A stretch of DNA of 64,000 nt from Sclerodactyla briareus (lineage: Eukaryota; Echinodermata; Holothuroidea; Dendrochirotida; Sclerodactylidae), in the NCBI GenBank assembly GCA_026419785.1, contig JAODTK010004332.1, positions 186,001 to 250,000 of the forward strand, read 5' to 3'. Both the position numbers and the translations under genes were made by a program. Shown one piece after another: positions 1 through 64,000 of this stretch (the first letter of the stretch is position 1; each line of letters opens with the position of its first letter). The notes below the pieces were generated by a model. The model saw only the letters and a list, made by a program, of their open reading frames with translations, made no database searches and was not told the DNA's origin.

Positions 1-203
1 ATGGTAGTAGGATGATGATATGTATGTATGATGTATGTAGTATGTATGTATTGTTATGTATATGATGTATGTATGTATGTTGTATGTATGTATGTATGTA
101 TTGTATGTAGTATGTATGTATTGTATGTAGGAGTAGGTATGTAGTTGGAGTTTATGTATGTATGTAGGTATGTATGTATGTATGTATGTATGCTAGTATG
201 TAT
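1..203. repeat. GTAT tetranucleotide microsatellite
   Basis: A degenerate run of GTAT/ATGT units with occasional missing bases. It begins at the window edge, so its true length is unknown. Similar tracts recur at 1474-1942, 3009-3253 and 27570-27622. Confidence 0.95.
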
Positions 204-426
204 AACTCAGATGCTCCACAAACGCGTCTTAGGCAAGGATCATACTTCCGACTCCATTGGTAAAGAGAAAGATGTTCCTTATGCATGATGGGGAAGACGA
301 TGGTGTTTCATTTGGTGGTACTGAAGTCGATGCCTTGGTGGTAGGGCACAATAAATGGTTAAGGTCGAATTGGACTACGGCGATTGGGGGGTTTTTTTGG
401 GGGGGAAAGACTGAATTCTCTTGTTT
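204..426. other. Unassigned spacer
   Basis: Non-repetitive sequence between the first microsatellite and the duplicated block. No gene is seen; the open frame at 257-481 has no recognisable domain. Confidence 0.4.
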
Positions 427-1473
427 GCGTGAACACCTTCAATTGGAATTTCATAACGACATTTATGCACTCATGGTGTGAATGAGGATGTATTCAAATG
501 GTCTTCACGGTGGCACAATGCTCTTCAAGCTCAAGGACGGGGAGACGGATACGGCAGCCAGACTTCGGAGGTTGCATATTCTGCGTTCAAATGGCCGAAT
601 AGCCAAACCGTCTGCACCAAGCCTGTCTTTTCATATTTCTCAAACCTGGCCCTGACTGATGATTAATCCGATTCTCCTTAAAATCCCGCATGGCAACTGT
701 GGAGTGCAATCACTTCTCCATACATATTTACCGATACTACCCAAAATCGGTCACTTTTGTAATAACCCTGGACACAGTAGGTCACATATCTGAATGGTGC
801 ATGGTGTTTAGCACTATCTAGGTTGCCAGAGACGATAGGTAGTGGACCCGTTTTAGCGCATTGAATTTTTGAAGCACACACCGGCGTCAATTTTCAGTAT
901 AGGGTTACTACTATAGCTGATATCTATTGGTGATCATGCTTCGTGTTGACTCACTTGTGTCAAGCACAGAAAGTCAGACCTTCTGGTTTGTGATCGGAAT
1001 GCCGGGAGCGGGTGTTGGTCGAATGTCTGTACCTCGAAGCCCTTCGACGGCCCTATGCATAAAAGTTTCAGAAATATCAACTGCTCAACAATTTAATTAC
1101 GCTGGATACACCTTACTCTTTTAGAACGGTCATTATTGTCATCAGTGAGTTTAGTAGCGGTGTGTGCCTAATTCGGGCTGCTTTCCTGCGTCTGAAAAAT
1201 GCCTTGGCTTTTCTAATGAAAGAGTAAAGCTATTGTAAAATTTCTTTAAGGGTGAGTGAAACATGGGTTATAACAAAAGTTGGAGGAAGCGTGCCATCGT
1301 CTGGCAATGTAATCGAATGAGATACTGGGCATGTACTGTCCGTTGACCTCCCAGTTCCCCGGTATGACCCTCTTTTTTGTAATCATTATTATTGCATTTG
1401 CATGTTATCCGCATGTAATCATCAGATTTGGATGTCATTCTTTGGGGAAGCAATCAACAGTCAAAACTAATAT
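427..1473 (+). repeat. Tandem duplication, copy A body
   Basis: About 1.05 kb that matches 1941-3008 in the same order and orientation, with many small indels. Shared landmarks are GCACTCATGG followed by GAATGAGG at 472 and 1976, CCCTGACTGATGATT at 651 and 2159, and CAATCAACAGTC before the next microsatellite at 1453 and 2993. The offset is about 1.5 kb. No coding potential is evident in either copy. Confidence 0.85.
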
Positions 1474-1683
1474 GGTGTGAGTGTGTGTAGGTATGTATGT
1501 ATGTATGTATGTAGGTATGTATGTATGTATGTAGGTATGTATGTAGTATGTCGGTAGTATGTATGATGTATGATGTGTATGTATGTAGGTATGTATGTAT
1601 GTATGTGCTGTGTGTATGTGTGGTGTGTGTGTGGTGTGTGTGTGTGTGTGTGTGTGTGATGTTGTGTGTGGGGTGTGTGTGGT

Positions 1684-1734
<51 letters not shown>

Positions 1735-1942
1735 TGGTGTGTGTGTGGTCGTGTGTGTGTGTCTGTGTGTGTGTGTGTTTGTTGTGTGTGGGTGTGTGTG
1801 TGTGTTTGTGTGTGTGTGTGGTGTGTGGGGTGTGGTGTGTGTGTGTGGGTGTGTGTGTGGTTGGTGGGTGTGGGTGTGCTGTGTGTGTGGTGGGTGTGGT
1901 GTGTGTGTGGTGTGTTGTGAGTGCGTGCGTGCGTGCGTGCGT
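1474..1942. repeat. Compound GTAT / GT / GTGC microsatellite
   Basis: Begins as GTAT repeats, becomes nearly pure GT with GGT interruptions from about 1620, and ends as GTGC repeats at about 1920-1942. Open frames here on both strands encode only Val/Cys or His/Thr runs and are artefacts of the repeat. Confidence 0.97.
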
Positions 1943-3008
1943 GCGAACCTCCAAATGGATTCTAACACATTTCTGCACTCATGGTTGAATGAGGATAGTA
2001 TTCAAATGGTCTTCCGGTGTCACACTGCTCTCAAGCTAAAGGAGAGCATACGGCCAGACACCGGACTTCGCGCAGCGCTGCATTCATCTGCGTCACATGG
2101 CGGATTAGCCAAACCATCTGCAAACCAGCACTTGTCTCTTCATATTTATCCAACATGGCCCTGACTGATGATTTAATCCGATTCATCTAAACCCGCATGC
2201 AACTGTGGGAGTGCATTCATTCTCCATAACTATACCCGATACCTACCAAAAAAGCGTGTCACTTGTAATAACCCTTGTGACACAGTGTCTCTATTATGCA
2301 ATGGGTGCATGGGGGTTTCGCATATCTCGGTTGCCCAGGACACGATAGGAAGGGCACCCTTTGTTAGGCAATGAATTTTGGAATGAATTTTTGAAGCACA
2401 AACCGGCGGGTCTCGAAAATTTCAGTAATAGGGTTACACTAGTGATATCTTTGGTGATCAGCTTCGTGTTGACTTCACTTGTGTCCAGCCAGAGAAAGTT
2501 CAGACCTTCTGTTTGTGATCGGATTCGGGAGGGGTTGTTGAAGGGCTTGTGTGTCGAAATTCCTGTCTTAAGACGCCCTCGACGCCCTATGAATCCAAAA
2601 AGTTTCAGAAATATCAACAATGCTCCACAATTTAATTACGCGGGAACCACCTTAACTCCTGTGGAAAAACGGTAGTTATTGTATCGGTTAGTATGGGATG
2701 TGTGCTAATCGGCTGTTCCTGATCTGAAAATGCTTGGCTTTACTAATCGAAAGAGTAAAGCTATTGTAAAATTTCTAGTGTGAGTGCAACCATGGGTTCT
2801 AACAAAGTTTGGAGGGAGCGTGCCAAGAGGTTGGGCCATGTATCGAATGAGCTATGGTTCATTGTACTGTCCGTGGACCTCCCTCACAGTTCCCCTGTCA
2901 TGACCTCTCTGTTTTGTAATCATTATTATTGCATTGCATGTTATCCGCATGTAATCATCTGTATTTGAGGTTCATTCTTGGGTGGAAATTGCAATCAACA
3001 GTCCAAAC
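1941..3008 (+). repeat. Tandem duplication, copy B body
   Basis: Second copy of the 427-1473 block. Like copy A it is followed by a GTAT/GT tract, so the duplicated unit is body plus microsatellite, about 1.5 kb. The copies differ by scattered substitutions and many one- or two-base indels. Confidence 0.85.
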
Positions 3009-3253
3009 TATATATGTGTGTGTGATGTGTATTGAGGATGTTGTATGTATGTCTGTATGTATGTATGTCGTTATGTATGTATGTATGTATGATGTAGTAG
3101 TATGATTTTATGTATGTGTGTATGTATGTTGTATGTATGTATTGTAGGTATGTATTGTAGATTGTATGTATGTATGTGATGCTGTATGTATGTATGTATG
3201 TGTACGTGCGTGTGCGTGTGTGGGGTGTTGTGTGTGCGTGTGTGTGTGTGTGG
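3009..3253. repeat. GTAT / GT microsatellite
   Basis: Third member of the tract type, closing duplication copy B. It ends in a short GT run at 3225-3252. Confidence 0.95.
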
Positions 3254-3399
3254 TCCAACATGCATGGTCAATGAGTGAAACTCGGTTTGGGTGTGCCCCT
3301 GGCTGGGTACATAAGTGCAATCATCTCAGTTCGATTAGGGAGAGTTCAAGTTTTGGAAGAAAAAGTGTTTATATATTGAATATAGCGAGACCGTGACGT

Positions 3400-3640
3400 G
3401 CTCTTCGATGATACGATCTAAGGGCAAGGCCAGTGGGGCTGGGCTGATCAATTCACTTGAAACAACTGGTATAGGCTTGTTTGTAGCAAGCAGCCGAAAT
3501 TTAGGGACTAGTGCGACTTTATCGACACATAGAATATGTGTAGTTGTAGTACCAGTACCGCAAGCTTTGCTGTCCCGGTCTAAATAACATAAAATTGAAT
3601 GGGCACGATCAGTGAACCCACGTCGACTTGCTGAAGGCGC
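3400..3640 (-). pseudogene. Possible BEL/Pao retrotransposon RNase H fragment
   Basis: The - strand is open for about 80 codons. HSILCYLDRDSKACGT is reminiscent of the HxFCDASxxAYGT opening of BEL/Pao RNase H-like domains, and ELISPAPLALPLDRIIEEH resembles the later LELxAAxLxxRLxxxIxxE stretch. The aspartate spacing is imperfect and no LTR, protease or integrase is nearby. This is a weak resemblance; it could equally be a chance open frame. Confidence 0.25.
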
Positions 3641-3664
3641 GCTGACGGCCCATTGAAAGTTCAC

Positions 3665-5700
3665 TTTTGTATTACAAGCTATCCATGGCGCAGAATAGTA
3701 TTGTTACCCCGTAGGCTACATGCGGCGGTATTTTTGAGGGTGCGGGAAAACTGTTGTCTTGTGCGGGTGCTTTGACGAGTGACACCGAAAGGAACAATCG
3801 AAACTGGACGTTAAAGGTTAAGAATACTGCTATAGTTGACCCCGCCATCGTGGGAGCAGCGGCTCACAGCTGGATAGGGAAAACATTGAGAAGTACCCGA
3901 TTAGCTTAGCAGAGCATAAATTATACATAACCAAAACGAGAACATAGATAGCTGAGGCCTACCCTTCACCATGGAAATGTATTCAGTGGTTCTTCAACCG
4001 ACCTAGCGTTATAGAAAGAACAAGTAAACATAATCTCCTCTGCAAATATAATTCGAGCCGTGCTGAAATTATGAGCTTATTCTAGATGACAAGCCCATTA
4101 AAGCTGCGCGTTAGCGGAAAGTGTTGGTAGGAAGGTGCACTCAGTCACAGAGAAACGGAACGTTGGGAAAATGGTTCGGCGGCAAGTGCGGGGGAATACA
4201 TAACAATCCTATTTTTTATCCCTACTCTGCATAGTCGGGGTAGTTCAATGATTAGAAATTAGATTTACTACTTCCTTCAATGAGACATTCAAGCTGGCTC
4301 AAATGAATTATCTAATTGGGGTTCAACAGTGAGTTTGAACGAATTCTCTAATTATTCTGTTGAGAAAGACTAGATTGAGTAAGGACAGTCCTAATTCTTC
4401 TTACTTCGTGAAAATTATTATTTGTCCATATTTCTGCATGACAACTACTCACGTTAGGCCATTCAGTCGTATGTGAGTGGAGCTGCAGGGAATATCCGTG
4501 TGCGCTCAACTCGTAGGAACCGTGTTTCCTGTCGAAGCTGCCCAGAAAATCTTCAAAATATATCTATTCACCAGAGCTTTAGTGAACCATGTTCATGTAT
4601 ATAGGCATAAAGGTACCGTACTCTCAATGTGTACCAGTCCTGGAGATTCTCCTATTCGGGAGAATAAAATTGTCTCCTGTTTAGGAAATTGAAATTATCA
4701 TAGAGATGTCATATTGCATTGTTTTCCCACAATGCAACGTTCTCCCGTTATAGTAGAATTCATTGCACCCCTCTTGAAATTCGATCCGGTCCGTTCTTCA
4801 ATTTTTACTGCCATATTAGTACCCTCGTTGTCCGATGACAAGAAAGCTTTGCTTGGATTGATAGTTGTCAATCTAGATTTCGACGAGAATATTTGAATAA
4901 ATTATGGCCTACTTCCGGGGTAGCTGTCTGCGTTTAATTTTGTCACAGTCATTCCGAACGCATGTTCGTTGTTGTAAAATTAGTTAGGGAACTACCAGAA
5001 CTGTAATCATGGACATTATTAAATCATTCAAACACGTAGGGTGTCTTAACTGGGAACGACCGGCCATGGGCTGCAAACAATGTTTATTCATACCTGTATT
5101 AACATAACGATTCCCCAACAGGAGATTTCCGTCAAATTCTCCCATGTCCTAATTTCAACAATGAAATATCATATTATGAAAGTGGTCCTTATTTTAAAAA
5201 TGAAAATGACAGTACCATATATGTGATTTGAACGTGACCTTTTCGCACCATCACGGTACAACCAAGGTTCTAGGTGTAGAAAATCGAGCAGCTGTGGTAA
5301 TTCCGCCTTGTTGTAACTTACAATCTCTGGGGGATCGATTATTACGACTCCTGAAGGAAGAAATCAATAAAACCATCTCCGACGGGGTTTCCCCTAATTG
5401 AGTTTTTCCTAGTAATATCTGTGTTTTCTTCCTGCGTCTCAAATGGAGCACGTGTATTGTAACGATTCCACCTGTCTGAAGACTAAGAATCACTAACATT
5501 AACTTCTGCCTCTGAGCCGTTTGAGAACCATATTCGGGCTACTTCTATGAAGAAAAAATCTCGGTGTTTTTCGATTCTATCACTCGGCAGTCGGAGTGCA
5601 GTGACAATTATAGTCTAGACAGTTGAAAGCGCTCAAAATACATCTAAAATGTTAAAGAAAGTCGTTTGAGCATTACGGAGACGTATTCGTTTGTCTAATT
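3665..5700. other. Unassigned region
   Basis: About 2 kb of AT-rich sequence with no recognised gene, tandem structure or match to the dispersed families seen elsewhere. Short open frames at 4477-4692, 4714-4896 and 5251-5499 show no domain. Confidence 0.4.
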
Positions 5701-5707
5701 GCCAATA

Positions 5708-5960
5708 TCAGTATATGAATAGTGGCTTATTGGCATATAAATAGGCCATAATGGTCATATCAGTTGGAGTCGTTTTTCCAATTCCATAATACTGTATATT
5801 TGGTAGCGTCAGGGAAATATTAATACCACGAGATCGCTTGAAATATAAATTGCTGCCCACATTCGAACTATTCTGGGAATAATGAGCCTTGTCAGAATTA
5901 TCTGGCTCTATGAACAGGCCCAGATTTTTCGTCATCATGTACAATACATATTACCGATTT
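5708..5960 (-). other. Open frame, possible extracellular exon
   Basis: A - strand open stretch of about 80 codons with NxS/T sequons (NSSN, NISL) and alternating hydrophobic residues (GINISLTLPNI, TDMTIMAYLY). This is reminiscent of GAIN-type or other beta-rich extracellular domains. No convincing acceptor and donor pair bounds it. I do not recognise the protein. Confidence 0.18.
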
Positions 5961-6143
5961 GGTCGTGAAAGGACTCACGTTCTCACAGATATTACACGGC
6001 TTCCCCATCGGCTGGACAACCCGTATCGTCTTAGCTTTAACTATAACATAGTGGAAATAGCAGCGTAATTGTGATAGAGCTTGTTTCAATTCCTCGACGA
6101 CAGTCCAGGAATCTATGCAGCATGACCAGTGTGGTGTTCTTCG

Positions 6144-6247
6144 GTCCTGTGTCTGTTTGTCTGTGGTGCGTGTGTGTGTTTTGTCTGTGTGTGTGCGTGC
6201 GTTTGTGTGTGTGTGTGTGTGGTGTGTGTGTGTGTGTGTGTGGTGTG

Positions 6248-6278
<31 letters not shown>

Positions 6279-6302
6279 TGTGTGTGTGTGTGTGTGTGTT
6301 GT
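6144..6302. repeat. GT microsatellite
   Basis: GT repeats with GGT interruptions, following an imperfect T/G-rich lead. Flanking sequence is unrelated to the 1-3 kb duplication. Confidence 0.95.
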
Positions 6303-6332
6303 GACGCCTGGATTGTGGACGCGATAACTCGA

Positions 6333-6990
6333 TCCCACCTAGATGGGGTCAAGCCTCACTTCAGGCCCAAAACAGCAGAATCAGAAAAAAAAAGCTAAAA
6401 CCTTGTGGCAACGAATAAGTCCAGGACGCTTTGACCGATCAAGCCGTAGTTTTGCATATTGCTTTTTCCTGGGGAGCAGTACAAGAGCCCTGTTGTGTTT
6501 GGTGTAGAGCGAGGGTCAATTTTGGTGATGATTTAGGAATTGTGACAAACTGATTTTTGGCCAATTTTATTTGTGTTCACGATACCTCACCCCACTGGAT
6601 GGATCGAGTTCATACTTAGTATGTGGGTTCTATATGAAGGGGGACATGGTCCCTGTTTTGTTTTTGGGCTCAAGGTGAGAGGTGTCTGAGTTTCAGCAGA
6701 GGTCAAAGTCTAAAAAAACCCTGTGACACGCATAAGTCAACCGCTTGGTCCGATCACGTACTTATGGAGAGCACAAGAACCTATTGTGTTTGGTGTAGAG
6801 CAGAGGTTATTCTGAGGATACAATAACTTAACTCTACCTGGATGGATTGAGCTCTTGCTTGGTATGTAAGTTCCCTTATTGTTTTGGGGTCAGGTGAATG
6901 TCCTCTGAGGTCAGCAGAGGTAATGGAAACAGAGGAATGGAAACTCTGTGGACACGATAGGTCCAGAACACGTGGTTCCTGACGAGCTGG
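6333..6990 (+). repeat. Tandem array of about 250-bp units (2.6 copies)
   Basis: Units start near 6333, 6590 and 6836. Each carries CTGGATGGATYGAGYTC-like starts, a TTGTTTTGGG segment, CAGCAGAGGT, a GTGGACACGATAAGTC-like stretch and (units 1-2) TGTGTTTGGTGTAGAGC. A single diverged copy occurs at 56740-56960. Confidence 0.75.
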
Positions 6991-7397
6991 AATTTAGTTT
7001 TCATTATTCCTCCTATTATCCAATTTGTTCTTGTAACCGGTCATAGGTTATTAGAAATTAGTCAATGAATCACTAAGCCTATTGGTTTCCCTTGGTTTTC
7101 TTTTTTAAATGGTATTTCACAAAGTATTACTCAATGAATATGAAACCAAACATAAATAATATTAGCCGAGAGAAATTATTTTTATGTATGTATACAGGAA
7201 GAACAACATTAAAACACATCTCTAATACAGAATAATGATCCCCAAGGCCAGGTCGCCAACAGCTCTCCCATCATATTGTTCCCATTATATACCTCATAAT
7301 ATTATTCAATATATATAAAAATAATTGAATATATCGGAATAGTATCGCAATTTTCAACGAGATTTTAATAGCGATTGGAAGCCATGTGCAACTGACA

Positions 7398-7553
7398 GTT
7401 CAGGCGGGTAAAAACCGCCGACGTGTAATCTCCGCGGGATGGCCTATGTCTGTCGTGGCCCTCGTTTGAAGAAAGCGCAATTATGGGCCTGTCCATTTGA
7501 ACCTCTGGTGACTGTTGAATGTCCTACCTGCCTGTTCAGGAACCATCTGTCCT
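7398..7553 (+). mobile_element. Hairpin-ended repeat family, copy 1, 5' part
   Basis: Starts with GGCGGGTAAAAACCGCC, the terminal inverted repeat of the family, then the shared segment CTCGTTTGAAGAAAGC and a GACCTCTGGTGAC-like stretch. The copy is cut at 7553 by a hAT-like insertion and resumes at 9238. Confidence 0.7.
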
Positions 7554-9237
7554 CAGGCGGCGATTTGTGTTGGCGGTTGGGGGGGCCGGACAGATGAATA
7601 CCATCTACGCGGAGCGCCACCACAGGTTGGCGCGTAGCGTACAAGAAAAGATTTTTTTCGTTTGCAGACCCCCTAGATTCAGGAACGGCACTTCCCCTGC
7701 CATGTGACAGTTCTGCCAGCATTCCTAACATGGATAACATTTTTTTATTTCAGGGAAGGTTCTCTCACAACAAACTTATCGCAATTAAGGGATCAATTTC
7801 AAGGTTTCGCGCTGGGTTCTGTGACATTTTCTGAAAACGCTTGCAAGTGAGGGTTTCAGTCATGAACGCATCAATCGAAAGGGACAATGCCACCACCACA
7901 ACGTGTTCGCGCGAAGCGCGAGATTTTGCAGGATCCAATTGACCAACGATCGGACATTGAATGACCACGCTCTGACCTAATCACTTACGATAGGGAGAGT
8001 CTGAAGTTGACTTGAAGATTACGGCCCCGTTTTTTATCTTCTTTGCGGCCACAGGCAGCATGGGAGGGACATTGCTACTTGGAGCCCAGACTCTGTGTCC
8101 AATGATTATAGCACAGAAGTAAAACGGCTACTGCGCGCGACGCGCTGCGCGAAAAAATCTAACACTTTTGGACATTTCCATCTAAAGACAGGCAATCTTG
8201 GATATAAACTTGTATGCACCAAAAAATTTTAATCATGTCTTTGCACGAAATTGTTTGGCGTTTCCTGGCCGAATCTTCGATGAATATTTATGGGGTTGTC
8301 ACCCGCACCGTGTGCCGGCCCTCTTAATATGTGCACCGTGCACGCAACAACTTTCGAAAAAGGGTCGCCCCATAAATTGATTGCGATACTCTATTTCAAA
8401 AATTGCAGATAGACATATTTTGCCACAACAATCTGAGCGTCCCGCCAGGTGGTAGACTTAGCCCAGTCGCCCCCCAACTTCTTCCTTTCAAAGACAAAGA
8501 GTTTACACTTTTTGGATTCATTCAAACATTAGGAAATATTTGTTCATGCTTGGCGCTGCTTTTCTTCACTTGCATTTCGAATCATGTCTTTCTGACAACT
8601 TAATTTGTGGCGTTCCTGGTTGATTTTCGAGCGAGCACCGTGTGCACTAATAGTGATAGTATGGGCACAGCTAGTGCACTTCAACTTCAACAAGTGCGTC
8701 GCCACCATAAATAAATAAAAATCAAAGATCCCGCCGGGTGGTTAACTTACCCCGTCGTTAACCCCCTTCACCTCAAGAAAACGATTTTGTTTGACAACGG
8801 TCAAGAGGGAGAGAAACACCTTAAGATGGTGTGATGAAGCTAGTCTTATGTAAACGCTAGGGATTGGAGGAGAACCCTGACTTCATTGATAATTGAGGAG
8901 AACAACCCAGAGTTAAATTTCAGGCATTTTTGTGTTAAGGAACACATATGTCTGCAGAAGGCAAATCATATGTCTGAACACTACCGACACATGAAAAATC
9001 CGCGCGCAGCGCGCAAAATTTCGAAAATGGAGCAACAGAATTTCCCTTAACTCGATCATTTAGGTTCATCAATGCTTTGTTTTAAACATGGTGTGCTATG
9101 GATATTCGGATACAGTGTCAGCGAAATAGCAAGTCTGTCCAAATTATTGGGGGGGACACATGCATTGCGTCCCCCCCACCCAAATATTGGGGGGGGACCC
9201 GTCCCCCCTTCCCGTCCCCCCTGATCGCCGCCGCTTG
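7554..9237. mobile_element. hAT-like non-autonomous element inserted in copy 1
   Basis: Left end CAGGCGGCGATT, right end (reverse complement) CAAGCGGCGGCGAT, both followed by G-rich tracts. It separates two parts of one repeat copy whose uninterrupted relatives are collinear. Flanks CTGTCCT and CTTTAGTCC fit an imperfect 8-9 bp target duplication. Its left 150 bp matches that of 29672-31196 (GCGTAGCGTACAAGAAA, then the AACGGCA segment), so the two are one family. No transposase is seen. Confidence 0.6.
8200..8770 (+). repeat. Imperfect internal duplication in the hAT-like element
   Basis: Two related segments of about 300-340 bp. Landmarks are AATCATGTCTTT at 8230 and 8581, GCACCGTGTGC at 8308 and 8635, and GTCCCGCCAGGTGGT versus GATCCCGCCGGGTGGT at 8438 and 8728. 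No coding potential. Confidence 0.55.
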
Positions 9238-9771
9238 ACTTTAGTCCACATTCTCTCTTTCTCCAATTTTAGTTCAAATCCGACACACGTTGAAAAAAAA
9301 ATCATGCAATCAAAACGCAAAAAAATCGACCTCTGGTGACCCTGAATCATCGTCATGTTTTTGGGGACCACCTCTTGTCCCCACGCACAAGAGTCATGTC
9401 AATCGGACTAACTATGTATTTTCAACAACAAAAAACAACCAAAATTTGACCTCCGGTGATTTTGAAAATCACCGTCATGTTTTTCGGGCATTTTTTGGTC
9501 CCCACCCACCAAGTTTCATGTGCAATCGACCTATCTCTGTATTTTCGTGTGAACCCTTCAAATGTGGGCGTAGACATGCAGCAATGCTACTTTCGAACTC
9601 ATCCGAGATTCCACAATAGAGTCCACGGATCTGTGTACCAATTCATATTGATCGTTTAAAGAGTTCTTGCGCTGACACCGCCTAAAGGCGGCGGTGTGCG
9701 GGCGGCCGCGACGGCCGGCCACACCCCCAAAACGACAATATCCTATCCCCGTACCGACGCCTAAAAGTGTT
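9238..9771 (+). mobile_element. Hairpin-ended repeat family, copy 1, 3' part
   Basis: Continues the interrupted copy: GACCTCTGGTGACC, CGTCATGTTTTTCGG, CCACCAAGTTTCATGT, CTTTCGAACTCATCCGAGAT, then a GC-rich GGCGGCGG block and an AATATCC-containing 3' end. Order and spacing match the copies at 14243 and 38165. Confidence 0.7.
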
Positions 9772-9956
9772 GCGGGATTTATTCCAAATCTGTTTCGGGT
9801 AAAGCTTAGCTGATCGGTCTATGATAACAGCATGACTTATAGCTAGGGTCGTCTGCCGCTTTGCAGCTTGGCCAGAAAATCGGACTCTATCCTAACTCTA
9901 GCTGGTTTCGACATTTAGAGTTAAAAATCCCCGTTTTCGGCTTCTTGTTTCATGGT

Positions 9957-11260
9957 CAGGATTGGTGAAAAAAAATCGGATTTTATATTTGATTTTAAGA
10001 TCTGTCACTATTGATTTTAAATCATTTATTTGATTTTTTCAAAATCCACATTACCACTTGGTCTCATGATGCTCTGAGGCTTGAACTTTCAGAACCTAAA
10101 CTTGCCATCATAATATGCACCCATTAGACTGCATGCAGTGTCAGAGTATACATACATGCAGGCCTACCTGTGCCAATGGTGGACGTTGGTTTGGTATTTC
10201 CCACCTGGTGGCCCCCCATGGGTCCTATGAAAATCAAGACCATTTGTGTGATATCAATTGTCATTAAATTGTCCACCATATCTACACAAACAAGATACAT
10301 GTATGCATCTAAATCGATGAATTATGGGAAGCGGGAATATGAAACCCATGCCACCCATCATTAAGTTCACTGAGGTTCAATTGCTGTTACTGGTAATTCT
10401 CTCATTTCCTGATAGTTCTTAAAGTTTATCTGGATTGGTGAATTGCTTCCTCATGGCCGAATGGCATAGTTCATCAATTGAACACAAATTATCCCATAAA
10501 CTTGTAGTCACCACCTGACCTAATGTTGTTGAGTCAGAAAGTGACCTATAATGTGGTAAACGGCCACAGTGGCACACAATGTTGTGGAATCATTGTTTTT
10601 GGATCATAGATATCAGTCATCTCTATATATTTCAGAAATATAACTGTGGTGGATAATATGAAAACATTTTGGAATGAAAACAATACTGTTATCCATTCAT
10701 ATAAGGCCTATTTTAGTACAGTATGGCTATACTTTCCCTGTTTTCATAAAGAAACTATACTTATGAAGGAACCATGGCATTAAGTCGAGAGAGATAGAAT
10801 TCCCTTCATCAGAGCATGAATTCAGCCAAAAATATGATAACACATGTGATTTGGGAGGTGATACACTAATTCTTGTGTAATGCTGTGTTTATAATTTAGG
10901 CGAACCTACACTTTATAGCGTTTTATATTTACCCTGTTATTCCTAACACTTTTCTAATAGTAACTAGTTAGTTTGAATTGTTTTGTGGGAAATTTTAATT
11001 AAAACCCGCTAAGTGAAGGAATCCCGAATGTTAGGGGTAGGGATACCTTCATGTGTTAGAATCATTCTGCTGTGTATATTTGGTATTTTATATTCATTCT
11101 AATTTCAATTCATTAAGTTCGACTTCAGACTCACTGTTCCTAACAGAAAAGGGGAATCTTTGAGAAAGTGTTTAAATCAGTGATTTAAAACACCAAATCT
11201 TTAATTCAATCGCGATTCAATCAGTTATTTAATCAACGTGATTTAACTCAACCAACCCTG
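9957..11260. mobile_element. TIR element with GATTTAAA-rich ends
   Basis: Left end CAGGATTGGTGAAAAAAAATC; right end, reversed, CAGGGTTGGTTGAGTTAAATC. Both ends continue into TTTAAATCA-type repeats (10000-10040 and 11170-11245). The interior of about 1.1 kb is AT-rich and non-coding. Flanks TTCATGGT and TTGATGGG (two bases out from the nominal end) are only a partial target duplication. It looks like a non-autonomous hAT-type element. Confidence 0.45.
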
Positions 11261-13730
11261 TGTTGATGGGAATTGGTACGGTTAAATCCTTTGGAAATTT
11301 AAAATGCCGTCTGCAGATTGCAATAAGATTACTCTTTCTATGTTTTCCGATGTTTTGAGCTTCGAATGCACACGAATATCTGATATTGAGGAAACGAATA
11401 CTCGCAATGTCGCTTTGGATGCAATATCACACTGACAGTTGCTAATCGGGACGAGTATAGTCCTATACGTGATACTGCGCCTATTCATTTTATTGTTCCC
11501 GTGTCCGTTGCGTAGGGGATCACGTGTTACTTTTGGCATGGCAGCCTCCACCGGTGTCTAACATCTACTGGTATGCCTACTATATGCAATATGCGCTTAT
11601 GCCGCATATTGGATGTCTGCACCCACAAAGAGATAAGTGCACAAAATATTGTTCACGATTGTCTTGTGTATACTATACTCGCTTACCGAGATCTGGCGCC
11701 AGGATAAAAAAGATGACAAAGTCATAACAAACCCCAACGTCAACAGGGAGCGAGTAGACCTACAGTAAAATGTGTGAGAGGCAATCATGGCCAAACACTT
11801 CAGAACAATGTAGCTATGAATATGAATAGAATAACCCAGCCCCCGTTGGAGTAAAGGTATGATCCAGGAATTTTATAAATTCTTACACAGTGATCTGAAT
11901 GTTTGATACAGTGTTCTGCTGGAGGTCTAGGGTCTTGCTTTCCATAATTATTCCTTATTATTCGTATCATTCGTAATTTTATCTTATTTTCATAATAAAC
12001 ACTGAAAAGATGGACAACAGTGTGCTTGCCGTTTCTGCGTGGCCAAAGTGGCCCTAGTCATACATTTTGTGAGGAGTGCTTGGGGCATTTGCAAGTAAGG
12101 CCGAGTAATGAAGGTGAAAAATGCTTCTTCTCATATACAAATCCATAGTCCATCCATGACCATGGGATATGTTCAGTATTAACACTCCCATGTTTCATAC
12201 TGGGATTTCGAATATTGTGATCAAAACTGATCTGGGTACTAAGGAAGTTTGAGGTTAGGTCAACAATTCGTTGTTTTCGGTTACTTTTTTTTCATTACCC
12301 AAATGCGTTTTCCATCGCCTCTTCAAGAAGATAATGAAGGTATAACTATTCCCCAATGATGGAGCCCATACATCACCTAATGTTTTTTTTTCCTCAACAT
12401 ATCGAATCAGTTGGTAGTAGAGGTCGGCCGGTATATCATCGATCATGGTACATCTGAGTTGTTTGGGGAATCGTGACGATTGTTACAACACGGGAGGGGG
12501 GGGGGGATTTCATTAGTAGTTTTTGGCATTTTTCCGGCACTCGAAGTCCTTCTCCCACAGATTGTATTGGAAGATCATAAAGCGTTGGTCATATCAATCA
12601 TCACTCATTCCTGGTGTACAATATCACGTTCAGATTAATAATGTGAGCTATCGGCAGTATGGCGTTTTTTTATGACCCACAAATTACGTGTATATGCTAT
12701 GGCGTCTGTTAATAGCCTATAGTAATGAAGACTTCTACTACGAATATAGACGTCGTGGGCAGAGCGGGGAAAGGATCCAGATACCAGAGATGTAGCCTAC
12801 TTTTATCAAATAACTTTACTGGCAGTATGGTCGGCAGATGTATAGGCTAATGGGAAGTTTAGAAACACATGAAGTCGTTGGAATGCATGACTGAAATTTC
12901 GGTAGATTTGCCGTCCTCTCCCTGCGATATTCCATCCCGCTCCGGAAAGCTATTAAATAGCACTACGTTCTACCGTTCATGCTTTCCCCGACGGGAGGAG
13001 GGGTGGGGGGGGGGGGGGGGGGTGGGGGGGGGGTGGAGGAAGGACCCGATTTGACCTCCCACCTGAACACCCCTGTCAGCGAGAAGTCCGGATGCGCCTT
13101 AGTCTTTGGTCGCACCCCTTGTTTGCTCGATTATTTTTTTAATACAATCATGAACGATGCTACCTCGCGCTGTTTGTTTTCCGTCGGTGCAACCGGATCT
13201 AACTTATTTAATAGTCTGATAGTGCTAAGACCCTCTTCATGTACGGTACATATATCACCACTAATACCTATTTTCGTTTCCACTACTGACAGGGTTATAA
13301 TAGTAAGTCCACGCCGTGATACTAGGGCCAGGCCCAAGCTAATACTATTAGCGATAGACATAGTGCAAGCTGTTTTTTTTTTTTTTTTGTCTGTGCTAAT
13401 GTTCAAATATCAGGACAAAATTTAATGAATTCCGAATTTTGGTCCAGAACGCAAGCCTTCGTAGTTGGAGTCTTGGCTAAACAGTGAATTCCTCAGCCTC
13501 AACCAACATAACCTGGCAAGTTCACGTTCCAAAGTATGTTTGCTTATGGCAAGATCGGACAGATACTCGTGGCAGGTAATTTTGTGTAGTGATATATATT
13601 TTCAATTGTAGCCAATGAAAAATCGTGAAATATGCCCATCAATATTCAGTTTATTTAAAAAAAAAAAAAAAATAAACTCTTGGATTGTTGCGACAGCAAA
13701 AAATTGTCTCTGCTAATTAAATCCTCTCAA
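11261..13730. other. Unassigned region with homopolymer tracts
   Basis: No gene recognised. It holds poly(G) runs at 12489-12506 and about 13003-13031 (broken by single T), poly(T) near 13372-13388 and poly(A) near 13657-13671. Short open frames at 12979-13425 cross these tracts and lack domains. Confidence 0.4.
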
Positions 13731-13739
13731 CTAGCATTC

Positions 13740-13910
13740 ATGGACTGCAAGAATACTGAATAATGATATGAACATAACATGCTGACTACTTCTGAATCAT
13801 TTCTCCTCCGTCCTACTTACATTAATATCAGGTAATGTACTATTCCGCAACACAAATTTCAAGTTTGTTTGTCTATTAATTAATTTGACATCGCAACAAT
13901 TCAATTGGAA
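13740..13910 (+). repeat. Local repeat unit, copy 1
   Basis: Shares CATAACATG, an AATCATT-CTCCTCYGTCC-like stretch, a CTACATTA segment, GCAACACAA and TCAAGTTTGTTT in order with 14885-15060 and partly with 15085-15210. A copy of the hairpin-ended family lies between copies 1 and 2. Confidence 0.55.
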
Positions 13911-14242
13911 CAATAACTAATTGGGCATCGATCTCGGTGAACTCCATGGTTCTGTGATACATTTGAATTACATGGTTATGTTTGTACGTTTATTCCAGTG
14001 ATTTCCACAAGCTGTTTTGTCCTGCGTGGTGAGCACACTAAACTTTGATTCCAGTGTTCTTGATATTTGTTGCGGCAGGACGTATCATTGCTGTTTAAAT
14101 ATAGCAGTGAATAAATGTTTCTTACCCTGTAGCATATGACTATATTGAGTGATTATCCCGACATGGCAATAGTGCGTGGTTTCAAGACCTTTTCGTCACT
14201 GTAAAATGTCCCTAGTACTTTTCCATAAATAACTAGGACCCT

Positions 14243-14770
14243 GTGCAGTCGATAAACCGCCCGACGTTAAGCCCCGCAGAACTGGCCTTGTTGACCTCGT
14301 TTGAAGAAAGCACTTGAAGTTTATGTCCTTTGACCTCTGGTGACGTTGAACTGCCCTACCCGTTGTTCAAGATCAACTGTAATTCACATTCTCCAAGTTT
14401 TCGTTCAATCTGGCCGAAAATCTCGATCAAAACGCAAATTTGACCTCTGTTGACCTTGAAATGACCATCATGTTTTTCGGAACAACTTTTTCACTCACTT
14501 ACCAAGTTTCATGTGCAGCGGACCACTCTGTTTTTTCGTTCCAAACCTGCAAAATAGAGGGCAGCAAACTTCGGTGAAGCCCACTTTCGAATTCATCAGA
14601 ATTTGCTAGTACGGACATGTGGTGCCAAGTTTTCATATATCGATCGGATAAAGCGTTTGAAGATTATTGCACTAACGCCTGTTTCCAGGCGGCGTGGCGA
14701 CGGCGGAGACGGCGTGCAAACGGTCAAAACCATAATATCCCCGAACACTTACAGTTTTGCGAGTGTATTA
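14243..14770 (+). mobile_element. Hairpin-ended repeat family, copy 2 (short form)
   Basis: A complete short form of about 530 bp. It runs from GTGCAGTCGATAAACCGCC, through CTCGTTTGAAGAAAGCAC, CTCTGGTGACGTTGAA, TTCACATTCTCCAAGTTTTC, CATGTTTTTCGGA, CCAAGTTTCATGTG and TCGATCGGATAAAGCGTT, into a GC-rich block and CCATAATATCCCCGAACACT. No coding frame. The internal GACCTCTGGTGACC-type motif recurs about every 130 bp. Confidence 0.8.
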
Positions 14771-14884
14771 CTTTGGGTCAATGAATACTGCAGAGAGATG
14801 TTAGGCTTGGGTAGTTGCTGTATTGCGACAATTAGAGATCTGAAACAATTATTTATATTGGAAACTGTTGCGGGACGGGCGGTT

Positions 14885-15210
14885 CCGCCATACTGAATTT
14901 TCATAATGATCTCCACATAACATGCCTATATGTCCAAACAACATTCAAATCATTCTTCCTCTGTCCCCACTCTACATTATTATTCAGAGAATAATATCTT
15001 GACTGCAACACAATCTCAAGTTTGTTTACTTTAGCTTAAATCATTACCATAGCAACAATGCATTTGTAAACCAAATTCCTTGCGTTTTAGATCAACCCTC
15101 CTCTGTCTCGCGTGTACATTAAATACTAGGAAATGTAGTGTCTTCTTCGTGGGCAATCAACTTTCCGAGTTTATAACCATATCAATATTTTGTTTGTAAA
15201 CCAGTCTAAA
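14885..15210 (+). repeat. Local repeat unit, copies 2 and 3
   Basis: Two diverged units, at 14885-15060 and 15085-15210, homologous to 13740-13910. Together they flank the 14243-14770 element. Confidence 0.5.
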
Positions 15211-18200
15211 GGTATCTTTGCACTGAGTTTGATCAACATATGATACCATTAAATTGTGGTCTCATGGTCGCGGCTGTCATTCAAGCATATACAGTAACAA
15301 CTGTGAATAGGAGTTGTTCTGTTTTACACAGCTGTATTCTTTTGTACCGGGGGAATGTCTAAGTGTGATTGCCTTCCTTCATCTCCGTTGGTCATTCTTC
15401 ATCCTTTGAGCTGCCTTTTTTGGCTGATGATTATTGAACATTTGACACAAATAATGTACATTCGTCTTGTAGTTGCTCGTTTGAGATATAGCACCATTGG
15501 TGATCATAGTTCTTTCTTTTTTTTTTTGGGGGGGGGGTATTGGAGTGGGGACGGGCCACACGTCAATGAGATTCTTAGAGGGATTCAGGTGCGATCACCT
15601 CTCATCACAGGTTTGGCTTTTTTCTCTCGTACGATGACAGTACTGAGGTTTGTAAACAAAGGTAGGCTATAACCATAGGCTACGCATCTCATAGCTGGTT
15701 CTCCGCTGGGTTGTGGACTTAAAACACACTTGGACATGGAACGTCCCTGCCACCCTCTGAACCACCTTTTGTGCAGTTTCCATTATAGCATAGTCGGCAT
15801 TTTGACTTGGGATATAGTGTTAACTATGTTGCAGTCTGTACTCGGATCATACAACCAGTAACAAAGTTCTTATGATTGGCGGCGCTGTTGCGGTGGTTGC
15901 ATTTTTTGTGCTTGATGAGGGCTAGCTATCACGTTGATATGGAAATGCGTGGTTAGGCCCATATAGCCTTGATCCGTTATGCGACACCGGCTTCGGAACC
16001 GACATAAATTCCATTCATGGCTATTCTGTCTGATAGCAACCCGTCGGTTAGTGTCAGTACTGTGAAGATGGACTAATAGTAGGTATTTCCCCAGCGAGTG
16101 TTTTCGTTGAACTACATACCTTTATTCTTAGACTTAGCATTGAACGGGCTGGTGTTGGAGGGAACAGCTTGAATTTATCTCTTACATTGCTAAGCGCGTG
16201 GAGACCTCGCGGTGAAACTTATCATTATTTACAATACAAATTATATTCTACATGGCTAGAGCGTGCGGAGACGCGTGGTTGAAACTTAACACTGATGGCG
16301 AGCTTTTTTCTGTAGAGGCTAGTAATAACTAGGCCCCTGCAAATCAAACAAGACTCGCTACACGGATTGATGCCGCCCTGTGTAGAATAATAGGGAGATA
16401 TAATAACTAAATACTAAAGAAATGTCATTTTTTTTGTAACTTTACATGTCTAATCATGTACAAGTGCAAGCAGGCGCAACCAACCCTACCACAGCCTATA
16501 TGCAAGAATGTCCCTCCCAGCCCTGCTGGAGGCGAGTGAACCATGCAATGATATTACATGACACATAACTGAAATTCCACTCCAGGTTGCTCTCCCTACA
16601 ATTTGTCTTCGCTGCCATTGTGTAATCTAGTCAGAGTAACACAACTGTGTGTGCTGATACTATTTCACACATACAAAACGCAATAGCTGGTCGTCTCAAT
16701 GTAGCTCGCACGGGGACATTTTTGTCTTCAAATAGTTTACAAAACTTAGGCTCCATTGCCGCTCATTCAATATAATAGCTCCATAACCACTAAATAACTT
16801 CATTAGTAGGCTCTACATGTTAATACCCACTGGTGCAAAGACTTTTTTCAAAGTTGTTCGAAACGTTCCCGGATTTGAAAACGCGCTGTTCTTTCTTTTC
16901 TCATTCTCACTCCACATGGTCGGGTTTTTCTGAATTTATGCTGGAGCCCGCTACGCTATTGCTGAAGCTGCCACGGGGAACAAAACAGAAGCAGACCTAT
17001 GCGAAAGGAGGGGTGGCCCTGTTTGAAATCACGCTGTCACGGTACACAGCGGTCCATTAGGAGCAATCACCATCGATCTTGGCGTTGCTTACATAACATG
17101 CACAGATGTGTAATATTACAAATCTCAATTACTCTGGATGACGATCTACAATGACAATCGACAGATCAGTCGCATGCCTCGATAAAGAATACATCTGTCT
17201 GGATTAAACGGGTACCCCATTTGCGGTGGGATTTGCATCAACCTGCCGGGTATCAGCCAGTCAGAATCACAAAGTCGCAGATGCCCGGGGATCCCTGTAA
17301 ATTCAGAGTAATACAGCCGACCTTTATTTTATAGGGCACGAACGTGTCTTATAGCGTCGAGCACGACTGAAGTATTACTTGTCGGCATGCCAGCTCCACC
17401 GGTTACACAGTGCGCATGCCGCACAACTAAAATATGCCATGCGGCAACGCCCTACAGACAACTTTCCCGATAGCGGTTATCATCACGGCTATTTTCGAAC
17501 TGTTAGCCTACTGGAACTGTTGCTGTCACTTTGTTGTACGTTTTGTGAGCATGTCACGCTTAACTGTTCGCGTGATTTCTCTGAGACCGTACGTTCGACT
17601 TAACATTATATCTATTTAAACTAAAGGTGAAAGGATGGCAAAATAATCAAATTAAGCTTACACAATGAAAACAGCGTATTTCATAGACCCCTAAATCTCA
17701 CATTTGTTCGTCGCAATGCGGTCTCCAAGGGTCATCGTCATAATATTTCGCCATAAATTATACGTAGCCTACCACTGCTTGTATTTTCCATATAAGTGGG
17801 AAGGTCAGGTGGAATGTTTCTTTTCTCTTTCTCTCCGGATAACTAATTAATGCTCTTTGTATATATATTCTTACAAATTCAGTGATTTTCAAAACAAATT
17901 GGGCTTAACAATTTCGTGGGACAGAATGTTGAGAGGGTTGAATCTACCATTGACGTGCATTGAGCAGGTATTTGTCTTCCCCTTGTGACGTTACACGACA
18001 AAGCGGGATAATAAATTTTTCTCTTTTGACCGTCTTATCGACCGAAAGTGAGTTTGGGGGTGGATTTGCTCGTTTATAATAATATTGTCCCTGCATTACG
18101 GAAGGTAGTTAGTTTAATGTAATTCCTTGTTGACTAGATTACCGCGAAACTGCTGGAACTGTGGTGATGCGGTATGGCATGTTTTTTTCAAAGTACAGGG

Positions 18201-18225
18201 TAAGAGGTGCTTTAACTGATGATAT
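15211..18225. other. Unassigned region
   Basis: About 3 kb with no recognised gene or repeat family. It includes a G tract at 15529-15537. Open frames at 15355-15672, 16833-17060 and 17379-17603 show no domain or splice context. Confidence 0.4.
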
Positions 18226-18229
18226 TTTC

Positions 18230-18560
18230 AGCATAGAATATGCGCATTAGTCTACGATTTTGCATAATTTATGCGAAATTTTAGTTTGTCGATTTTTTGC
18301 AAAACTTGGTGCCTATGGTCCATTTCTGTCCGAAAATTTTAAAAACTCATATTCGGGGACCCTCAAGGTCTTCCAGCGTGTTTCAATTGCATAATTTCAA
18401 CATGAAATGGTCTGATTTTTACGAAACATGGCGAATGTGTCTTCTGAAAATTTGAAAATAGGAGTTCGGGGTCATTCAATGAGTCTTTTCCCATGTTTTA
18501 CATTCTCTTTTTTCCAAAATTCAGTCATATTTCAGTAGACAAATCAGTTCCAATGTTGGA
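18230..18560 (+). repeat. Repeat with about 130-bp period (GCATAATTTATGC type)
   Basis: Two to three diverged units with GCATAATTTATGC, GCAAAACTTGGTG, CCGAAAATTTT and GGGGTCATTCAATG. The same unit recurs at 32730-33290 and in part at 27890-28100. Confidence 0.65.
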
Positions 18561-18716
18561 CTCATGGTCACTGGTTAGTGTTGTGTACCGGTATTTTTTT
18601 AATAAATTATGGGATGGCCAACTGAAGCCCTTTTATCATGTCGTTTCACCTCTGCTGTTGGTTTCTTCTGCAGTAGTAGCCGATCCCCCTCAGTGGACGG
18701 ATGGTTGGAACAAGAC

Positions 18717-19472
18717 TTGAATAACTCAACAAGAAACAATCACTGATCGCGAACACAGGCTAGACTAGCGACCTAGGTACCTAAACAAGGAACAACCAAT
18801 TATTTCGACAAAGGCGACTATAATGCGACCTAAACACTAAACAAAGACTCACTGACGGCGCCCATGCAAGACTAGCGACCTTGATACCTAATACAGGAAC
18901 ACAATATTGCGACGGCTAGAATATCTAAGCGCAACCTAGAACCTAAACAAGAAAAATCAGCGATTGCTACACAGGCGAGACTAGCGACCCAAACACATGA
19001 ACAAAAAAAAATAAAAAAAAAAAAAAAAAAAAGAAAAACAAAAAAAAAAAAAAAAATACAAACCACTGCTCGGGACTCAGGTGAGACAAGTAGCCTAAAA
19101 TGCTCAACAAGAACAACCACTGATTGCGACAACCAAGCGAGACTATAGCCGACACGACCAACAGACCGAGATATCGCAAAACTGCGTCGACCTAAATACT
19201 ACACAAAGAATAAAACCACTGATCGCGAGTTCACGAGGACTAGTGTACCTAACAACATGAACAAAGAAAGATCTGATATCGACATAGGCGAGACGAAACT
19301 ATCCCTGATCGACGACCACAGGCGAGACACAGCACCCCTGCAACAAGACACCCCACACAACACATTGAATCAAAGAACAATATGATCGCGAGTCGCGAGA
19401 CTAGCGACGTAATAATAACAAGAACAACACCACTGATCGCAACACAAGGGAGAATAATAACCTAAACTAGAA
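18717..19472 (+). repeat. About 57-bp minisatellite, left part
   Basis: Degenerate tandem units containing CACTGATCGCGA, CACAGGCGAGACTAGCGACC and CCTAAACA. An A-rich block occupies 19002-19054. The array resumes at 20033 after an inserted element. Confidence 0.85.
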
Positions 19473-20032
19473 TGTGCAGGCGGTAAACCGTCGACGGTCT
19501 ATCACGCAGAAATGGCTGTTGACTCGTTTGAAGAAAGCACATTGGAATTTATGTCCATTGACCTTGTGGCTTTGAAATGCCCTCACATGTTGTTCAGGCC
19601 CAACTGAGTTCACATTCTCCAAGTCGTTCAATTCGACAAAGTTACGGAAAAACGCAAATTTGACCTCTGGTGACCTTGAAATTCCGTCAGTTTTCGGACC
19701 AATTTTTGTCCCCACTCACCAAGTTTCATGTAAATCGGACGAACTCATGTATTTTTCGCAAAAACCCATACCCCACAAATTTACCTCCGGTGACCTTGAA
19801 ATCACCGTCCATTTTTTTCGAACCCATTTTTTGTGGTCCACCTACTAAGTTTCCAGTAAAATCGACCAACTCTGTTTTTCTCGTTAGAAACCTGCAAAAT
19901 AGAGGTAGGAGACATGCAGTATGCGTCCACTTTCGATCCCACTCCGAGATTTTGCCAGGACGGCCATGTGTACCAAGTTTCAGATCGATCGGAATTTAAA
20001 AAAAAAGCGGTAAGAGTTAGTGCGCTAACGCC
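19473..20032 (+). mobile_element. Hairpin-ended repeat family, copy 3, inserted in minisatellite
   Basis: Begins TGTGCAGGCGGTAAACCG and follows the family order: GTTTGAAGAAAGCACA, TTCACATTCTCCAAG, two GACCTCYGGTGACCTTGAAA-like segments, CCACTTTCGA, CAGATCGATCGGA. It ends at TGCGCTAACGCC, lacking the GC-rich block and 3' hairpin. Minisatellite units lie directly on both sides. Confidence 0.8.
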
Positions 20033-20285
20033 AAAAATAATCACTGATCGCAAGACTAAACGACCCTCATAATCAAAGAATATCACTGTGATCGCAACAC
20101 AGGCGAGATTGCAACCTGAATACATAACAAAGAAAAACCAATGATTGCGACACCGGCCGTCGTAAACTAGCAAAACCTAAGCACCAAAACCAAGAACAAC
20201 CAATGATCGCGAGTTTCCGAGACAGGAGGACTTGAAAAACAGAACAAAGACTATACTGATCGCGAGATCGCGAATCGAATGGTTG
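20033..20285 (+). repeat. About 57-bp minisatellite, right part
   Basis: Continuation of the 18717-19472 array, with the same ACTGATCGC, CAGGCGAGA and AACAAAGAA units and the same degree of divergence. Confidence 0.8.
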
Positions 20286-20757
20286 TTCGAGAACCAACGT
20301 ATAGTTGTGACGATGTGGGACATTTGCCATTTTGTGTGTGGAATTGCGTGCACGTCGTCAAAAACCAAGTCCACCCGGCTGACTTAGACACCCACCTGCG
20401 CTATCATATCACAGGCTATTGAAAAGGTAATTAGGTTTGTTTGGCTGCTCCAGTTTTCTGTGACTGACCGTCGTTATGCGCCCTATACCATGAGATCACT
20501 CTCCAAAATATTTTGTATTTGTGTAACATTTGGTGGTCTTGATAACCGACCTCTGTCTCGCCTCCCTTCACATGCGCCACAAGCTGAACGTATTATAGGG
20601 GTAACAGCCGGGTCCCGGCGGCGGCATCGTACAAGGCGAGGCGTTATTTCTAAATTGTAATCATCAGCGAAATTACGTCTGAGAAATGTTGTATATGGGA
20701 CAGGACGATGTGTTGCGTCATATCGATTACAACAACCGTTGTTTTTTTTTTTGGCAG
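20286..20757 (+). other. Upstream region / intron end before the bZIP gene
   Basis: No coding motif recognised. It ends in a strong acceptor: a run of 12 T then GGCAG at 20741-20757. The NFIL3-like exon would therefore start at 20758, preceded by a non-coding 5' exon not located here. Confidence 0.45.
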
Positions 20758-20771
20758 AGTTTTGGCCACTA

Positions 20772-22124
20772 ATGGAACTCAGCCAACCCAAACCAGTCAT
20801 AAAGCTACTGGGAGCAATGCCGCGATTTCCATACTCCAGAATCGGGTAGCCCCAAGGGGTAGCTCCCCGCTCGTAGGCCCGAGAGCTCGGAAATAATACT
20901 GAGCCCACCCACATGGTGCACCCTGCCTCCTGGTCGCTCCGCGTCGGCCTTGCAACTGTCGTTACGTCTGCCAGGACCCCTGAAGGTGGATGACCTCAAT
21001 GCTGGGGACAACGGTCCAAGAAAGTCGCATGTCGCCTTGATGGAAGTAGCAGACGATGGCAGTCTGGTCGACAGGATTGTTGAACGGAGCAGACAGAACT
21101 CACACAATCGTCGACAGAGGGAGTTCGTCCCAGATTTCCAGAGGACAAAACTACTGGATCCAAGAAGACAAAAGACCAACCAGCAGCCAACGATCCAGAG
21201 AGAAGAGACGGCTCAACGACATGGTCTTGGAAGCCAAAGTACTCGAGCTGATGAAAGAGAATCACCGGTTGAGGCAGGAATTGATATCCCTGAAAGATCG
21301 CTTTGGTGTTAATGAATGGCCTGGAGCCACTATCTTCGAGAGTGAAGGATGATCAGACACACGGAATCCACCATCCGTTGCAGAATGGCAACGGGAACTT
21401 GGTAACGTCCCCAGCGACGTGATGAAAGGGTTCATCAGCAGCGTCGGTCTGTCTTCGCACGGTTTGTGAACCAGCAGAACATGGAATCGGTGCGTCCGCA
21501 ACTTTCTCCCGCAATGTGTGTGGCTCATCGAAGGACGAACAAGAAGGTACATGACCGTTCCGCAATCGGTACCCACTCCTTCGGGTGACGAATCAAGGGC
21601 AAATCTGGGCAGGTCATCTCGAGTATAACGAGGCTGTTGATCTTGCACTCAAGGTGTCTGGAAGTATTCAAAGGATTGCAAATAAGCAGAATCGCGTCAG
21701 GCATAACATGCCTCTTAAGATTAGAGCTAAGCAGATAGGATTCCCTCGAATTCGATGGATTCTTCTTCCAGACCATGGGCCCAGCATTCAGATCACGAAA
21801 TGGGTAGCCGGGGGTAGGGTATCCTTTGGTAGCGAGAATAGAATGCGATCGTAATTCCGCTGGGGAGAGCGAGGACGAGAAATCGTCTTCAGGGTCACCG
21901 GTGTCCCGTGAACATCATTCATTCGAGGTTATTGAACTATGTGAATGGATATTGGGCAGCACCGTCCCGACCATCCGCCGGCCTTTGCCTGGGCTCCAAG
22001 CATGGCGACGAGAGCCGACGCCCGCCCTGGTCGACTCGAGAAATGGAACTGAACCGAGAGAATATTGACCTGAAAGATAAGGTGAATGTTTTTATTTCGT
22101 GACGTGGCGATGCTGACGGAATGA
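20772..22124 (+). CDS. NFIL3-like bZIP transcription factor (frame broken)
   Basis: A bZIP repressor-type transcription factor of the NFIL3/E4BP4 group, expected to act in the nucleus on PAR/D-box-like DNA sites. The basic region starts with NRRQREFVPD (about 21107-21140), continues one frame away as NYW, then RSREKRRLNDMVLEAKVLEL, and the zipper ends in SLKDRFGV near 21310. YW plus RSREKRRLND is the NFIL3 signature. Downstream are open segments EWQRELGNVPSDVMKGF (about 21385), MPLKIRAKQ (about 21710, like the PHKLRIK stretch of vertebrate NFIL3) and ELNRENIDLKDKVN before a TGA at 22122-22124. The proposed start, ATG 20772, follows the acceptor at 20757 and gives about 450 codons, near the vertebrate length in one coding exon. 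The frame must change at least five times, so this is a pseudogene or an error-bearing assembly; the last seems likelier because sequence is preserved through every break. Confidence 0.8.
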
Positions 22125-22633
22125 TCAAGTCTGGCCCTGTTTCGCAATCAGGGCAAGGTTAGGCTGGGAGGTTTTTTCTTGACAGGCCGTTTCGCTCGTA
22201 ACGATATTTAGATAAAACTCGGGTGACTGCTATTACATCTTGAGTATGAGGCTTTTGTGAAAAGAGGTAAGACAATCTTCATATAATTACCGGGGTATAA
22301 TTAATATACGACTCGTATCGTGGAGTGGGTACATGATATAATACTTCGCATATCTTCAAATAAATTAACTGCTAGCAGTCTTATACGAGTGTCTTTCATC
22401 TGTTGTATGGTATTTCATAAAGAAGGTCAAAGATGGATCATATGGAGTGAATCATTAACGTCGTCACAACGTCACAGTGAGAGAAAAATTCCAATCAGGT
22501 GTTTTTTCGGTAACCACACGGAAACTGTCACCTGGAATAAAGGGACTCGAAGATGGGCTGATGATCTGAACCAACTAGGTACATTCTAGCAATTTAGGAT
22601 GCCGTTCATCAGTACGGCCGATCCATGATTCAA
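22125..22633. other. 3' flank of the bZIP gene
   Basis: Probably 3' UTR then intergenic DNA. The open frame at 22320-22589 has no recognised domain. Confidence 0.35.
22359..22364 (+). promoter_or_regulatory. Candidate polyadenylation signal
   Basis: AATAAA about 235 bp after the proposed NFIL3-like stop codon. Position fits, but the region is AT-rich, so chance occurrence is plausible. Confidence 0.3.
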
Positions 22634-22830
22634 GTAAGTATAGGTTATATAGAATAGGACGGCAGCGTCGCGCATGCTGTACGGTAGTATAGGAGTGGAC
22701 AGAAGAATTTGTACCGTCCTGAAGAACAAACACAGTCTCACATAATCCATAATGCGTTACGATTTGTAAACCTTGTCTGAATATGAAGATGGCGCTTTCT
22801 TCTGTGGCATTGTTATACGATAGGCCTGGG
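22634..22830 (+). repeat. Direct repeat, copy 1
   Basis: Shares TAGGTTATATAGAATAGGAC, a GTACCGTCCT segment, GTAACGATTTG-like and AAGGCGCTYTTCT-like stretches with 22979-23175. Offset is about 345 bp. Confidence 0.75.
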
Positions 22831-22978
22831 CTCACTGTATGGGTCATCGATTTACTACAGTCAGATAGTGGACTGGGACCAGTGTTTGCCATTCATAATG
22901 ATATAGTGCACATAATGTACATGTTATTACCTTTCCATTCAGTATACAGTACGAAGTATCCCTGTTTTTCTTGTTAGC

Positions 22979-23175
22979 TGTAGGTTATATAGAATAGGAC
23001 CGCAGCAATTGCACACGGAGGTTCGGCAGTACATGGTTCGACAGAAGACTTTTGGTACCGTCCTAAAAAATGAAAATAGAGGCACACCTAACAATCACGC
23101 ATTGTAACGATTTGCAAACTGTGTCAGAATGTTCGAGAAGGCGCTCTTCTCCTTTGGCTTTGTTCGGATAATTGT
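22979..23175 (+). repeat. Direct repeat, copy 2
   Basis: Second copy of the 22634-22830 unit, with scattered substitutions and indels. The 150 bp between the copies is unassigned. Confidence 0.75.
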
Positions 23176-23419
23176 GACTTGAACAAGTGTTGCCTTATTG
23201 GTATTTCCATCTATTTTCAATCATTCGAAAGGGTTAAGGTTATGGGAAGTTTTCATTTTATTTTATTTCATATATATCCAAAGCATGCATTGCTGATATA
23301 AACCGTGTTAGAAATACACTGGAAATTACACCGGAGTGTTAAGTATCTCAGACAAAGGGATGTCTGCATGTACCCGAGGGTATGACCAGAACCCGAATAT
23401 AAAACATGCGGTCTTTAGG

Positions 23420-23805
23420 CTAGGTTGCGTATGCGGGTCCGGTACGCACGTGAAAAATAGTTAATTCACGTGAGCTGAGATGGGGCCAGTGTCTGAATAC
23501 GTCCTCGTCAGTTTGAGAAGATCGATATTGGTTCCACAAAATACAAATGAAAGCGAACCAAAATGGATAACAACCCAAATAAACACATATACCAATGCGT
23601 TTAGAGATGCGTATCAACGCGAATGAATTTTATGGAATATCTTCCTCGAAGAGCTAATGAACGACGATATGCATGGGCTGCAGCATTCATATAGTCTTCC
23701 CGCATAAACTTATGGGCTAGTGTGTTCTCTTCTGAAACCAAATGTTCGTTTTCGTGAGCATGTGATTTTAACATCATTCCCGGACCACGAATAAGCAACA
23801 ATGGA
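23420..23805 (-). repeat. Dispersed repeat with conserved frame, copy 1
   Basis: Homologous along its length to 42630-43010 in the opposite orientation. Both share a 19-base identity, TATGCGGGTCCGGTACGCA. Read on the - strand it has an open stretch with KSH, EEN, AAHAYRRSLALRGRY and a following basic segment; the other copy reads KSH, EEN, AAHAY, RYLA, GRY. Conservation at protein level suggests a coding origin, perhaps part of a mobile element or gene family. I do not recognise the product. Confidence 0.5.
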
Positions 23806-24315
23806 ATCACGGGCTTAGCTGTTACATGGGTTACTTGGACGTTCCAAGGTCACTCTTAACACTTAACAATCCATTCCCGTGGAGGAAAAAAAAAACGTCG
23901 TGAAAATGGTTTAGTGACTGATAAAAAAAATTTTTTTTCTCAACAAACATTCCTCTCCTCTGTACCACAGGTTGGATCTTTTTGTTAATATTCGTATATA
24001 GCGGGCTGCCGCGGTACCAGCTAGGTATTATGACGTTACCCTTGGTTCAGTAGTTAACGGTGTTACAACGATAGGGACTACTCGGTTGCTGCGTTCTGCA
24101 TTGCTATAACACCCCGCGGGTATGCGCAGGAATTGTGCAAGAGGGGTCAAACTGGGCAAACGTCGATCCAAGCATTTTTCTCAAATGCATACGTTCAAAA
24201 GTACATAGGCCATGCTGGTTTGTTGCGCCATTTCGTTAACCTGTTAGCGTATGACTCCATTGGACGTCTAGTCTGTTTGTTCAAAGATATAACGGACACA
24301 GACGGTGCGTATACA
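23806..24315. other. Unassigned spacer
   Basis: Contains A- and T-rich runs at 23886-23939. No gene seen. Confidence 0.35.
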
Positions 24316-24323
24316 GGCAGCCA
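24316..24323 (+). repeat. Target-site duplication, left (GGCAGCCA)
   Basis: Eight bases identical to 26148-26155, directly outside the two hAT termini. Eight bp is the hallmark hAT duplication length. Confidence 0.9.
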
Positions 24324-26147
24324 CAGGGCCGGATTTACCTCTGTGGGGGCCCTGGGCACAGGCTCATTTGGGGGGCCCCTCCGACTGTAGTCTATGAAAA
24401 ATTTCAAAGACTCTGGACTTAAACCGGTGGGTGCCAACCCCCCCCCCCCCCCCAGCACAACCCAACCCCCCATCCCCGGTCTTTTTCCCGCTCCCCTTCC
24501 GCACACATACTAGCACTAGCAATATACAGAATATACTTGATTAAAAGCGGCCAGATTCATTAGGCAATTTAGTGATAACAAAGGTTGTGGGCGGGTTTGC
24601 CCGCCCGACCCAATACTTTACCCACCCACCCACCTCCGATTATGTACTCCTATCAAAGAAATGTATTTCCTTTTCTCGCGGGAAACTACCTTATACCATG
24701 ACTTTGCGTGCTTTCTGTTTAGAGAAATCCCGCACAACGTCACTGAAGCCAAGTTATCGTAAGATTTCATACTCGATGCTCGTAATGGCTAAGCGGCAGA
24801 GCCGGGTACTCCTCATGGTCGTTCTGAGCCTTGCCTTCTTATGTTATGAATTCCATTTACTAAAAGACCGCTCACTGCTGCAGTTTGAAACCATTAGGAC
24901 CAGGTACATGCGAAGTGCGATTCAAAACATTTGGGAACGTGGCATTAACACCCCTGTCGATGATCAGACTCTATAACGATATGTGGCGTGACTGCAGTCC
25001 GGTTGGCTCTCTGTGATATTTGTAACAACAAAGAGTTTCGAAAGAACTCCCTGAATTGTACCAGCTCGAGCCCCATCGTATCATCTATATCACCCTTGTA
25101 CTTGTGCACTAAAGCAGTGGCGGGATTCTGGTTTGATGCGTCTGGTAATGAGCCCAACTGCCCTTAGGAAACCGAAATCAATGCAGGTCTCTTCAGTTAC
25201 GCTGCCACCCGCCTGCTCTTTAGTGAGTAACAAATTGGTCAGCCACTGGAAAGAAGTTTTCCACACTGAACTTCTCTGATGGGAAAGGACAGCCTCTTCT
25301 CCATGACCATAATTTAGGGGAGTGAGTCGAACATTCCTCTACCGCCCACGAGTTTGTGCGTAGTGTGGCGTGCATGACAATTAGCACCTGTTGACTGCTC
25401 TACAGTGACCGCTTTTTGTAGTTCAGTATGCGTTTGGGAACGATGACTGGGTGGTCACTTGTTTTCAAGATGTCAATCAGTTTCTCGAAACGCTGTGTGG
25501 AGGCCGTGAAGAAAAACAGAGTCTCGAGAAAAGAAAAAAAAAACCACAGCCGATGGCAGCACTCTGCGCATCCTTGCCAAACTAGAGTCAGGAAATGTCT
25601 GGCAAGGTACCCATGCTGCCGATGGTTTACATTCAGCGACTTTGGCCTGAAAGGGGGGACCACTGTACTGACCACTCATGGCTGATGCCTTGTCATATGA
25701 TGGCCCAGCGACAGTCCTGTACATTAATACCATGAAATGCAATGAAGTCCATCAGGCCATCGAACAGTCCTGCGCTTCATGGCCCTGATTGGAAGGGAAG
25801 GCGACAAACCTTTCTAAACGGTTGTAGTGTTCTCCATATACACTGAATAGTGAGAGTACAAAGTGGTCTATGTGGCCCCAATCAGTGGTGGAGTCAAGTG
25901 AAATGGAATAAACTTATTGCGGGATACAATTCGGCATATCGTTCACAGTGCGACTTTATTGGACCACGACCGCCCGGTGGCACGAGCAGGTTCAGTACGG
26001 CTGGTTGCTAGCATTCCATCAGTCTACATTGGCTGACAAATTCTTAACATACTTCTGTGAATACGAATATGAAATTTTGTGGGGCACCCGTTTTGGGGGG
26101 GGCCCATGGGCACGTTGCCCCGTCGGCCCATGCCTAAATCTGGCCTG
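24324..26147 (-). mobile_element. hAT transposon (1824 bp) with TIRs and 8-bp TSD
   Basis: Left terminus CAGGGCCGGATTTAC; right terminus, reversed, CAGGCCAGATTTAGG. Inside both are G/C-rich subterminal tracts (GGGGGGCCC at 24368-24377, GGGGGGGGGCCCATGGGC at 26094). The 8-bp flanks GGCAGCCA are identical. The interior encodes a decayed transposase on the - strand. Only about 190 bp separates the first recognised transposase motif region from the right end, so the N-terminal part, including any zinc finger, appears deleted. Confidence 0.92.
24691..25960 (-). pseudogene. hAT transposase (ZMYM1/TTF-type subgroup), frameshifted
   Basis: A DDE transposase of the hAT superfamily, related to transposases annotated as zinc finger MYM-type 1-like. 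Read 5' to 3' on the - strand across frames: DSTTDWGHIDH (about 25895-25863, first catalytic Asp region), ERFVAF with NQGHEAQD (about 25815-25770), SYDKASAMSG (about 25704-25675, second Asp region), LARHFLTLVWQGCAECCHRL, FFTASTQRFEKLIDIL (about 25508-25460), VPKRI, then YKGDIDDTMGLELVQFREFF (about 25095-25035) and the C-terminal VVRDFSKQKARKV ending at a TAA at 24693-24691. The central CxxH/RW part is degraded, and several frame changes and stops make it non-functional as written. The N-terminal zinc-finger part is missing. Confidence 0.85.
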
Positions 26148-26155
26148 GGCAGCCA
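26148..26155 (+). repeat. Target-site duplication, right (GGCAGCCA)
   Basis: Perfect match to 24316-24323; marks the right edge of the hAT insertion. Confidence 0.9.
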
Positions 26156-27860
26156 ATCAGCGGTTAACGACTGTCGTGTTTTGTATGTAACTTCTTCGCT
26201 GACGTGTATACAGACCTATACTCTGGGGAGTACGGAGGATAGGATAGTGGCGTCCGAGAGGAGCTTTGTCGGGGGGGGGGGGCGGTGGTGAGGTCGAAAC
26301 CAAAAAGGCACGAGCACCCTCCCTGTCGGCAAATAAATGCAATGTATGGACCCATAGAACATGATGCTGCAACATATGATAAAACAACAGCTGTGAAACG
26401 TCTACTAAATAGTAAATAAAGTGTTTTTGTTTTTTTTTTTTTTTTCTATTGAAAAGGTAGTGGTCACAGGGGTCAAGGGGAAGGCGGGGGGGGTTGTTAT
26501 ACTCATGTACTGACCAAGGAAGATTATGCTATGCCTGGGCTGTACCGTGCAGATTAAACCGTTACTGGCAGCTTGAGTGTTATCACGAGAGCGATGGTAA
26601 AATACGTCTAGGTTCGTCTAGGTGGTATTATACTTATCCAGATACGTTCTAAACAACTGTGCAAGGCATATAATATATTATAAATATCAGAGTTAGGACA
26701 ATAAAAGTTTACAAGATCTATTTGCTTTTGTCCTTTTCATATTCACTTCTTAACGCAAACTCCCAAATGTTTATACAGGAGCGGGACCCCTGCACCGTCA
26801 ATAGGGGGGAAGATGGGTACACTGGTGACTGGTAACTCGAACCAGGTTGGGGGTATTTAAAAAAGAGACCTAGGATGTACTTCTGAGCGGAATATTGATG
26901 ACCAACTTCTCATTCAGACATTTTTATTTCCTTATCTCTTATCCATCAATCGATCTGGGCATCAATCGGCCAAGACGGTATTCTTGGAAAATTCGCGACT
27001 GATCACATTTTCTCCAAGAATAGATATGGATGTGATGTGCCCGTAAAAAGCCAGGTTCGGAGTTACAGTTAATGAATGATAATGGATATTGTGTCAAAGC
27101 ATAGGGGAATGACCGCAGTTTCGACGTTGAAGTGCAGTGTGCAGAACGATCTTTCGAAACTCCTGCCGAAAATTACGAATCCTGCCATCACAAAACTTAC
27201 AGATTTCCCCCCACACCACTTACTAAACAATAAACATCCGAAAACAGGGGAGGGAATTAGTTTGCGTTTCAATAGTGGTTTGAGTTAAAAATGAGCCGTA
27301 AAGATATGCTATGTGGGGAATCTGAACCGAATCTCGTCTATTTCCCGAAACTGTTCGTGTGGTGAGCAACTACGAACGGGCTTAGGCGACTGAAGGTCTT
27401 TCAGTGTATGAGGTATCGAACAAGGGCCATTAATTTGAAAAATCATTGATGCTCTTTTTCGAATATTTCAAGAGGCTATTGGATACGCCTTGCTACCGTT
27501 TTCACCCTATTGTAATACTTCTAGCTGAACAAGTCAGGAAGAGACTTAGCGATCACTTTATTGTGTGCGGTTTATGTGTGTGTGTGTATGTATGTATGTT
27601 GTATGTAGTATGTATGTGTGTCCCACTTTTCTCGTTAGCAGGATGGAATTTCTACGGAACGGTAAGACGATTTGCTGAACTTCGAGTAGTATTAAGTATC
27701 CAGGTTGGGTGAACACGATCTGATCAGATTGGGGCGCCAAAAATAACGAATTAATAGGTAATCAGCCTATATAGTAATTTAATTGTTGGTTAGGTCGGGT
27801 AGCAAGATACGGATGAACCGTAGTGTACTATGGTGACTTGGTAGTTGACATAGGTGCAGG
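26156..27860. other. Unassigned region with small simple repeats
   Basis: Holds poly(G) at 26269-26282, poly(T) near 26430-26445 and a GT/GTAT microsatellite at 27570-27622. No gene recognised; an open frame at 27076-27288 has no domain. Confidence 0.4.
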
Positions 27861-27889
27861 ATATATAAGCCAGATGAATGATTAGATTT

Positions 27890-28110
27890 TCGCGTGTATA
27901 TATGCTAATGAAGTCGTCTAATTTGCATATTTATGCGATTATTTCAAACTTCGCAGGGCCCCTGCGAGGGGGGGTGCTGGGGGTGCTGCAGCACCCCCAC
28001 GATTTAGGTCATTGGTCCAAGCACCTGTCGATTTTTGAGCTCAAAAGCTGTCATGGATTATTATTTGCACGAAATTTGGTATCACGGTTTTTGATCAGCT
28101 GGCCTTGCCG
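27890..28110 (+). repeat. Repeat with two adjacent perfect or near-perfect palindromes
   Basis: TAATTTGCATATTTATGCG places it in the GCATAATTTATGC repeat class. At 27954-27968 GCAGGGCCCCTGCG is a near palindrome; at 27979-27998 GGGGGTGCTGCAGCACCCCC is a perfect 20-bp palindrome. Confidence 0.6.
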
Positions 28111-28140
28111 GTAAGTGGTATCAGTTATTGAGTCTTAATT

Positions 28141-28880
28141 CATATTCTTATTAGATTGATTCAAAATGTTTGTTGAGAAGGGCTAAAATTGCCAAAAAAA
28201 AAAAGTAAATAAAAAAAATCGTGCTGCGCGGGCGGTATCCTATCTTTTCCTCTACATGTATATAAGGTGGCCCACGTGTAAAATAACTTTGGCAAATATG
28301 ATTTTTGTCCATACGTGTCATCTTCAAGTGTGGTGAACATATAGGTTGGCCACGAGCAGAATTTGGTTTAGGACTGAAATCCATGTTGCCCCCCCCCTCG
28401 CATCCCACCCAAATACAACAATGCCGGATCCAACTGCGATTTCTCAACAATGCACACAGTGAGTCTACTCTGATCCTTAGTGTTAGATGGCTTTGCCAGC
28501 CTGACGTGTTTTTAATAGAAGAATGAAAGCTATAGGTAACGAGAAACAGCCGGGCAGGGGATTCGGTGTACATTAGTATGGAGGGTACGTGTTGACGTAT
28601 GGACTATACCAGTCGCGGAGCGGGCGACGAAACAATTATGAGCCATGTGAAATTTGGACGAAAGTGTTTGAGCGGATACTAATCTGAAAAATGACCAAAT
28701 TGTCTGCGAGGGCGCGATTCCTTTCAATCAAATGCCCGAAAAGGCACACAGTTTCCATGACAGTGATGTCAAGCAAATGTTCGATCTGCAGAAGGGACCT
28801 CCACCCAATGGAAGGGTCCCGATGAATAACTCTAAGACAATGGCTTGGTAGGAATGGCACACCAATGATGAAGAAAATGT
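28141..28880. other. Unassigned region
   Basis: Contains A tracts at 28195-28220 and a C tract near 28389. An open - strand frame at 28151-28573 crosses these tracts and has no recognisable domain. Confidence 0.35.
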
Positions 28881-28881
28881 A

Positions 28882-29455
28882 CGGATTAACACGATCAGTT
28901 TCCGGAATTTACTGTCAATTTCAGTGATTGCCTACTGCCAATAGTGCGGAATGGCCGCTCCCTGCAATCTGAGAGGGGGGGGGGGGTGGTCTGTAAGATA
29001 GTTCTTGTACGGTACGCGTCAACTGATGGGGCGCGAATTGTAATACATATACACGTAGAGCATTTCGTTCAAGAGTGTTTCTTGAGATATTACATTTCAG
29101 AATTTTATTGTCAGTTTGGGGGATTTGCTAATGCCATTATAAAACAGGGAAGTACCGTTTTCGGCAATCTGGGGGATTCATAAGGCTCAAAATTTCTTGT
29201 ACCTATACGAGACACTGAGGGCTGGCCCAAATGTAAGGATTAACATCAAATAGTTCCATCAAGAACGTTCTTGAATAACAAATTTCTGAAAATGATGCCA
29301 ATTTTAGTAGACGTTGCTAACTGCCATACAGTGCGGGATTTGCCGTTTCCTGCAATCTCAGGGGTCTATAAAACGGAAAATTTCCCCTACGCGTCCACGA
29401 TGGTGGCCGGCTGTCCGAATTATAGGGAATACCCATCGATCAGTTTCCTTCCAGA
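28882..29455 (+). repeat. About 195-bp tandem repeat, left block (3 units)
   Basis: Units near 28882, 29068 and 29263. Shared order: GATCAGTTTCCTTC-like, AAGAACGTTCTTGA, TTTCTGAAAAT, TGCTAACTGCCATACAGTGCGGGA, TGCAATCTGGGGG, TGTAAAAC, TTGTACC, TACGCGTCAACG and GGCCCRAATGTA. The block stops at the reverse-transcriptase fragment and resumes at 31885. Confidence 0.75.
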
Positions 29456-31884
29456 ACTAAGATTATTTGCCGATGACTGTGTGTTGTACAGAGAAATTCA
29501 TAACAATAGTGATCACACAACCCCATAAATGGCAGATGAGCTTCAATGCTAAAAATGTTTTTTGTTATGCGTCTTACCCATGTTAGAAATGCCAAGATTT
29601 TTGGGCTATAACTACAGGACTTCCTCTTGCAAGAGACTAAGAAGCCCTCCTACTTGGGTGTTACCCTGACTCAGGCGCGGCGGAATGTAATTTTGTAGGG
29701 GGGGGGGCTCTGTGACTGGTTTCCTATCTAAGCGTAGCGCCACAATTGGTTTGCGCGGAGCGTACAAGAATTTTGCGCGAAGCGTACAAGAAATTTTGGG
29801 GTTTCCAGGCCTCTAGATGGCCGGAAACGGCATTTGCCGAGTGGGGCCTGTGCTACAAATAAAATACAGTTCCCATGTGTGAAATTGCATGAATATCAAT
29901 AACAAATCAGAGAAAAAAATGGCAATTTGAATATAGTTTTAATACAAGTTGAATTAAAAATGTCCCTCCGTACAAGGTATTCATTTGAATCCAGTCCCTA
30001 TTACATTTAAAACTCCCTTTCTAAGTATGCTACGTGTTGACAGGTTTGAGATGCGCTGTCGTTTTCCGTGAATGTATAGCTATGTCCATGTTGCATATAT
30101 TGTAGCATATGTTACACAACACATTTGAACAATTTGAAGATTGACGACCAAAGTAAATCCTTAACTGTCCGTGGATGAGGGTGATCCACGAAATTTTATT
30201 CTTTAAATTTGGTATCTCTTTTGCTGAAATATAGCCTGCCAACTTACTGTCTCACACATACCATTTTTCGAATTGGATACTTTCATATAGTTACTTAATT
30301 TTTTCCATATTCTTACTCCTTTGAAGAAGGAAGCACATGCTGAGTAGGAAACCCATGTTTCGTCTTGAATTAATTTCAAATAGTTTCAGCCTTCGTTAAT
30401 CACGTGACAAGTCATATTACCAGCGAAATAAATACAAGGAATAATACTGCACCACTGTGTTTATAATGCCTTAGCCTATATATACACCGAAGTGTGCAAT
30501 TGTTAAATTCATTTTAATGGCCGTCTGACTTAGGTCATATTTAGTTTAAGCTCTACGTCCTGACAGCGTCGCAATTAACCTCGATTGATTTGATTTGATG
30601 GTTGGCTGGAGCGAGATTACCAACTGGCTATGGACTATGGTAGCATAATGTGGCACTCCATATATCAATGCAAACCGCCAGTAGATTTTTGCATTTTGGA
30701 ATTTACTTCGCTGCAAATCACTAATTGTCCAGATTGGTTATTTGTGTGCACTAATTTGGCTGAAATATGATCATAGGACAATATCGTTGACTATTATTTG
30801 TGTACATAGGCTCCCTTGATGGTGCATTGGGTGAGGAATGCAGAACAGTGAATATTGTCAAACCGATGCGAACGCGCAGTACCGGCTCCTGCTCACGAGT
30901 ATCACAGTACGGCCATTACGGGACCGCAAAATGCAACTGGAAGATGACTCTATGCTATATATAGCCCACCCCCCCCCTCCAGATTGATTATTGTCACTAT
31001 TCACGGAGTATTGCTCGAAATGTTGAAAAATTAATTTCCACAATCATGCAATAGCAATTAAGTAACATACCTTGTTATGTCTCTGGACACTCTGTAAATA
31101 TTGGGGGGCTAAACAAGCGTTTGCCCCCTCAATTTTCCAATGGGGGGGGGGTTGAGCTCCCAAGCCCCCCCCCCCCCCGGTTTTCCGCCGCCACTGCCCT
31201 GATAGTAATCTTTCCTGAATAATCATGGTAATACCAAATCGCTGCCACGGCGGATCACACTCTTGCTTTTGTTTATGAGGAAATCTCACATTTCCCACTA
31301 AGGCGTCAAGGAAGTCCGCCTATAGACCCTTAGTGCCACCCTACTGAATATTCTCGAGTGTGTGGGACCCTCATCTGGCAACCTTGAATTAATACCCTTG
31401 AATCTGTCCAACGTAGAGCAGCTAGATTCTGCTTGATGACTTAAAATCTAGGTCCCCGGGGCTGTTGCCAATATTGAAGTATTTGGGGGGCGATGGCAGC
31501 CTCTTGCAACCAGGCCGTCGTGTTCGAGGGCTCACTAAAATTTTTTTTAAGGCAATCAAGGTCACCTTTCGATTCCCCATTAGTGCATCGCGTCACCTGT
31601 TCATCACCCTCCAATCGGGCACACCAACACTAGAGCTCGTTCAACCCTAGCCAGCAAATGGAGCCCTGCTATCAGGTTTTTTTTCTTTTTCTCTTCCCGT
31701 GAACGATCAGAGATTGGAACATCTACCTGAAGCTATCGTGAACATCAACTAGAGCGAAAGTTCCAAGCGGCAGTCAGAGTTCAACTCGCAGCCAAGCATG
31801 TTTAATTCTGTTTTTCAAGCATTGTACAAACCTATTCCTGACCGCTTGGTGCCACCGAGGACGTTGGCCAGTATCCCACTCAAG
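29456..31884 (+). mobile_element. 5'-truncated non-LTR retrotransposon (CR1/jockey-like) with internal insertion
   Basis: Starts within the reverse-transcriptase palm at LRLFADDCVLYREIHNNSDH (FADD catalytic box, 29457-29515). It continues with KKPSYLGVTLT-like coding up to 29671. After an inserted element at 29672-31196 the frame family resumes: SWNNH (about 31216), then WDPHLAT (about 31365, across a frame change), RVRGLTKIFFKAIK and PISASRHLF (31530-31600), WNSLPEAIV-like and a short tail. Order matches the C-terminal half of CR1/jockey-type ORF2. Several frame changes are present, so it is inactive. The 195-bp repeat flanks it on both sides. Confidence 0.8.
29672..31196. mobile_element. 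hAT-like element inserted in the retrotransposon
   Basis: Left end CAGGCGCGGCGGAA, right end reversed CAGTGGCGGCGGAA, each next to long G tracts (29698-29707; C tract 31164-31178). Flanks CCCTGACT and CCCTGATA agree at six of eight bases. Reverse-transcriptase coding is continuous across the junction if the element is removed. Its left part matches 7554-7700 (GCGTACAAGAAA motifs and an AACGGCA segment). No transposase seen in 1.5 kb. Confidence 0.75.
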
Positions 31885-32290
31885 ATCAAGAACTTTCTAG
31901 AGAAATGAATTCGGAAATTTATGCCAAATTTTGGGCATTGCTTTACTGCCATACGGTCGGGAAGTGCGGTTTCCTCCAATTTGGGGGGGGGGGGGGAGGT
32001 CTGTTAAAACAAAACACAAATTGTACCCTACGCGTCAACGGTGGCCCGAATGTACGGACTGAGCCATTGATCAGTTTCCTTCAAGAATGTTCTTGAAATT
32101 TTTTTAAAAAAATCGGGAATTCATGACGATTCAGGGTTGTTGATCTTACTACCTTATGACCCCAGAAGTGCCATTTTCTGCAATCTGGGGGTTCTGTAAA
32201 ACTGCAAATTTCTCTGTTCATACGCGCCCAACCCATGGTGGCGCTCCGCTTAGATGGATGCTGCCCTCATATGTACCCGCCATATTCAAC
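31885..32290 (+). repeat. About 195-bp tandem repeat, right block (2 units)
   Basis: Continues the 28882-29455 array: AATTTTGGGCATTGC, CTGCCATACGGT, poly(G) at 31982-31995, CCTACGCGTCAACGGTGGCC, CAGTTTCCTTCAAGAATGTT, then a second diverged unit to about 32290. Confidence 0.7.
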
Positions 32291-32299
32291 ACAAATCGC

Positions 32300-32725
32300 C
32301 GCCTGACATTAACCAACTGGAAAGGACCACTGAAAGTAATTATTATCAATGATAATATAAAAGCAGGACACTCCCTTCGCCTGATCCCTCACGACGGCGT
32401 GTCCATAATGGGGAGCCGGAGTTAACTTTTCTCCTGACACAGAAAACCTGGCCTATGACGCACGTGTTCACTGCTATTGCTTTTGTCTCATGGCTCGCCC
32501 TTGCCTCGTGCTGCTAATTAACAGTACCTTACAGCGGGTACAGCAGAGTGTACTGTACGTCTATCGGAATCACGCTATTCGCCATGAAACTAACGAAAAT
32601 TAAAAGTATAAAATTGCAAAAGAAAATCTGAAAATGAATAGACGAAAATATAGGTTTTTCGTAGGGGGTAGGGTGAGGTGTTCTTTGTTCAGGAAAAAAA
32701 GCTCAGTTACCACCAGTATAAAAAA
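32300..32725. other. Unassigned spacer
   Basis: No gene or repeat recognised. Confidence 0.35.
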
Positions 32726-32729
32726 TTCG

Positions 32730-33290
32730 TTCGCAGGGGCCTGAAAGTTCGTCGGTTTTTACCGAACTTGGTGAATATGGTCTACCTTAAGTCCCAAAAT
32801 TTTCAACAAGGAGTCGGATCAATGGAGCTCAGTCCATGTGTCTAATTTGCATAATTTATGAGTATTTAAGTAGGCCGGATTTCATGAAACTTTGCAGGTT
32901 TGGGTACCGTACTCTCCAACATTTTAAACTTAAGACTGGAAAGTCACTGGAGGGGTCATTCAGTGGGTCTTTTTTGCATAGTTATTCTAAATTTGTTCGT
33001 ATTTCATGAAGCTTGATGGGTATGGCTACTTTTAGTCCTCAAAAATTGTCTGAGTCACTCGTGTTAATTGCTTCATTCAGCAAATGTATTAAGTGTGGTC
33101 AACCCATTAGTCCTGCAATATTTTAATTGAAAAAATGGTCAATGTGAAGTTGAATATTGGTTAATTGCCCAACTTAGGCCAATTTCAGTCATATTCCACA
33201 AAACTTATACTCCTTTGGAGACATGTATAATCAGTCATTATGATTTGAAATTGGTCACGATTAGTAGGCTGTTTTGTTAAATGCTAATTA
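32730..33290 (+). repeat. GCATAATTTATG repeat, about four diverged units
   Basis: Units of about 130 bp with ACCGAACTTGGTGAATATGG, CTAATTTGCATAATTTATGAG, TCATGAAACTTTGC and GGGGTCATTCAGTGGGTCTTTT. Related to 18230-18560. Confidence 0.65.
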
Positions 33291-33299
33291 CAAAAAGCT

Positions 33300-34223
33300 G
33301 GAAAAACACCTGAATTGCCTTGTAATTGTTGCATGGTGACTAAGAGAAGAAAACCACTGATCGAGCAATCAAGGCGATGGGCACCGGGGGCGATTCGCCT
33401 GTTTGCGTTTGCAGCTACAAGGCTGGAGCCCCTTTCAGGCATTGTCAGAAAATTAGGAATAGGGCATTCTCACTTTTGTCATTTTGGTTGTTCGTTTTGC
33501 CCGCATGATCGAGTGTTTGTTGATCGGGGGTAGGTGGGTGGAAGGCTTTCTCCGTTTGTATGCATGAAGGCATTGTAAAAGGAAAATGACGTGAAGCTGT
33601 AGGTGATGGGCTTAGGATGAGGGGCAGGATGGGGCGTGACACTGCCCCACTCTCACCCCCAATATCGGGAGCCAGAACCCGGTGCCACCCAAATGCTTAG
33701 GTGTCGAAAATTAGTCCATTTCTTCATCATTTCAGAATGTTCCACCAACTACCACCCATTTCCAAGGCTATTCATGAGGACAAAAAGACTGGGGCCAGAG
33801 TCAAGGCAAACAAAATGGAATAAGGGAATCATCACATGAAATCATGTTGAAATACGGTTAGACCGCTATTTATATAAACGTCAGCTTAAAAGATGAACCC
33901 TTCAGGCGAGGTGTTTGAATGGCAGAGTGGTATCAAACATCATCACGTTGAACACTTTGAGTATAACAGATCTTCACTGATCGATGCGTGAAATGGCGAC
34001 CCCTGAGCATGTTGGGATTGGTACATCCCTTCCTCCAGGCCTCGATACATCTCTCACTGAGAAGCGAGTTATCGCCGTGCCTCATCCACTAGCAATACGG
34101 CCAGAGTTCATTGATGCCCCTTATTTGGCTTCCTGAATCTGTGAAACAAAAATCACAAACCAAATAGAGTGACATCTTTAGCAACACGAGATGTGGCCAT
34201 ATCCATGCTACTAATAACGAGAA
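33300..34223. other. Unassigned region
   Basis: No gene recognised; short open frames at 33315-33533 and 33636-33839 lack domains or splice context. Confidence 0.35.
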
Positions 34224-36350
34224 AATGTCGGGCTGTAAACCGCCAGACGAATATACCCCCGCATCTCTTATTAAAGAAATTTGATGAACATGAAACCGGC
34301 ACAATCTTCGTGTAAAGGAAGACATTATAGACTTGTGAAGTGCGCAACGTGTACTGGTAAATGGGTCCATTCCGCATAAATGCACTTGTTTAATTGTATA
34401 GGCAACCCGCTACAACAAGCCCCGGACAATGTGCGTCCCTAATAAGCACATTTATCAAGATTCGATCTCACATGGCCACCCGACAAGGTCAATCAGGTCA
34501 GAGTCACACACATCAGGTCCACATTATATCACAATGGTGAAACATCAGCCTTCGCAGATATTCAATTCTCCGATTATAGCCCGAAAACAGTTTTTGACAC
34601 CCTATGAGCCCTCGAATGACCTTTAATGATATGGCAGTTTTTATGAAAATTGTTGTTACTCTCCATGTATACATCCACTCTCTGAGCATTTTGCCTTCTG
34701 ATGAACACACCCAGTGCTATTGCCGAAAAAGTACTAAAATCAGTTTTGACCCAAGGTACCTTTATGACCTCAATGACATGGCGGTGTTTTATGAAATTGG
34801 TTACACTCCATGTGATGCAATCCACTCCAGACCATATTGCTTCGATAACATGTCAATGTTATTGTCGAAAAGTTATAAAATTGACTTTGACCCCTTGTAC
34901 TCCCAAGTAAGTATCCGATCGAAGCGGAAGTGTTTCTCTCCATAAAGCACATAAAGCTCAATCACATATCCAAAAATAAACCGTTTCTATTTTTTTGCCG
35001 CGTAACTCCTAAATAAGCACATTATTCAAGATTCGACCTTCACCCACATGACCACCCGACAAGGTCAAATTCAGGTCAAAAGTCACACACTCAGTCAACA
35101 ACTTATATCACAATGGTGAACCATCCACCCTCCGCAGATATTGAATTCTCCGATTATCGCCACACAAACAGTTTTTGACCCCTAAGTGACCCCAAATGAC
35201 CCTTTCATGATATACAGTTTTTATGAAAATTGTTTACTCTCCATGTGATACATCCACTCTAGGAGCATTTGCATTCTGATGAACCCACCCAGTGCTATTT
35301 GGCCGAAAAAGTACTAAAATCAGTTTTTTTGACCCCTAAGTGACCTTTAATGACCTTCAGTGACCATGGCGGTTTTTTTGTGAAATTTGTTTTTACCCAC
35401 TCCAGGTGATGCTCCACCCTAGACGCAATACTTGCATTCCATGACATGTTCCAATGTTTATGCGAAAAAAGTATTAACTCATCATTTTGACTGATCAGAC
35501 ACTTACTTGCAAATTTTCTCCACAATTACCCTCAGTTGATCTTATTGCTAATTGAATCAATTTGTATCAGGACTGGAGTAGGTCCCTATTCACAAAGTTT
35601 TTTTCGGCAAAAATCCCTAAACGTGAGAAATAACTGCAATTAATTTATTCTAATTATGCTAACGAATAGTTAAAATTAAGCACACATAATGACCTTCATG
35701 TTTAAAATGCAATTTGAATAAACTTTTTAACTCGTGACCTGTTTAGAAGGTCCCCTACTCACCGGAGTTGTTTCGTGAGAATCCAACGAAGTTTTTAAAT
35801 TTAACCTCATCGCTAATTGGGCCAACTATTATTCAAATAGTCATGCCAAGAGGAACCTCGGGTGACCTCGGCCACATTCGGAAAATTCATCGGCCACTGA
35901 AGTTTGGCCCCTAGTCACCAAGTTTTCCCATGAAAATCCCAGAAGTTTAAATCAACATCATTCTGCTGTAAATTAAGGGCTACTGGCCCAAAAAGAAATG
36001 CAAACTGACCTCGGATGACCCTTGAATTGTCCCACCATGTTTTTTTTCGGCTCAACAACTTACCCCCAACCCCACGTTTTCGTGTAAATCGCACGAACTG
36101 AAAATTTTTTGCGAAAAACCGCAAAATGCAAAAAAAAAAAAAGGGCAAACACATATACGATATAGCCCATTTTCGAACTTATCCGAGATTTTAACTCATA
36201 CGGACATGTGTACCAAGTGTTAGGTCTCGGATAAAGTGTTGAAGATGAGAGCGCTAACGCCTAAGTTTCCGGCGGCGCGGCGGCGGCGGAGACGGCGGGC
36301 ACACGGCCAAACCATAATATCCCCGACACTTACAGTGTTGTCGGATATAC
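34224..36350 (+). mobile_element. Hairpin-ended repeat family, copy 4 (long form, about 2 internal units)
   Basis: 5' end AATGTCGGGCTGTAAACCGCC, 3' end CATAATATCCCCGACACTTA followed by AGTGTTGTCGG. Terminal AAGTGTCGGG and CCCGACACTT are inverted, and the 3' end folds on itself (CCGACACT-TAC-AGTGTTGTCGG). Inside, a unit starting AAATAAGCAC occurs at 34441 and 35011 (about 570 bp), the second one shorter. A 3' region of about 850 bp, shared with 59745-60562, carries GACCTCGG, CATGTTTTTTTTCGGC, CGAACTTATCCGAGATTT and GGCGGCGGCGGAGACGGCGG. No transposase or Rep/helicase frame is visible. Confidence 0.85.
34441..35490 (+). repeat. Internal tandem units of copy 4
   Basis: Unit 1 34441-35010, unit 2 35011 to about 35490 (truncated). 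Shared order: AAATAAGCAC, TTCGACCT, ACATGRCCACCCGACAAGGT, CCTCCGCAGATATT, CCGATTAT, CAGTTTTTGAC, CCAGTGCTATT, CATGGCGG and a GCGAAAAAAGT end. Confidence 0.85.
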
Positions 36351-36835
36351 TTATCCTGAATAAGTCTCCTCAAAGCTGCAGTGTTCTGTCGTAGCGATGA
36401 TTATTACTGTCCTTGATTGCTTGTCATGTGCCAGTGTACATGGTGTAGGGATAGAACATTGGTACTGTTGTGACTGGATGATGAGTCTGCAAAGATAAAG
36501 TCTAAAACCTACCGGAGATAACGGCTTGGTAGTCGATATATACGAATGCATATTGCGAGTGCAGGATCGCGTTTGTCTAAATAAGATTGTGATCACTGTC
36601 ATGGCGTAAGAAGGTGAGGCTTCCGTAAAAAGGTTGGCATTAATTTGTCGAGTTTGCAGTTGGAGTGTATTGCAGTCCAGTTGCCCGGTGAAAGCGTAGG
36701 CACTGGAGTGAAGCGTTGATGTCCGAGCGTCATGAAACGGTGGCGTAGAGCTGATCCTGTTATGACTATGCCGGTAACGGTGCGATTCATGGTGCGGACC
36801 TATGGCAATCCGTTTTAACATTTTTTATTACCATT
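36351..36835. other. Unassigned spacer before the palindrome array
   Basis: Open on the - strand for 156 codons (36351-36821), but with no recognisable domain, and not matched elsewhere in the window. Confidence 0.3.
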
Positions 36836-37572
36836 TATGATATCACCAATTATTTGATGATATCATTAATGAACTGGGATATCACCCAATATTTGATGAT
36901 ATCACTAATATTTGATGATATCATATGTTCGGTGATATCACCTAATTATTTAATGATATCACCAATTCATTTTGATGAGATCCACCAATTCAATATGATA
37001 TCACCAATTCAATTACTGATATCATTAAATAATTGGTGATATCATCAAATAATTAGTGATATTATTAAATAATTTGAATGTTCGTAATGAATAGTGATAT
37101 CATTAATTGAATTGGTGAGATCTTAATTGATTTGATGATATCATCAATGCACTTGACGATACATTATTCCTTTGATGAGATCAGCAAAACAATTGCTGTG
37201 ATCAGTTACTTGGCGTATTAGTGATATCGAAAACAATGATATCACCAATTCATTTGAGATATCACATTCAATTGATGATCTCAGTTATAAAAACAAAAAT
37301 AATAAATGTAATTCATTTATTGATATCACTTAATATTTGATGATATCACCTAATTTTGATGATATCATCAAATATTTGGATGATATCAGTAATTGAATTG
37401 GTGCTATCATTAATTGAATTGGTGATATCATCAAATGAATTGGTGAATCATCAAATATTGGTGAATCACACCATTCTTAATGATATCAACAAATATTTGG
37501 TGATATCATCAAATAATTGGTGATATCACCAATACCAATTAATGATATCATCCAATATTGGTATATTCATCA
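36836..37572. repeat. TGATATCA palindrome tandem array
   Basis: About 740 bp in which the palindrome TGATATCA (often shortened to GATATCA or mutated) recurs every 16-22 bp. AT-rich linkers of two kinds separate the cores: ATTATTTGA-like and ATTGAATTGG-like. The linkers themselves are partly palindromic (CAATTCAATTAC, AATTGAATTGG), so either strand reads alike. No gene. Confidence 0.93.
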
Positions 37573-38164
37573 CATAGCGACTAAAATAAAACTGCTTGCC
37601 ATACGGCCGCTTATTCCGGTCCCTGTGGCTCAAGGAGGCGAGGAACGCGAGAGAGTTTGTTCACTTGAGCGTGGCAGGATGAATGCTTGCAGTGAGGGTG
37701 TAAAATTCAGGATGAATGTAGCTAGAATAGTTCAACACTCTGTGGCAGTATGGTGAAGGTTGTTTACCTGTCGCATTGCAGTGAGTCGCAAGCAATAAGC
37801 CGTTATCAGGACACTGTACTTCGGTGGAGATGTCGCTGAACGGCAAGCGAAGCCGAGAATGTAGCGCAAAAGCAATGATGTGATTCAGCTAATTAACGGA
37901 TAATAACAGACCCCTTAGGAATGGATATGTGTATTGAATGCTTGAATATCTGGCAGATCGTCGTCCGATCATGTCGACCAGATGGAAATAATAGCGTCCC
38001 ATTCCCTGTCCGTCGTTGCCGGGGACGGGTCCACTGGAGAATTATTCTTGGAGTTCCAGATTGCAATGCATTGTCAAGAGTCGGAAGTTGCTACCCATCC
38101 TCAATTAATCAGGTCCCTCCCACGAGAAATACAAATGGAGACTGATATAATAGCTAACTAAACA
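37573..38164. other. Unassigned region
   Basis: No gene recognised. Open frames at 37661-37846 (-) and 37921-38145 (+) lack domains. Confidence 0.35.
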
Positions 38165-38640
38165 CGTGCAGGGGGTAAACGCGGCCCGACGTGTATATCT
38201 TCACAGGAACTACCTTTGTAGACTTCATTAGAAAAATCATGTCCATTTGACCTCCAGTGAATTTAAAATAAGACCTGTTGTTCAGGACCGACTACCGTCC
38301 ACATCTCTATTTCGCCGAAGAATCGCAACTTGGCCTCGGTTACCTTCAAGTTTTTTCGTGACCAACGTTTGTCCCCATCCACAAGTGTCGTGGCAAACTG
38401 ACGGCAGCATAACTGGCATCAACTTGCAGCAATGCTCCTTTCAAACTCATCCAGATTTTACTAGGCGGACATGTGTACCAGTTTTGAATCACTTCGGAGT
38501 AAACGTTAAAAACTTCTTGCGCTAACGCCCAAAGTCTCCAGCGGCGGAGGAGACGGGCGGCCAATCGATGGCGGGACGGCTGCGGTGGGCGAACACAGCC
38601 CCAACCATAATATTTTCACACTTACATGCCTCAAGGATAA
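38165..38640 (+). mobile_element. Hairpin-ended repeat family, copy 5 (short form)
   Basis: Starts CGTGCAGGGGGTAAACGCGG, has TCCATTTGACCTCCAGTGAA, GTCCACATCTC, CCACAAGTGTCGTG, CAAACTCATCCAGATTTTAC, GGCGGCGGAGGAGACGGGCGG and ends CCATAATATTTTCACACTTA. About 475 bp. Confidence 0.75.
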
Positions 38641-38654
38641 ATTGGGGGGAAACT

Positions 38655-38960
38655 GAATGTGTCGGTCCAAACCCGAACGTTCATACGACTCTCTCCGTTA
38701 CTGGTTAAGAGAAATAGGCAAGATCGGGAAGGTTCCCATCAAGCAAAATAAATGATGTCATACTTTACACAACCCTGCAAATATTATTTACATTCACTGA
38801 AATGTACACATTGATCTCACCTAGAAAGGATGATGAGTCTATAGGGGGGGGGGGGGGGTTGCTGAAGTAGGTTGAAGGTGCTGATGGGGACTGTTGTGAG
38901 AGGAAGATAGTGAAGCATCTGCGGAATGTTGAATTGTTTAACACAATCAAACATAAAATC
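38655..38960 (+). repeat. Dispersed family R, copy 1 (partial)
   Basis: Shares ACTGAATGTGTCGGTCCAA, GTTCATACGACT, CAAGATCG, AAATGATGTCATA and CACAACCCTGC with 54170-54480 and 61680-61990. Interrupted by poly(G) at 38845-38858. Confidence 0.6.
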
Positions 38961-39025
38961 ATTCGGATGTTGTTCGCAGATGATGCATTATTGCCCAATA
39001 GGAACTCATAATTTCTCAGCATAAG
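38935..39025 (+). pseudogene. Possible reverse-transcriptase FADD fragment
   Basis: HKIIRMLFADDALLPNRNS reads like the catalytic box of a non-LTR reverse transcriptase (xxLLFADDxxLL), but no further domain follows in any frame. It may be a small relic or a chance match. Confidence 0.25.
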
Positions 39026-39029
39026 GACC

Positions 39030-40222
39030 TTGAAGGTCATATCTTCTAAAAGGACACCGTATGGAATTTTCTTAGGGTTTGGGGCATGTATTCCCGCGAT
39101 ATTGCCTTTGCTGTGTCTTCAATCATTCTGCCCAGAACCCAAGAAATCGCCACAGTTTCATCAAGGTTAATTCACCAGAATAGTGGCGCATGTTCGGGGC
39201 CCTCAGTCGAAAACCTTACGGCCAAATTACTGAAGTCTCGGATTTCTGGGTACCTAGGCCTCAAATCCTACCGCAATTATTCATACAAAAAAATCGTCAT
39301 CCCACACAGAATCACAAGATTAGAAGAGATTAATTTGTATGATGAGGTAAAGGGCTATGATCTCTAGCATCTCATGAATAAGTACGTCTAATGCCTCATG
39401 AGCCAGATGTTCCATAGGATCAATTTGCTGTAATGAGCCATCGATCACATTTGTTCATATGGTCGCCGACTCCGTGTTTTCGTTTCATTTCATTCGGATT
39501 ATGACCTTTTTGCAGTGCGGGACTTTTAATTGCAGCAGAATTAGACACTTCCCATGCGGTTTGGCACTGCCGCAATTTTGCATCCCGCATCTATGGAATC
39601 CTGACCTTATGCCTACTTTTAAAAAAAGAAAGTCTGCACACCAGTTAATCACCAGCAGCCCTGTTTTCGATACGCGCTTATAGAAGAATGCCGTTGTCTA
39701 TATTCAAACGAGTGTATCGTTGTGAGTCGGTCGGTACCTTGAATCGTCCCTGGGCTGTTGGATTAGAATAACAGCAATCATCCACAGATAGTGAACGTAA
39801 TGCGTGCAAAAACAACAATTTTCGTGACTAATTAAGAAACAATTCTGTCAAATGATTTCCGATTGTTCCAAAAAATAACACAAGCGAATTGTATTTGTAA
39901 ACGCTACTAGGCGAATACACTCATCTAGTAAAACTCTCACCCAACGCATCCACCCCCCCTGGATACGTTCCTGGAAACACTGAAAACACTCCACTCAACT
40001 TATTGAATCATATCCGTCACCACAATAACAACCAGCATACCTCTTTTTTTCTAATTTGGGTGTTTTGTAATTCTATGGAGCCCATTATTCCAGTACTTCA
40101 TGTTATACTGTATTCTTCACGAGGGACCCAAAATAGGCATTTCTGTGAAAGAGGCTATATAGTTGTGGTAATTAGTTTCATTTCTTAAAATCCAATCACA
40201 TACGCGAGAAAAACCCAAACTT
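39030..40222. other. Unassigned region
   Basis: Open frame 39086-39367 (93 codons) has no recognised domain. No repeats seen. Confidence 0.3.
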
Positions 40223-40477
40223 GCCTTGCCCACAGCGAGCCGCATACCTTCCCGTCGATTTTTCGACCTGATAGCAATGGTGCTACGATTCAGAGGTTAT
40301 GAACGAACCGTGTTTACGAGTGACTGGAAGGCTCGCTCAAGATACTCCTCTGATGGCCCAGGCCGCAACGATAAAGAAGATTACACATTTGAATTCATGG
40401 GGAACGAAAACACGGGAAGGATCAGTCGGGTGCGTAGCTCGCTCATCTATGACGTTTCTCATCGTTCTTTAGGTTGA
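40222..40477 (+). other. Open frame upstream of a long poly(A), unrecognised
   Basis: Eighty-odd codons open after a plausible acceptor, CTTGCCTTGCCCACAG at 40206-40221. Residues include GYERTVFTSDW and NDKEDYTFEFMGNENTGRIS. It ends about 50 bp before a 51-base poly(A). It could be an exon or the 3' end of a retroposed sequence; I do not recognise the protein. Confidence 0.22.
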
Positions 40478-40524
40478 CTCTACCAGCATTTTCAAAATTC
40501 ATCCGCCGAATGGTTCTCATAAAG

Positions 40525-40575
<51 letters not shown>
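40525..40575. repeat. Poly(A), 51 bases
   Basis: An uninterrupted A run preceded by TTCTCATAAAG. No AATAAA within 30 bp upstream. It could be the tail of a retroposed sequence or a slippage-grown homopolymer. Confidence 0.9.
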
Positions 40576-40579
<4 letters not shown>

Positions 40580-40959
40580 GTCCGTATAACATTTTGGGTC
40601 CAACTGACCGCTTTGTGGGACCCAGACATGCGGATTTACTCAGCCTCTCTGAAAACGGGTTATGAAAGTACGAACGCCGATAATTTCAGTTAGAATAGGT
40701 CCACTATTAACTATTCTAAAATATTTATAGACTGAAATAGGCTTGGTAGCTGCGGACGGCAAAAATTACTGTGCGAATACACTGCATGTTCTTCACCCAT
40801 CAACATTTATGGTTTGTCCACTTTTAATTGACCTTTACTGACATCTGTCATAAACATGGAATGGCTTGGAACAGGTTACCACATTGGCCAATAGTTTGAT
40901 ATCAGTGCCCAGCACAAAACCCAACTTGAATAAGTACTAGTAATGTATATTGCTATATG

Positions 40960-41370
40960 TTATGCAACAAAACTCAATATGTGTAAACAACTTTTGGAGG
41001 GTCAACTAGCTGCAGACCTGGACCTCTGACAGATAAGGTAAAACACCTGCTATACAGAGGAATAGAGTAATGTAAACGAACCTCTCTCACAGTCAGAGAG
41101 CTCAATGGAAGTTGGGATACTTGGGGTAATTTAATTGGATTTAATCAAAAACTAATAACACTCGCGAACATTAAATGTAGCTCAGCCTAGCCCGTGCGAG
41201 CTTCATCCACCTACCAAGGTTCAACTGATCGCATGTACGGTTTGAGTTATGAATGAACGTGAGAACAGACCGGACGAACTAACGAAAGAACGCACGATAG
41301 GACAAACGAACGAACGCCCGGACGGAAGGACAGATACTTGTAAGAGCTGCTCTCCCGCAGCATAAAATGA
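40960..41370 (-). repeat. Dispersed family C, copy 1 (- orientation)
   Basis: Reverse complement aligns with 45335-45740: TTCGTTCGT-rich segment, CATAACTC, ACATGCGATC, GTTGAACCTTGG, GATGAAGCT, GCTACATT, GAGCTC, GTGTTTTACCTTA, CAGGAGGTCCA-like and TAGTTGAC. About 400 bp each. Confidence 0.75.
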
Positions 41371-42629
41371 AACTCCTAGTGGCTTCAAAATCTTAACCAT
41401 GGGACATCGAAAGCACATCGTTGGAAGTGACGACTCTCTGCTCGCATCAGTGGCGAACAATTTTCAAGTCAAACTTTATGGGAGGCGCTGGATGGCCAAG
41501 AAACGGACTTCTTTAGACATCAATGAGCCCAATTCACCGCCGGGGCGACTAAGCGGAACGGAAATTCTGTACGCGGCAAGGTCCGCGAAAGTAGGGCAGG
41601 CGCGTCTCTCTCGAAACGTTCCGTTCCTTTTGAGATGAATCAGTTGTATCTTTTTATGGCGGTGACAGCGGACCGCATTGGGCTTTTATGGAAGGCCAAA
41701 GAGGAAATTAACAATTGAACTCACATTAAGGGAATGAAAAAAAAAGATGCAGTACATTGGTGGGTGATTAGGCGAAATAATAACAAAACTTTGTTGAAGT
41801 CATTCGGCCCGTTATTGTTGTCCTCCTGTCCAACCACGGAGCCTGGCTACCCATACCGTAGTAATCTATTATATTGACTGATATAAAAACTAGAATTGAA
41901 AAAAAAAACGTTGAAACGATAGTAATTAGTTTAAATCGTAATTCCGTGGCGATACGAATATATTCGTTACGACACCGCCAGACTTACCGGCAGTGACGTA
42001 TGAACTGGGCTTAAGACACCTAGCTGTTCTTCTGTAGGTCGATTACATACCGCTGGAACCAGCTGGAATTCGCTTCTATAAAGAGTATGCATCCGGCGGG
42101 GCATACTGGAATCAATCCATTTGGAATAATTTTTTTAGACAGTAATCAAGATTTTTTATTGATCAATCGCGCGTTTCGAGTTGCATCCTTAGTGCCTCCT
42201 AAAGCTTCTGGAACTATGCATATTATGAGCCAACCAAGATGGCCCTGGAGATATTTGATGAAGACATGGAAAAAAAAAATCTGAAGTAGAACAGGAGGTT
42301 ATGTGATACCATGCCCCTCGTCAGGAAGAACATAAATTCTAACATGTCTCCCTCCCCTACTTAGACTACTAGACTCGCGATCTAGAATGGCACGATAGAA
42401 AAACTGTTCTTGCGCATCCTGAGAAACTCATGAAACCGGCAAAGAAAATCACAAAGACGACTATATATAATCGATGCTACGGCCCTCATAAAAAATAAAC
42501 AGGGGGCGATCGAACCTTGCAGCAGATAGCCCATCACATATTCCACGTGTCTTCTTGCACCCGGTTCACGAAAATGGATCAGCTTACAGTGTTTTCTCTC
42601 CTGAACAAACGTTTCAGTCGAGGATTCCA
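41371..42629. other. Unassigned region
   Basis: No gene recognised; short open frames at 41399-41638 and 42087-42284 have no domain. Confidence 0.35.
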
Positions 42630-43010
42630 TAGGTGTGTATGCGTGTCGGGCTGGATATGAAAATCACATATTTACGAAGGAACGTTTTGGACAGAAGAGA
42701 ACTACAGAAAGTTATGCCAAAAGTACCATAACAATTCAGCAGCCCATGCATATTGTCGTTACTTGGCTATTTAAGGAAGATATTTCTATAATGCAGTCCG
42801 CCGGGTACGCATCCGTATAAGCTTTGGTACATGTGCCTTTAATTTCGCCTATTCAGTGTTGGTTTGCCTTCATATATAATTGTTTTGTTTCCGTGGAACC
42901 ATAGCGATCTTTGGCAAACTAAATAGGACATATTCAGGCACTGGCCCCTGCTCAGTTCACAGGAATTGGCAATTTTTCACTTGCGTACCGGACCCGCATA
43001 CCATCTATGA
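42630..43010 (+). repeat. Dispersed repeat with conserved frame, copy 2
   Basis: Opposite-orientation partner of 23420-23805. One + frame reads KSHIYEGTFWTEEN, then NNSAAHAYCRYLAI, a TAA, then GRYFYN, in line with the other copy's KSH, EEN, AAHAYRRSLALRGRY. It ends with TGCGTACCGGACCCGCATA at 42982-43000. Confidence 0.5.
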
Positions 43011-43990
43011 CCCAGTTTGACCGCGGGCTCCGGGAGAGCCGCGGACGATGGACTAGTTTTCGCGAGATCGTTCTGCACAATGTTCGGGCCACGTACGTCC
43101 GGATGCTGGCGTAATCTGAATGAACATTGCAATTACGCCAGGACACTGTAGCTGCGAACGGGTTTGACAGATTTTGTAATTGACCATGGTAGCCACAATT
43201 AGTTTTTTTTTTTTTTGAGGGGGGGGCAGCAGATTAAGGTAAATATTTCGAGCGCTGACTGCAATAAAACGGAAACATTGAATTAATTCTAAAGTGGTCG
43301 CTCAGTTGCTGATCATAGAGCGTAGCAAGAATCATGGAACAACGAAACTGTCTGGTGGGATAGCGCACGAGGCTACGCACTTTAACGATGAGCTTACCAG
43401 GCGGTTCTGAACTCGGAATAAGCAGGAACGGCAGCGCGTACTGAGAGATTTGTCTTATGGGGGGTTTTGAGGGGGTTTTGAGGTCGTGAGGGAATGCGGC
43501 CTCATACATGGCCTCACCCTCCCTATGGCCAATAGGTACAATTTATGGGCCCCTAGACACAAATGTTAGTCCTTGTTCAATACGCCGTGAACTGTACTCA
43601 ATTTTGCGCTTCTCACATATCTAAGGGTCCCCTAATCCCTTGCACATTACTGTTCCAGATATGTTTCTCGCCACGGAGTCTTGTAGGAATGTTCGGGCAG
43701 GTGTCTAATGCATCTGCCATACTGTATCCCGCACCTAAACGTTAGAAAATGCTGAGTTTTTAGTCGAAATGGTCAATTTTTTTAGGCCTACTGAACGAAA
43801 AGTTGGCGACGTGGGTATCAGTGACGCTTCGCGAGGACATTCCGAGTTCGAGTTTCCAGCGTTCAATCTTCGGCTGGCTGTGAACATTCACGTTGGACAT
43901 GATCAGCGCTCTTCCTCGATGCCAGTTCAGCTCTAATCAAAAGAGAAGGCAGTTGGCCACAAACCTCACGGCCAGGGTTCCTTTATAAGC
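43011..43990. other. Unassigned region
   Basis: Holds a T tract then G tract at 43203-43227. No gene recognised. Confidence 0.35.
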
Positions 43991-44252
43991 CTTAATTGGG
44001 CATCCCGGGCCCCCGTAGAAATCGAATCGAACCAAGAACCAGACGTTCGTAGACGAACTGGGCATCAATCTTCTGACTCAGCATGTGACGGCCCCATAGG
44101 GTAAGACCATCTGACGGAGGACACCTCGTATACTCTGATCCTCTCCCCCTCCCAACTATTCGAAACGGAATACGCGCCACTGGGGTAGAGCATCTGAACG
44201 GAGGACAGACTAGAGGGATCCTGGTGAGGTTTGACCCGGCACATCCGATCTG
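43985..44252 (-). other. Possible exon on the - strand
   Basis: A strong acceptor, TCATGGTTTTGTTTCAG, precedes 44252 on the - strand. Two frames are open for 60-85 codons, one reading PHQDPSSLSSVQMLYPSG and SWEGERIRVYEVSSVRWSYP. No donor is obvious and the domain is not recognised. Confidence 0.22.
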
Positions 44253-45334
44253 AAACAAAACCATGACAGCGAAAGAAAATGAAATCACCTTGATGTAATC
44301 CAGTAAGAAGAAACAGGACCGACGAAACGCGACTCAATGGGCCCTTACTACTTATCGTTGAAACAAAACATTTCCTGTTGGCAGACTCTGTAAAAAATAC
44401 CAGGCGTTTTTTTTATTAGACTGTACATGGTAAGGATAGCTGAAATATCGCACTACTATCGCTTTCAATGGGCACGGCTTAAATCTGAAATATCAGGAAG
44501 CTACTTACATGTATAAATGCTATCAATCGTAATGCAAATGCTGTCAAAGAATGGATACCATCAGATTTATATTCTCGATTTTTCCCTGTTGAGGTTTTCC
44601 ATTGTGTCAGGATAATCGTTTCCTATTTAGGGCCCTACCTTGCTCTCTGAAAGAAAGGCAGTGAGCTGGTGTAATCCTCTGTTACTTTACTTGCTGTGAA
44701 GCGGACTACAATGATATTTTTAAAGTAGTTTCATTTTTCACATGCGTAAGGGAGAGTCTATTAGCATTTTTGGTGTTAAACTGTACTTTCAGAAAATGTT
44801 GTGTAGAATACACACACACTTTGTAACTAGGATATATATTGTGTGCTACGGACTCGAATTTTTTCAATTCACACAGAGGGCGAGAAACTTTTTGTGCCGG
44901 TCCCTCAGAGGAAACATTACACACGCACACGCGCGCACATACCGAGCACACGCACACACACACTACACACACACCACACATGTATAAACCACATAACCGT
45001 TTCTAAAAAGACGCTCGTACGGTGCAGTCACCTACGGTCTGCGACCACAACAAAGGATACCAATATTAGGCCCTACAACTTACCGTAACATTACCTCGTA
45101 CGGGAAAGAACTTTAATCGCAAGTAATGTACATGTCTCAGCTGTTTCAGCTTAATGTTCTACTTCTCTGTTTCCGAGAACTGGGGGGTAATTAATTTTAA
45201 AATTAATGTCGCCGGACATGGGTCATTACACGCCTCTCTCCCCTCATTAAGCCCCACCACTGGGTATATATGCTAATACATCACCACATCTACAGCTGTA
45301 TCCTAACTGCACTTGCTAGCTGTCCTCACAGAGG
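44253..45334. other. Unassigned region with an AC microsatellite
   Basis: A short AC/GC repeat lies at 44928-44980. No gene recognised. Confidence 0.4.
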
Positions 45335-45740
45335 AGCGATCTGTACCATTTTTGCTGGCGGAGAGCACTCTACAAGTCATCATGTCTCACCTTCCGTTCG
45401 TTTCGTTCGTTCGTGTGTCCGTTCGTTCCCCCGTTCAGTCCCTTCTGTTCGCCGTTCATCATAACTCTAAACCTACATGCGATCTAGGTTGAACCTTGGG
45501 TGGGTGATGAAGCTTGCTACTGGCTAGCTTAGCTACATTATATGTTCCATGTGTTTATTAGATTTATTAATCGCAATTACTTACCCACTTTCCAACTTAA
45601 TTTTGAGCTCCCCTCCTGCTGCAGCAAGTTTTTTACTACTCCATCCTCGGCTGAGGCAGTGTTTTACCTTAGCTATCAGGAGGTCCAATTCTGCCAGAAT
45701 AGTTGACATAAAAAACCTATTGTCCCGGGGGTGTTGAGTT
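45335..45740 (+). repeat. Dispersed family C, copy 2 (+ orientation)
   Basis: Inverted partner of 40960-41370, about 4 kb away; includes the GTTCGTTTCGTTCGTTCGTG segment at 45396-45415. Confidence 0.75.
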
Positions 45741-46288
45741 GTCTTTCACATCATTTCCATCGCATCCGTCCTCGCGCCCTAGTTTACATTAGACCCTGCC
45801 TCCACAGATTTGTTTACATTAACGCGGTCGCAATCTCCCTCAGTGGTGACCTAGAAATGGGGGCTTGCGCCCTCCCCTCCACCTTGAAGCTGTTTATGGG
45901 GGGGGTCTTGTGGAGTGGTTCAACTATCACGCTGAGTGTCAACAATGTTAGTATTCATGTCTTTGGGAATTGTGTTTTCCCTGTCACTGCCACAGGCTTA
46001 GGAATGTTCACTGATAGCAAATATTAGGCTATGTGGTAGACATGTTCCAGTCATTCCACGCTTAATGACAGGTGGTCAGTAGAGGTCAGGTTGAATGTGA
46101 ACAAACATAAATGTGCAATGGCGAAAAAATGCAGTGTATTTGCCACGAAAGTTTTTTGTCTTTCCGCAGCTACCAAAACGTTTCCGACTTGCACTTGTTC
46201 CTCCAATGTTCCGGAGGTCCACTTTCCGACCACTTGAGCACCGATCTTACTGTATCGCTACACCCTATGTTACTGACTCAATGAGGGC
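45741..46288. other. Unassigned region
   Basis: Open frame 45731-46027 (98 codons) has a hydrophobic C-terminal half but no recognised domain. Confidence 0.3.
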
Positions 46289-46366
46289 CAGACGGTGCGG
46301 TCCGTGGTTAAAGCGTCTGAGTCACCGTCAGAACAGCGGTTCGATTCCTGGTCGTGTCATGAAAAA
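46289..46366 (+). repeat. tRNA-derived SINE head (or tRNA pseudogene)
   Basis: GTGGTTAAAGCGTCTGA resembles an RNA polymerase III A box, and GGTTCGATTCC is a perfect B box about 35 bp later, the tRNA spacing. Acceptor-stem pairing is poor, favouring a SINE. The 3' boundary is not resolved. Confidence 0.6.
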
Positions 46367-48954
46367 GACTCAACAAGGGTCAATAGTCATGTAACAAATT
46401 CCCTCCAAACTTGCACAGACCGTCATAAGCAGCATTATCGGAAGCCCCACTCTCCACATTTGGATTTCGCAGAATTTCTGTCATTATAGTCATTCATAAT
46501 AGGAGTGGCATTCTCACTATAATGTATGATAGTATCTTTCTATGCCGTGCCAGTGTTGTAAGATTTCATTCGGATGCAAGTTATTGTTCATCAGTTACGG
46601 GGCTCTGAAAGGAAGTTTGCATTGACGGTATACATTACAACAGTGTCTTGCGGCCCTTGACATTGCGAGGGGGAATGATGTAATTGTAGGATGGTCCTCG
46701 AATTAAGGTGTTTGATTTCCTCCTCAATATAAAATCCAACGGAAAGTACCACAATCGTGTCAACTTCACATGACTATTGGACTTTGAAATAGCACGTACA
46801 GCTCCGGGTGTACATGGCTTGGGTTGGGGTGATCACTGGCGGAACAGAACTCATCCCTTCCCCCCACATCATTCGACGTACGCTCAGACAGGAGATGGGG
46901 TTTGATACGAAAGAGGATATTGATTCGAATGGTTTTTAACGGGTTCATGAAAGCCCATTGAGAACTTATCTAGGACCCCTGCTGTATATTGATCGTGGCT
47001 GAAAAGCCACCGGCGATAACTCGCCTTCTCTCTCTCGACTATGCTCAGATGTTAACGAGGCCCGGGATTCCAACCTGCTCCCAGGGACCCATTCTACGTC
47101 CCCATCCGAATGAACTATTAGTGAACTACATGACCCACACTTTTCTCGCAACCTGGAGGAGCGGAATTTCAATTTCAATGTGACTGCTCACGTCGACGAC
47201 ATTCTCTTGCAATTTCCCGTAACAACCACCAGTAACCCCAGAAAATGTACTGCACCACAGCGGAAACGATGAAGTGAAACCAAGACCTCGCCGCACCGCA
47301 CCTACATGTAACAACCACCCCAGGGAAAATCGTCCGGTGACTGCTTGAATTGGGGAACCGAATATTTGGTTTTTAAAGTGTCACTGATACCACTCTAACT
47401 ATCCATTCTTCTCTTCCGCGCCGGAAGAAGATCGCTCGGGCTTTCAACCGTGTTTGTAGCAGCGTTAATTTCCCTTCAGCACTTCAGGGCTTCGACCAAA
47501 GGTCCCCTCTTTTTTTCATTTCATCACTAGGTTCCGCCATCGTACTTTTCTAATTTGTTCGCCGTGCCTAGCCTATGTGGAGAGTTGTGGGTGGAAGGAG
47601 GGTGTGTTGGCTTGTGAGTGGCGGGGGGTAAGTGGGTAAGTATAAAGGTTCGGAGATAAATCCTTGAGGTCCCCGAGTCTGGAAAATGAGCAACCCCGAT
47701 GGCACAGCTGCTTGTTGGTGCAAGTGTGTCATCCACTTCTCTGCACCGACTCGCCCCAATTTGGGTGAACATTCCCAGCTTGGTTTAAAATGGTACGCCC
47801 TCGCTCTCATGCCCGCCCCCCCCTCCCGCCCGTCTTTTTAAGTGAATTTGGTAGGCTTGGTAAGGCTTGGCTCAAGCATCTAGCTCCCCCCTGGAGGTGC
47901 GTCTGACCGGTCTGGGGAGATCATTGTAGGTAGTAACACACACGATAGTGATCTGGTCGTGACGATGGTCCGTAACAGGTAACGCCAACGAACGAGCGTG
48001 AGGACCGCATATCATCCACATCGTGGTGGTTTTCCATCTCCGACCGATGAGGACGATGACTTGGTTGAAGCAGGGTTCTATGCCTCACCTGTTCCTCTTG
48101 TGACTCGAGGGCGATTTCAATGTCTCTATTGGTCAAACAGAGACGATTAACGAGTCATGTCTCGGTCCCTCGTGGTTCAACCGCCGTGATAACATCAAGT
48201 TTCCGAATAAGCGACTTTGCCCCTGGGCGTAGAGATGTGAAAGGATTGAAATCAAGAAAATAGCGCTTCATAGAGCTCGACTTCAACAAGTTTGATGTTA
48301 GAAAACTGAATGACCCGGATTAATGTCCGATCCTATTCTGATAATAGCTTAGAGGCTGGGTGTGAGTGAGTGAATCCTGCAACCGAGGCAACAAGGGAGT
48401 GGACTCTTGAAGCTTGCTCGAAGAACCACTGGGCAGTTTTGAGGGGGACTGTTGATGCCATTCGAGAGTGATGGCCAGATCTTGAATATGCAACTGATTT
48501 TAGGGCTCGCTTTGGATTCCAGATGACGGACCGCTGAACGCTTGTATATTGTTAACCTGAAACCTCTATTGAATAATCTCGAGAGGCAATGGAACAGTGA
48601 AAAAATCCAAAGGTCACAGCTCCTGTGTGCGCCATAGATCCAGAGATGTTCTTGGCTGGTTGGTGACCATCCGGTCAGGGTTCTTCGTCAGGTACTTGCA
48701 CCAGCGTCCCCCACAGTCGGGTCTCCCCCGAGATGTATACAGTATACCGCATCCTTGCTCTCTCCGTGTCTGTCCGATTGATGCGTAGGTTGGGTAGAGG
48801 CTTTCTTGTCGTCTATACCGAATTCTGCACGGCTTTCCAACTCACTGGAAATTTTCTGCGCAGCTTGGTGTGCCAACCGGCTGGTGCTCCTGATATCCTC
48901 TCTGTACAGGAACTGTAGAGTGCTGTTGTAGATTATATGCTGGTGTTTTCGTTA
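46367..48954. other. Unassigned region
   Basis: About 2.6 kb with higher GC than its surroundings. One + frame near 47150-47270 reads FSRNLEERNFNFNVTAHVDD and onward for about 45 codons, and - frames at 46966-47178 and 48688-48876 are open, but no domain is recognised. A CTCAGACAGGAGATG motif at 46884 recurs at 49919. Confidence 0.3.
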
Positions 48955-49008
48955 TTAATATTATATAATTAATATAATTATTATAATATTATTATTATTA
49001 TTATTATG

Positions 49009-49045
<37 letters not shown>

Positions 49046-49112
49046 TAGTATTATTATTATTATTATTATCATTATTATTATTATTATTATATTATATTAG
49101 TATTCTTATGTA
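48955..49112 (-). repeat. ATT microsatellite forming a retrotransposon tail
   Basis: ATT repeats (TAA on the - strand), broken by GATT and TAGT. It lies directly 3' of a - strand reverse-transcriptase C terminus, as expected for a non-LTR element with a simple-repeat tail. Confidence 0.9.
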
Positions 49113-49740
49113 TTATTACAACGATTCTTGTAATACGCGAAGGTTCACTGCGCTTTACACAAACACAAAACAGAATCAATTAAACATAGGTTTGTCTGTA
49201 GAAGAGGGTTTTCAGTGCTGACTTGATCCACCAATGAGGAATATCGCACAACCAGCGGAGGAAGATCGTTCCAGACTGGGTGCAAGGTAGCTGAAACCAT
49301 ATTTCCCACCCGCTTTTCGGATTCACAAGGGTGGACTTTGAGGAAGAAGACCGGAGTGCACGGCGAGTAACTATATATCAAAAAGTGGAGGTGGCACCAA
49401 TACCAATACCAATGTATAAACTGTTACCGACAGGTATAGTATCGCATGCCTGTGAGAGGTAAGGAGCTGTCCACTCGTTCCGAGAGAAGAAAAAAACGAT
49501 AGGTGGGTTGAATAAGCAAACATTGTGTACCCCCTGCAATGTCCCTCCATAGGGCTTCGGAGGATATTCCAATGTAGTGTTGGTAGTCTACCTGTTTGTA
49601 CCAGATTTATATGGAACTGCAAATTCCGCGTGAGGGCTCCTAAATCACAGAGGGCATGAAATATTCTCCTATATGGAACAATCTCTGATCGAGTCACATC
49701 CTACCGAAGACTTTGAAGGAAGTAATACTGTCGTTATGCA
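49113..49740 (-). pseudogene. 3' end of a non-LTR retrotransposon (CR1/jockey-like)
   Basis: On the - strand, about 49560-49590 reads LHWNILRS in the place of the LHWLPV motif. About 49355-49200 gives SSSQSTLVNPKS, then VWNDLPPLVVRYSSLVDQ (family xLWNxLPxxxRxxxSxxxFK) and SALKTLFY, ending in CLCKAQ, TFAYYKNRCNNT and the TAA-repeat tail. This order is the C terminus of CR1/jockey-type ORF2. Frame changes are frequent, so it is inactive as written. Confidence 0.7.
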
Positions 49741-50609
49741 TTTGTAATAACATTAAATAGGGAAACACAAGCCAGCGCCGTACAAACGGATAGACTGGAC
49801 GCCGTTTGTTAGGGAGGACTGTCCGTTGTTAAACTATACCACTCGCCGTATTAAAACTGCCAGTTATACTAGGTTATCGAACAGAGGAAGTGTCACTCAG
49901 CCGACGTCACTCGGCGTATACTCAGACAGGAGATGAAGTCTAATGTAAAGAGGAAAGGAGCCTATACCTTATAGCTGACTGCCTGGCAGCAGCCCCTGCG
50001 CAAGGAAACGCCGAGCTTAGACTCCCCCTCCCCTATACCTCAGCGGAGTGTTTGGTTAGGCTTCCGCTCGATAGGATGTTAGTCATTCTCTTCGCACGTT
50101 AGGCTGCTCTAGGCACCATTATTAATAGGCCGCTATTGCTAGCACAGACACTGACGCTGAAACAGTGGTATCAACGAATTTCATCTTCAGAAAGGATAGT
50201 CAAGTCTTACCCTTTTGGAATCCTATCTGAAAATGCCTCAAAATAATTTCGGATCAGAAGGAATTATGTGATGTATCCGTATTCCCGTATTTCAGAGAGT
50301 TCATGAACATTTCTATTTTTGTTCTGTGGATTAGTGGAAACTGAGACTTTCCATTCAAAATCTTTCATGCTGAAGGTTAGAAGAATCGCAATTCGAAGGA
50401 AGTGAATTGAACGGATTATATCTCGGTAGTATACACCACGTATTCCTATTTTGACAGGATAATCGAGAATATATTTTAAGAGGCGGAGGATGGGATTTTT
50501 TCCCTTCGTAATATGGGTAGTCACTTCACCTATGTTTCTGTCATCGTGTGCAGTTGACGCGATTGGTAAGTGCCTACTTGCCACATACACACTGTACTTG
50601 GCAATATAA
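49741..50609. other. Unassigned region
   Basis: The - strand is open from 50677 to 50264 (137 codons), but the frame starts inside a SINE-like unit and has no recognised domain. Confidence 0.3.
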
Positions 50610-50690
50610 TTATCGTGGTGTAGCCTATATAGCAAGCGGTAACTTTCGTGATCCGAAGATCGCGGTTTCGCGCCCACTATGATTGGTTCT
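50610..50690 (+). repeat. tRNA-derived SINE head
   Basis: TCGTGGTGTAGCCTATATAG resembles an A box context. CTTTCGTGATCCGAAGATCG resembles an anticodon arm, and CGGTTTCGCGCCCAC a B box with one extra T. The layout matches a tRNA in reading order. Confidence 0.5.
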
Positions 50691-50859
50691 TGGGCATGGC
50701 GGGTTTACCCTCGATTACTTTACTCAGATAAAAATTAGGGAACCTGTGGATACTTGACTGATTTACGGTAACTGTAGGCGTGTCAGGTTATATGGCCAGA
50801 GTTAAAAACGTAAATCGACCTTAGAGGGCCAATGATTGTGTCGGGTATATGAAGGACAA

Positions 50860-51110
50860 CTGCAGAGCTTGGATACAACAGAGGTCATACGTGAAAATGG
50901 AAAACTGTATATATAGGTCCAAACCCCATTTCAATACGATGTTCCAGTGGAGTTATTGGACGGTCAAATTGGGTCCATTCGGGAAGAAAGAATGGGGGAG
51001 AATTCCAATGCCCACGCAATTTAAAGCACATGAACATGGACAACCCGGGAAGTTATGTCATGTATCTCATTTTTCATTTTGTTGAATAAGTCAACATTTA
51101 GCAGAAATTC
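50860..51110 (-). repeat. Dispersed family R, copy 2 (- orientation)
   Basis: Matches the reverse complement of 54470-54690: GGTCCAAACCCCATT, GGGAGAATTCCAATGC, GGACAACCCGGGAAG and GTTGAATAAGTCAACATTT. Confidence 0.65.
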
Positions 51111-52293
51111 GTTGTCTTTCTCTCACCAACGTAACCAACAAAACCTACCAACCCAATACAACAATCCTTGAAATTTGTGAATTCAATGGAAAACAAGATT
51201 ATTCGCAGGGTTGTGCAAGTATGACATCAATTACGTATTGCATGATGGGATCTTTTTCGATCCTTTGCAATACACAAGGACAAACTTCAAAAGACTGTAA
51301 CTCCGTAAGGGAAAGTCGTACGAACTTCGGTTTCGACTGACGCATTCAGTGTTTCCGCCAGCTATCCTTCGCCTTTTTATAAGTCATCCTGCAGTTGTCC
51401 TTTAATTATACATCACGTACCGTAGGCTTATCACTCGAAGCTCGTCGTTTCAATGGCAATCGTAAATTTGTGGAGAATGGCGACCACATTCGGATTGGGA
51501 GAAGTTGGTGTCACGTCAAAAGAATCTGAACAAGCCCCTTAATAGAAAATTTCCTCAGAAAAAGACCACTTGCATTACAAAACGACATTTGGTGGGGCAT
51601 TGTTGACAGCCCGCGATTGGCGTATCCTATTATTTATATTATTTAGGCTCACACTCGGTGGCTAGGCAAGTAAGAGGCTGTGAGGAATTGCAAGAGGAGG
51701 AGGAACAACCGGGAGACGAAGAAGGATGACCGAAGAGAAAAGAGAGCTACGAGGAAGAAAGAAAAAACATTGAGAAGCAGGAAATTCCGTCCAGTGGCTA
51801 TGAACGGCAGGTTCAGTATAAGGTGATCTCGAAGATCAAGGAGAACAAAATATTTTATAACAACTCGTTCGTATGTTATCTGGAGATTACAGACATTTAT
51901 CTAGTCTAGCCAGGAAGTTCGGACATAGATCGGAAAAAAAGAGTTAACGAACCCATTGTATATAGGAGCGTGAATGTCTCTGTGGTTGTGAATCGAATTT
52001 ATAGTAGCTTTAACGAGGTCTAGGAAGTTGCACACGATCACTAATCATATTTAAATTAGAAGTGTCATGGGTTGCAAAAGAAGGGCACCCATATTTATAT
52101 TCGAATCAGTCCTATGGTCGTTTGAGGTGTTCGATGCTCACTATCTTGTTTTTATTTTCTAATGTAGCAGGAAGCAGACGATTAACAACACACCCTCGTG
52201 TTCTTGCATACCCTGTTGCTTTTGTATTATAATTATTCTATTTGTAAATCCACATTTACGAACATTTTTTAATTTCCTTCTGGTTTCATACGG
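51111..52293. other. Unassigned region
   Basis: No gene or known repeat seen. An A/G-rich purine stretch lies at 51680-51790. Confidence 0.35.
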
Positions 52294-52480
52294 CCAGTGG
52301 CGCGTTTGGTATATTATTGGGGGGAGGGGGGGGGGGGGTTCGAGCGCTTCGCGTCTCCTCCTAGGGGCACAGAGGGCCTCGCAACACTCACTCTCTGCTC
52401 TGCTGAGTGGGGGGGGGGTAATGATTTCCCCCACCAAAATTTTGGTTGAGGGGGGGGGATGTCTTCCCTCCCCCAGGATC
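52294..52480 (+). mobile_element. Isolated hAT-like terminus with G tracts
   Basis: CAGTGGCGCGTTTGGTATAT followed by three poly(G) tracts, like the ends at 29672 and 31196. No matching inverted end is found downstream, so this is a fragment or the partner is too diverged. Confidence 0.35.
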
Positions 52481-52764
52481 GCTGCAAATGTAATAAACGA
52501 CCGGGCAATCCCTCTAATGTATTTGGGGTGGTATTCACATCGCCTTTTGTACAAATCCAATCAATTATTCCCATTATTGTTTCTAAAGGTTGAAACTCGT
52601 GCAATTTTTTCTCCAACGGTTGTTCCGTAGCGTTGAATATACCCCCCCCCCTTCCAAGGGCAGACCTTCCTCCTTCGAAATTTCAAATGTCTGTCGAAAG
52701 ACCACTGCTCAAAAATCCAGTTGTATTGTATAAAGCTGTATTTTTTATGGTATACTTGCCGAGC

Positions 52765-52865
52765 AGAAGGATCGAACCTACTCAATATATACCGGCAACG
52801 GTGCACTACTGGATAATTGCCAGCTGGCGAATTCCTTCACTAACTACACGGAATAAGGCACGTGA
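52765..52865 (-). repeat. Possible tRNA-derived SINE head
   Basis: On the - strand GGTTCGATCCTTCTG fits a B box, and GTGTAGTTAGTGAAGG upstream weakly resembles an A box, but they are spaced about 70 bp apart, longer than in a tRNA. Confidence 0.3.
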
Positions 52866-54169
52866 CCTTCTTTTTGGCGGTACTTAATGTGGGAGTGGGG
52901 GGGGGGGGTGCGGGGTAATACACACTCAGAAGGCAACTTGCAAATTGGCAAATTGCCTACCTCTCGTTTGTCCCTGCTCGTTCATCCCCTTGTGCTGAGC
53001 GTACATGAGAAAGGCACAACTTACCATGTTGCTGGTTATATTCCTCATCTAAGATATGACTGTGGTTGATGTCCTATATACAACGGAGATGCTTATTATA
53101 ACGGACAGGCCCGCCGGTACATGATGTACATGGGACTTATATACAAACTACTCTAAGAGATAAAATGGAGTGTTCGACTTATTCTTAACCTTACTAACCA
53201 GACTACAGTACCTCATAAACCGTGCAATGTTTAACTGCGAGAACGCGACACACCACCTCAGAAGGTGAGTGGCAGAACGAGGAAACCAAAAGTGAAGTGT
53301 TATGTGTATAGATGTGACTGCAGGATAAATGTGGTTTCAAACGGGGGGCAAATCATACAATATTTCCTTAAGACAGAACATTGAAGTTCGTGCATTGTAC
53401 TATGCAATTTGGTGAAAACACACCGTCCATGCAACTCTGACTGGTTGCCAAACCTGTGCAGATTTAATTTGTTTACTTTCGAAATTAGTACTTCACCGGG
53501 GAAAAATGTCTTTAAGAGAGGTTTGGTGAGAAAATAGGTGCTGACAACCAGCCCACCGAGATTAAGGTTTTGCGATTATTTACCGTGGACAGTATGTATC
53601 CTAACATAATAGTGATACTAACATACATTCGTATTAAACGCAGACATTTAGTCTACTTATGTAGGACCAAGGTTTCGCGAATATTCACCATAAGAAATAA
53701 CCATCAATACATATTAGTAAAAGGTACCCCATGTGTTAAATACCTGTGTTATTTATGTACCATGTCCTCATATTATTGCACAGTTGGGTCTCTCTGACTA
53801 ACGAGGGCATACACATGGGGCCTAACAACAGAATCGATGACTCCGCAAATACATATTGTATGGAGTTGGGGGTTGGATCTGAGAGACGAGTTCCTCATTT
53901 GCCCCTTTTTTTTATTTTCTAATATAGATAATACCTGTCAATTTGATAGAGTTTGTTTCCATTTTATGAGACTCTACACACCAATGATTTCCATAATCAC
54001 ATTTTTTCCTGTGAGTCATTGAGTGCCAATATACGAGAGGGTGATTAGGCTCGATCTTGTTTCCAATGTCAACAATGAAAACCTAACGTCTATTCATCAG
54101 AGTTCTATAAACTTTGGGATTAAATCACTAATTCCCCCTCAAATGACAACTGTCAGATGAACATGAAGA
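52866..54169. other. Unassigned region
   Basis: Poly(G) at 52896-52907. No gene recognised. Confidence 0.35.
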
Positions 54170-54850
54170 GGTGAATATATTAGCTGGAGAAGAACTGAAT
54201 GCGTCATCCAAGCCCGAAGTTCATACGACTTCCTCTGAAGTTTGTGCATGCGCATTGCGCAAGATCGAAACAGCATCCCTCTCTGCAATGATAAATGATG
54301 TCATAATTGCACAACCCGGCGAACAATCTTTGTTTTTCAATGAATTCACACATTGTTTTCACTTCGAAAGCATTGATCTATGGGAGAGGATCGCTGTAGT
54401 CGGTTGGTAGTTTGATGGTTACTCTGGTGAGGGGAAGATAATAGAACTTCTGCCAATGTTGACTTATCAACAACATTAAACAATTAATACAACCTAACTC
54501 AAAAAAAAAAAAAGAAAAACCCCCCCCCCAAGGTTGTCCAATTGTGAGGTCATGCGTTTTATGCGCATTGGGATTCTCCCAATTTCTCTGCATAATAGAC
54601 CAAATTTTGAAGACAATACTCCACATGAGGAACGTTTTGGAATGGGGTTTGGACGTATAGATCCAGTTTTCCGTTTTCCACAATATGTTGAATGCAAGCC
54701 TGCAGTTTGCTCTTTGATCGTGCTTCACATCGAGTCCCCATCGTGGCACCAATGCATAAACAATGATAGTCTCGGACCGGGTACATAAAAAAGTCGTTTC
54801 GTTTGAGTGAATTTTCGCTGTATTCTCGGTATTATGGCACATTGTATAGG
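54170..54850 (+). repeat. Dispersed family R, copy 3
   Basis: Longest copy of the family: GTTCATACGACTTCC, GCGCAAGATCGAAA, AAATGATGTCATA, TTCACACATTGTTTTCACTTCG, CTATGGGAGAGGA, TGTTGACTTATC, GGTTGTCCAATTGTGA. It contains an A-rich and C-rich stretch at 54500-54530. Also matches 61680-62075. Confidence 0.7.
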
Positions 54851-55514
54851 AATGACTAGGATCATGTATATTCCTCCAGTTTTTTATTGGTTCATTGGGG
54901 GTCTCTGACGTGATCTATACACTTCATCATGCGTTATCTGCTTCCGTGTGTAACGACGCTTATTGGTTTCCATTCTTGGTGGCGATTTGAACGCAATTCA
55001 TATGAAGAGTTTTACTCTGAGATCGGAATGTCTCCGGTAAACCATTTTTCGGACCACAGTACCCCGTTTTGGGGGCAAAAAGTATTTCAGCATTTCCTGA
55101 CGGGGGGGGGGGGACTTCTTTTCAACTGTCCAATGAAAGGCTAACGATGCAGATGCCCCGATCTGACAATATTATCTTTATTAATAATATTTTGAGAGCT
55201 TGGTCTTTTTTAGTATAAGGATATCCGGGGAATTTTTAATCCAAGTATAATGGATATTCACCGTATGAAAGTGGATATTCAAACATATTCAATGAATCTC
55301 ACTTTCACGGGATGGGGGGGGGGGAATTGAAGATTGTCTACAGGCTGATTGCATCCCTTCAGTTGAGGATTGTGACAGAGGTTGAGCCTAAATGCGGACA
55401 TGGTAGTCGAGTTTTTACGCAAGAGGTGTCCGTAGGTGCAAGTTTGCAACCTGTATACGCGCTACCGGTTAGGTTACACGTTAAAAACGCCATCTTATCA
55501 ATCTGGTCTCCCAG
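54851..55514. other. Unassigned spacer / putative intron
   Basis: Poly(G) tracts at 55101-55111 and 55315-55323. It ends in the acceptor of the Ig-like exon (TCTGGTCTCCCAG at 55502-55514). Confidence 0.4.
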
Positions 55515-55780
55515 CAATCACAGATTTTCACGCGACGTCCATCCCGAACCTCAACACGACCGTCCCGCTGAGATGTACGGTACTGGGGCCCAGGGACGTG
55601 CTATCACGTCACCTCCGACGGAGTCCGGACACATCTATCTCCGGTGGAGGCGGTATTCGAGCCAAGTAACCAATCGTCGAATGCGATATTCCATGTTATT
55701 CCGAGCGGGCCTGTGACTCGACTCAGGTGTTCAGCAAGTTGGGAATGAGACGACCGAACGGATCTGACGCTCATTCCTCG
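55515..55780 (+). CDS. Exon of a receptor-like gene, probable Ig-like domain
   Basis: A 266-bp segment between acceptor TCTGGTCTCCCAG and donor CATTCCTCG/GTAAGAC. It reads SIPNLNTTVPLRCTVLGP (an Ig B strand with its cysteine), then after frame changes HIYLRWRRYSS (a C-strand-like tryptophan) and NAIFHVIPSGPVTRLRCSAS (a second cysteine strand). Two frame changes are needed. It lies 1.45 kb upstream of an FN3 exon on the same strand, so both probably belong to one cell-surface protein. The fold call is inferred from Cys/Trp spacing and is uncertain. Confidence 0.42.
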
Positions 55781-57234
55781 GTAAGACAGCAGTGAAGGTC
55801 CTATCCTTCTTTTGAAATTCTTTGCGACCATGCAGACAACTCCCGGCAAATACACTCCACTCTGTTGTGTTTTTTTTTTTCTCTCTGGCGTGTTCCCAAC
55901 CAGGTCCTTGGTGTAGTGTCAATTTGTGTGTGTGTGTGTCCAGCGTTGGTGATACGTGTGCAATGTGGGCGTGACATTGAGGGTAGAGAGTTTCAGCACG
56001 GACGGAATCCGGCACGTACCATTTTTGTATATAACGACTGTCGTTGAAGTATATACGTCTTCCAAACAACGTGTATAATGTAGGGACCGTATACCATACG
56101 CTACACTAAAACTGACGAAGAGCGCTGCAATGTTTAAAGAGACATCGTCGCCCTGCAGCGATTTGGCGAAAAGCGAGGGCAGCGTGCGCATGACGTCACG
56201 ATGAAAAGTTGTCTCCTCGCGATCCTTTATGGCTCACGTATATCGTCGATAGGGGAAATGCAGTATAAATATTGAGTGTTGATGGCACCGAGGGGCTGGA
56301 TTTATCGTCATCACGCCCCAGAAAGCATCACTGGTCCATTTTCTTGTCGGGTCCCTCCGAGACATACCAGGTACTGCAAACCTCAATAGATATTCAAGCA
56401 TAAAACCAATCCGACGATAGGCTTGTTATGAATATCGCAATCCAAATGATGGGTGGGCTATTGGGAAGCGGGTGGCCTAATGAAAAGTCAAGGAACAGTA
56501 GAGTTAAAGGATAACTGGACCACTCTGAAATGTTGTGCTCATACTTCGTATGCATTCTTCTCAGGGTAACACTGACCCTAGTGTGTTTTATGTCAAGTCC
56601 AAGGTCCTCCGAGGTCAAAACAGTTAGGAAGTCGTTGTGAACCACACGTTAATTTAACAAGTCACAAATGCAACGGTCTAATCAGCGTGTATTTCGCCTG
56701 AGGGTTTAGCCTGTTATCACAGTAACGTGAACAGGTCCATGTGAACGAAGCTCATACTTGGTATGTATGTTACCTAACGGGTACATGAATTCCTTTGTTT
56801 TGGGTCCAGGGTCAAAGGTCCGTGTGTTCAAAGTTGAAATTTATTGTTAACACGATAAGTCTACCCATTGGATATTTGCTTGGCTTCAGGATTTAACATT
56901 TGGTGGGTCAGGGCAAACCTATGATTATGTGACCGTCGAGGGATCAATGTTCCGATGTTACTCATGATTTTTACCTTGTCGTGTTTCATGTGCACAACCT
57001 GGAACACCAGATAAGATATCTACACGTTAATTATGTCTCAATCAAACGAGCGATCCTGCGTTCACTAGCGGTTTGTGGGGTTCACGCCGCCCGCGCGGAG
57101 GTTCATTCGTGTCCTGTATTGCGCCTCAAATTACGGGGTTTGGGGGACCCCATGAACACCAGTGAAGTAAATTTAATTGAATCGCGACTTGGCAAAACAC
57201 TTATGTTGTTTTTCTAACTCATTTTCCCTTTCAG
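55781..57234 (+). other. Putative intron between the Ig-like and FN3 exons
   Basis: Starts GTAAGAC and ends TTTTCCCTTTCAG. It holds a T/C tract near 55868 and a short GT run at 55924-55938. A possible further donor CCAG/GTACTG at 56371 follows an open stretch without a recognised domain. Confidence 0.45.
56740..56960 (+). repeat. Dispersed copy of the 250-bp repeat
   Basis: Shares GAAGCTCATACTTGGTATGTATGTTACC, TTGTTTTGGGTCCAGGGTC and AACACGATAAGTC with the 6333-6990 array. The longest quoted parts are given as landmarks only; the copy is single. Confidence 0.6.
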
Positions 57235-57539
57235 TTCACCTTCCTTACTGACCCACCATGGGTCACAGAGACACGTAGCACGGATGCGTCAGTTTCGTGG
57301 GATCAATGGATGATACCCTACAACTCGGGGATGGTCCCGCATATACAGTACATCCTCAAGTACATGTATCTTGGGGAAACCGATCCATCTATACCCCCGC
57401 CTGTTGGGACCGACCAATAATCTTCAATCCTGAAGGGACTGCGGCCTCGCAAGGACCTCCGAGCCTTCGTCCTCTGCCTACGACCTGGTCCCAACGGCAT
57501 GGGCGGATAGTCCTCTGAACCTTCGCGACGCATGTCCAG
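57235..57539 (+). CDS. Exon encoding a fibronectin type III domain (receptor-like gene)
   Basis: A 305-bp exon with consensus acceptor (TTTTCCCTTTCAG) and donor (CATGTCCAG/GTGAGC). It opens FTFLTDPPWVTETRSTDASV and SWDQW (the FN3 B-strand tryptophan), then HIQYILKYMYLG (C strand). After one frame change near 57415 it reads LKGLRPRKDLRAFVLCLRPG, PNGMG and SEPSRRM, the LxPxTxYxFxVxxxRPGxxGxGxxS pattern. FN3 repeats with RPGxxGxG occur in animal receptors such as Tie-type tyrosine kinases, but no kinase exon is visible, so the parent gene is not named. Together with the Ig-like exon at 55515 it implies a type I surface protein running on the + strand. Confidence 0.75.
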
Positions 57540-57823
57540 GTGAGCGTTCTTGTCCGAAAATTACTCGTGACCTCCTATACAACAGCAATTCACAATCTTC
57601 CCATTTGAGTTTCCTAAACAATAACCTCACTGCCTCTCCGGGATGATAAACATTATGACATTGTAATAAGCATATTCACACTGGCTGTACGTACGCATGC
57701 TCAACCACTAAACAGCTCGGGAAAATAGTAGTAGTGGAACATTATACAGCACCAGTAATAACAAAATACACACTTTGCTAACACAAACCTAAGTATACTT
57801 GGAGAAAGCCAGTTAAAACTAGA

Positions 57824-60562
57824 AAGTGTCGGGCGGGTAAACCGCCAGAACGTATATATCCCCGCATCTCTATTCAAGAAATTTGGTGGAACATGAACCG
57901 ACATATTCTTGGGAAGAAGACATTCATAGACTTGTGCAGCGACCACGTGTACAGGTAATGTGGTCATTCATAATGCACTTGTTAATTGTTGAGGCACCCC
58001 TAAGCCACGGACAAGGTGCGTCCTGAAATAACACCATTTTATCAAGATTCGACCTTTAATTTAACCACATGGCCACGCCGACAGAGGTCAAATTCATCAG
58101 TCAGAGGTCACACACATGCAGGTCAACAATTATATCACACAATGGTGACCATCCAGCCTTCGCAGATATTAAATCTCGCGATTATAGCCAAAAAACAGTT
58201 TTGACCCCTAAGTGACCTCGAATGACCTTTATGATATGACAGTTTTAATGAAAATTGTTACTCTCATGTGATACATCCACTCCTAGGAGCATTTTGCATT
58301 CTGATGAACCCAACCCAGTGGCTATTATTTGCCGAACAAGACTAAAAATCAGTTTTTGACCCGCTAATTGACCTTTAATGACCGCTTCAATGTACATGGC
58401 GGTTTTTATGGAAACTTGTTACAACCCCATGGCTGCATCCACTCCTAGAAGCCTCTTTCATTCCAAGGAACATGTCCAATGTTATTGCGAAAACGGTATA
58501 AAATTGAACTTTGACCCCTTCTGTACTAGGCAAAGTCAGTGTCCGTCGAAGTCGGGAAGTTGTTTCCCTCATAAAGCACACAAACTCGTTATCACCTTCC
58601 CAAAACTACCAGTTTCTTTTTGTTTGCCCGTAACTCTCAAATAAGCAACATTTATTCAGATTCGACCTTAACCACATGACCACCCACAGAGATTTCAAAT
58701 TCAGGTCAGAGGTCACACACATGCAGGTCAACCCAATTAATCACAAGGGTTGAACCATCAAGCCTTCGCAGATATCATCTCCGAGTATAGCCAAAAAACA
58801 GTTTTTTGCCTCTAAGTGACCCCCCGATGCTTTTTAATGATATGGCCAGTTTCAGCAGAGAATTGTTACGTACCCCCGCCCACCACTGTGCTACTTCCAC
58901 TCTAGGAGATTTGGCATTCTGAGAACACACCAGTTGCTTATTGCCGAAAAAAAAAGTAGTAAAACAGTTTTGACCCCTAAGTGGACCTTTAATGACCTTC
59001 AATGACATGGCGGCTCTTATGAACAAACAAAATTGTCCACTCCGTGTGAGCATACACTCCTAGTCGCATATTGCATTCCAATGAATATGTTCAATGTTAT
59101 GCGAAAAGGTTTAAACTTGAACTTTGACCCCTTGTAACTAGCAAAGTAATTGTCCGATCAAAGTGGGAGTTGTTGCCCTCCATAACGCACACAAACTCTA
59201 TCACATATCCAAAAAAAACAGTTTCTATTTTTTTATGGCCCGTAACTCCTTAAATAAGCACCTTTATTTCAGATCGACTTCTAAGCCACATGACCACCGA
59301 AGAGGTCAATTACGGTCAGAGGTCACACCAATGCAGCTGGCAACAATTATACCCAATGGTGAACCATCCAGACTTCGCAAATATTCAATGCTCCGATTGT
59401 AGCCAAAAACCAGTTTTGGGACCCCTCTAAGGACCGAATGGACTTTAATGATATGACAGATTTTTATGAGAAGTGTTACTCTCCATGTGCTACAACCACT
59501 CCTAGGAGCATTTTGCATTTGATGAACACACCCAGTGCTATTGCCGAAAAATACTAAAATCCGTTTTTGACCCCTAAGTGCCTTATAATGACCTTCAATG
59601 ACATGGCGGTTTTTTTTTGGGGGGGGGGGTATGAAATTGTCACTCCATGTTGATGCATCACCTTCCTAGAAGCATCTGCCTTCCCAATGAACATGTCTAT
59701 GTTTATGCGAAAAAAGTCTTAACTCAGCATTTGACTGATCAGGACAACACTAATATACAAATTAGTCCCCACAAATTTTACCTCAGGATCTGATGCTCTT
59801 GATAACTTTATCAGGCCTGGTAGTATCTCCTTTTCACGAAGTTTCGTCAAATACCTAAAGTTGAGAAAAAATAATTGCATTATTATTCTAATTATACTAA
59901 CTAATATGTAAATTAACCACACATAATGACCTTCGTGATTCCACGCAATTGAAAACAATTTTCGGAACTTAAGGTAAGCCATACCAACCAAGTTTCGTTA
60001 GAATCCTACAAAGTTTTATAAATTTGCCTATTGCTAATTGGGCCAACTATTATGCAAATTAGTCATGCAGATGACCCTCCAGTGACCTCGGCACATTGAA
60101 AATTCATCCGCACTGATAGTTGGCCCTATTCACCAAGTTTCATCATAAAATCCATGAAGTTTGAAATATCCCATACATTAGGCTATAATTAGGCTACTGG
60201 CCAAATAAATTCAAACTTGACCTCGATTGACCTTGAAATTGCAGCCATGTTTTTCGGCTCCAACAACAACACCCCAACCACCACGGTTCGTGTAAATCGC
60301 ACGAACGTGAAATTTTGTGCGAAAAACCGCGAAAATAGAGGGCAACGATATAGGATATAGCCCATTTTTCGAACTTATCCATCCGAGATTTACTCATACG
60401 GACAATGTGTACCATTTTTTGGTCAATCGGATAGAGTGTTGAAGAAGGCGCGCTAACGCCTAAGTTTCCGGCGGCGGCGGCGGCGGGCGGCGGAGACGGC
60501 GGGCACCCGGCCGAAACCATAATATCCACCCCGAACACTTACAGTGTTGGCTGGGATATAAT
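57824..60562 (+). mobile_element. Hairpin-ended repeat family, copy 6 (long form, 3 internal units)
   Basis: 5' end AAGTGTCGGGCGGGTAAACC continuing to GCC, which itself folds (GGCGG-GTAAA-CCGCC). 3' end ATATCC, CCGAACACTTACAGTGTTGG, GGGATATA, which is inverted to the start and self-complementary. Three internal units begin at 58026, 58639 and 59252 (613 bp each; the last truncated at about 59745), against two in copy 4. The shared 3' region contains the GC-rich GGCGGCGGCGGCGGGCGGCG block at 60470. About 2.7 kb with no protein frame. Confidence 0.87.
58026..59745 (+). repeat. Internal tandem units of copy 6
   Basis: Units 58026-58638, 58639-59251 and 59252-59745. Each carries TTCGACCTTTAA-like, CCACATGGCCACG-like, CTTCGCAGATATT, GCATTCTGATGAAC, CCAGTGGCTATT-like, ACATGGCGG and TGACCCCTT landmarks in the same order as in copy 4. 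Confidence 0.85.
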
Positions 60563-61679
60563 AATGATTTTAAGTTCCGATTTGGAACGAAGCATAAACC
60601 ACAGTGCCGCTGGAATATTGACAGGGAGGAACAGTTCCAGGTGTGGGGACCACTGTCATAAAATCCTCTGGTACCCATTGAAGTGTTACACCTGGAGATT
60701 CTAAGTTTTTGTTAGCGATTCAGAACGAAGGATCTGGTAGAGATGTACGAATTATATGAGCTGGGAAAGGTAGGAGGGAGCTCTCCCTGTAATAAATTAT
60801 AGACTAGGACACATAACTTGAAAGGGTATTGCTCCCACAGTTCTACATTATTCATTACAATTACACAGCCTAGTTTTAAACTGTAACCGATCTTGGAAAC
60901 TTGTTCAATTCAATTCCTCTTTTCGGATGTTGTTGTCGATCCGTACGAGGGGTGGGAAGGAGGGGGGGGGGTGTGGTATATATATGAAGTTATTGCGCTG
61001 GGAATAAATGTGTCATTTTCGAGAATTGGTTTGCACACTGTTCGTGCAACGTCGCATTGCCACGTACCCCTCTGACCTTTTAACAAAATAAGTTTCAGTG
61101 AACGTATCTCACAATGTCGAAGGCAACTCAATGAGCCACATTACAAAAAAAATCCCGTTCAGGTCACCCACGAAATACTGACAAACGTTACCAGATCTGC
61201 CAAATAAATACATTTCTGCTTATCTTCTCGGTCATGTCTTAGAGATGGGTGTCCAAAGTTCACACCTCCCGCGTGATTGTTTGTCTTTATTTGCTTTTCA
61301 TTTCTTTTGAACACTTGCTTGCCCACGGCTCGTTACTGAAATTCTAATGATTTCATGGTGGGGACTGATCTTACCATAATGGCCTCTGGTCCCGCAATAT
61401 TTAATTACCAATGGCTTTAGCTAAAATAACTATGTTGTAAAGTTAATTCATTCGATAATAGTTGTGCGAACTGATGACGAAATCGATAAATCTAGATTTG
61501 CAACAAACACTCAGCTTATGAAACAGAGATTGTCTACTAGGTTGCTCAAGCATCCGACGTTTTTTCAGTAACGCGGTCAAGTTAATTGTTATTCTTAATT
61601 CTTACTAGTGCCGTATATGTAAGTTTACTGAATTAAGTTTAAAGGACAACCGGCAGGAAAATCATAAAGCCTAACATAT
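60563..61679. other. Unassigned region
   Basis: Poly(G) at 60961-60970. A + frame near 60575-60650 reads GTKHKPQCRWNIDREEQFQV but has no splice context. No gene recognised. Confidence 0.35.
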
Positions 61680-62075
61680 TAGCTGCAAGGAAAACTAAAT
61701 GTGTCGTCCAACCAGCAGTTCGATTCGATTTCCGTTACGGATAGGGGCCTTTGAAGTTTGTTGTCATGTGTAATTGCGCAAGATCGAAAAGCAATCCATC
61801 ATGCAATAATAATTGATGTCATACTTGCACAATCCCGCAGACAATCTTCGTTTTCTATTGAAATTCACACATTATTTTTCACTTCGAAAAGCATTTAGTC
61901 CATGGGAGAGGAGTGGTAGTGGATTGGTAGGTGGTGAGAGTACCGTACTTTGTGTGTGAGAGAAATTCAACAGAACTTCTATCAAATATTGACTTATTCA
62001 ATGAAGTGAAACAATGATACATGAAACTTCCCGGGTTGTCCAAGTGTGACGTTGCGCGTTATTGTGCAACTTACA
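61680..62075 (+). repeat. Dispersed family R, copy 4
   Basis: Shares GTGTCGTCCAA, GCGCAAGATCGAAA, ATTGATGTCATACTTGCACA, TTCACACATTATTTTTCACT, CATGGGAGAGGA, TATTGACTTATTCAA and GGGTTGTCCAAGTGTGA with 54170-54560. Confidence 0.7.
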
Positions 62076-63553
62076 CTTCAACTTTATTTCAACCAAAGAA
62101 AAGACTTGAATGAATGCAAAAGCAGTGACATAATGAATGGTTGGGGGCAGGGGTCGCGTTTTTGCGCGTCTGTGCGTTCCGGGACGCTTTGTTTACATTG
62201 TGACGCTAAAACAACAATAGCCTCTCACCAGTGCGTCCAGGTCGCCCTGCTCGGACGCACAATAATTTTATGCTCAGATTTTTTTTTTACGGGAAGTTTG
62301 ACTGCATGGTTTTCCAACCTACTTGTAGTGCAAATAAAAAAGTGTCATAAACACAAAGCCACAACAACGTTGCAACAGGACTAGGACAAGTGCTCACTTA
62401 CTGCAATAGTGCTAGGCTTATTGAGTTGCTAGACTGTTTGGTTTTCACCGTATATTAGGCTAGATTATTCTCTTACTTTGCTAACTTTGACGAGGGGAGG
62501 GATGGTCAATCTCTCTATCTTTTTGATGGTCACAACACAGATTCTCAAACTAATAATAGTTGGAAGTCTTAGGCCAAATTCTGTCACGATGTTTTGGGAC
62601 TGGTTAGGCTATGTTACCATTAGCTTTTGTGTACTGAAGGATAACACTAGGAGGCCGAACCTTGGTCTCTTAAGCCCAGCTATCGACTGTTGAGGGGTTG
62701 GTTACTTTGTTATTAGAGTTTATACAGCTACTCCACTACTGTACCTGCAAGTGCCAAATGTGCAAGGGATTTTAGGCTATTTTACACCAACTCAAGATTG
62801 CCTAAATAATGTGTATGACTGTGAGCAGAGGCTAGGCAGTATCACAGGCCTTGGGACTTGGCTTAAATATCAGGGTGTTGCCAGCTAGCTCACTCTAGTT
62901 TTTTGTTTGTTACGGAGTCGTACCAGCGTACGATAGTTTTATACCTTAAACGTATGGGGCGGTCAGACAGGATTGGGGGCATACTTAAGCTACGTAGGGA
63001 TCATAATGATTGCTATTCTGTACAGAGAACTTCCCTCTGACTATGCATAAACAGAACAACATCAGATACAGGCAAGTACAGGTGGAACCTAATGTAGCTA
63101 CTAGTGCTCAATATCATTCCATGTGAACACTCACACGATGGTTGACAGAGGACTTTGTTTCGAATTAGAGTATTTGATGGGAGTATATTGGGGGGTCTAT
63201 ACTGCAGCTTACTGCTGTATGCTTCAAAAGCCTCTTAAAATCATTAGTGGATGATTGTTGACTTAGGATTGTTGATGCACTTCTGCCTAATTCGTTGGGA
63301 TTGGGATACGTTCCCATCTGATTTGGGCACGCTTACGGGGTTTTAACAAAATATAGGCATAGGCTGTCAATGACAAGCAACATCAGTTCTCTGGCTGCAA
63401 ATAATGCATTAATAAATCCCGACTTTGATGATTGGACCCCTTGAAAATAGAGCTGGACCCCTTAGATTCAGAGATGTGGATTTTTAAGGGTTCCGAAAGC
63501 CTATGCTCGGACCGACTAAATTTTGGGCTTGGCGCTACCCCTGGTTGGGGGGG
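62076..63553. other. Unassigned region
   Basis: Open frames at 62046-62384, 62478-62693 and 63432-63662 show no domain. No repeat family recognised. Confidence 0.35.
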
Positions 63554-63600
63554 GGTTCTGCAGAAAGCTACTACTCAAGTAGCTTGTTTAATGCAGAACC
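63554..63600. other. Inverted repeat able to form a 47-nt two-part hairpin
   Basis: GGTTCTGCA at 63554-63562 pairs with TGCAGAACC at 63592-63600. Inside it AAGCTACT pairs with AGTAGCTT around a 5-base ACTCA loop. Only a small bulge separates the two stems. Confidence 0.7.
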
Positions 63601-63659
63601 TTACAATAGTCATTGAAACGAACGAACATAGAAACGAACAACAAAACGTTACACCACAA

Positions 63660-64000
63660 TAACCAATACCCCCCCCCCCACACCAAACCACTTCAACAGC
63701 TCTCCGATACCATAATGATGGCAGCTTACAAAGAAGTATAGTATGGTCGAGAGTATCGAAAGCCTTCGAGAGATCGAGAAAGATACCGCATGAAATTTAC
63801 GGTTATCAAATGAATTCGAAAAGTCGTTAATTAAAGTTACCAGGCTTTGGATAGTGGATCTTTTAGGCAGAAAACCGAATTGATTTTCATAGATAATATT
63901 ATGGAGTGACAAAAAAAATTATACAAACGACTATATGCTAACTTCTCATAAACTTTAGAAAACACGGGGAGTACTGAGATAGGTCTACAGTTGGTCTTCT
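63660..64000 (-). pseudogene. Non-LTR reverse transcriptase, N-terminal RT part, cut by window edge
   Basis: Read on the - strand from the window end: NCRPISVLPVFSKVYEKLAY (about 63990-63930, RT domain start), a frame change, then NIIYENQFGFLPKRSTIQSL (about 63905-63845) and LINDFSNSFDNRK. The expected FLDLSKAFDTLDH box is present only across frame breaks near 63760, followed by HHYGI and ELLKWF. This is the order of CR1/jockey-type ORF2. Downstream domains are absent, so it is a fragment, with its 5' part beyond the window. It represents a different region of ORF2 from 29456 and 49113. Confidence 0.85.

Follow-up and report, generated by a model that had tools for sequence, protein, structure and literature searches.

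Probable non-autonomous rolling-circle elements with proto-Helentron-type ends and a variable internal tandem array

Satellite-carrying non-autonomous elements of the Helitron/Helentron group are already known, and the family described here is a variant of these. By its ends alone, it is likened to proto-Helentron-Pi of Phytophthora infestans. This begins with TT, ends with CTAG and inserts between A and T without target duplication (PMC4067079). However, proto-Helentron-Pi is a coding element of ~14 kb (PMC4067079), whereas members of the present family measure about 1-6 kb, are non-coding and carry a satellite array.

The interior recalls Cg_HINE of Crassostrea gigas, which is also non-autonomous, with fixed flanks and a variable central tandem array. 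Cg_HINE likewise has a subterminal repeat and an inverted repeat at one end, and a subterminal repeat and a palindrome at the other (PMC7492417). Related arrays also occur outside elements, according to the part of PMC12628747 cited here, as in the present family. Conversely, consensus Cg_HINE monomers are 138-181 bp long, compared with a ~593-bp unit containing a nested 151-bp duplication here. Cg_HINE also has a microsatellite in its left flank and TT or T-rich targets (PMC7492417); our copies A and B have no tandem repeat listed in their left blocks and the target is AA^TDA. The family combines proto-Helentron-type ends with an interior of the satellite-carrying kind known from oyster HINEs.

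A dispersed family with a tandem interior

The 64-kb stretch analysed (the window) contains two elements, A and B. They belong to a single non-coding family that is dispersed through a 319-Mb eukaryotic assembly. The first-pass annotation had described two elements with common ends and a common 3' region, differing in having two or three internal units. This observation is confirmed. The principal features are as follows.

34218-36350, minus strand (inferred transposition orientation): element A, complete and carrying 1.8 units, bounded by aligning 28 left ends and 26 right ends
57819-60561, minus strand (inferred orientation): element B, complete and carrying 2.9 units, from end alignment and unit mapping
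34435-35491, no strand assigned: tandem array in A, unit starts at 34435 and 35007
58021-59735, no strand assigned: tandem array in B, unit starts at 58021, 58634 and 59247, the last unit breaking off at the usual point
59736-60561, no strand assigned: 3' block of B, common to A (35492-36350) and partly to shorter relatives

Aligned in overlapping pieces, A and B are 77-78% identical. The full units of A and B are 572, 613 and 613 bp long, and the 3' blocks are 859 bp (A) and 826 bp (B). The family plan is a left block of ~200 bp, a phase-locked array of the ~593-bp unit (about 595 bp) and a right block of ~830 bp. Of 31 copies examined, 23 have an array of N full units and a fixed partial unit, in phase at both junctions. 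N ranges from 1 to 8, which bears out the proposal that the array varies. We take the family to be non-coding because the longest open frame in the unit consensus spans 85 codons. No Rfam family reached its gathering score in the 64-kb window.

Searching with element A gave at least 131 matches, the weakest with an E value of 4.1e-6, among 40 scored of 3551 first-look candidates. Searches with each end found matches in all 40 scored candidates. These matches are beyond what chance would give. Alignment and profile scans of the window also placed four shorter relatives with similar ends but different interiors.

14233-14768, minus strand: shorter relative with a different interior, ends approximate
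38158-38632, minus strand: shorter relative with a decayed right end, ends approximate
19467-20030, minus strand: shorter relative inside a minisatellite, right end missing
7395-9785, minus strand: shorter relative interrupted by ~1.7 kb of inserted DNA (about 7556-9235), from alignment and profile scans

Ends, orientation and target site

The left boundary was defined by comparing 28 distinct left ends, and the right boundary by comparing 26 distinct right ends of the same family. The conserved left end is CTAG after AA. The elements are where they had been annotated, but their left end lies a few bases further out. Counted by reading, CTAG is exact in 21 of the 28 left ends. Using a motif without AA, 27 of the 28 were parsed; A occupies position -2 in 25 and position -1 in 24, the regular expression having misplaced three ends (element B, L015 and L031). 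Element A ends in CGAG (34218-34221), compared with CTAG in B. The terminal features of B are listed below.

57819-57822, no strand assigned: CTAG terminus, preceded by AA that is host or ambiguous
57824-57833, plus strand: subterminal inverted repeat AAGTGTCGGG, whose counterpart lies in the 3' palindrome (left arm)
57832-57846, no strand assigned: hairpin GGCGG-GTAAA-CCGCC; on the minus strand GGCGG-TTTAC-CCGCC, 9 nt before CTAG
60522-60559, no strand assigned: terminal palindrome, counterpart in A at 36317-36348

The inverted termini and foldbacks reported earlier exist, but each had been quoted from one copy and the other copy deviates. Thus, AAGTGTCGGG and GGCGG-GTAAA-CCGCC are exact in B, while A carries AAATGTCGGG and GGCTG. 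The palindrome CCGACACT-TAC-AGTGTTGTCGG is exact in A, and B carries CCCGAACACTTACAGTGTTGGCTGGG. Folding was assessed with typed consensus ends as input, not window copies. The 3' palindrome outperformed shuffled sequences (z -7.3, 0/200). Folding of the 5' hairpin was weaker on the plus strand (z -2.6, 3/200 shuffles) and on the minus strand (z -1.6, 12/200). At right ends, the palindrome is followed by ATATAA|TDA, with TDA in 18 of 22.

In minus-strand orientation, the element has the form A|TTATATCCCC...hairpin-9 nt-CTAG|TT. This orientation (5'-TT...hairpin...CTAG-3', A|T target) appears to fit better, because the ends resemble published ones; no coding direction stands behind it. The 5' TT, 3' CTAG, A|T insertion and lack of target duplication are shared with proto-Helentron-Pi (PMC4067079), although the TT placement is one of three equivalent readings and a 2-bp TT duplication is ambiguous. 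Against this reading stand a 5' TT where canonical ends have TC, and the weakness of the CTAG-side hairpin on the minus strand.

These same ends bear on whether the family is a non-autonomous set of canonical Helitrons, derived from a RepHel without Helentron features and starting with TT by chance. A CTRR-type 3' end (CTAG) with a hairpin 9 nt upstream, the A|T target and the lack of a duplication of 3 bp or more all agree with this; in canonical Helitrons the palindrome lies about 11 bp from the CTRR. However, the 5' TC expected of a canonical Helitron is absent, the family starting TTATATCCCC, and two Rep relics carry the Helentron S and F/Y-x-R residues, though they are not linked to the family. 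We regard this explanation as quite improbable.

Target duplications of 2-9 bp had been named as evidence against rolling-circle transposition. Direct repeats of 3-9 bp at the insertion junctions of 22 copies were no more frequent than in shuffled pairings, and a duplication of this size was rejected. The 22 flank pairs were chosen by hand, leaving out L015, L022, L027, L032 and further copies in which one or both ends were unreadable. Because a left motif containing AA and a motif for the right end served to find these pairs, AA in 22/22 and T after the right end arise by construction. Two empty sites were recovered. That of L005 is in a satellite and that of L024 is in a repeat, with one 454-column alignment at 72% across the junction. 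No empty site could be read for L027, which lies within a related element and has diverged too far. Filled sites carry TT/AA on each side, and the two empty sites have it once. A 2-bp TT/AA duplication, which would lie within the 2-9 bp range named earlier, and an element-borne TT are indistinguishable.

A fixed 2-bp TT/AA duplication would be expected of a cut-and-paste MITE or foldback element with expanding internal repeats. Short inverted repeats do lie near both ends, and MITEs with tandem cores are known from the part of PMC12628747 cited here. However, reading inwards, the outermost bases are not inverted (CTAGAAAGTG versus TTATATCCCC), the repeats being offset by 5 and about 20 nt. Terminal, non-offset inverted repeats with a target-site duplication, as in MITEs, are absent, the 2-bp case aside. 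A separate hairpin at each end also sets the elements apart from plain MITEs. This origin is highly improbable.

The plus strand offers another layout, also HINE-like: subterminal inverted repeat, nested hairpin, tandem array and 3' palindrome. On this basis the elements would be true Helentron-associated HINEs inserted between two Ts, with a 5' subterminal repeat and nested inverted repeat, and a 3' subterminal repeat and palindrome. The order of parts agrees with Cg_HINE (PMC7492417) and, in the part of PMC4067079 cited here, with DINE-1/HINE elements of Drosophila and mite, which have subTIRs, a nested inverted repeat, a 3' palindrome and, in some copies, tandem repeats. Both empty sites fit T|T as well as A|T, and the Rep relics bear Helentron residues. 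Conversely, the same part of PMC4067079 gives T-rich targets for DINE-1/HINE, whereas the plus-strand target is AA^TDA, with TT at the junction and no T-rich tract in the flanks. Spacing from the ends also differs. In mite HINEs, as described there, 2-4 nt separate one subTIR from the 5' end, 38-60 bp separate the other from the 3' end, and the palindrome lies 8-35 bp from the 3' end; here the subterminal repeats lie 5 nt and about 20 nt from the ends and the palindrome 2 nt, and the 3' repeat is itself a palindrome arm. CTAG, and the hairpin nine bases away, would be left unexplained. We consider the plus-strand explanation unlikely. The earlier HINE-like, rolling-circle proposal thus stands for the ends, the non-autonomous family and the plus-strand layout, while orientation and target fit a minus-strand A|T insertion better than the T-rich target of HINEs.

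Rep relics and the rolling-circle interpretation

Pfam PF14214 gave three matches at two loci, both Rep relics. Both carry F/Y-x-R and GSPH, which are diagnostic of Helentrons (PMC4067079); Helraiser has GLPH and matched weakly (E 0.043). The Rep at C2413 is single-copy at the DNA level. No family ends were found in ~12 kb around it or ~11 kb around the second Rep. BLAST of the ends near these loci returned only short, low-complexity-like matches (E 0.014-0.9), and fuzzy searches found no hairpin or palindrome match near either Rep. A possible endonuclease-like stretch after the C2413 Rep was dropped because Pfam scans of two pieces of it gave no match. PF05970 (PIF1) had one match above cut-off (34.7 bits), with two stops in frame; no family ends occurred within 1.5 kb of this translated locus. 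An autonomous Rep/helicase element with family ends was not found in these searches, a point against the rolling-circle reading, but assembly noise and frameshifts weakened the searches. The Rep relics have no link to the family ends, and the autonomous partner is putative.

We conclude that the family probably belongs to the Helitron/Helentron group, as non-autonomous rolling-circle transposons that have proto-Helentron-type ends and depend on a putative Rep/helicase acting in trans. This interpretation follows from the ends, the lack of a duplication of 3 bp or more, the two empty sites, relatives with similar ends, in-phase arrays, the non-coding interior and the Helentron-like Rep relics. 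Briefly, the minus-strand element would start with TT and a long terminal palindrome, finish with CTAG nine bases after a GC hairpin, and lie between A and T. Rolling-circle replication would begin at the TT end and stop at the CTAG hairpin, and copies would carry whatever array their source had. Unit number could change later by unequal exchange or slippage. Occasionally, the array may escape as satellite DNA.

Arrays inside and outside elements

Two arrays of the unit have neither element end and are free-standing and satellite-like. One comprises six units, 0.2-3.9% apart, with traces of a three-unit duplication. In some arrays, units are only 0.8-4% apart, which suggests recent amplification in place. 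Positional inheritance of units between arrays, first with first and last with last, gave no signal (225 and 347 of 500 permutations were as low). Since the same unit occurs inside and outside elements, passage from transposon to satellite can be counted copy by copy. It is possible, though we hold this only tentatively, that a recently active proto-Helentron-type lineage seeds satellite DNA. The 593-bp array would expand in place by multi-unit duplications and escape as free, homogenising arrays, with source, intermediate and satellite states in one genome.

The transition/transversion ratio is ~0.63 in diverged units, compared with 1.1-1.35 in clean units. Much of the divergence between copies is probably assembly noise. 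Hence, ages read from divergence in this assembly are unreliable and would mislead.

As a separate impression from few arrays, near-identical units seemed to lie at the left side.

Element plan and array variation

The two elements proposed by the first-pass annotation are real, and align to each other in overlapping pieces along their length. In each, a tandem array is flanked by a block of ~200 bp on the left and one of ~830 bp on the right. Their positions in the window, both with minus as the inferred orientation of transposition, are:

34218–36350, element A
57819–60561, element B

We searched the assembly to which the window belongs (319 Mb, 3171 contigs; its size and repeats suggest a eukaryote). 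At first look, the whole element drew 3551 candidates, its left end 796 and its right end 1567; these are rough sizes, with 40 scored per search. Our set comprised 31 copies bearing an element end, L019, L028 and L043–L046 among them (L-numbers denote loci elsewhere in the assembly). Neither the additional truncated copy in L022 nor the extra right end in L029 enters this count. The sample is not random; it consists of the best hits of whole-element and end searches, with L043–L046 chosen from the whole-element search for long arrays.

In 23 of the 31 copies, the array consisted of N full units and a partial one, with the same left and right junctions. The variable unit number claimed by the first-pass annotation could be tabulated in these in-phase copies, and runs from ~1.8 to 8.6 units: ~1.8 (8 copies), 2.8 (6), 3.8 (2), 4.8 (3), 5.8 (2), 7.7 (1) and 8.6 (1). 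The last few lengths were derived from coordinates, using a divisor of 597 bp. The other eight copies depart from this plan through deletion, interruption, truncation or rearrangement (L013, L014, L016, L019, L022, L024, L028 and L044). Within L016 (1015–3200), a higher-order period of ~855 bp, equal to one unit plus 213 bp of right block, occurs as two full periods inside one element. Unit length was 593 ± 12 bp (n = 48 units of 500–700 bp). The unit contains a 151-bp duplication, with copies 84% identical, and the longest open frame in its consensus is 85 codons.

Neighbouring units of one copy differ in substitution level (13.6, 12.5 and 2.9% in L007). At L007, L030, L041 and other loci the level changes abruptly over ~600 bp within a contig, placing clean beside diverged units. 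The 25 of 85 units closest to the consensus (<8% substitutions) had transition/transversion ratios of 1.11 (17 units) and 1.35 (8 units). For the other 60 the ratios were near random (0.64 and 0.62). We infer that assembly error makes up much of the 10–15% spread between units. On this reading, the better units have truly diverged by ~1.5–8%, pointing to a fairly young family. The indel/substitution ratio was 0.50–0.52 in diverged units and 0.62 in the cleanest. That it is not higher in diverged units tells against error as the simple explanation; part of the spread may also come from misalignment and real age.

For 26 of 75 units, compared with 3.5 expected, the closest other unit belonged to the same array. 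Local error common to an array and true homogenisation could each raise this number. Near-identical units were found in L032 (four within 0.8–3.2%), L021 (2.9%) and parts of L044 (2.6%) and L030 (~4%). Other arrays, such as those of L020, L043 and L045, are heterogeneous throughout, with neighbours 15–25% apart. Permutation gave no sign of positional inheritance of first or last units.

L041 holds an array of ~8.5 units with limits that, as far as matches show, are unlike the element junctions. No match to either family end was found in the ~2 kb read on each side. Six units are 0.2–3.9% apart, one is 6.4–9.7% from those six and one is ~19% from its neighbour. The unit pairs 1/4 and 2/5 differ by 0.2–0.3% and adjacent units by 1.3–2%, a pattern that reads as a sign of a three-unit duplication. 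At L042, both family ends were absent by profile, a weak 49-bp right-block match adjoins the array (E 5e-4) and units are 4.8–26% apart. This locus may be a decayed element.

Ends and insertion sites

Alignment gave the left-end consensus (A)AA|CTAGAAARTGTCGGGCGGGTAAACCGCCAGACGTATATATCCCCGCATCTC and the right-end consensus AAAACCATAATATCCCCGAACACTTACAGTGTTGCGGGGATATAA|TDA. Of 28 distinct left ends (L006 duplicates the L021 locus and was left out), 21 carry CTAG exactly; the others read CGAG (two), CAAG (two), CTAA, GCAG and ATAG. Folded as a typed consensus, the right palindrome greatly exceeded shuffles in stability. The left hairpin, folded likewise, had modest stability; when its minus strand was folded, 12 of 200 shuffles did equally well.

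Read on the minus strand, the element runs A|TTATATCCCCGC ... GGCGG-TTTAC-CCGCC, nine bases, CTAG|TT. According to PMC4067079, canonical Helitrons begin with 5′ TC, finish with 3′ CTRR, carry a palindrome ~11 bp away from that 3′ terminus and integrate between A and T. The same paper describes a proto-Helentron of Phytophthora infestans with 5′ TT, 3′ CTAG and insertion between A and T, and the ends of our family agree with that description. The HINE-like reading of the first-pass annotation holds for the order of parts on the plus strand; the spacing differs from that given for mite HINEs, and the target of the family has TT at the junction but no T-rich tract.

Target duplications would speak against the rolling-circle reading put forward earlier. 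Among 22 selected copies, direct repeats of 3–9 bp at the target were no commoner than in shuffled pairings. Two paralogous empty sites, for L005 and L024, were found within the fetched DNA. The L005 insertion sits in a satellite. We joined its flanks, omitting one T that the homologous copies do have; the joined sequence matches other satellite copies through the junction at 66–76%. The joined L024 flanks align through the junction (454 columns, 72%) to a second host-repeat copy ~0.5 kb away. TT (AA on the plus strand) occurs once per empty site and at both ends of the filled site. Hence, the sequence is equally compatible with insertion at A|T, insertion at T|T and a 2-bp TT target duplication; given the fixed dinucleotide, the duplication is less likely. 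A stretch resembling a tRNA (GGTTCGATTC box) is visible by eye in the right flank of L024, adjoining the empty-site repeat, and may represent a SINE-type repeat.

Rep candidates and a possible route of movement

Two loci with a Rep domain turned up in the assembly. In a separate Pfam scan, two pieces of the first scored 44.4 and 37.7 bits, and a piece of the second scored 16.5 bits, below the cut-off. The first is single-copy at the DNA level and reads FVRIEFQQRGSPHAH; the second reads FYRVEFQQ-stop-GSPHIH. At the corresponding place Helraiser has GLPHAH (a weak match, E 0.043). PMC4067079 gives S at that Rep position, with F/Y-x-R before it, as diagnostic of Helentrons. No family ends were seen in ~12 kb around the first locus or ~11 kb around the second; coding searches are weak here, since indels reach several percent in many stretches. 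Hence, these rolling-circle relics belong to the right clade, but we found no link between them and the family.

In the general Helitron model, nicking is followed by strand displacement and insertion. Part of this model is described in PMC12628747. For our family, a Rep/helicase acting in trans would nick at the TT end, strand displacement by replication would proceed through the array as far as the CTAG hairpin, and the displaced strand would insert at an A|T site. The array would be carried along within the copy. Changes in array length would come afterwards, by unequal exchange or slippage, and a free array would occasionally be left behind; blocks of near-identical units support these later steps. 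According to PMC12628747 and PMC7492417, oyster repeats likewise pass between arrays borne by transposons and arrays that stand alone. Hence, the family is a variation on an already known type of element; the variant itself is new.

Shorter relatives in the window

Four further elements, shorter than A and B, resemble the family at their ends, differ from it in their interiors and share one direction. Alignments and a profile scan placed them at about:

7395–9785, shorter relative split by an insertion, same direction as the other three
14233–14768, shorter relative, same direction as the other three
19467–20030, shorter relative, same direction as the other three
38158–38632, shorter relative, same direction as the other three

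Their left ends scored weakly (8.9, 6.9, 6.4 and 4.8 bits, compared with a best of 6.5 in ten shuffled windows) and were called from alignments. The right ends of three scored 65.5, 23.7 and 13.9 bits, all above the best shuffled score of 7.7; that of the fourth is lost. The insertion within one relative (7556–9235, ~1.7 kb) has inverted ends CAGGCGGCGAT / ATCGCCGCCG and looks like a cut-and-paste element, presumably hAT-like.

Other repeats lie nearby. Directly right of element A, 36794–37610 is a long self-complementary satellite of ~20-bp units with TGATATCA, palindromic over ~800 bp. A degenerate minisatellite (CACTGATCGCGACACAGGCGAGAC...) at 18900–20300 houses a truncated relative and, by eye, similar sequence flanks L016. 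A large direct duplication spans 426–3252 (426–1709 and 1938–3252, 79% alike), ending in TG/TATG repeats.
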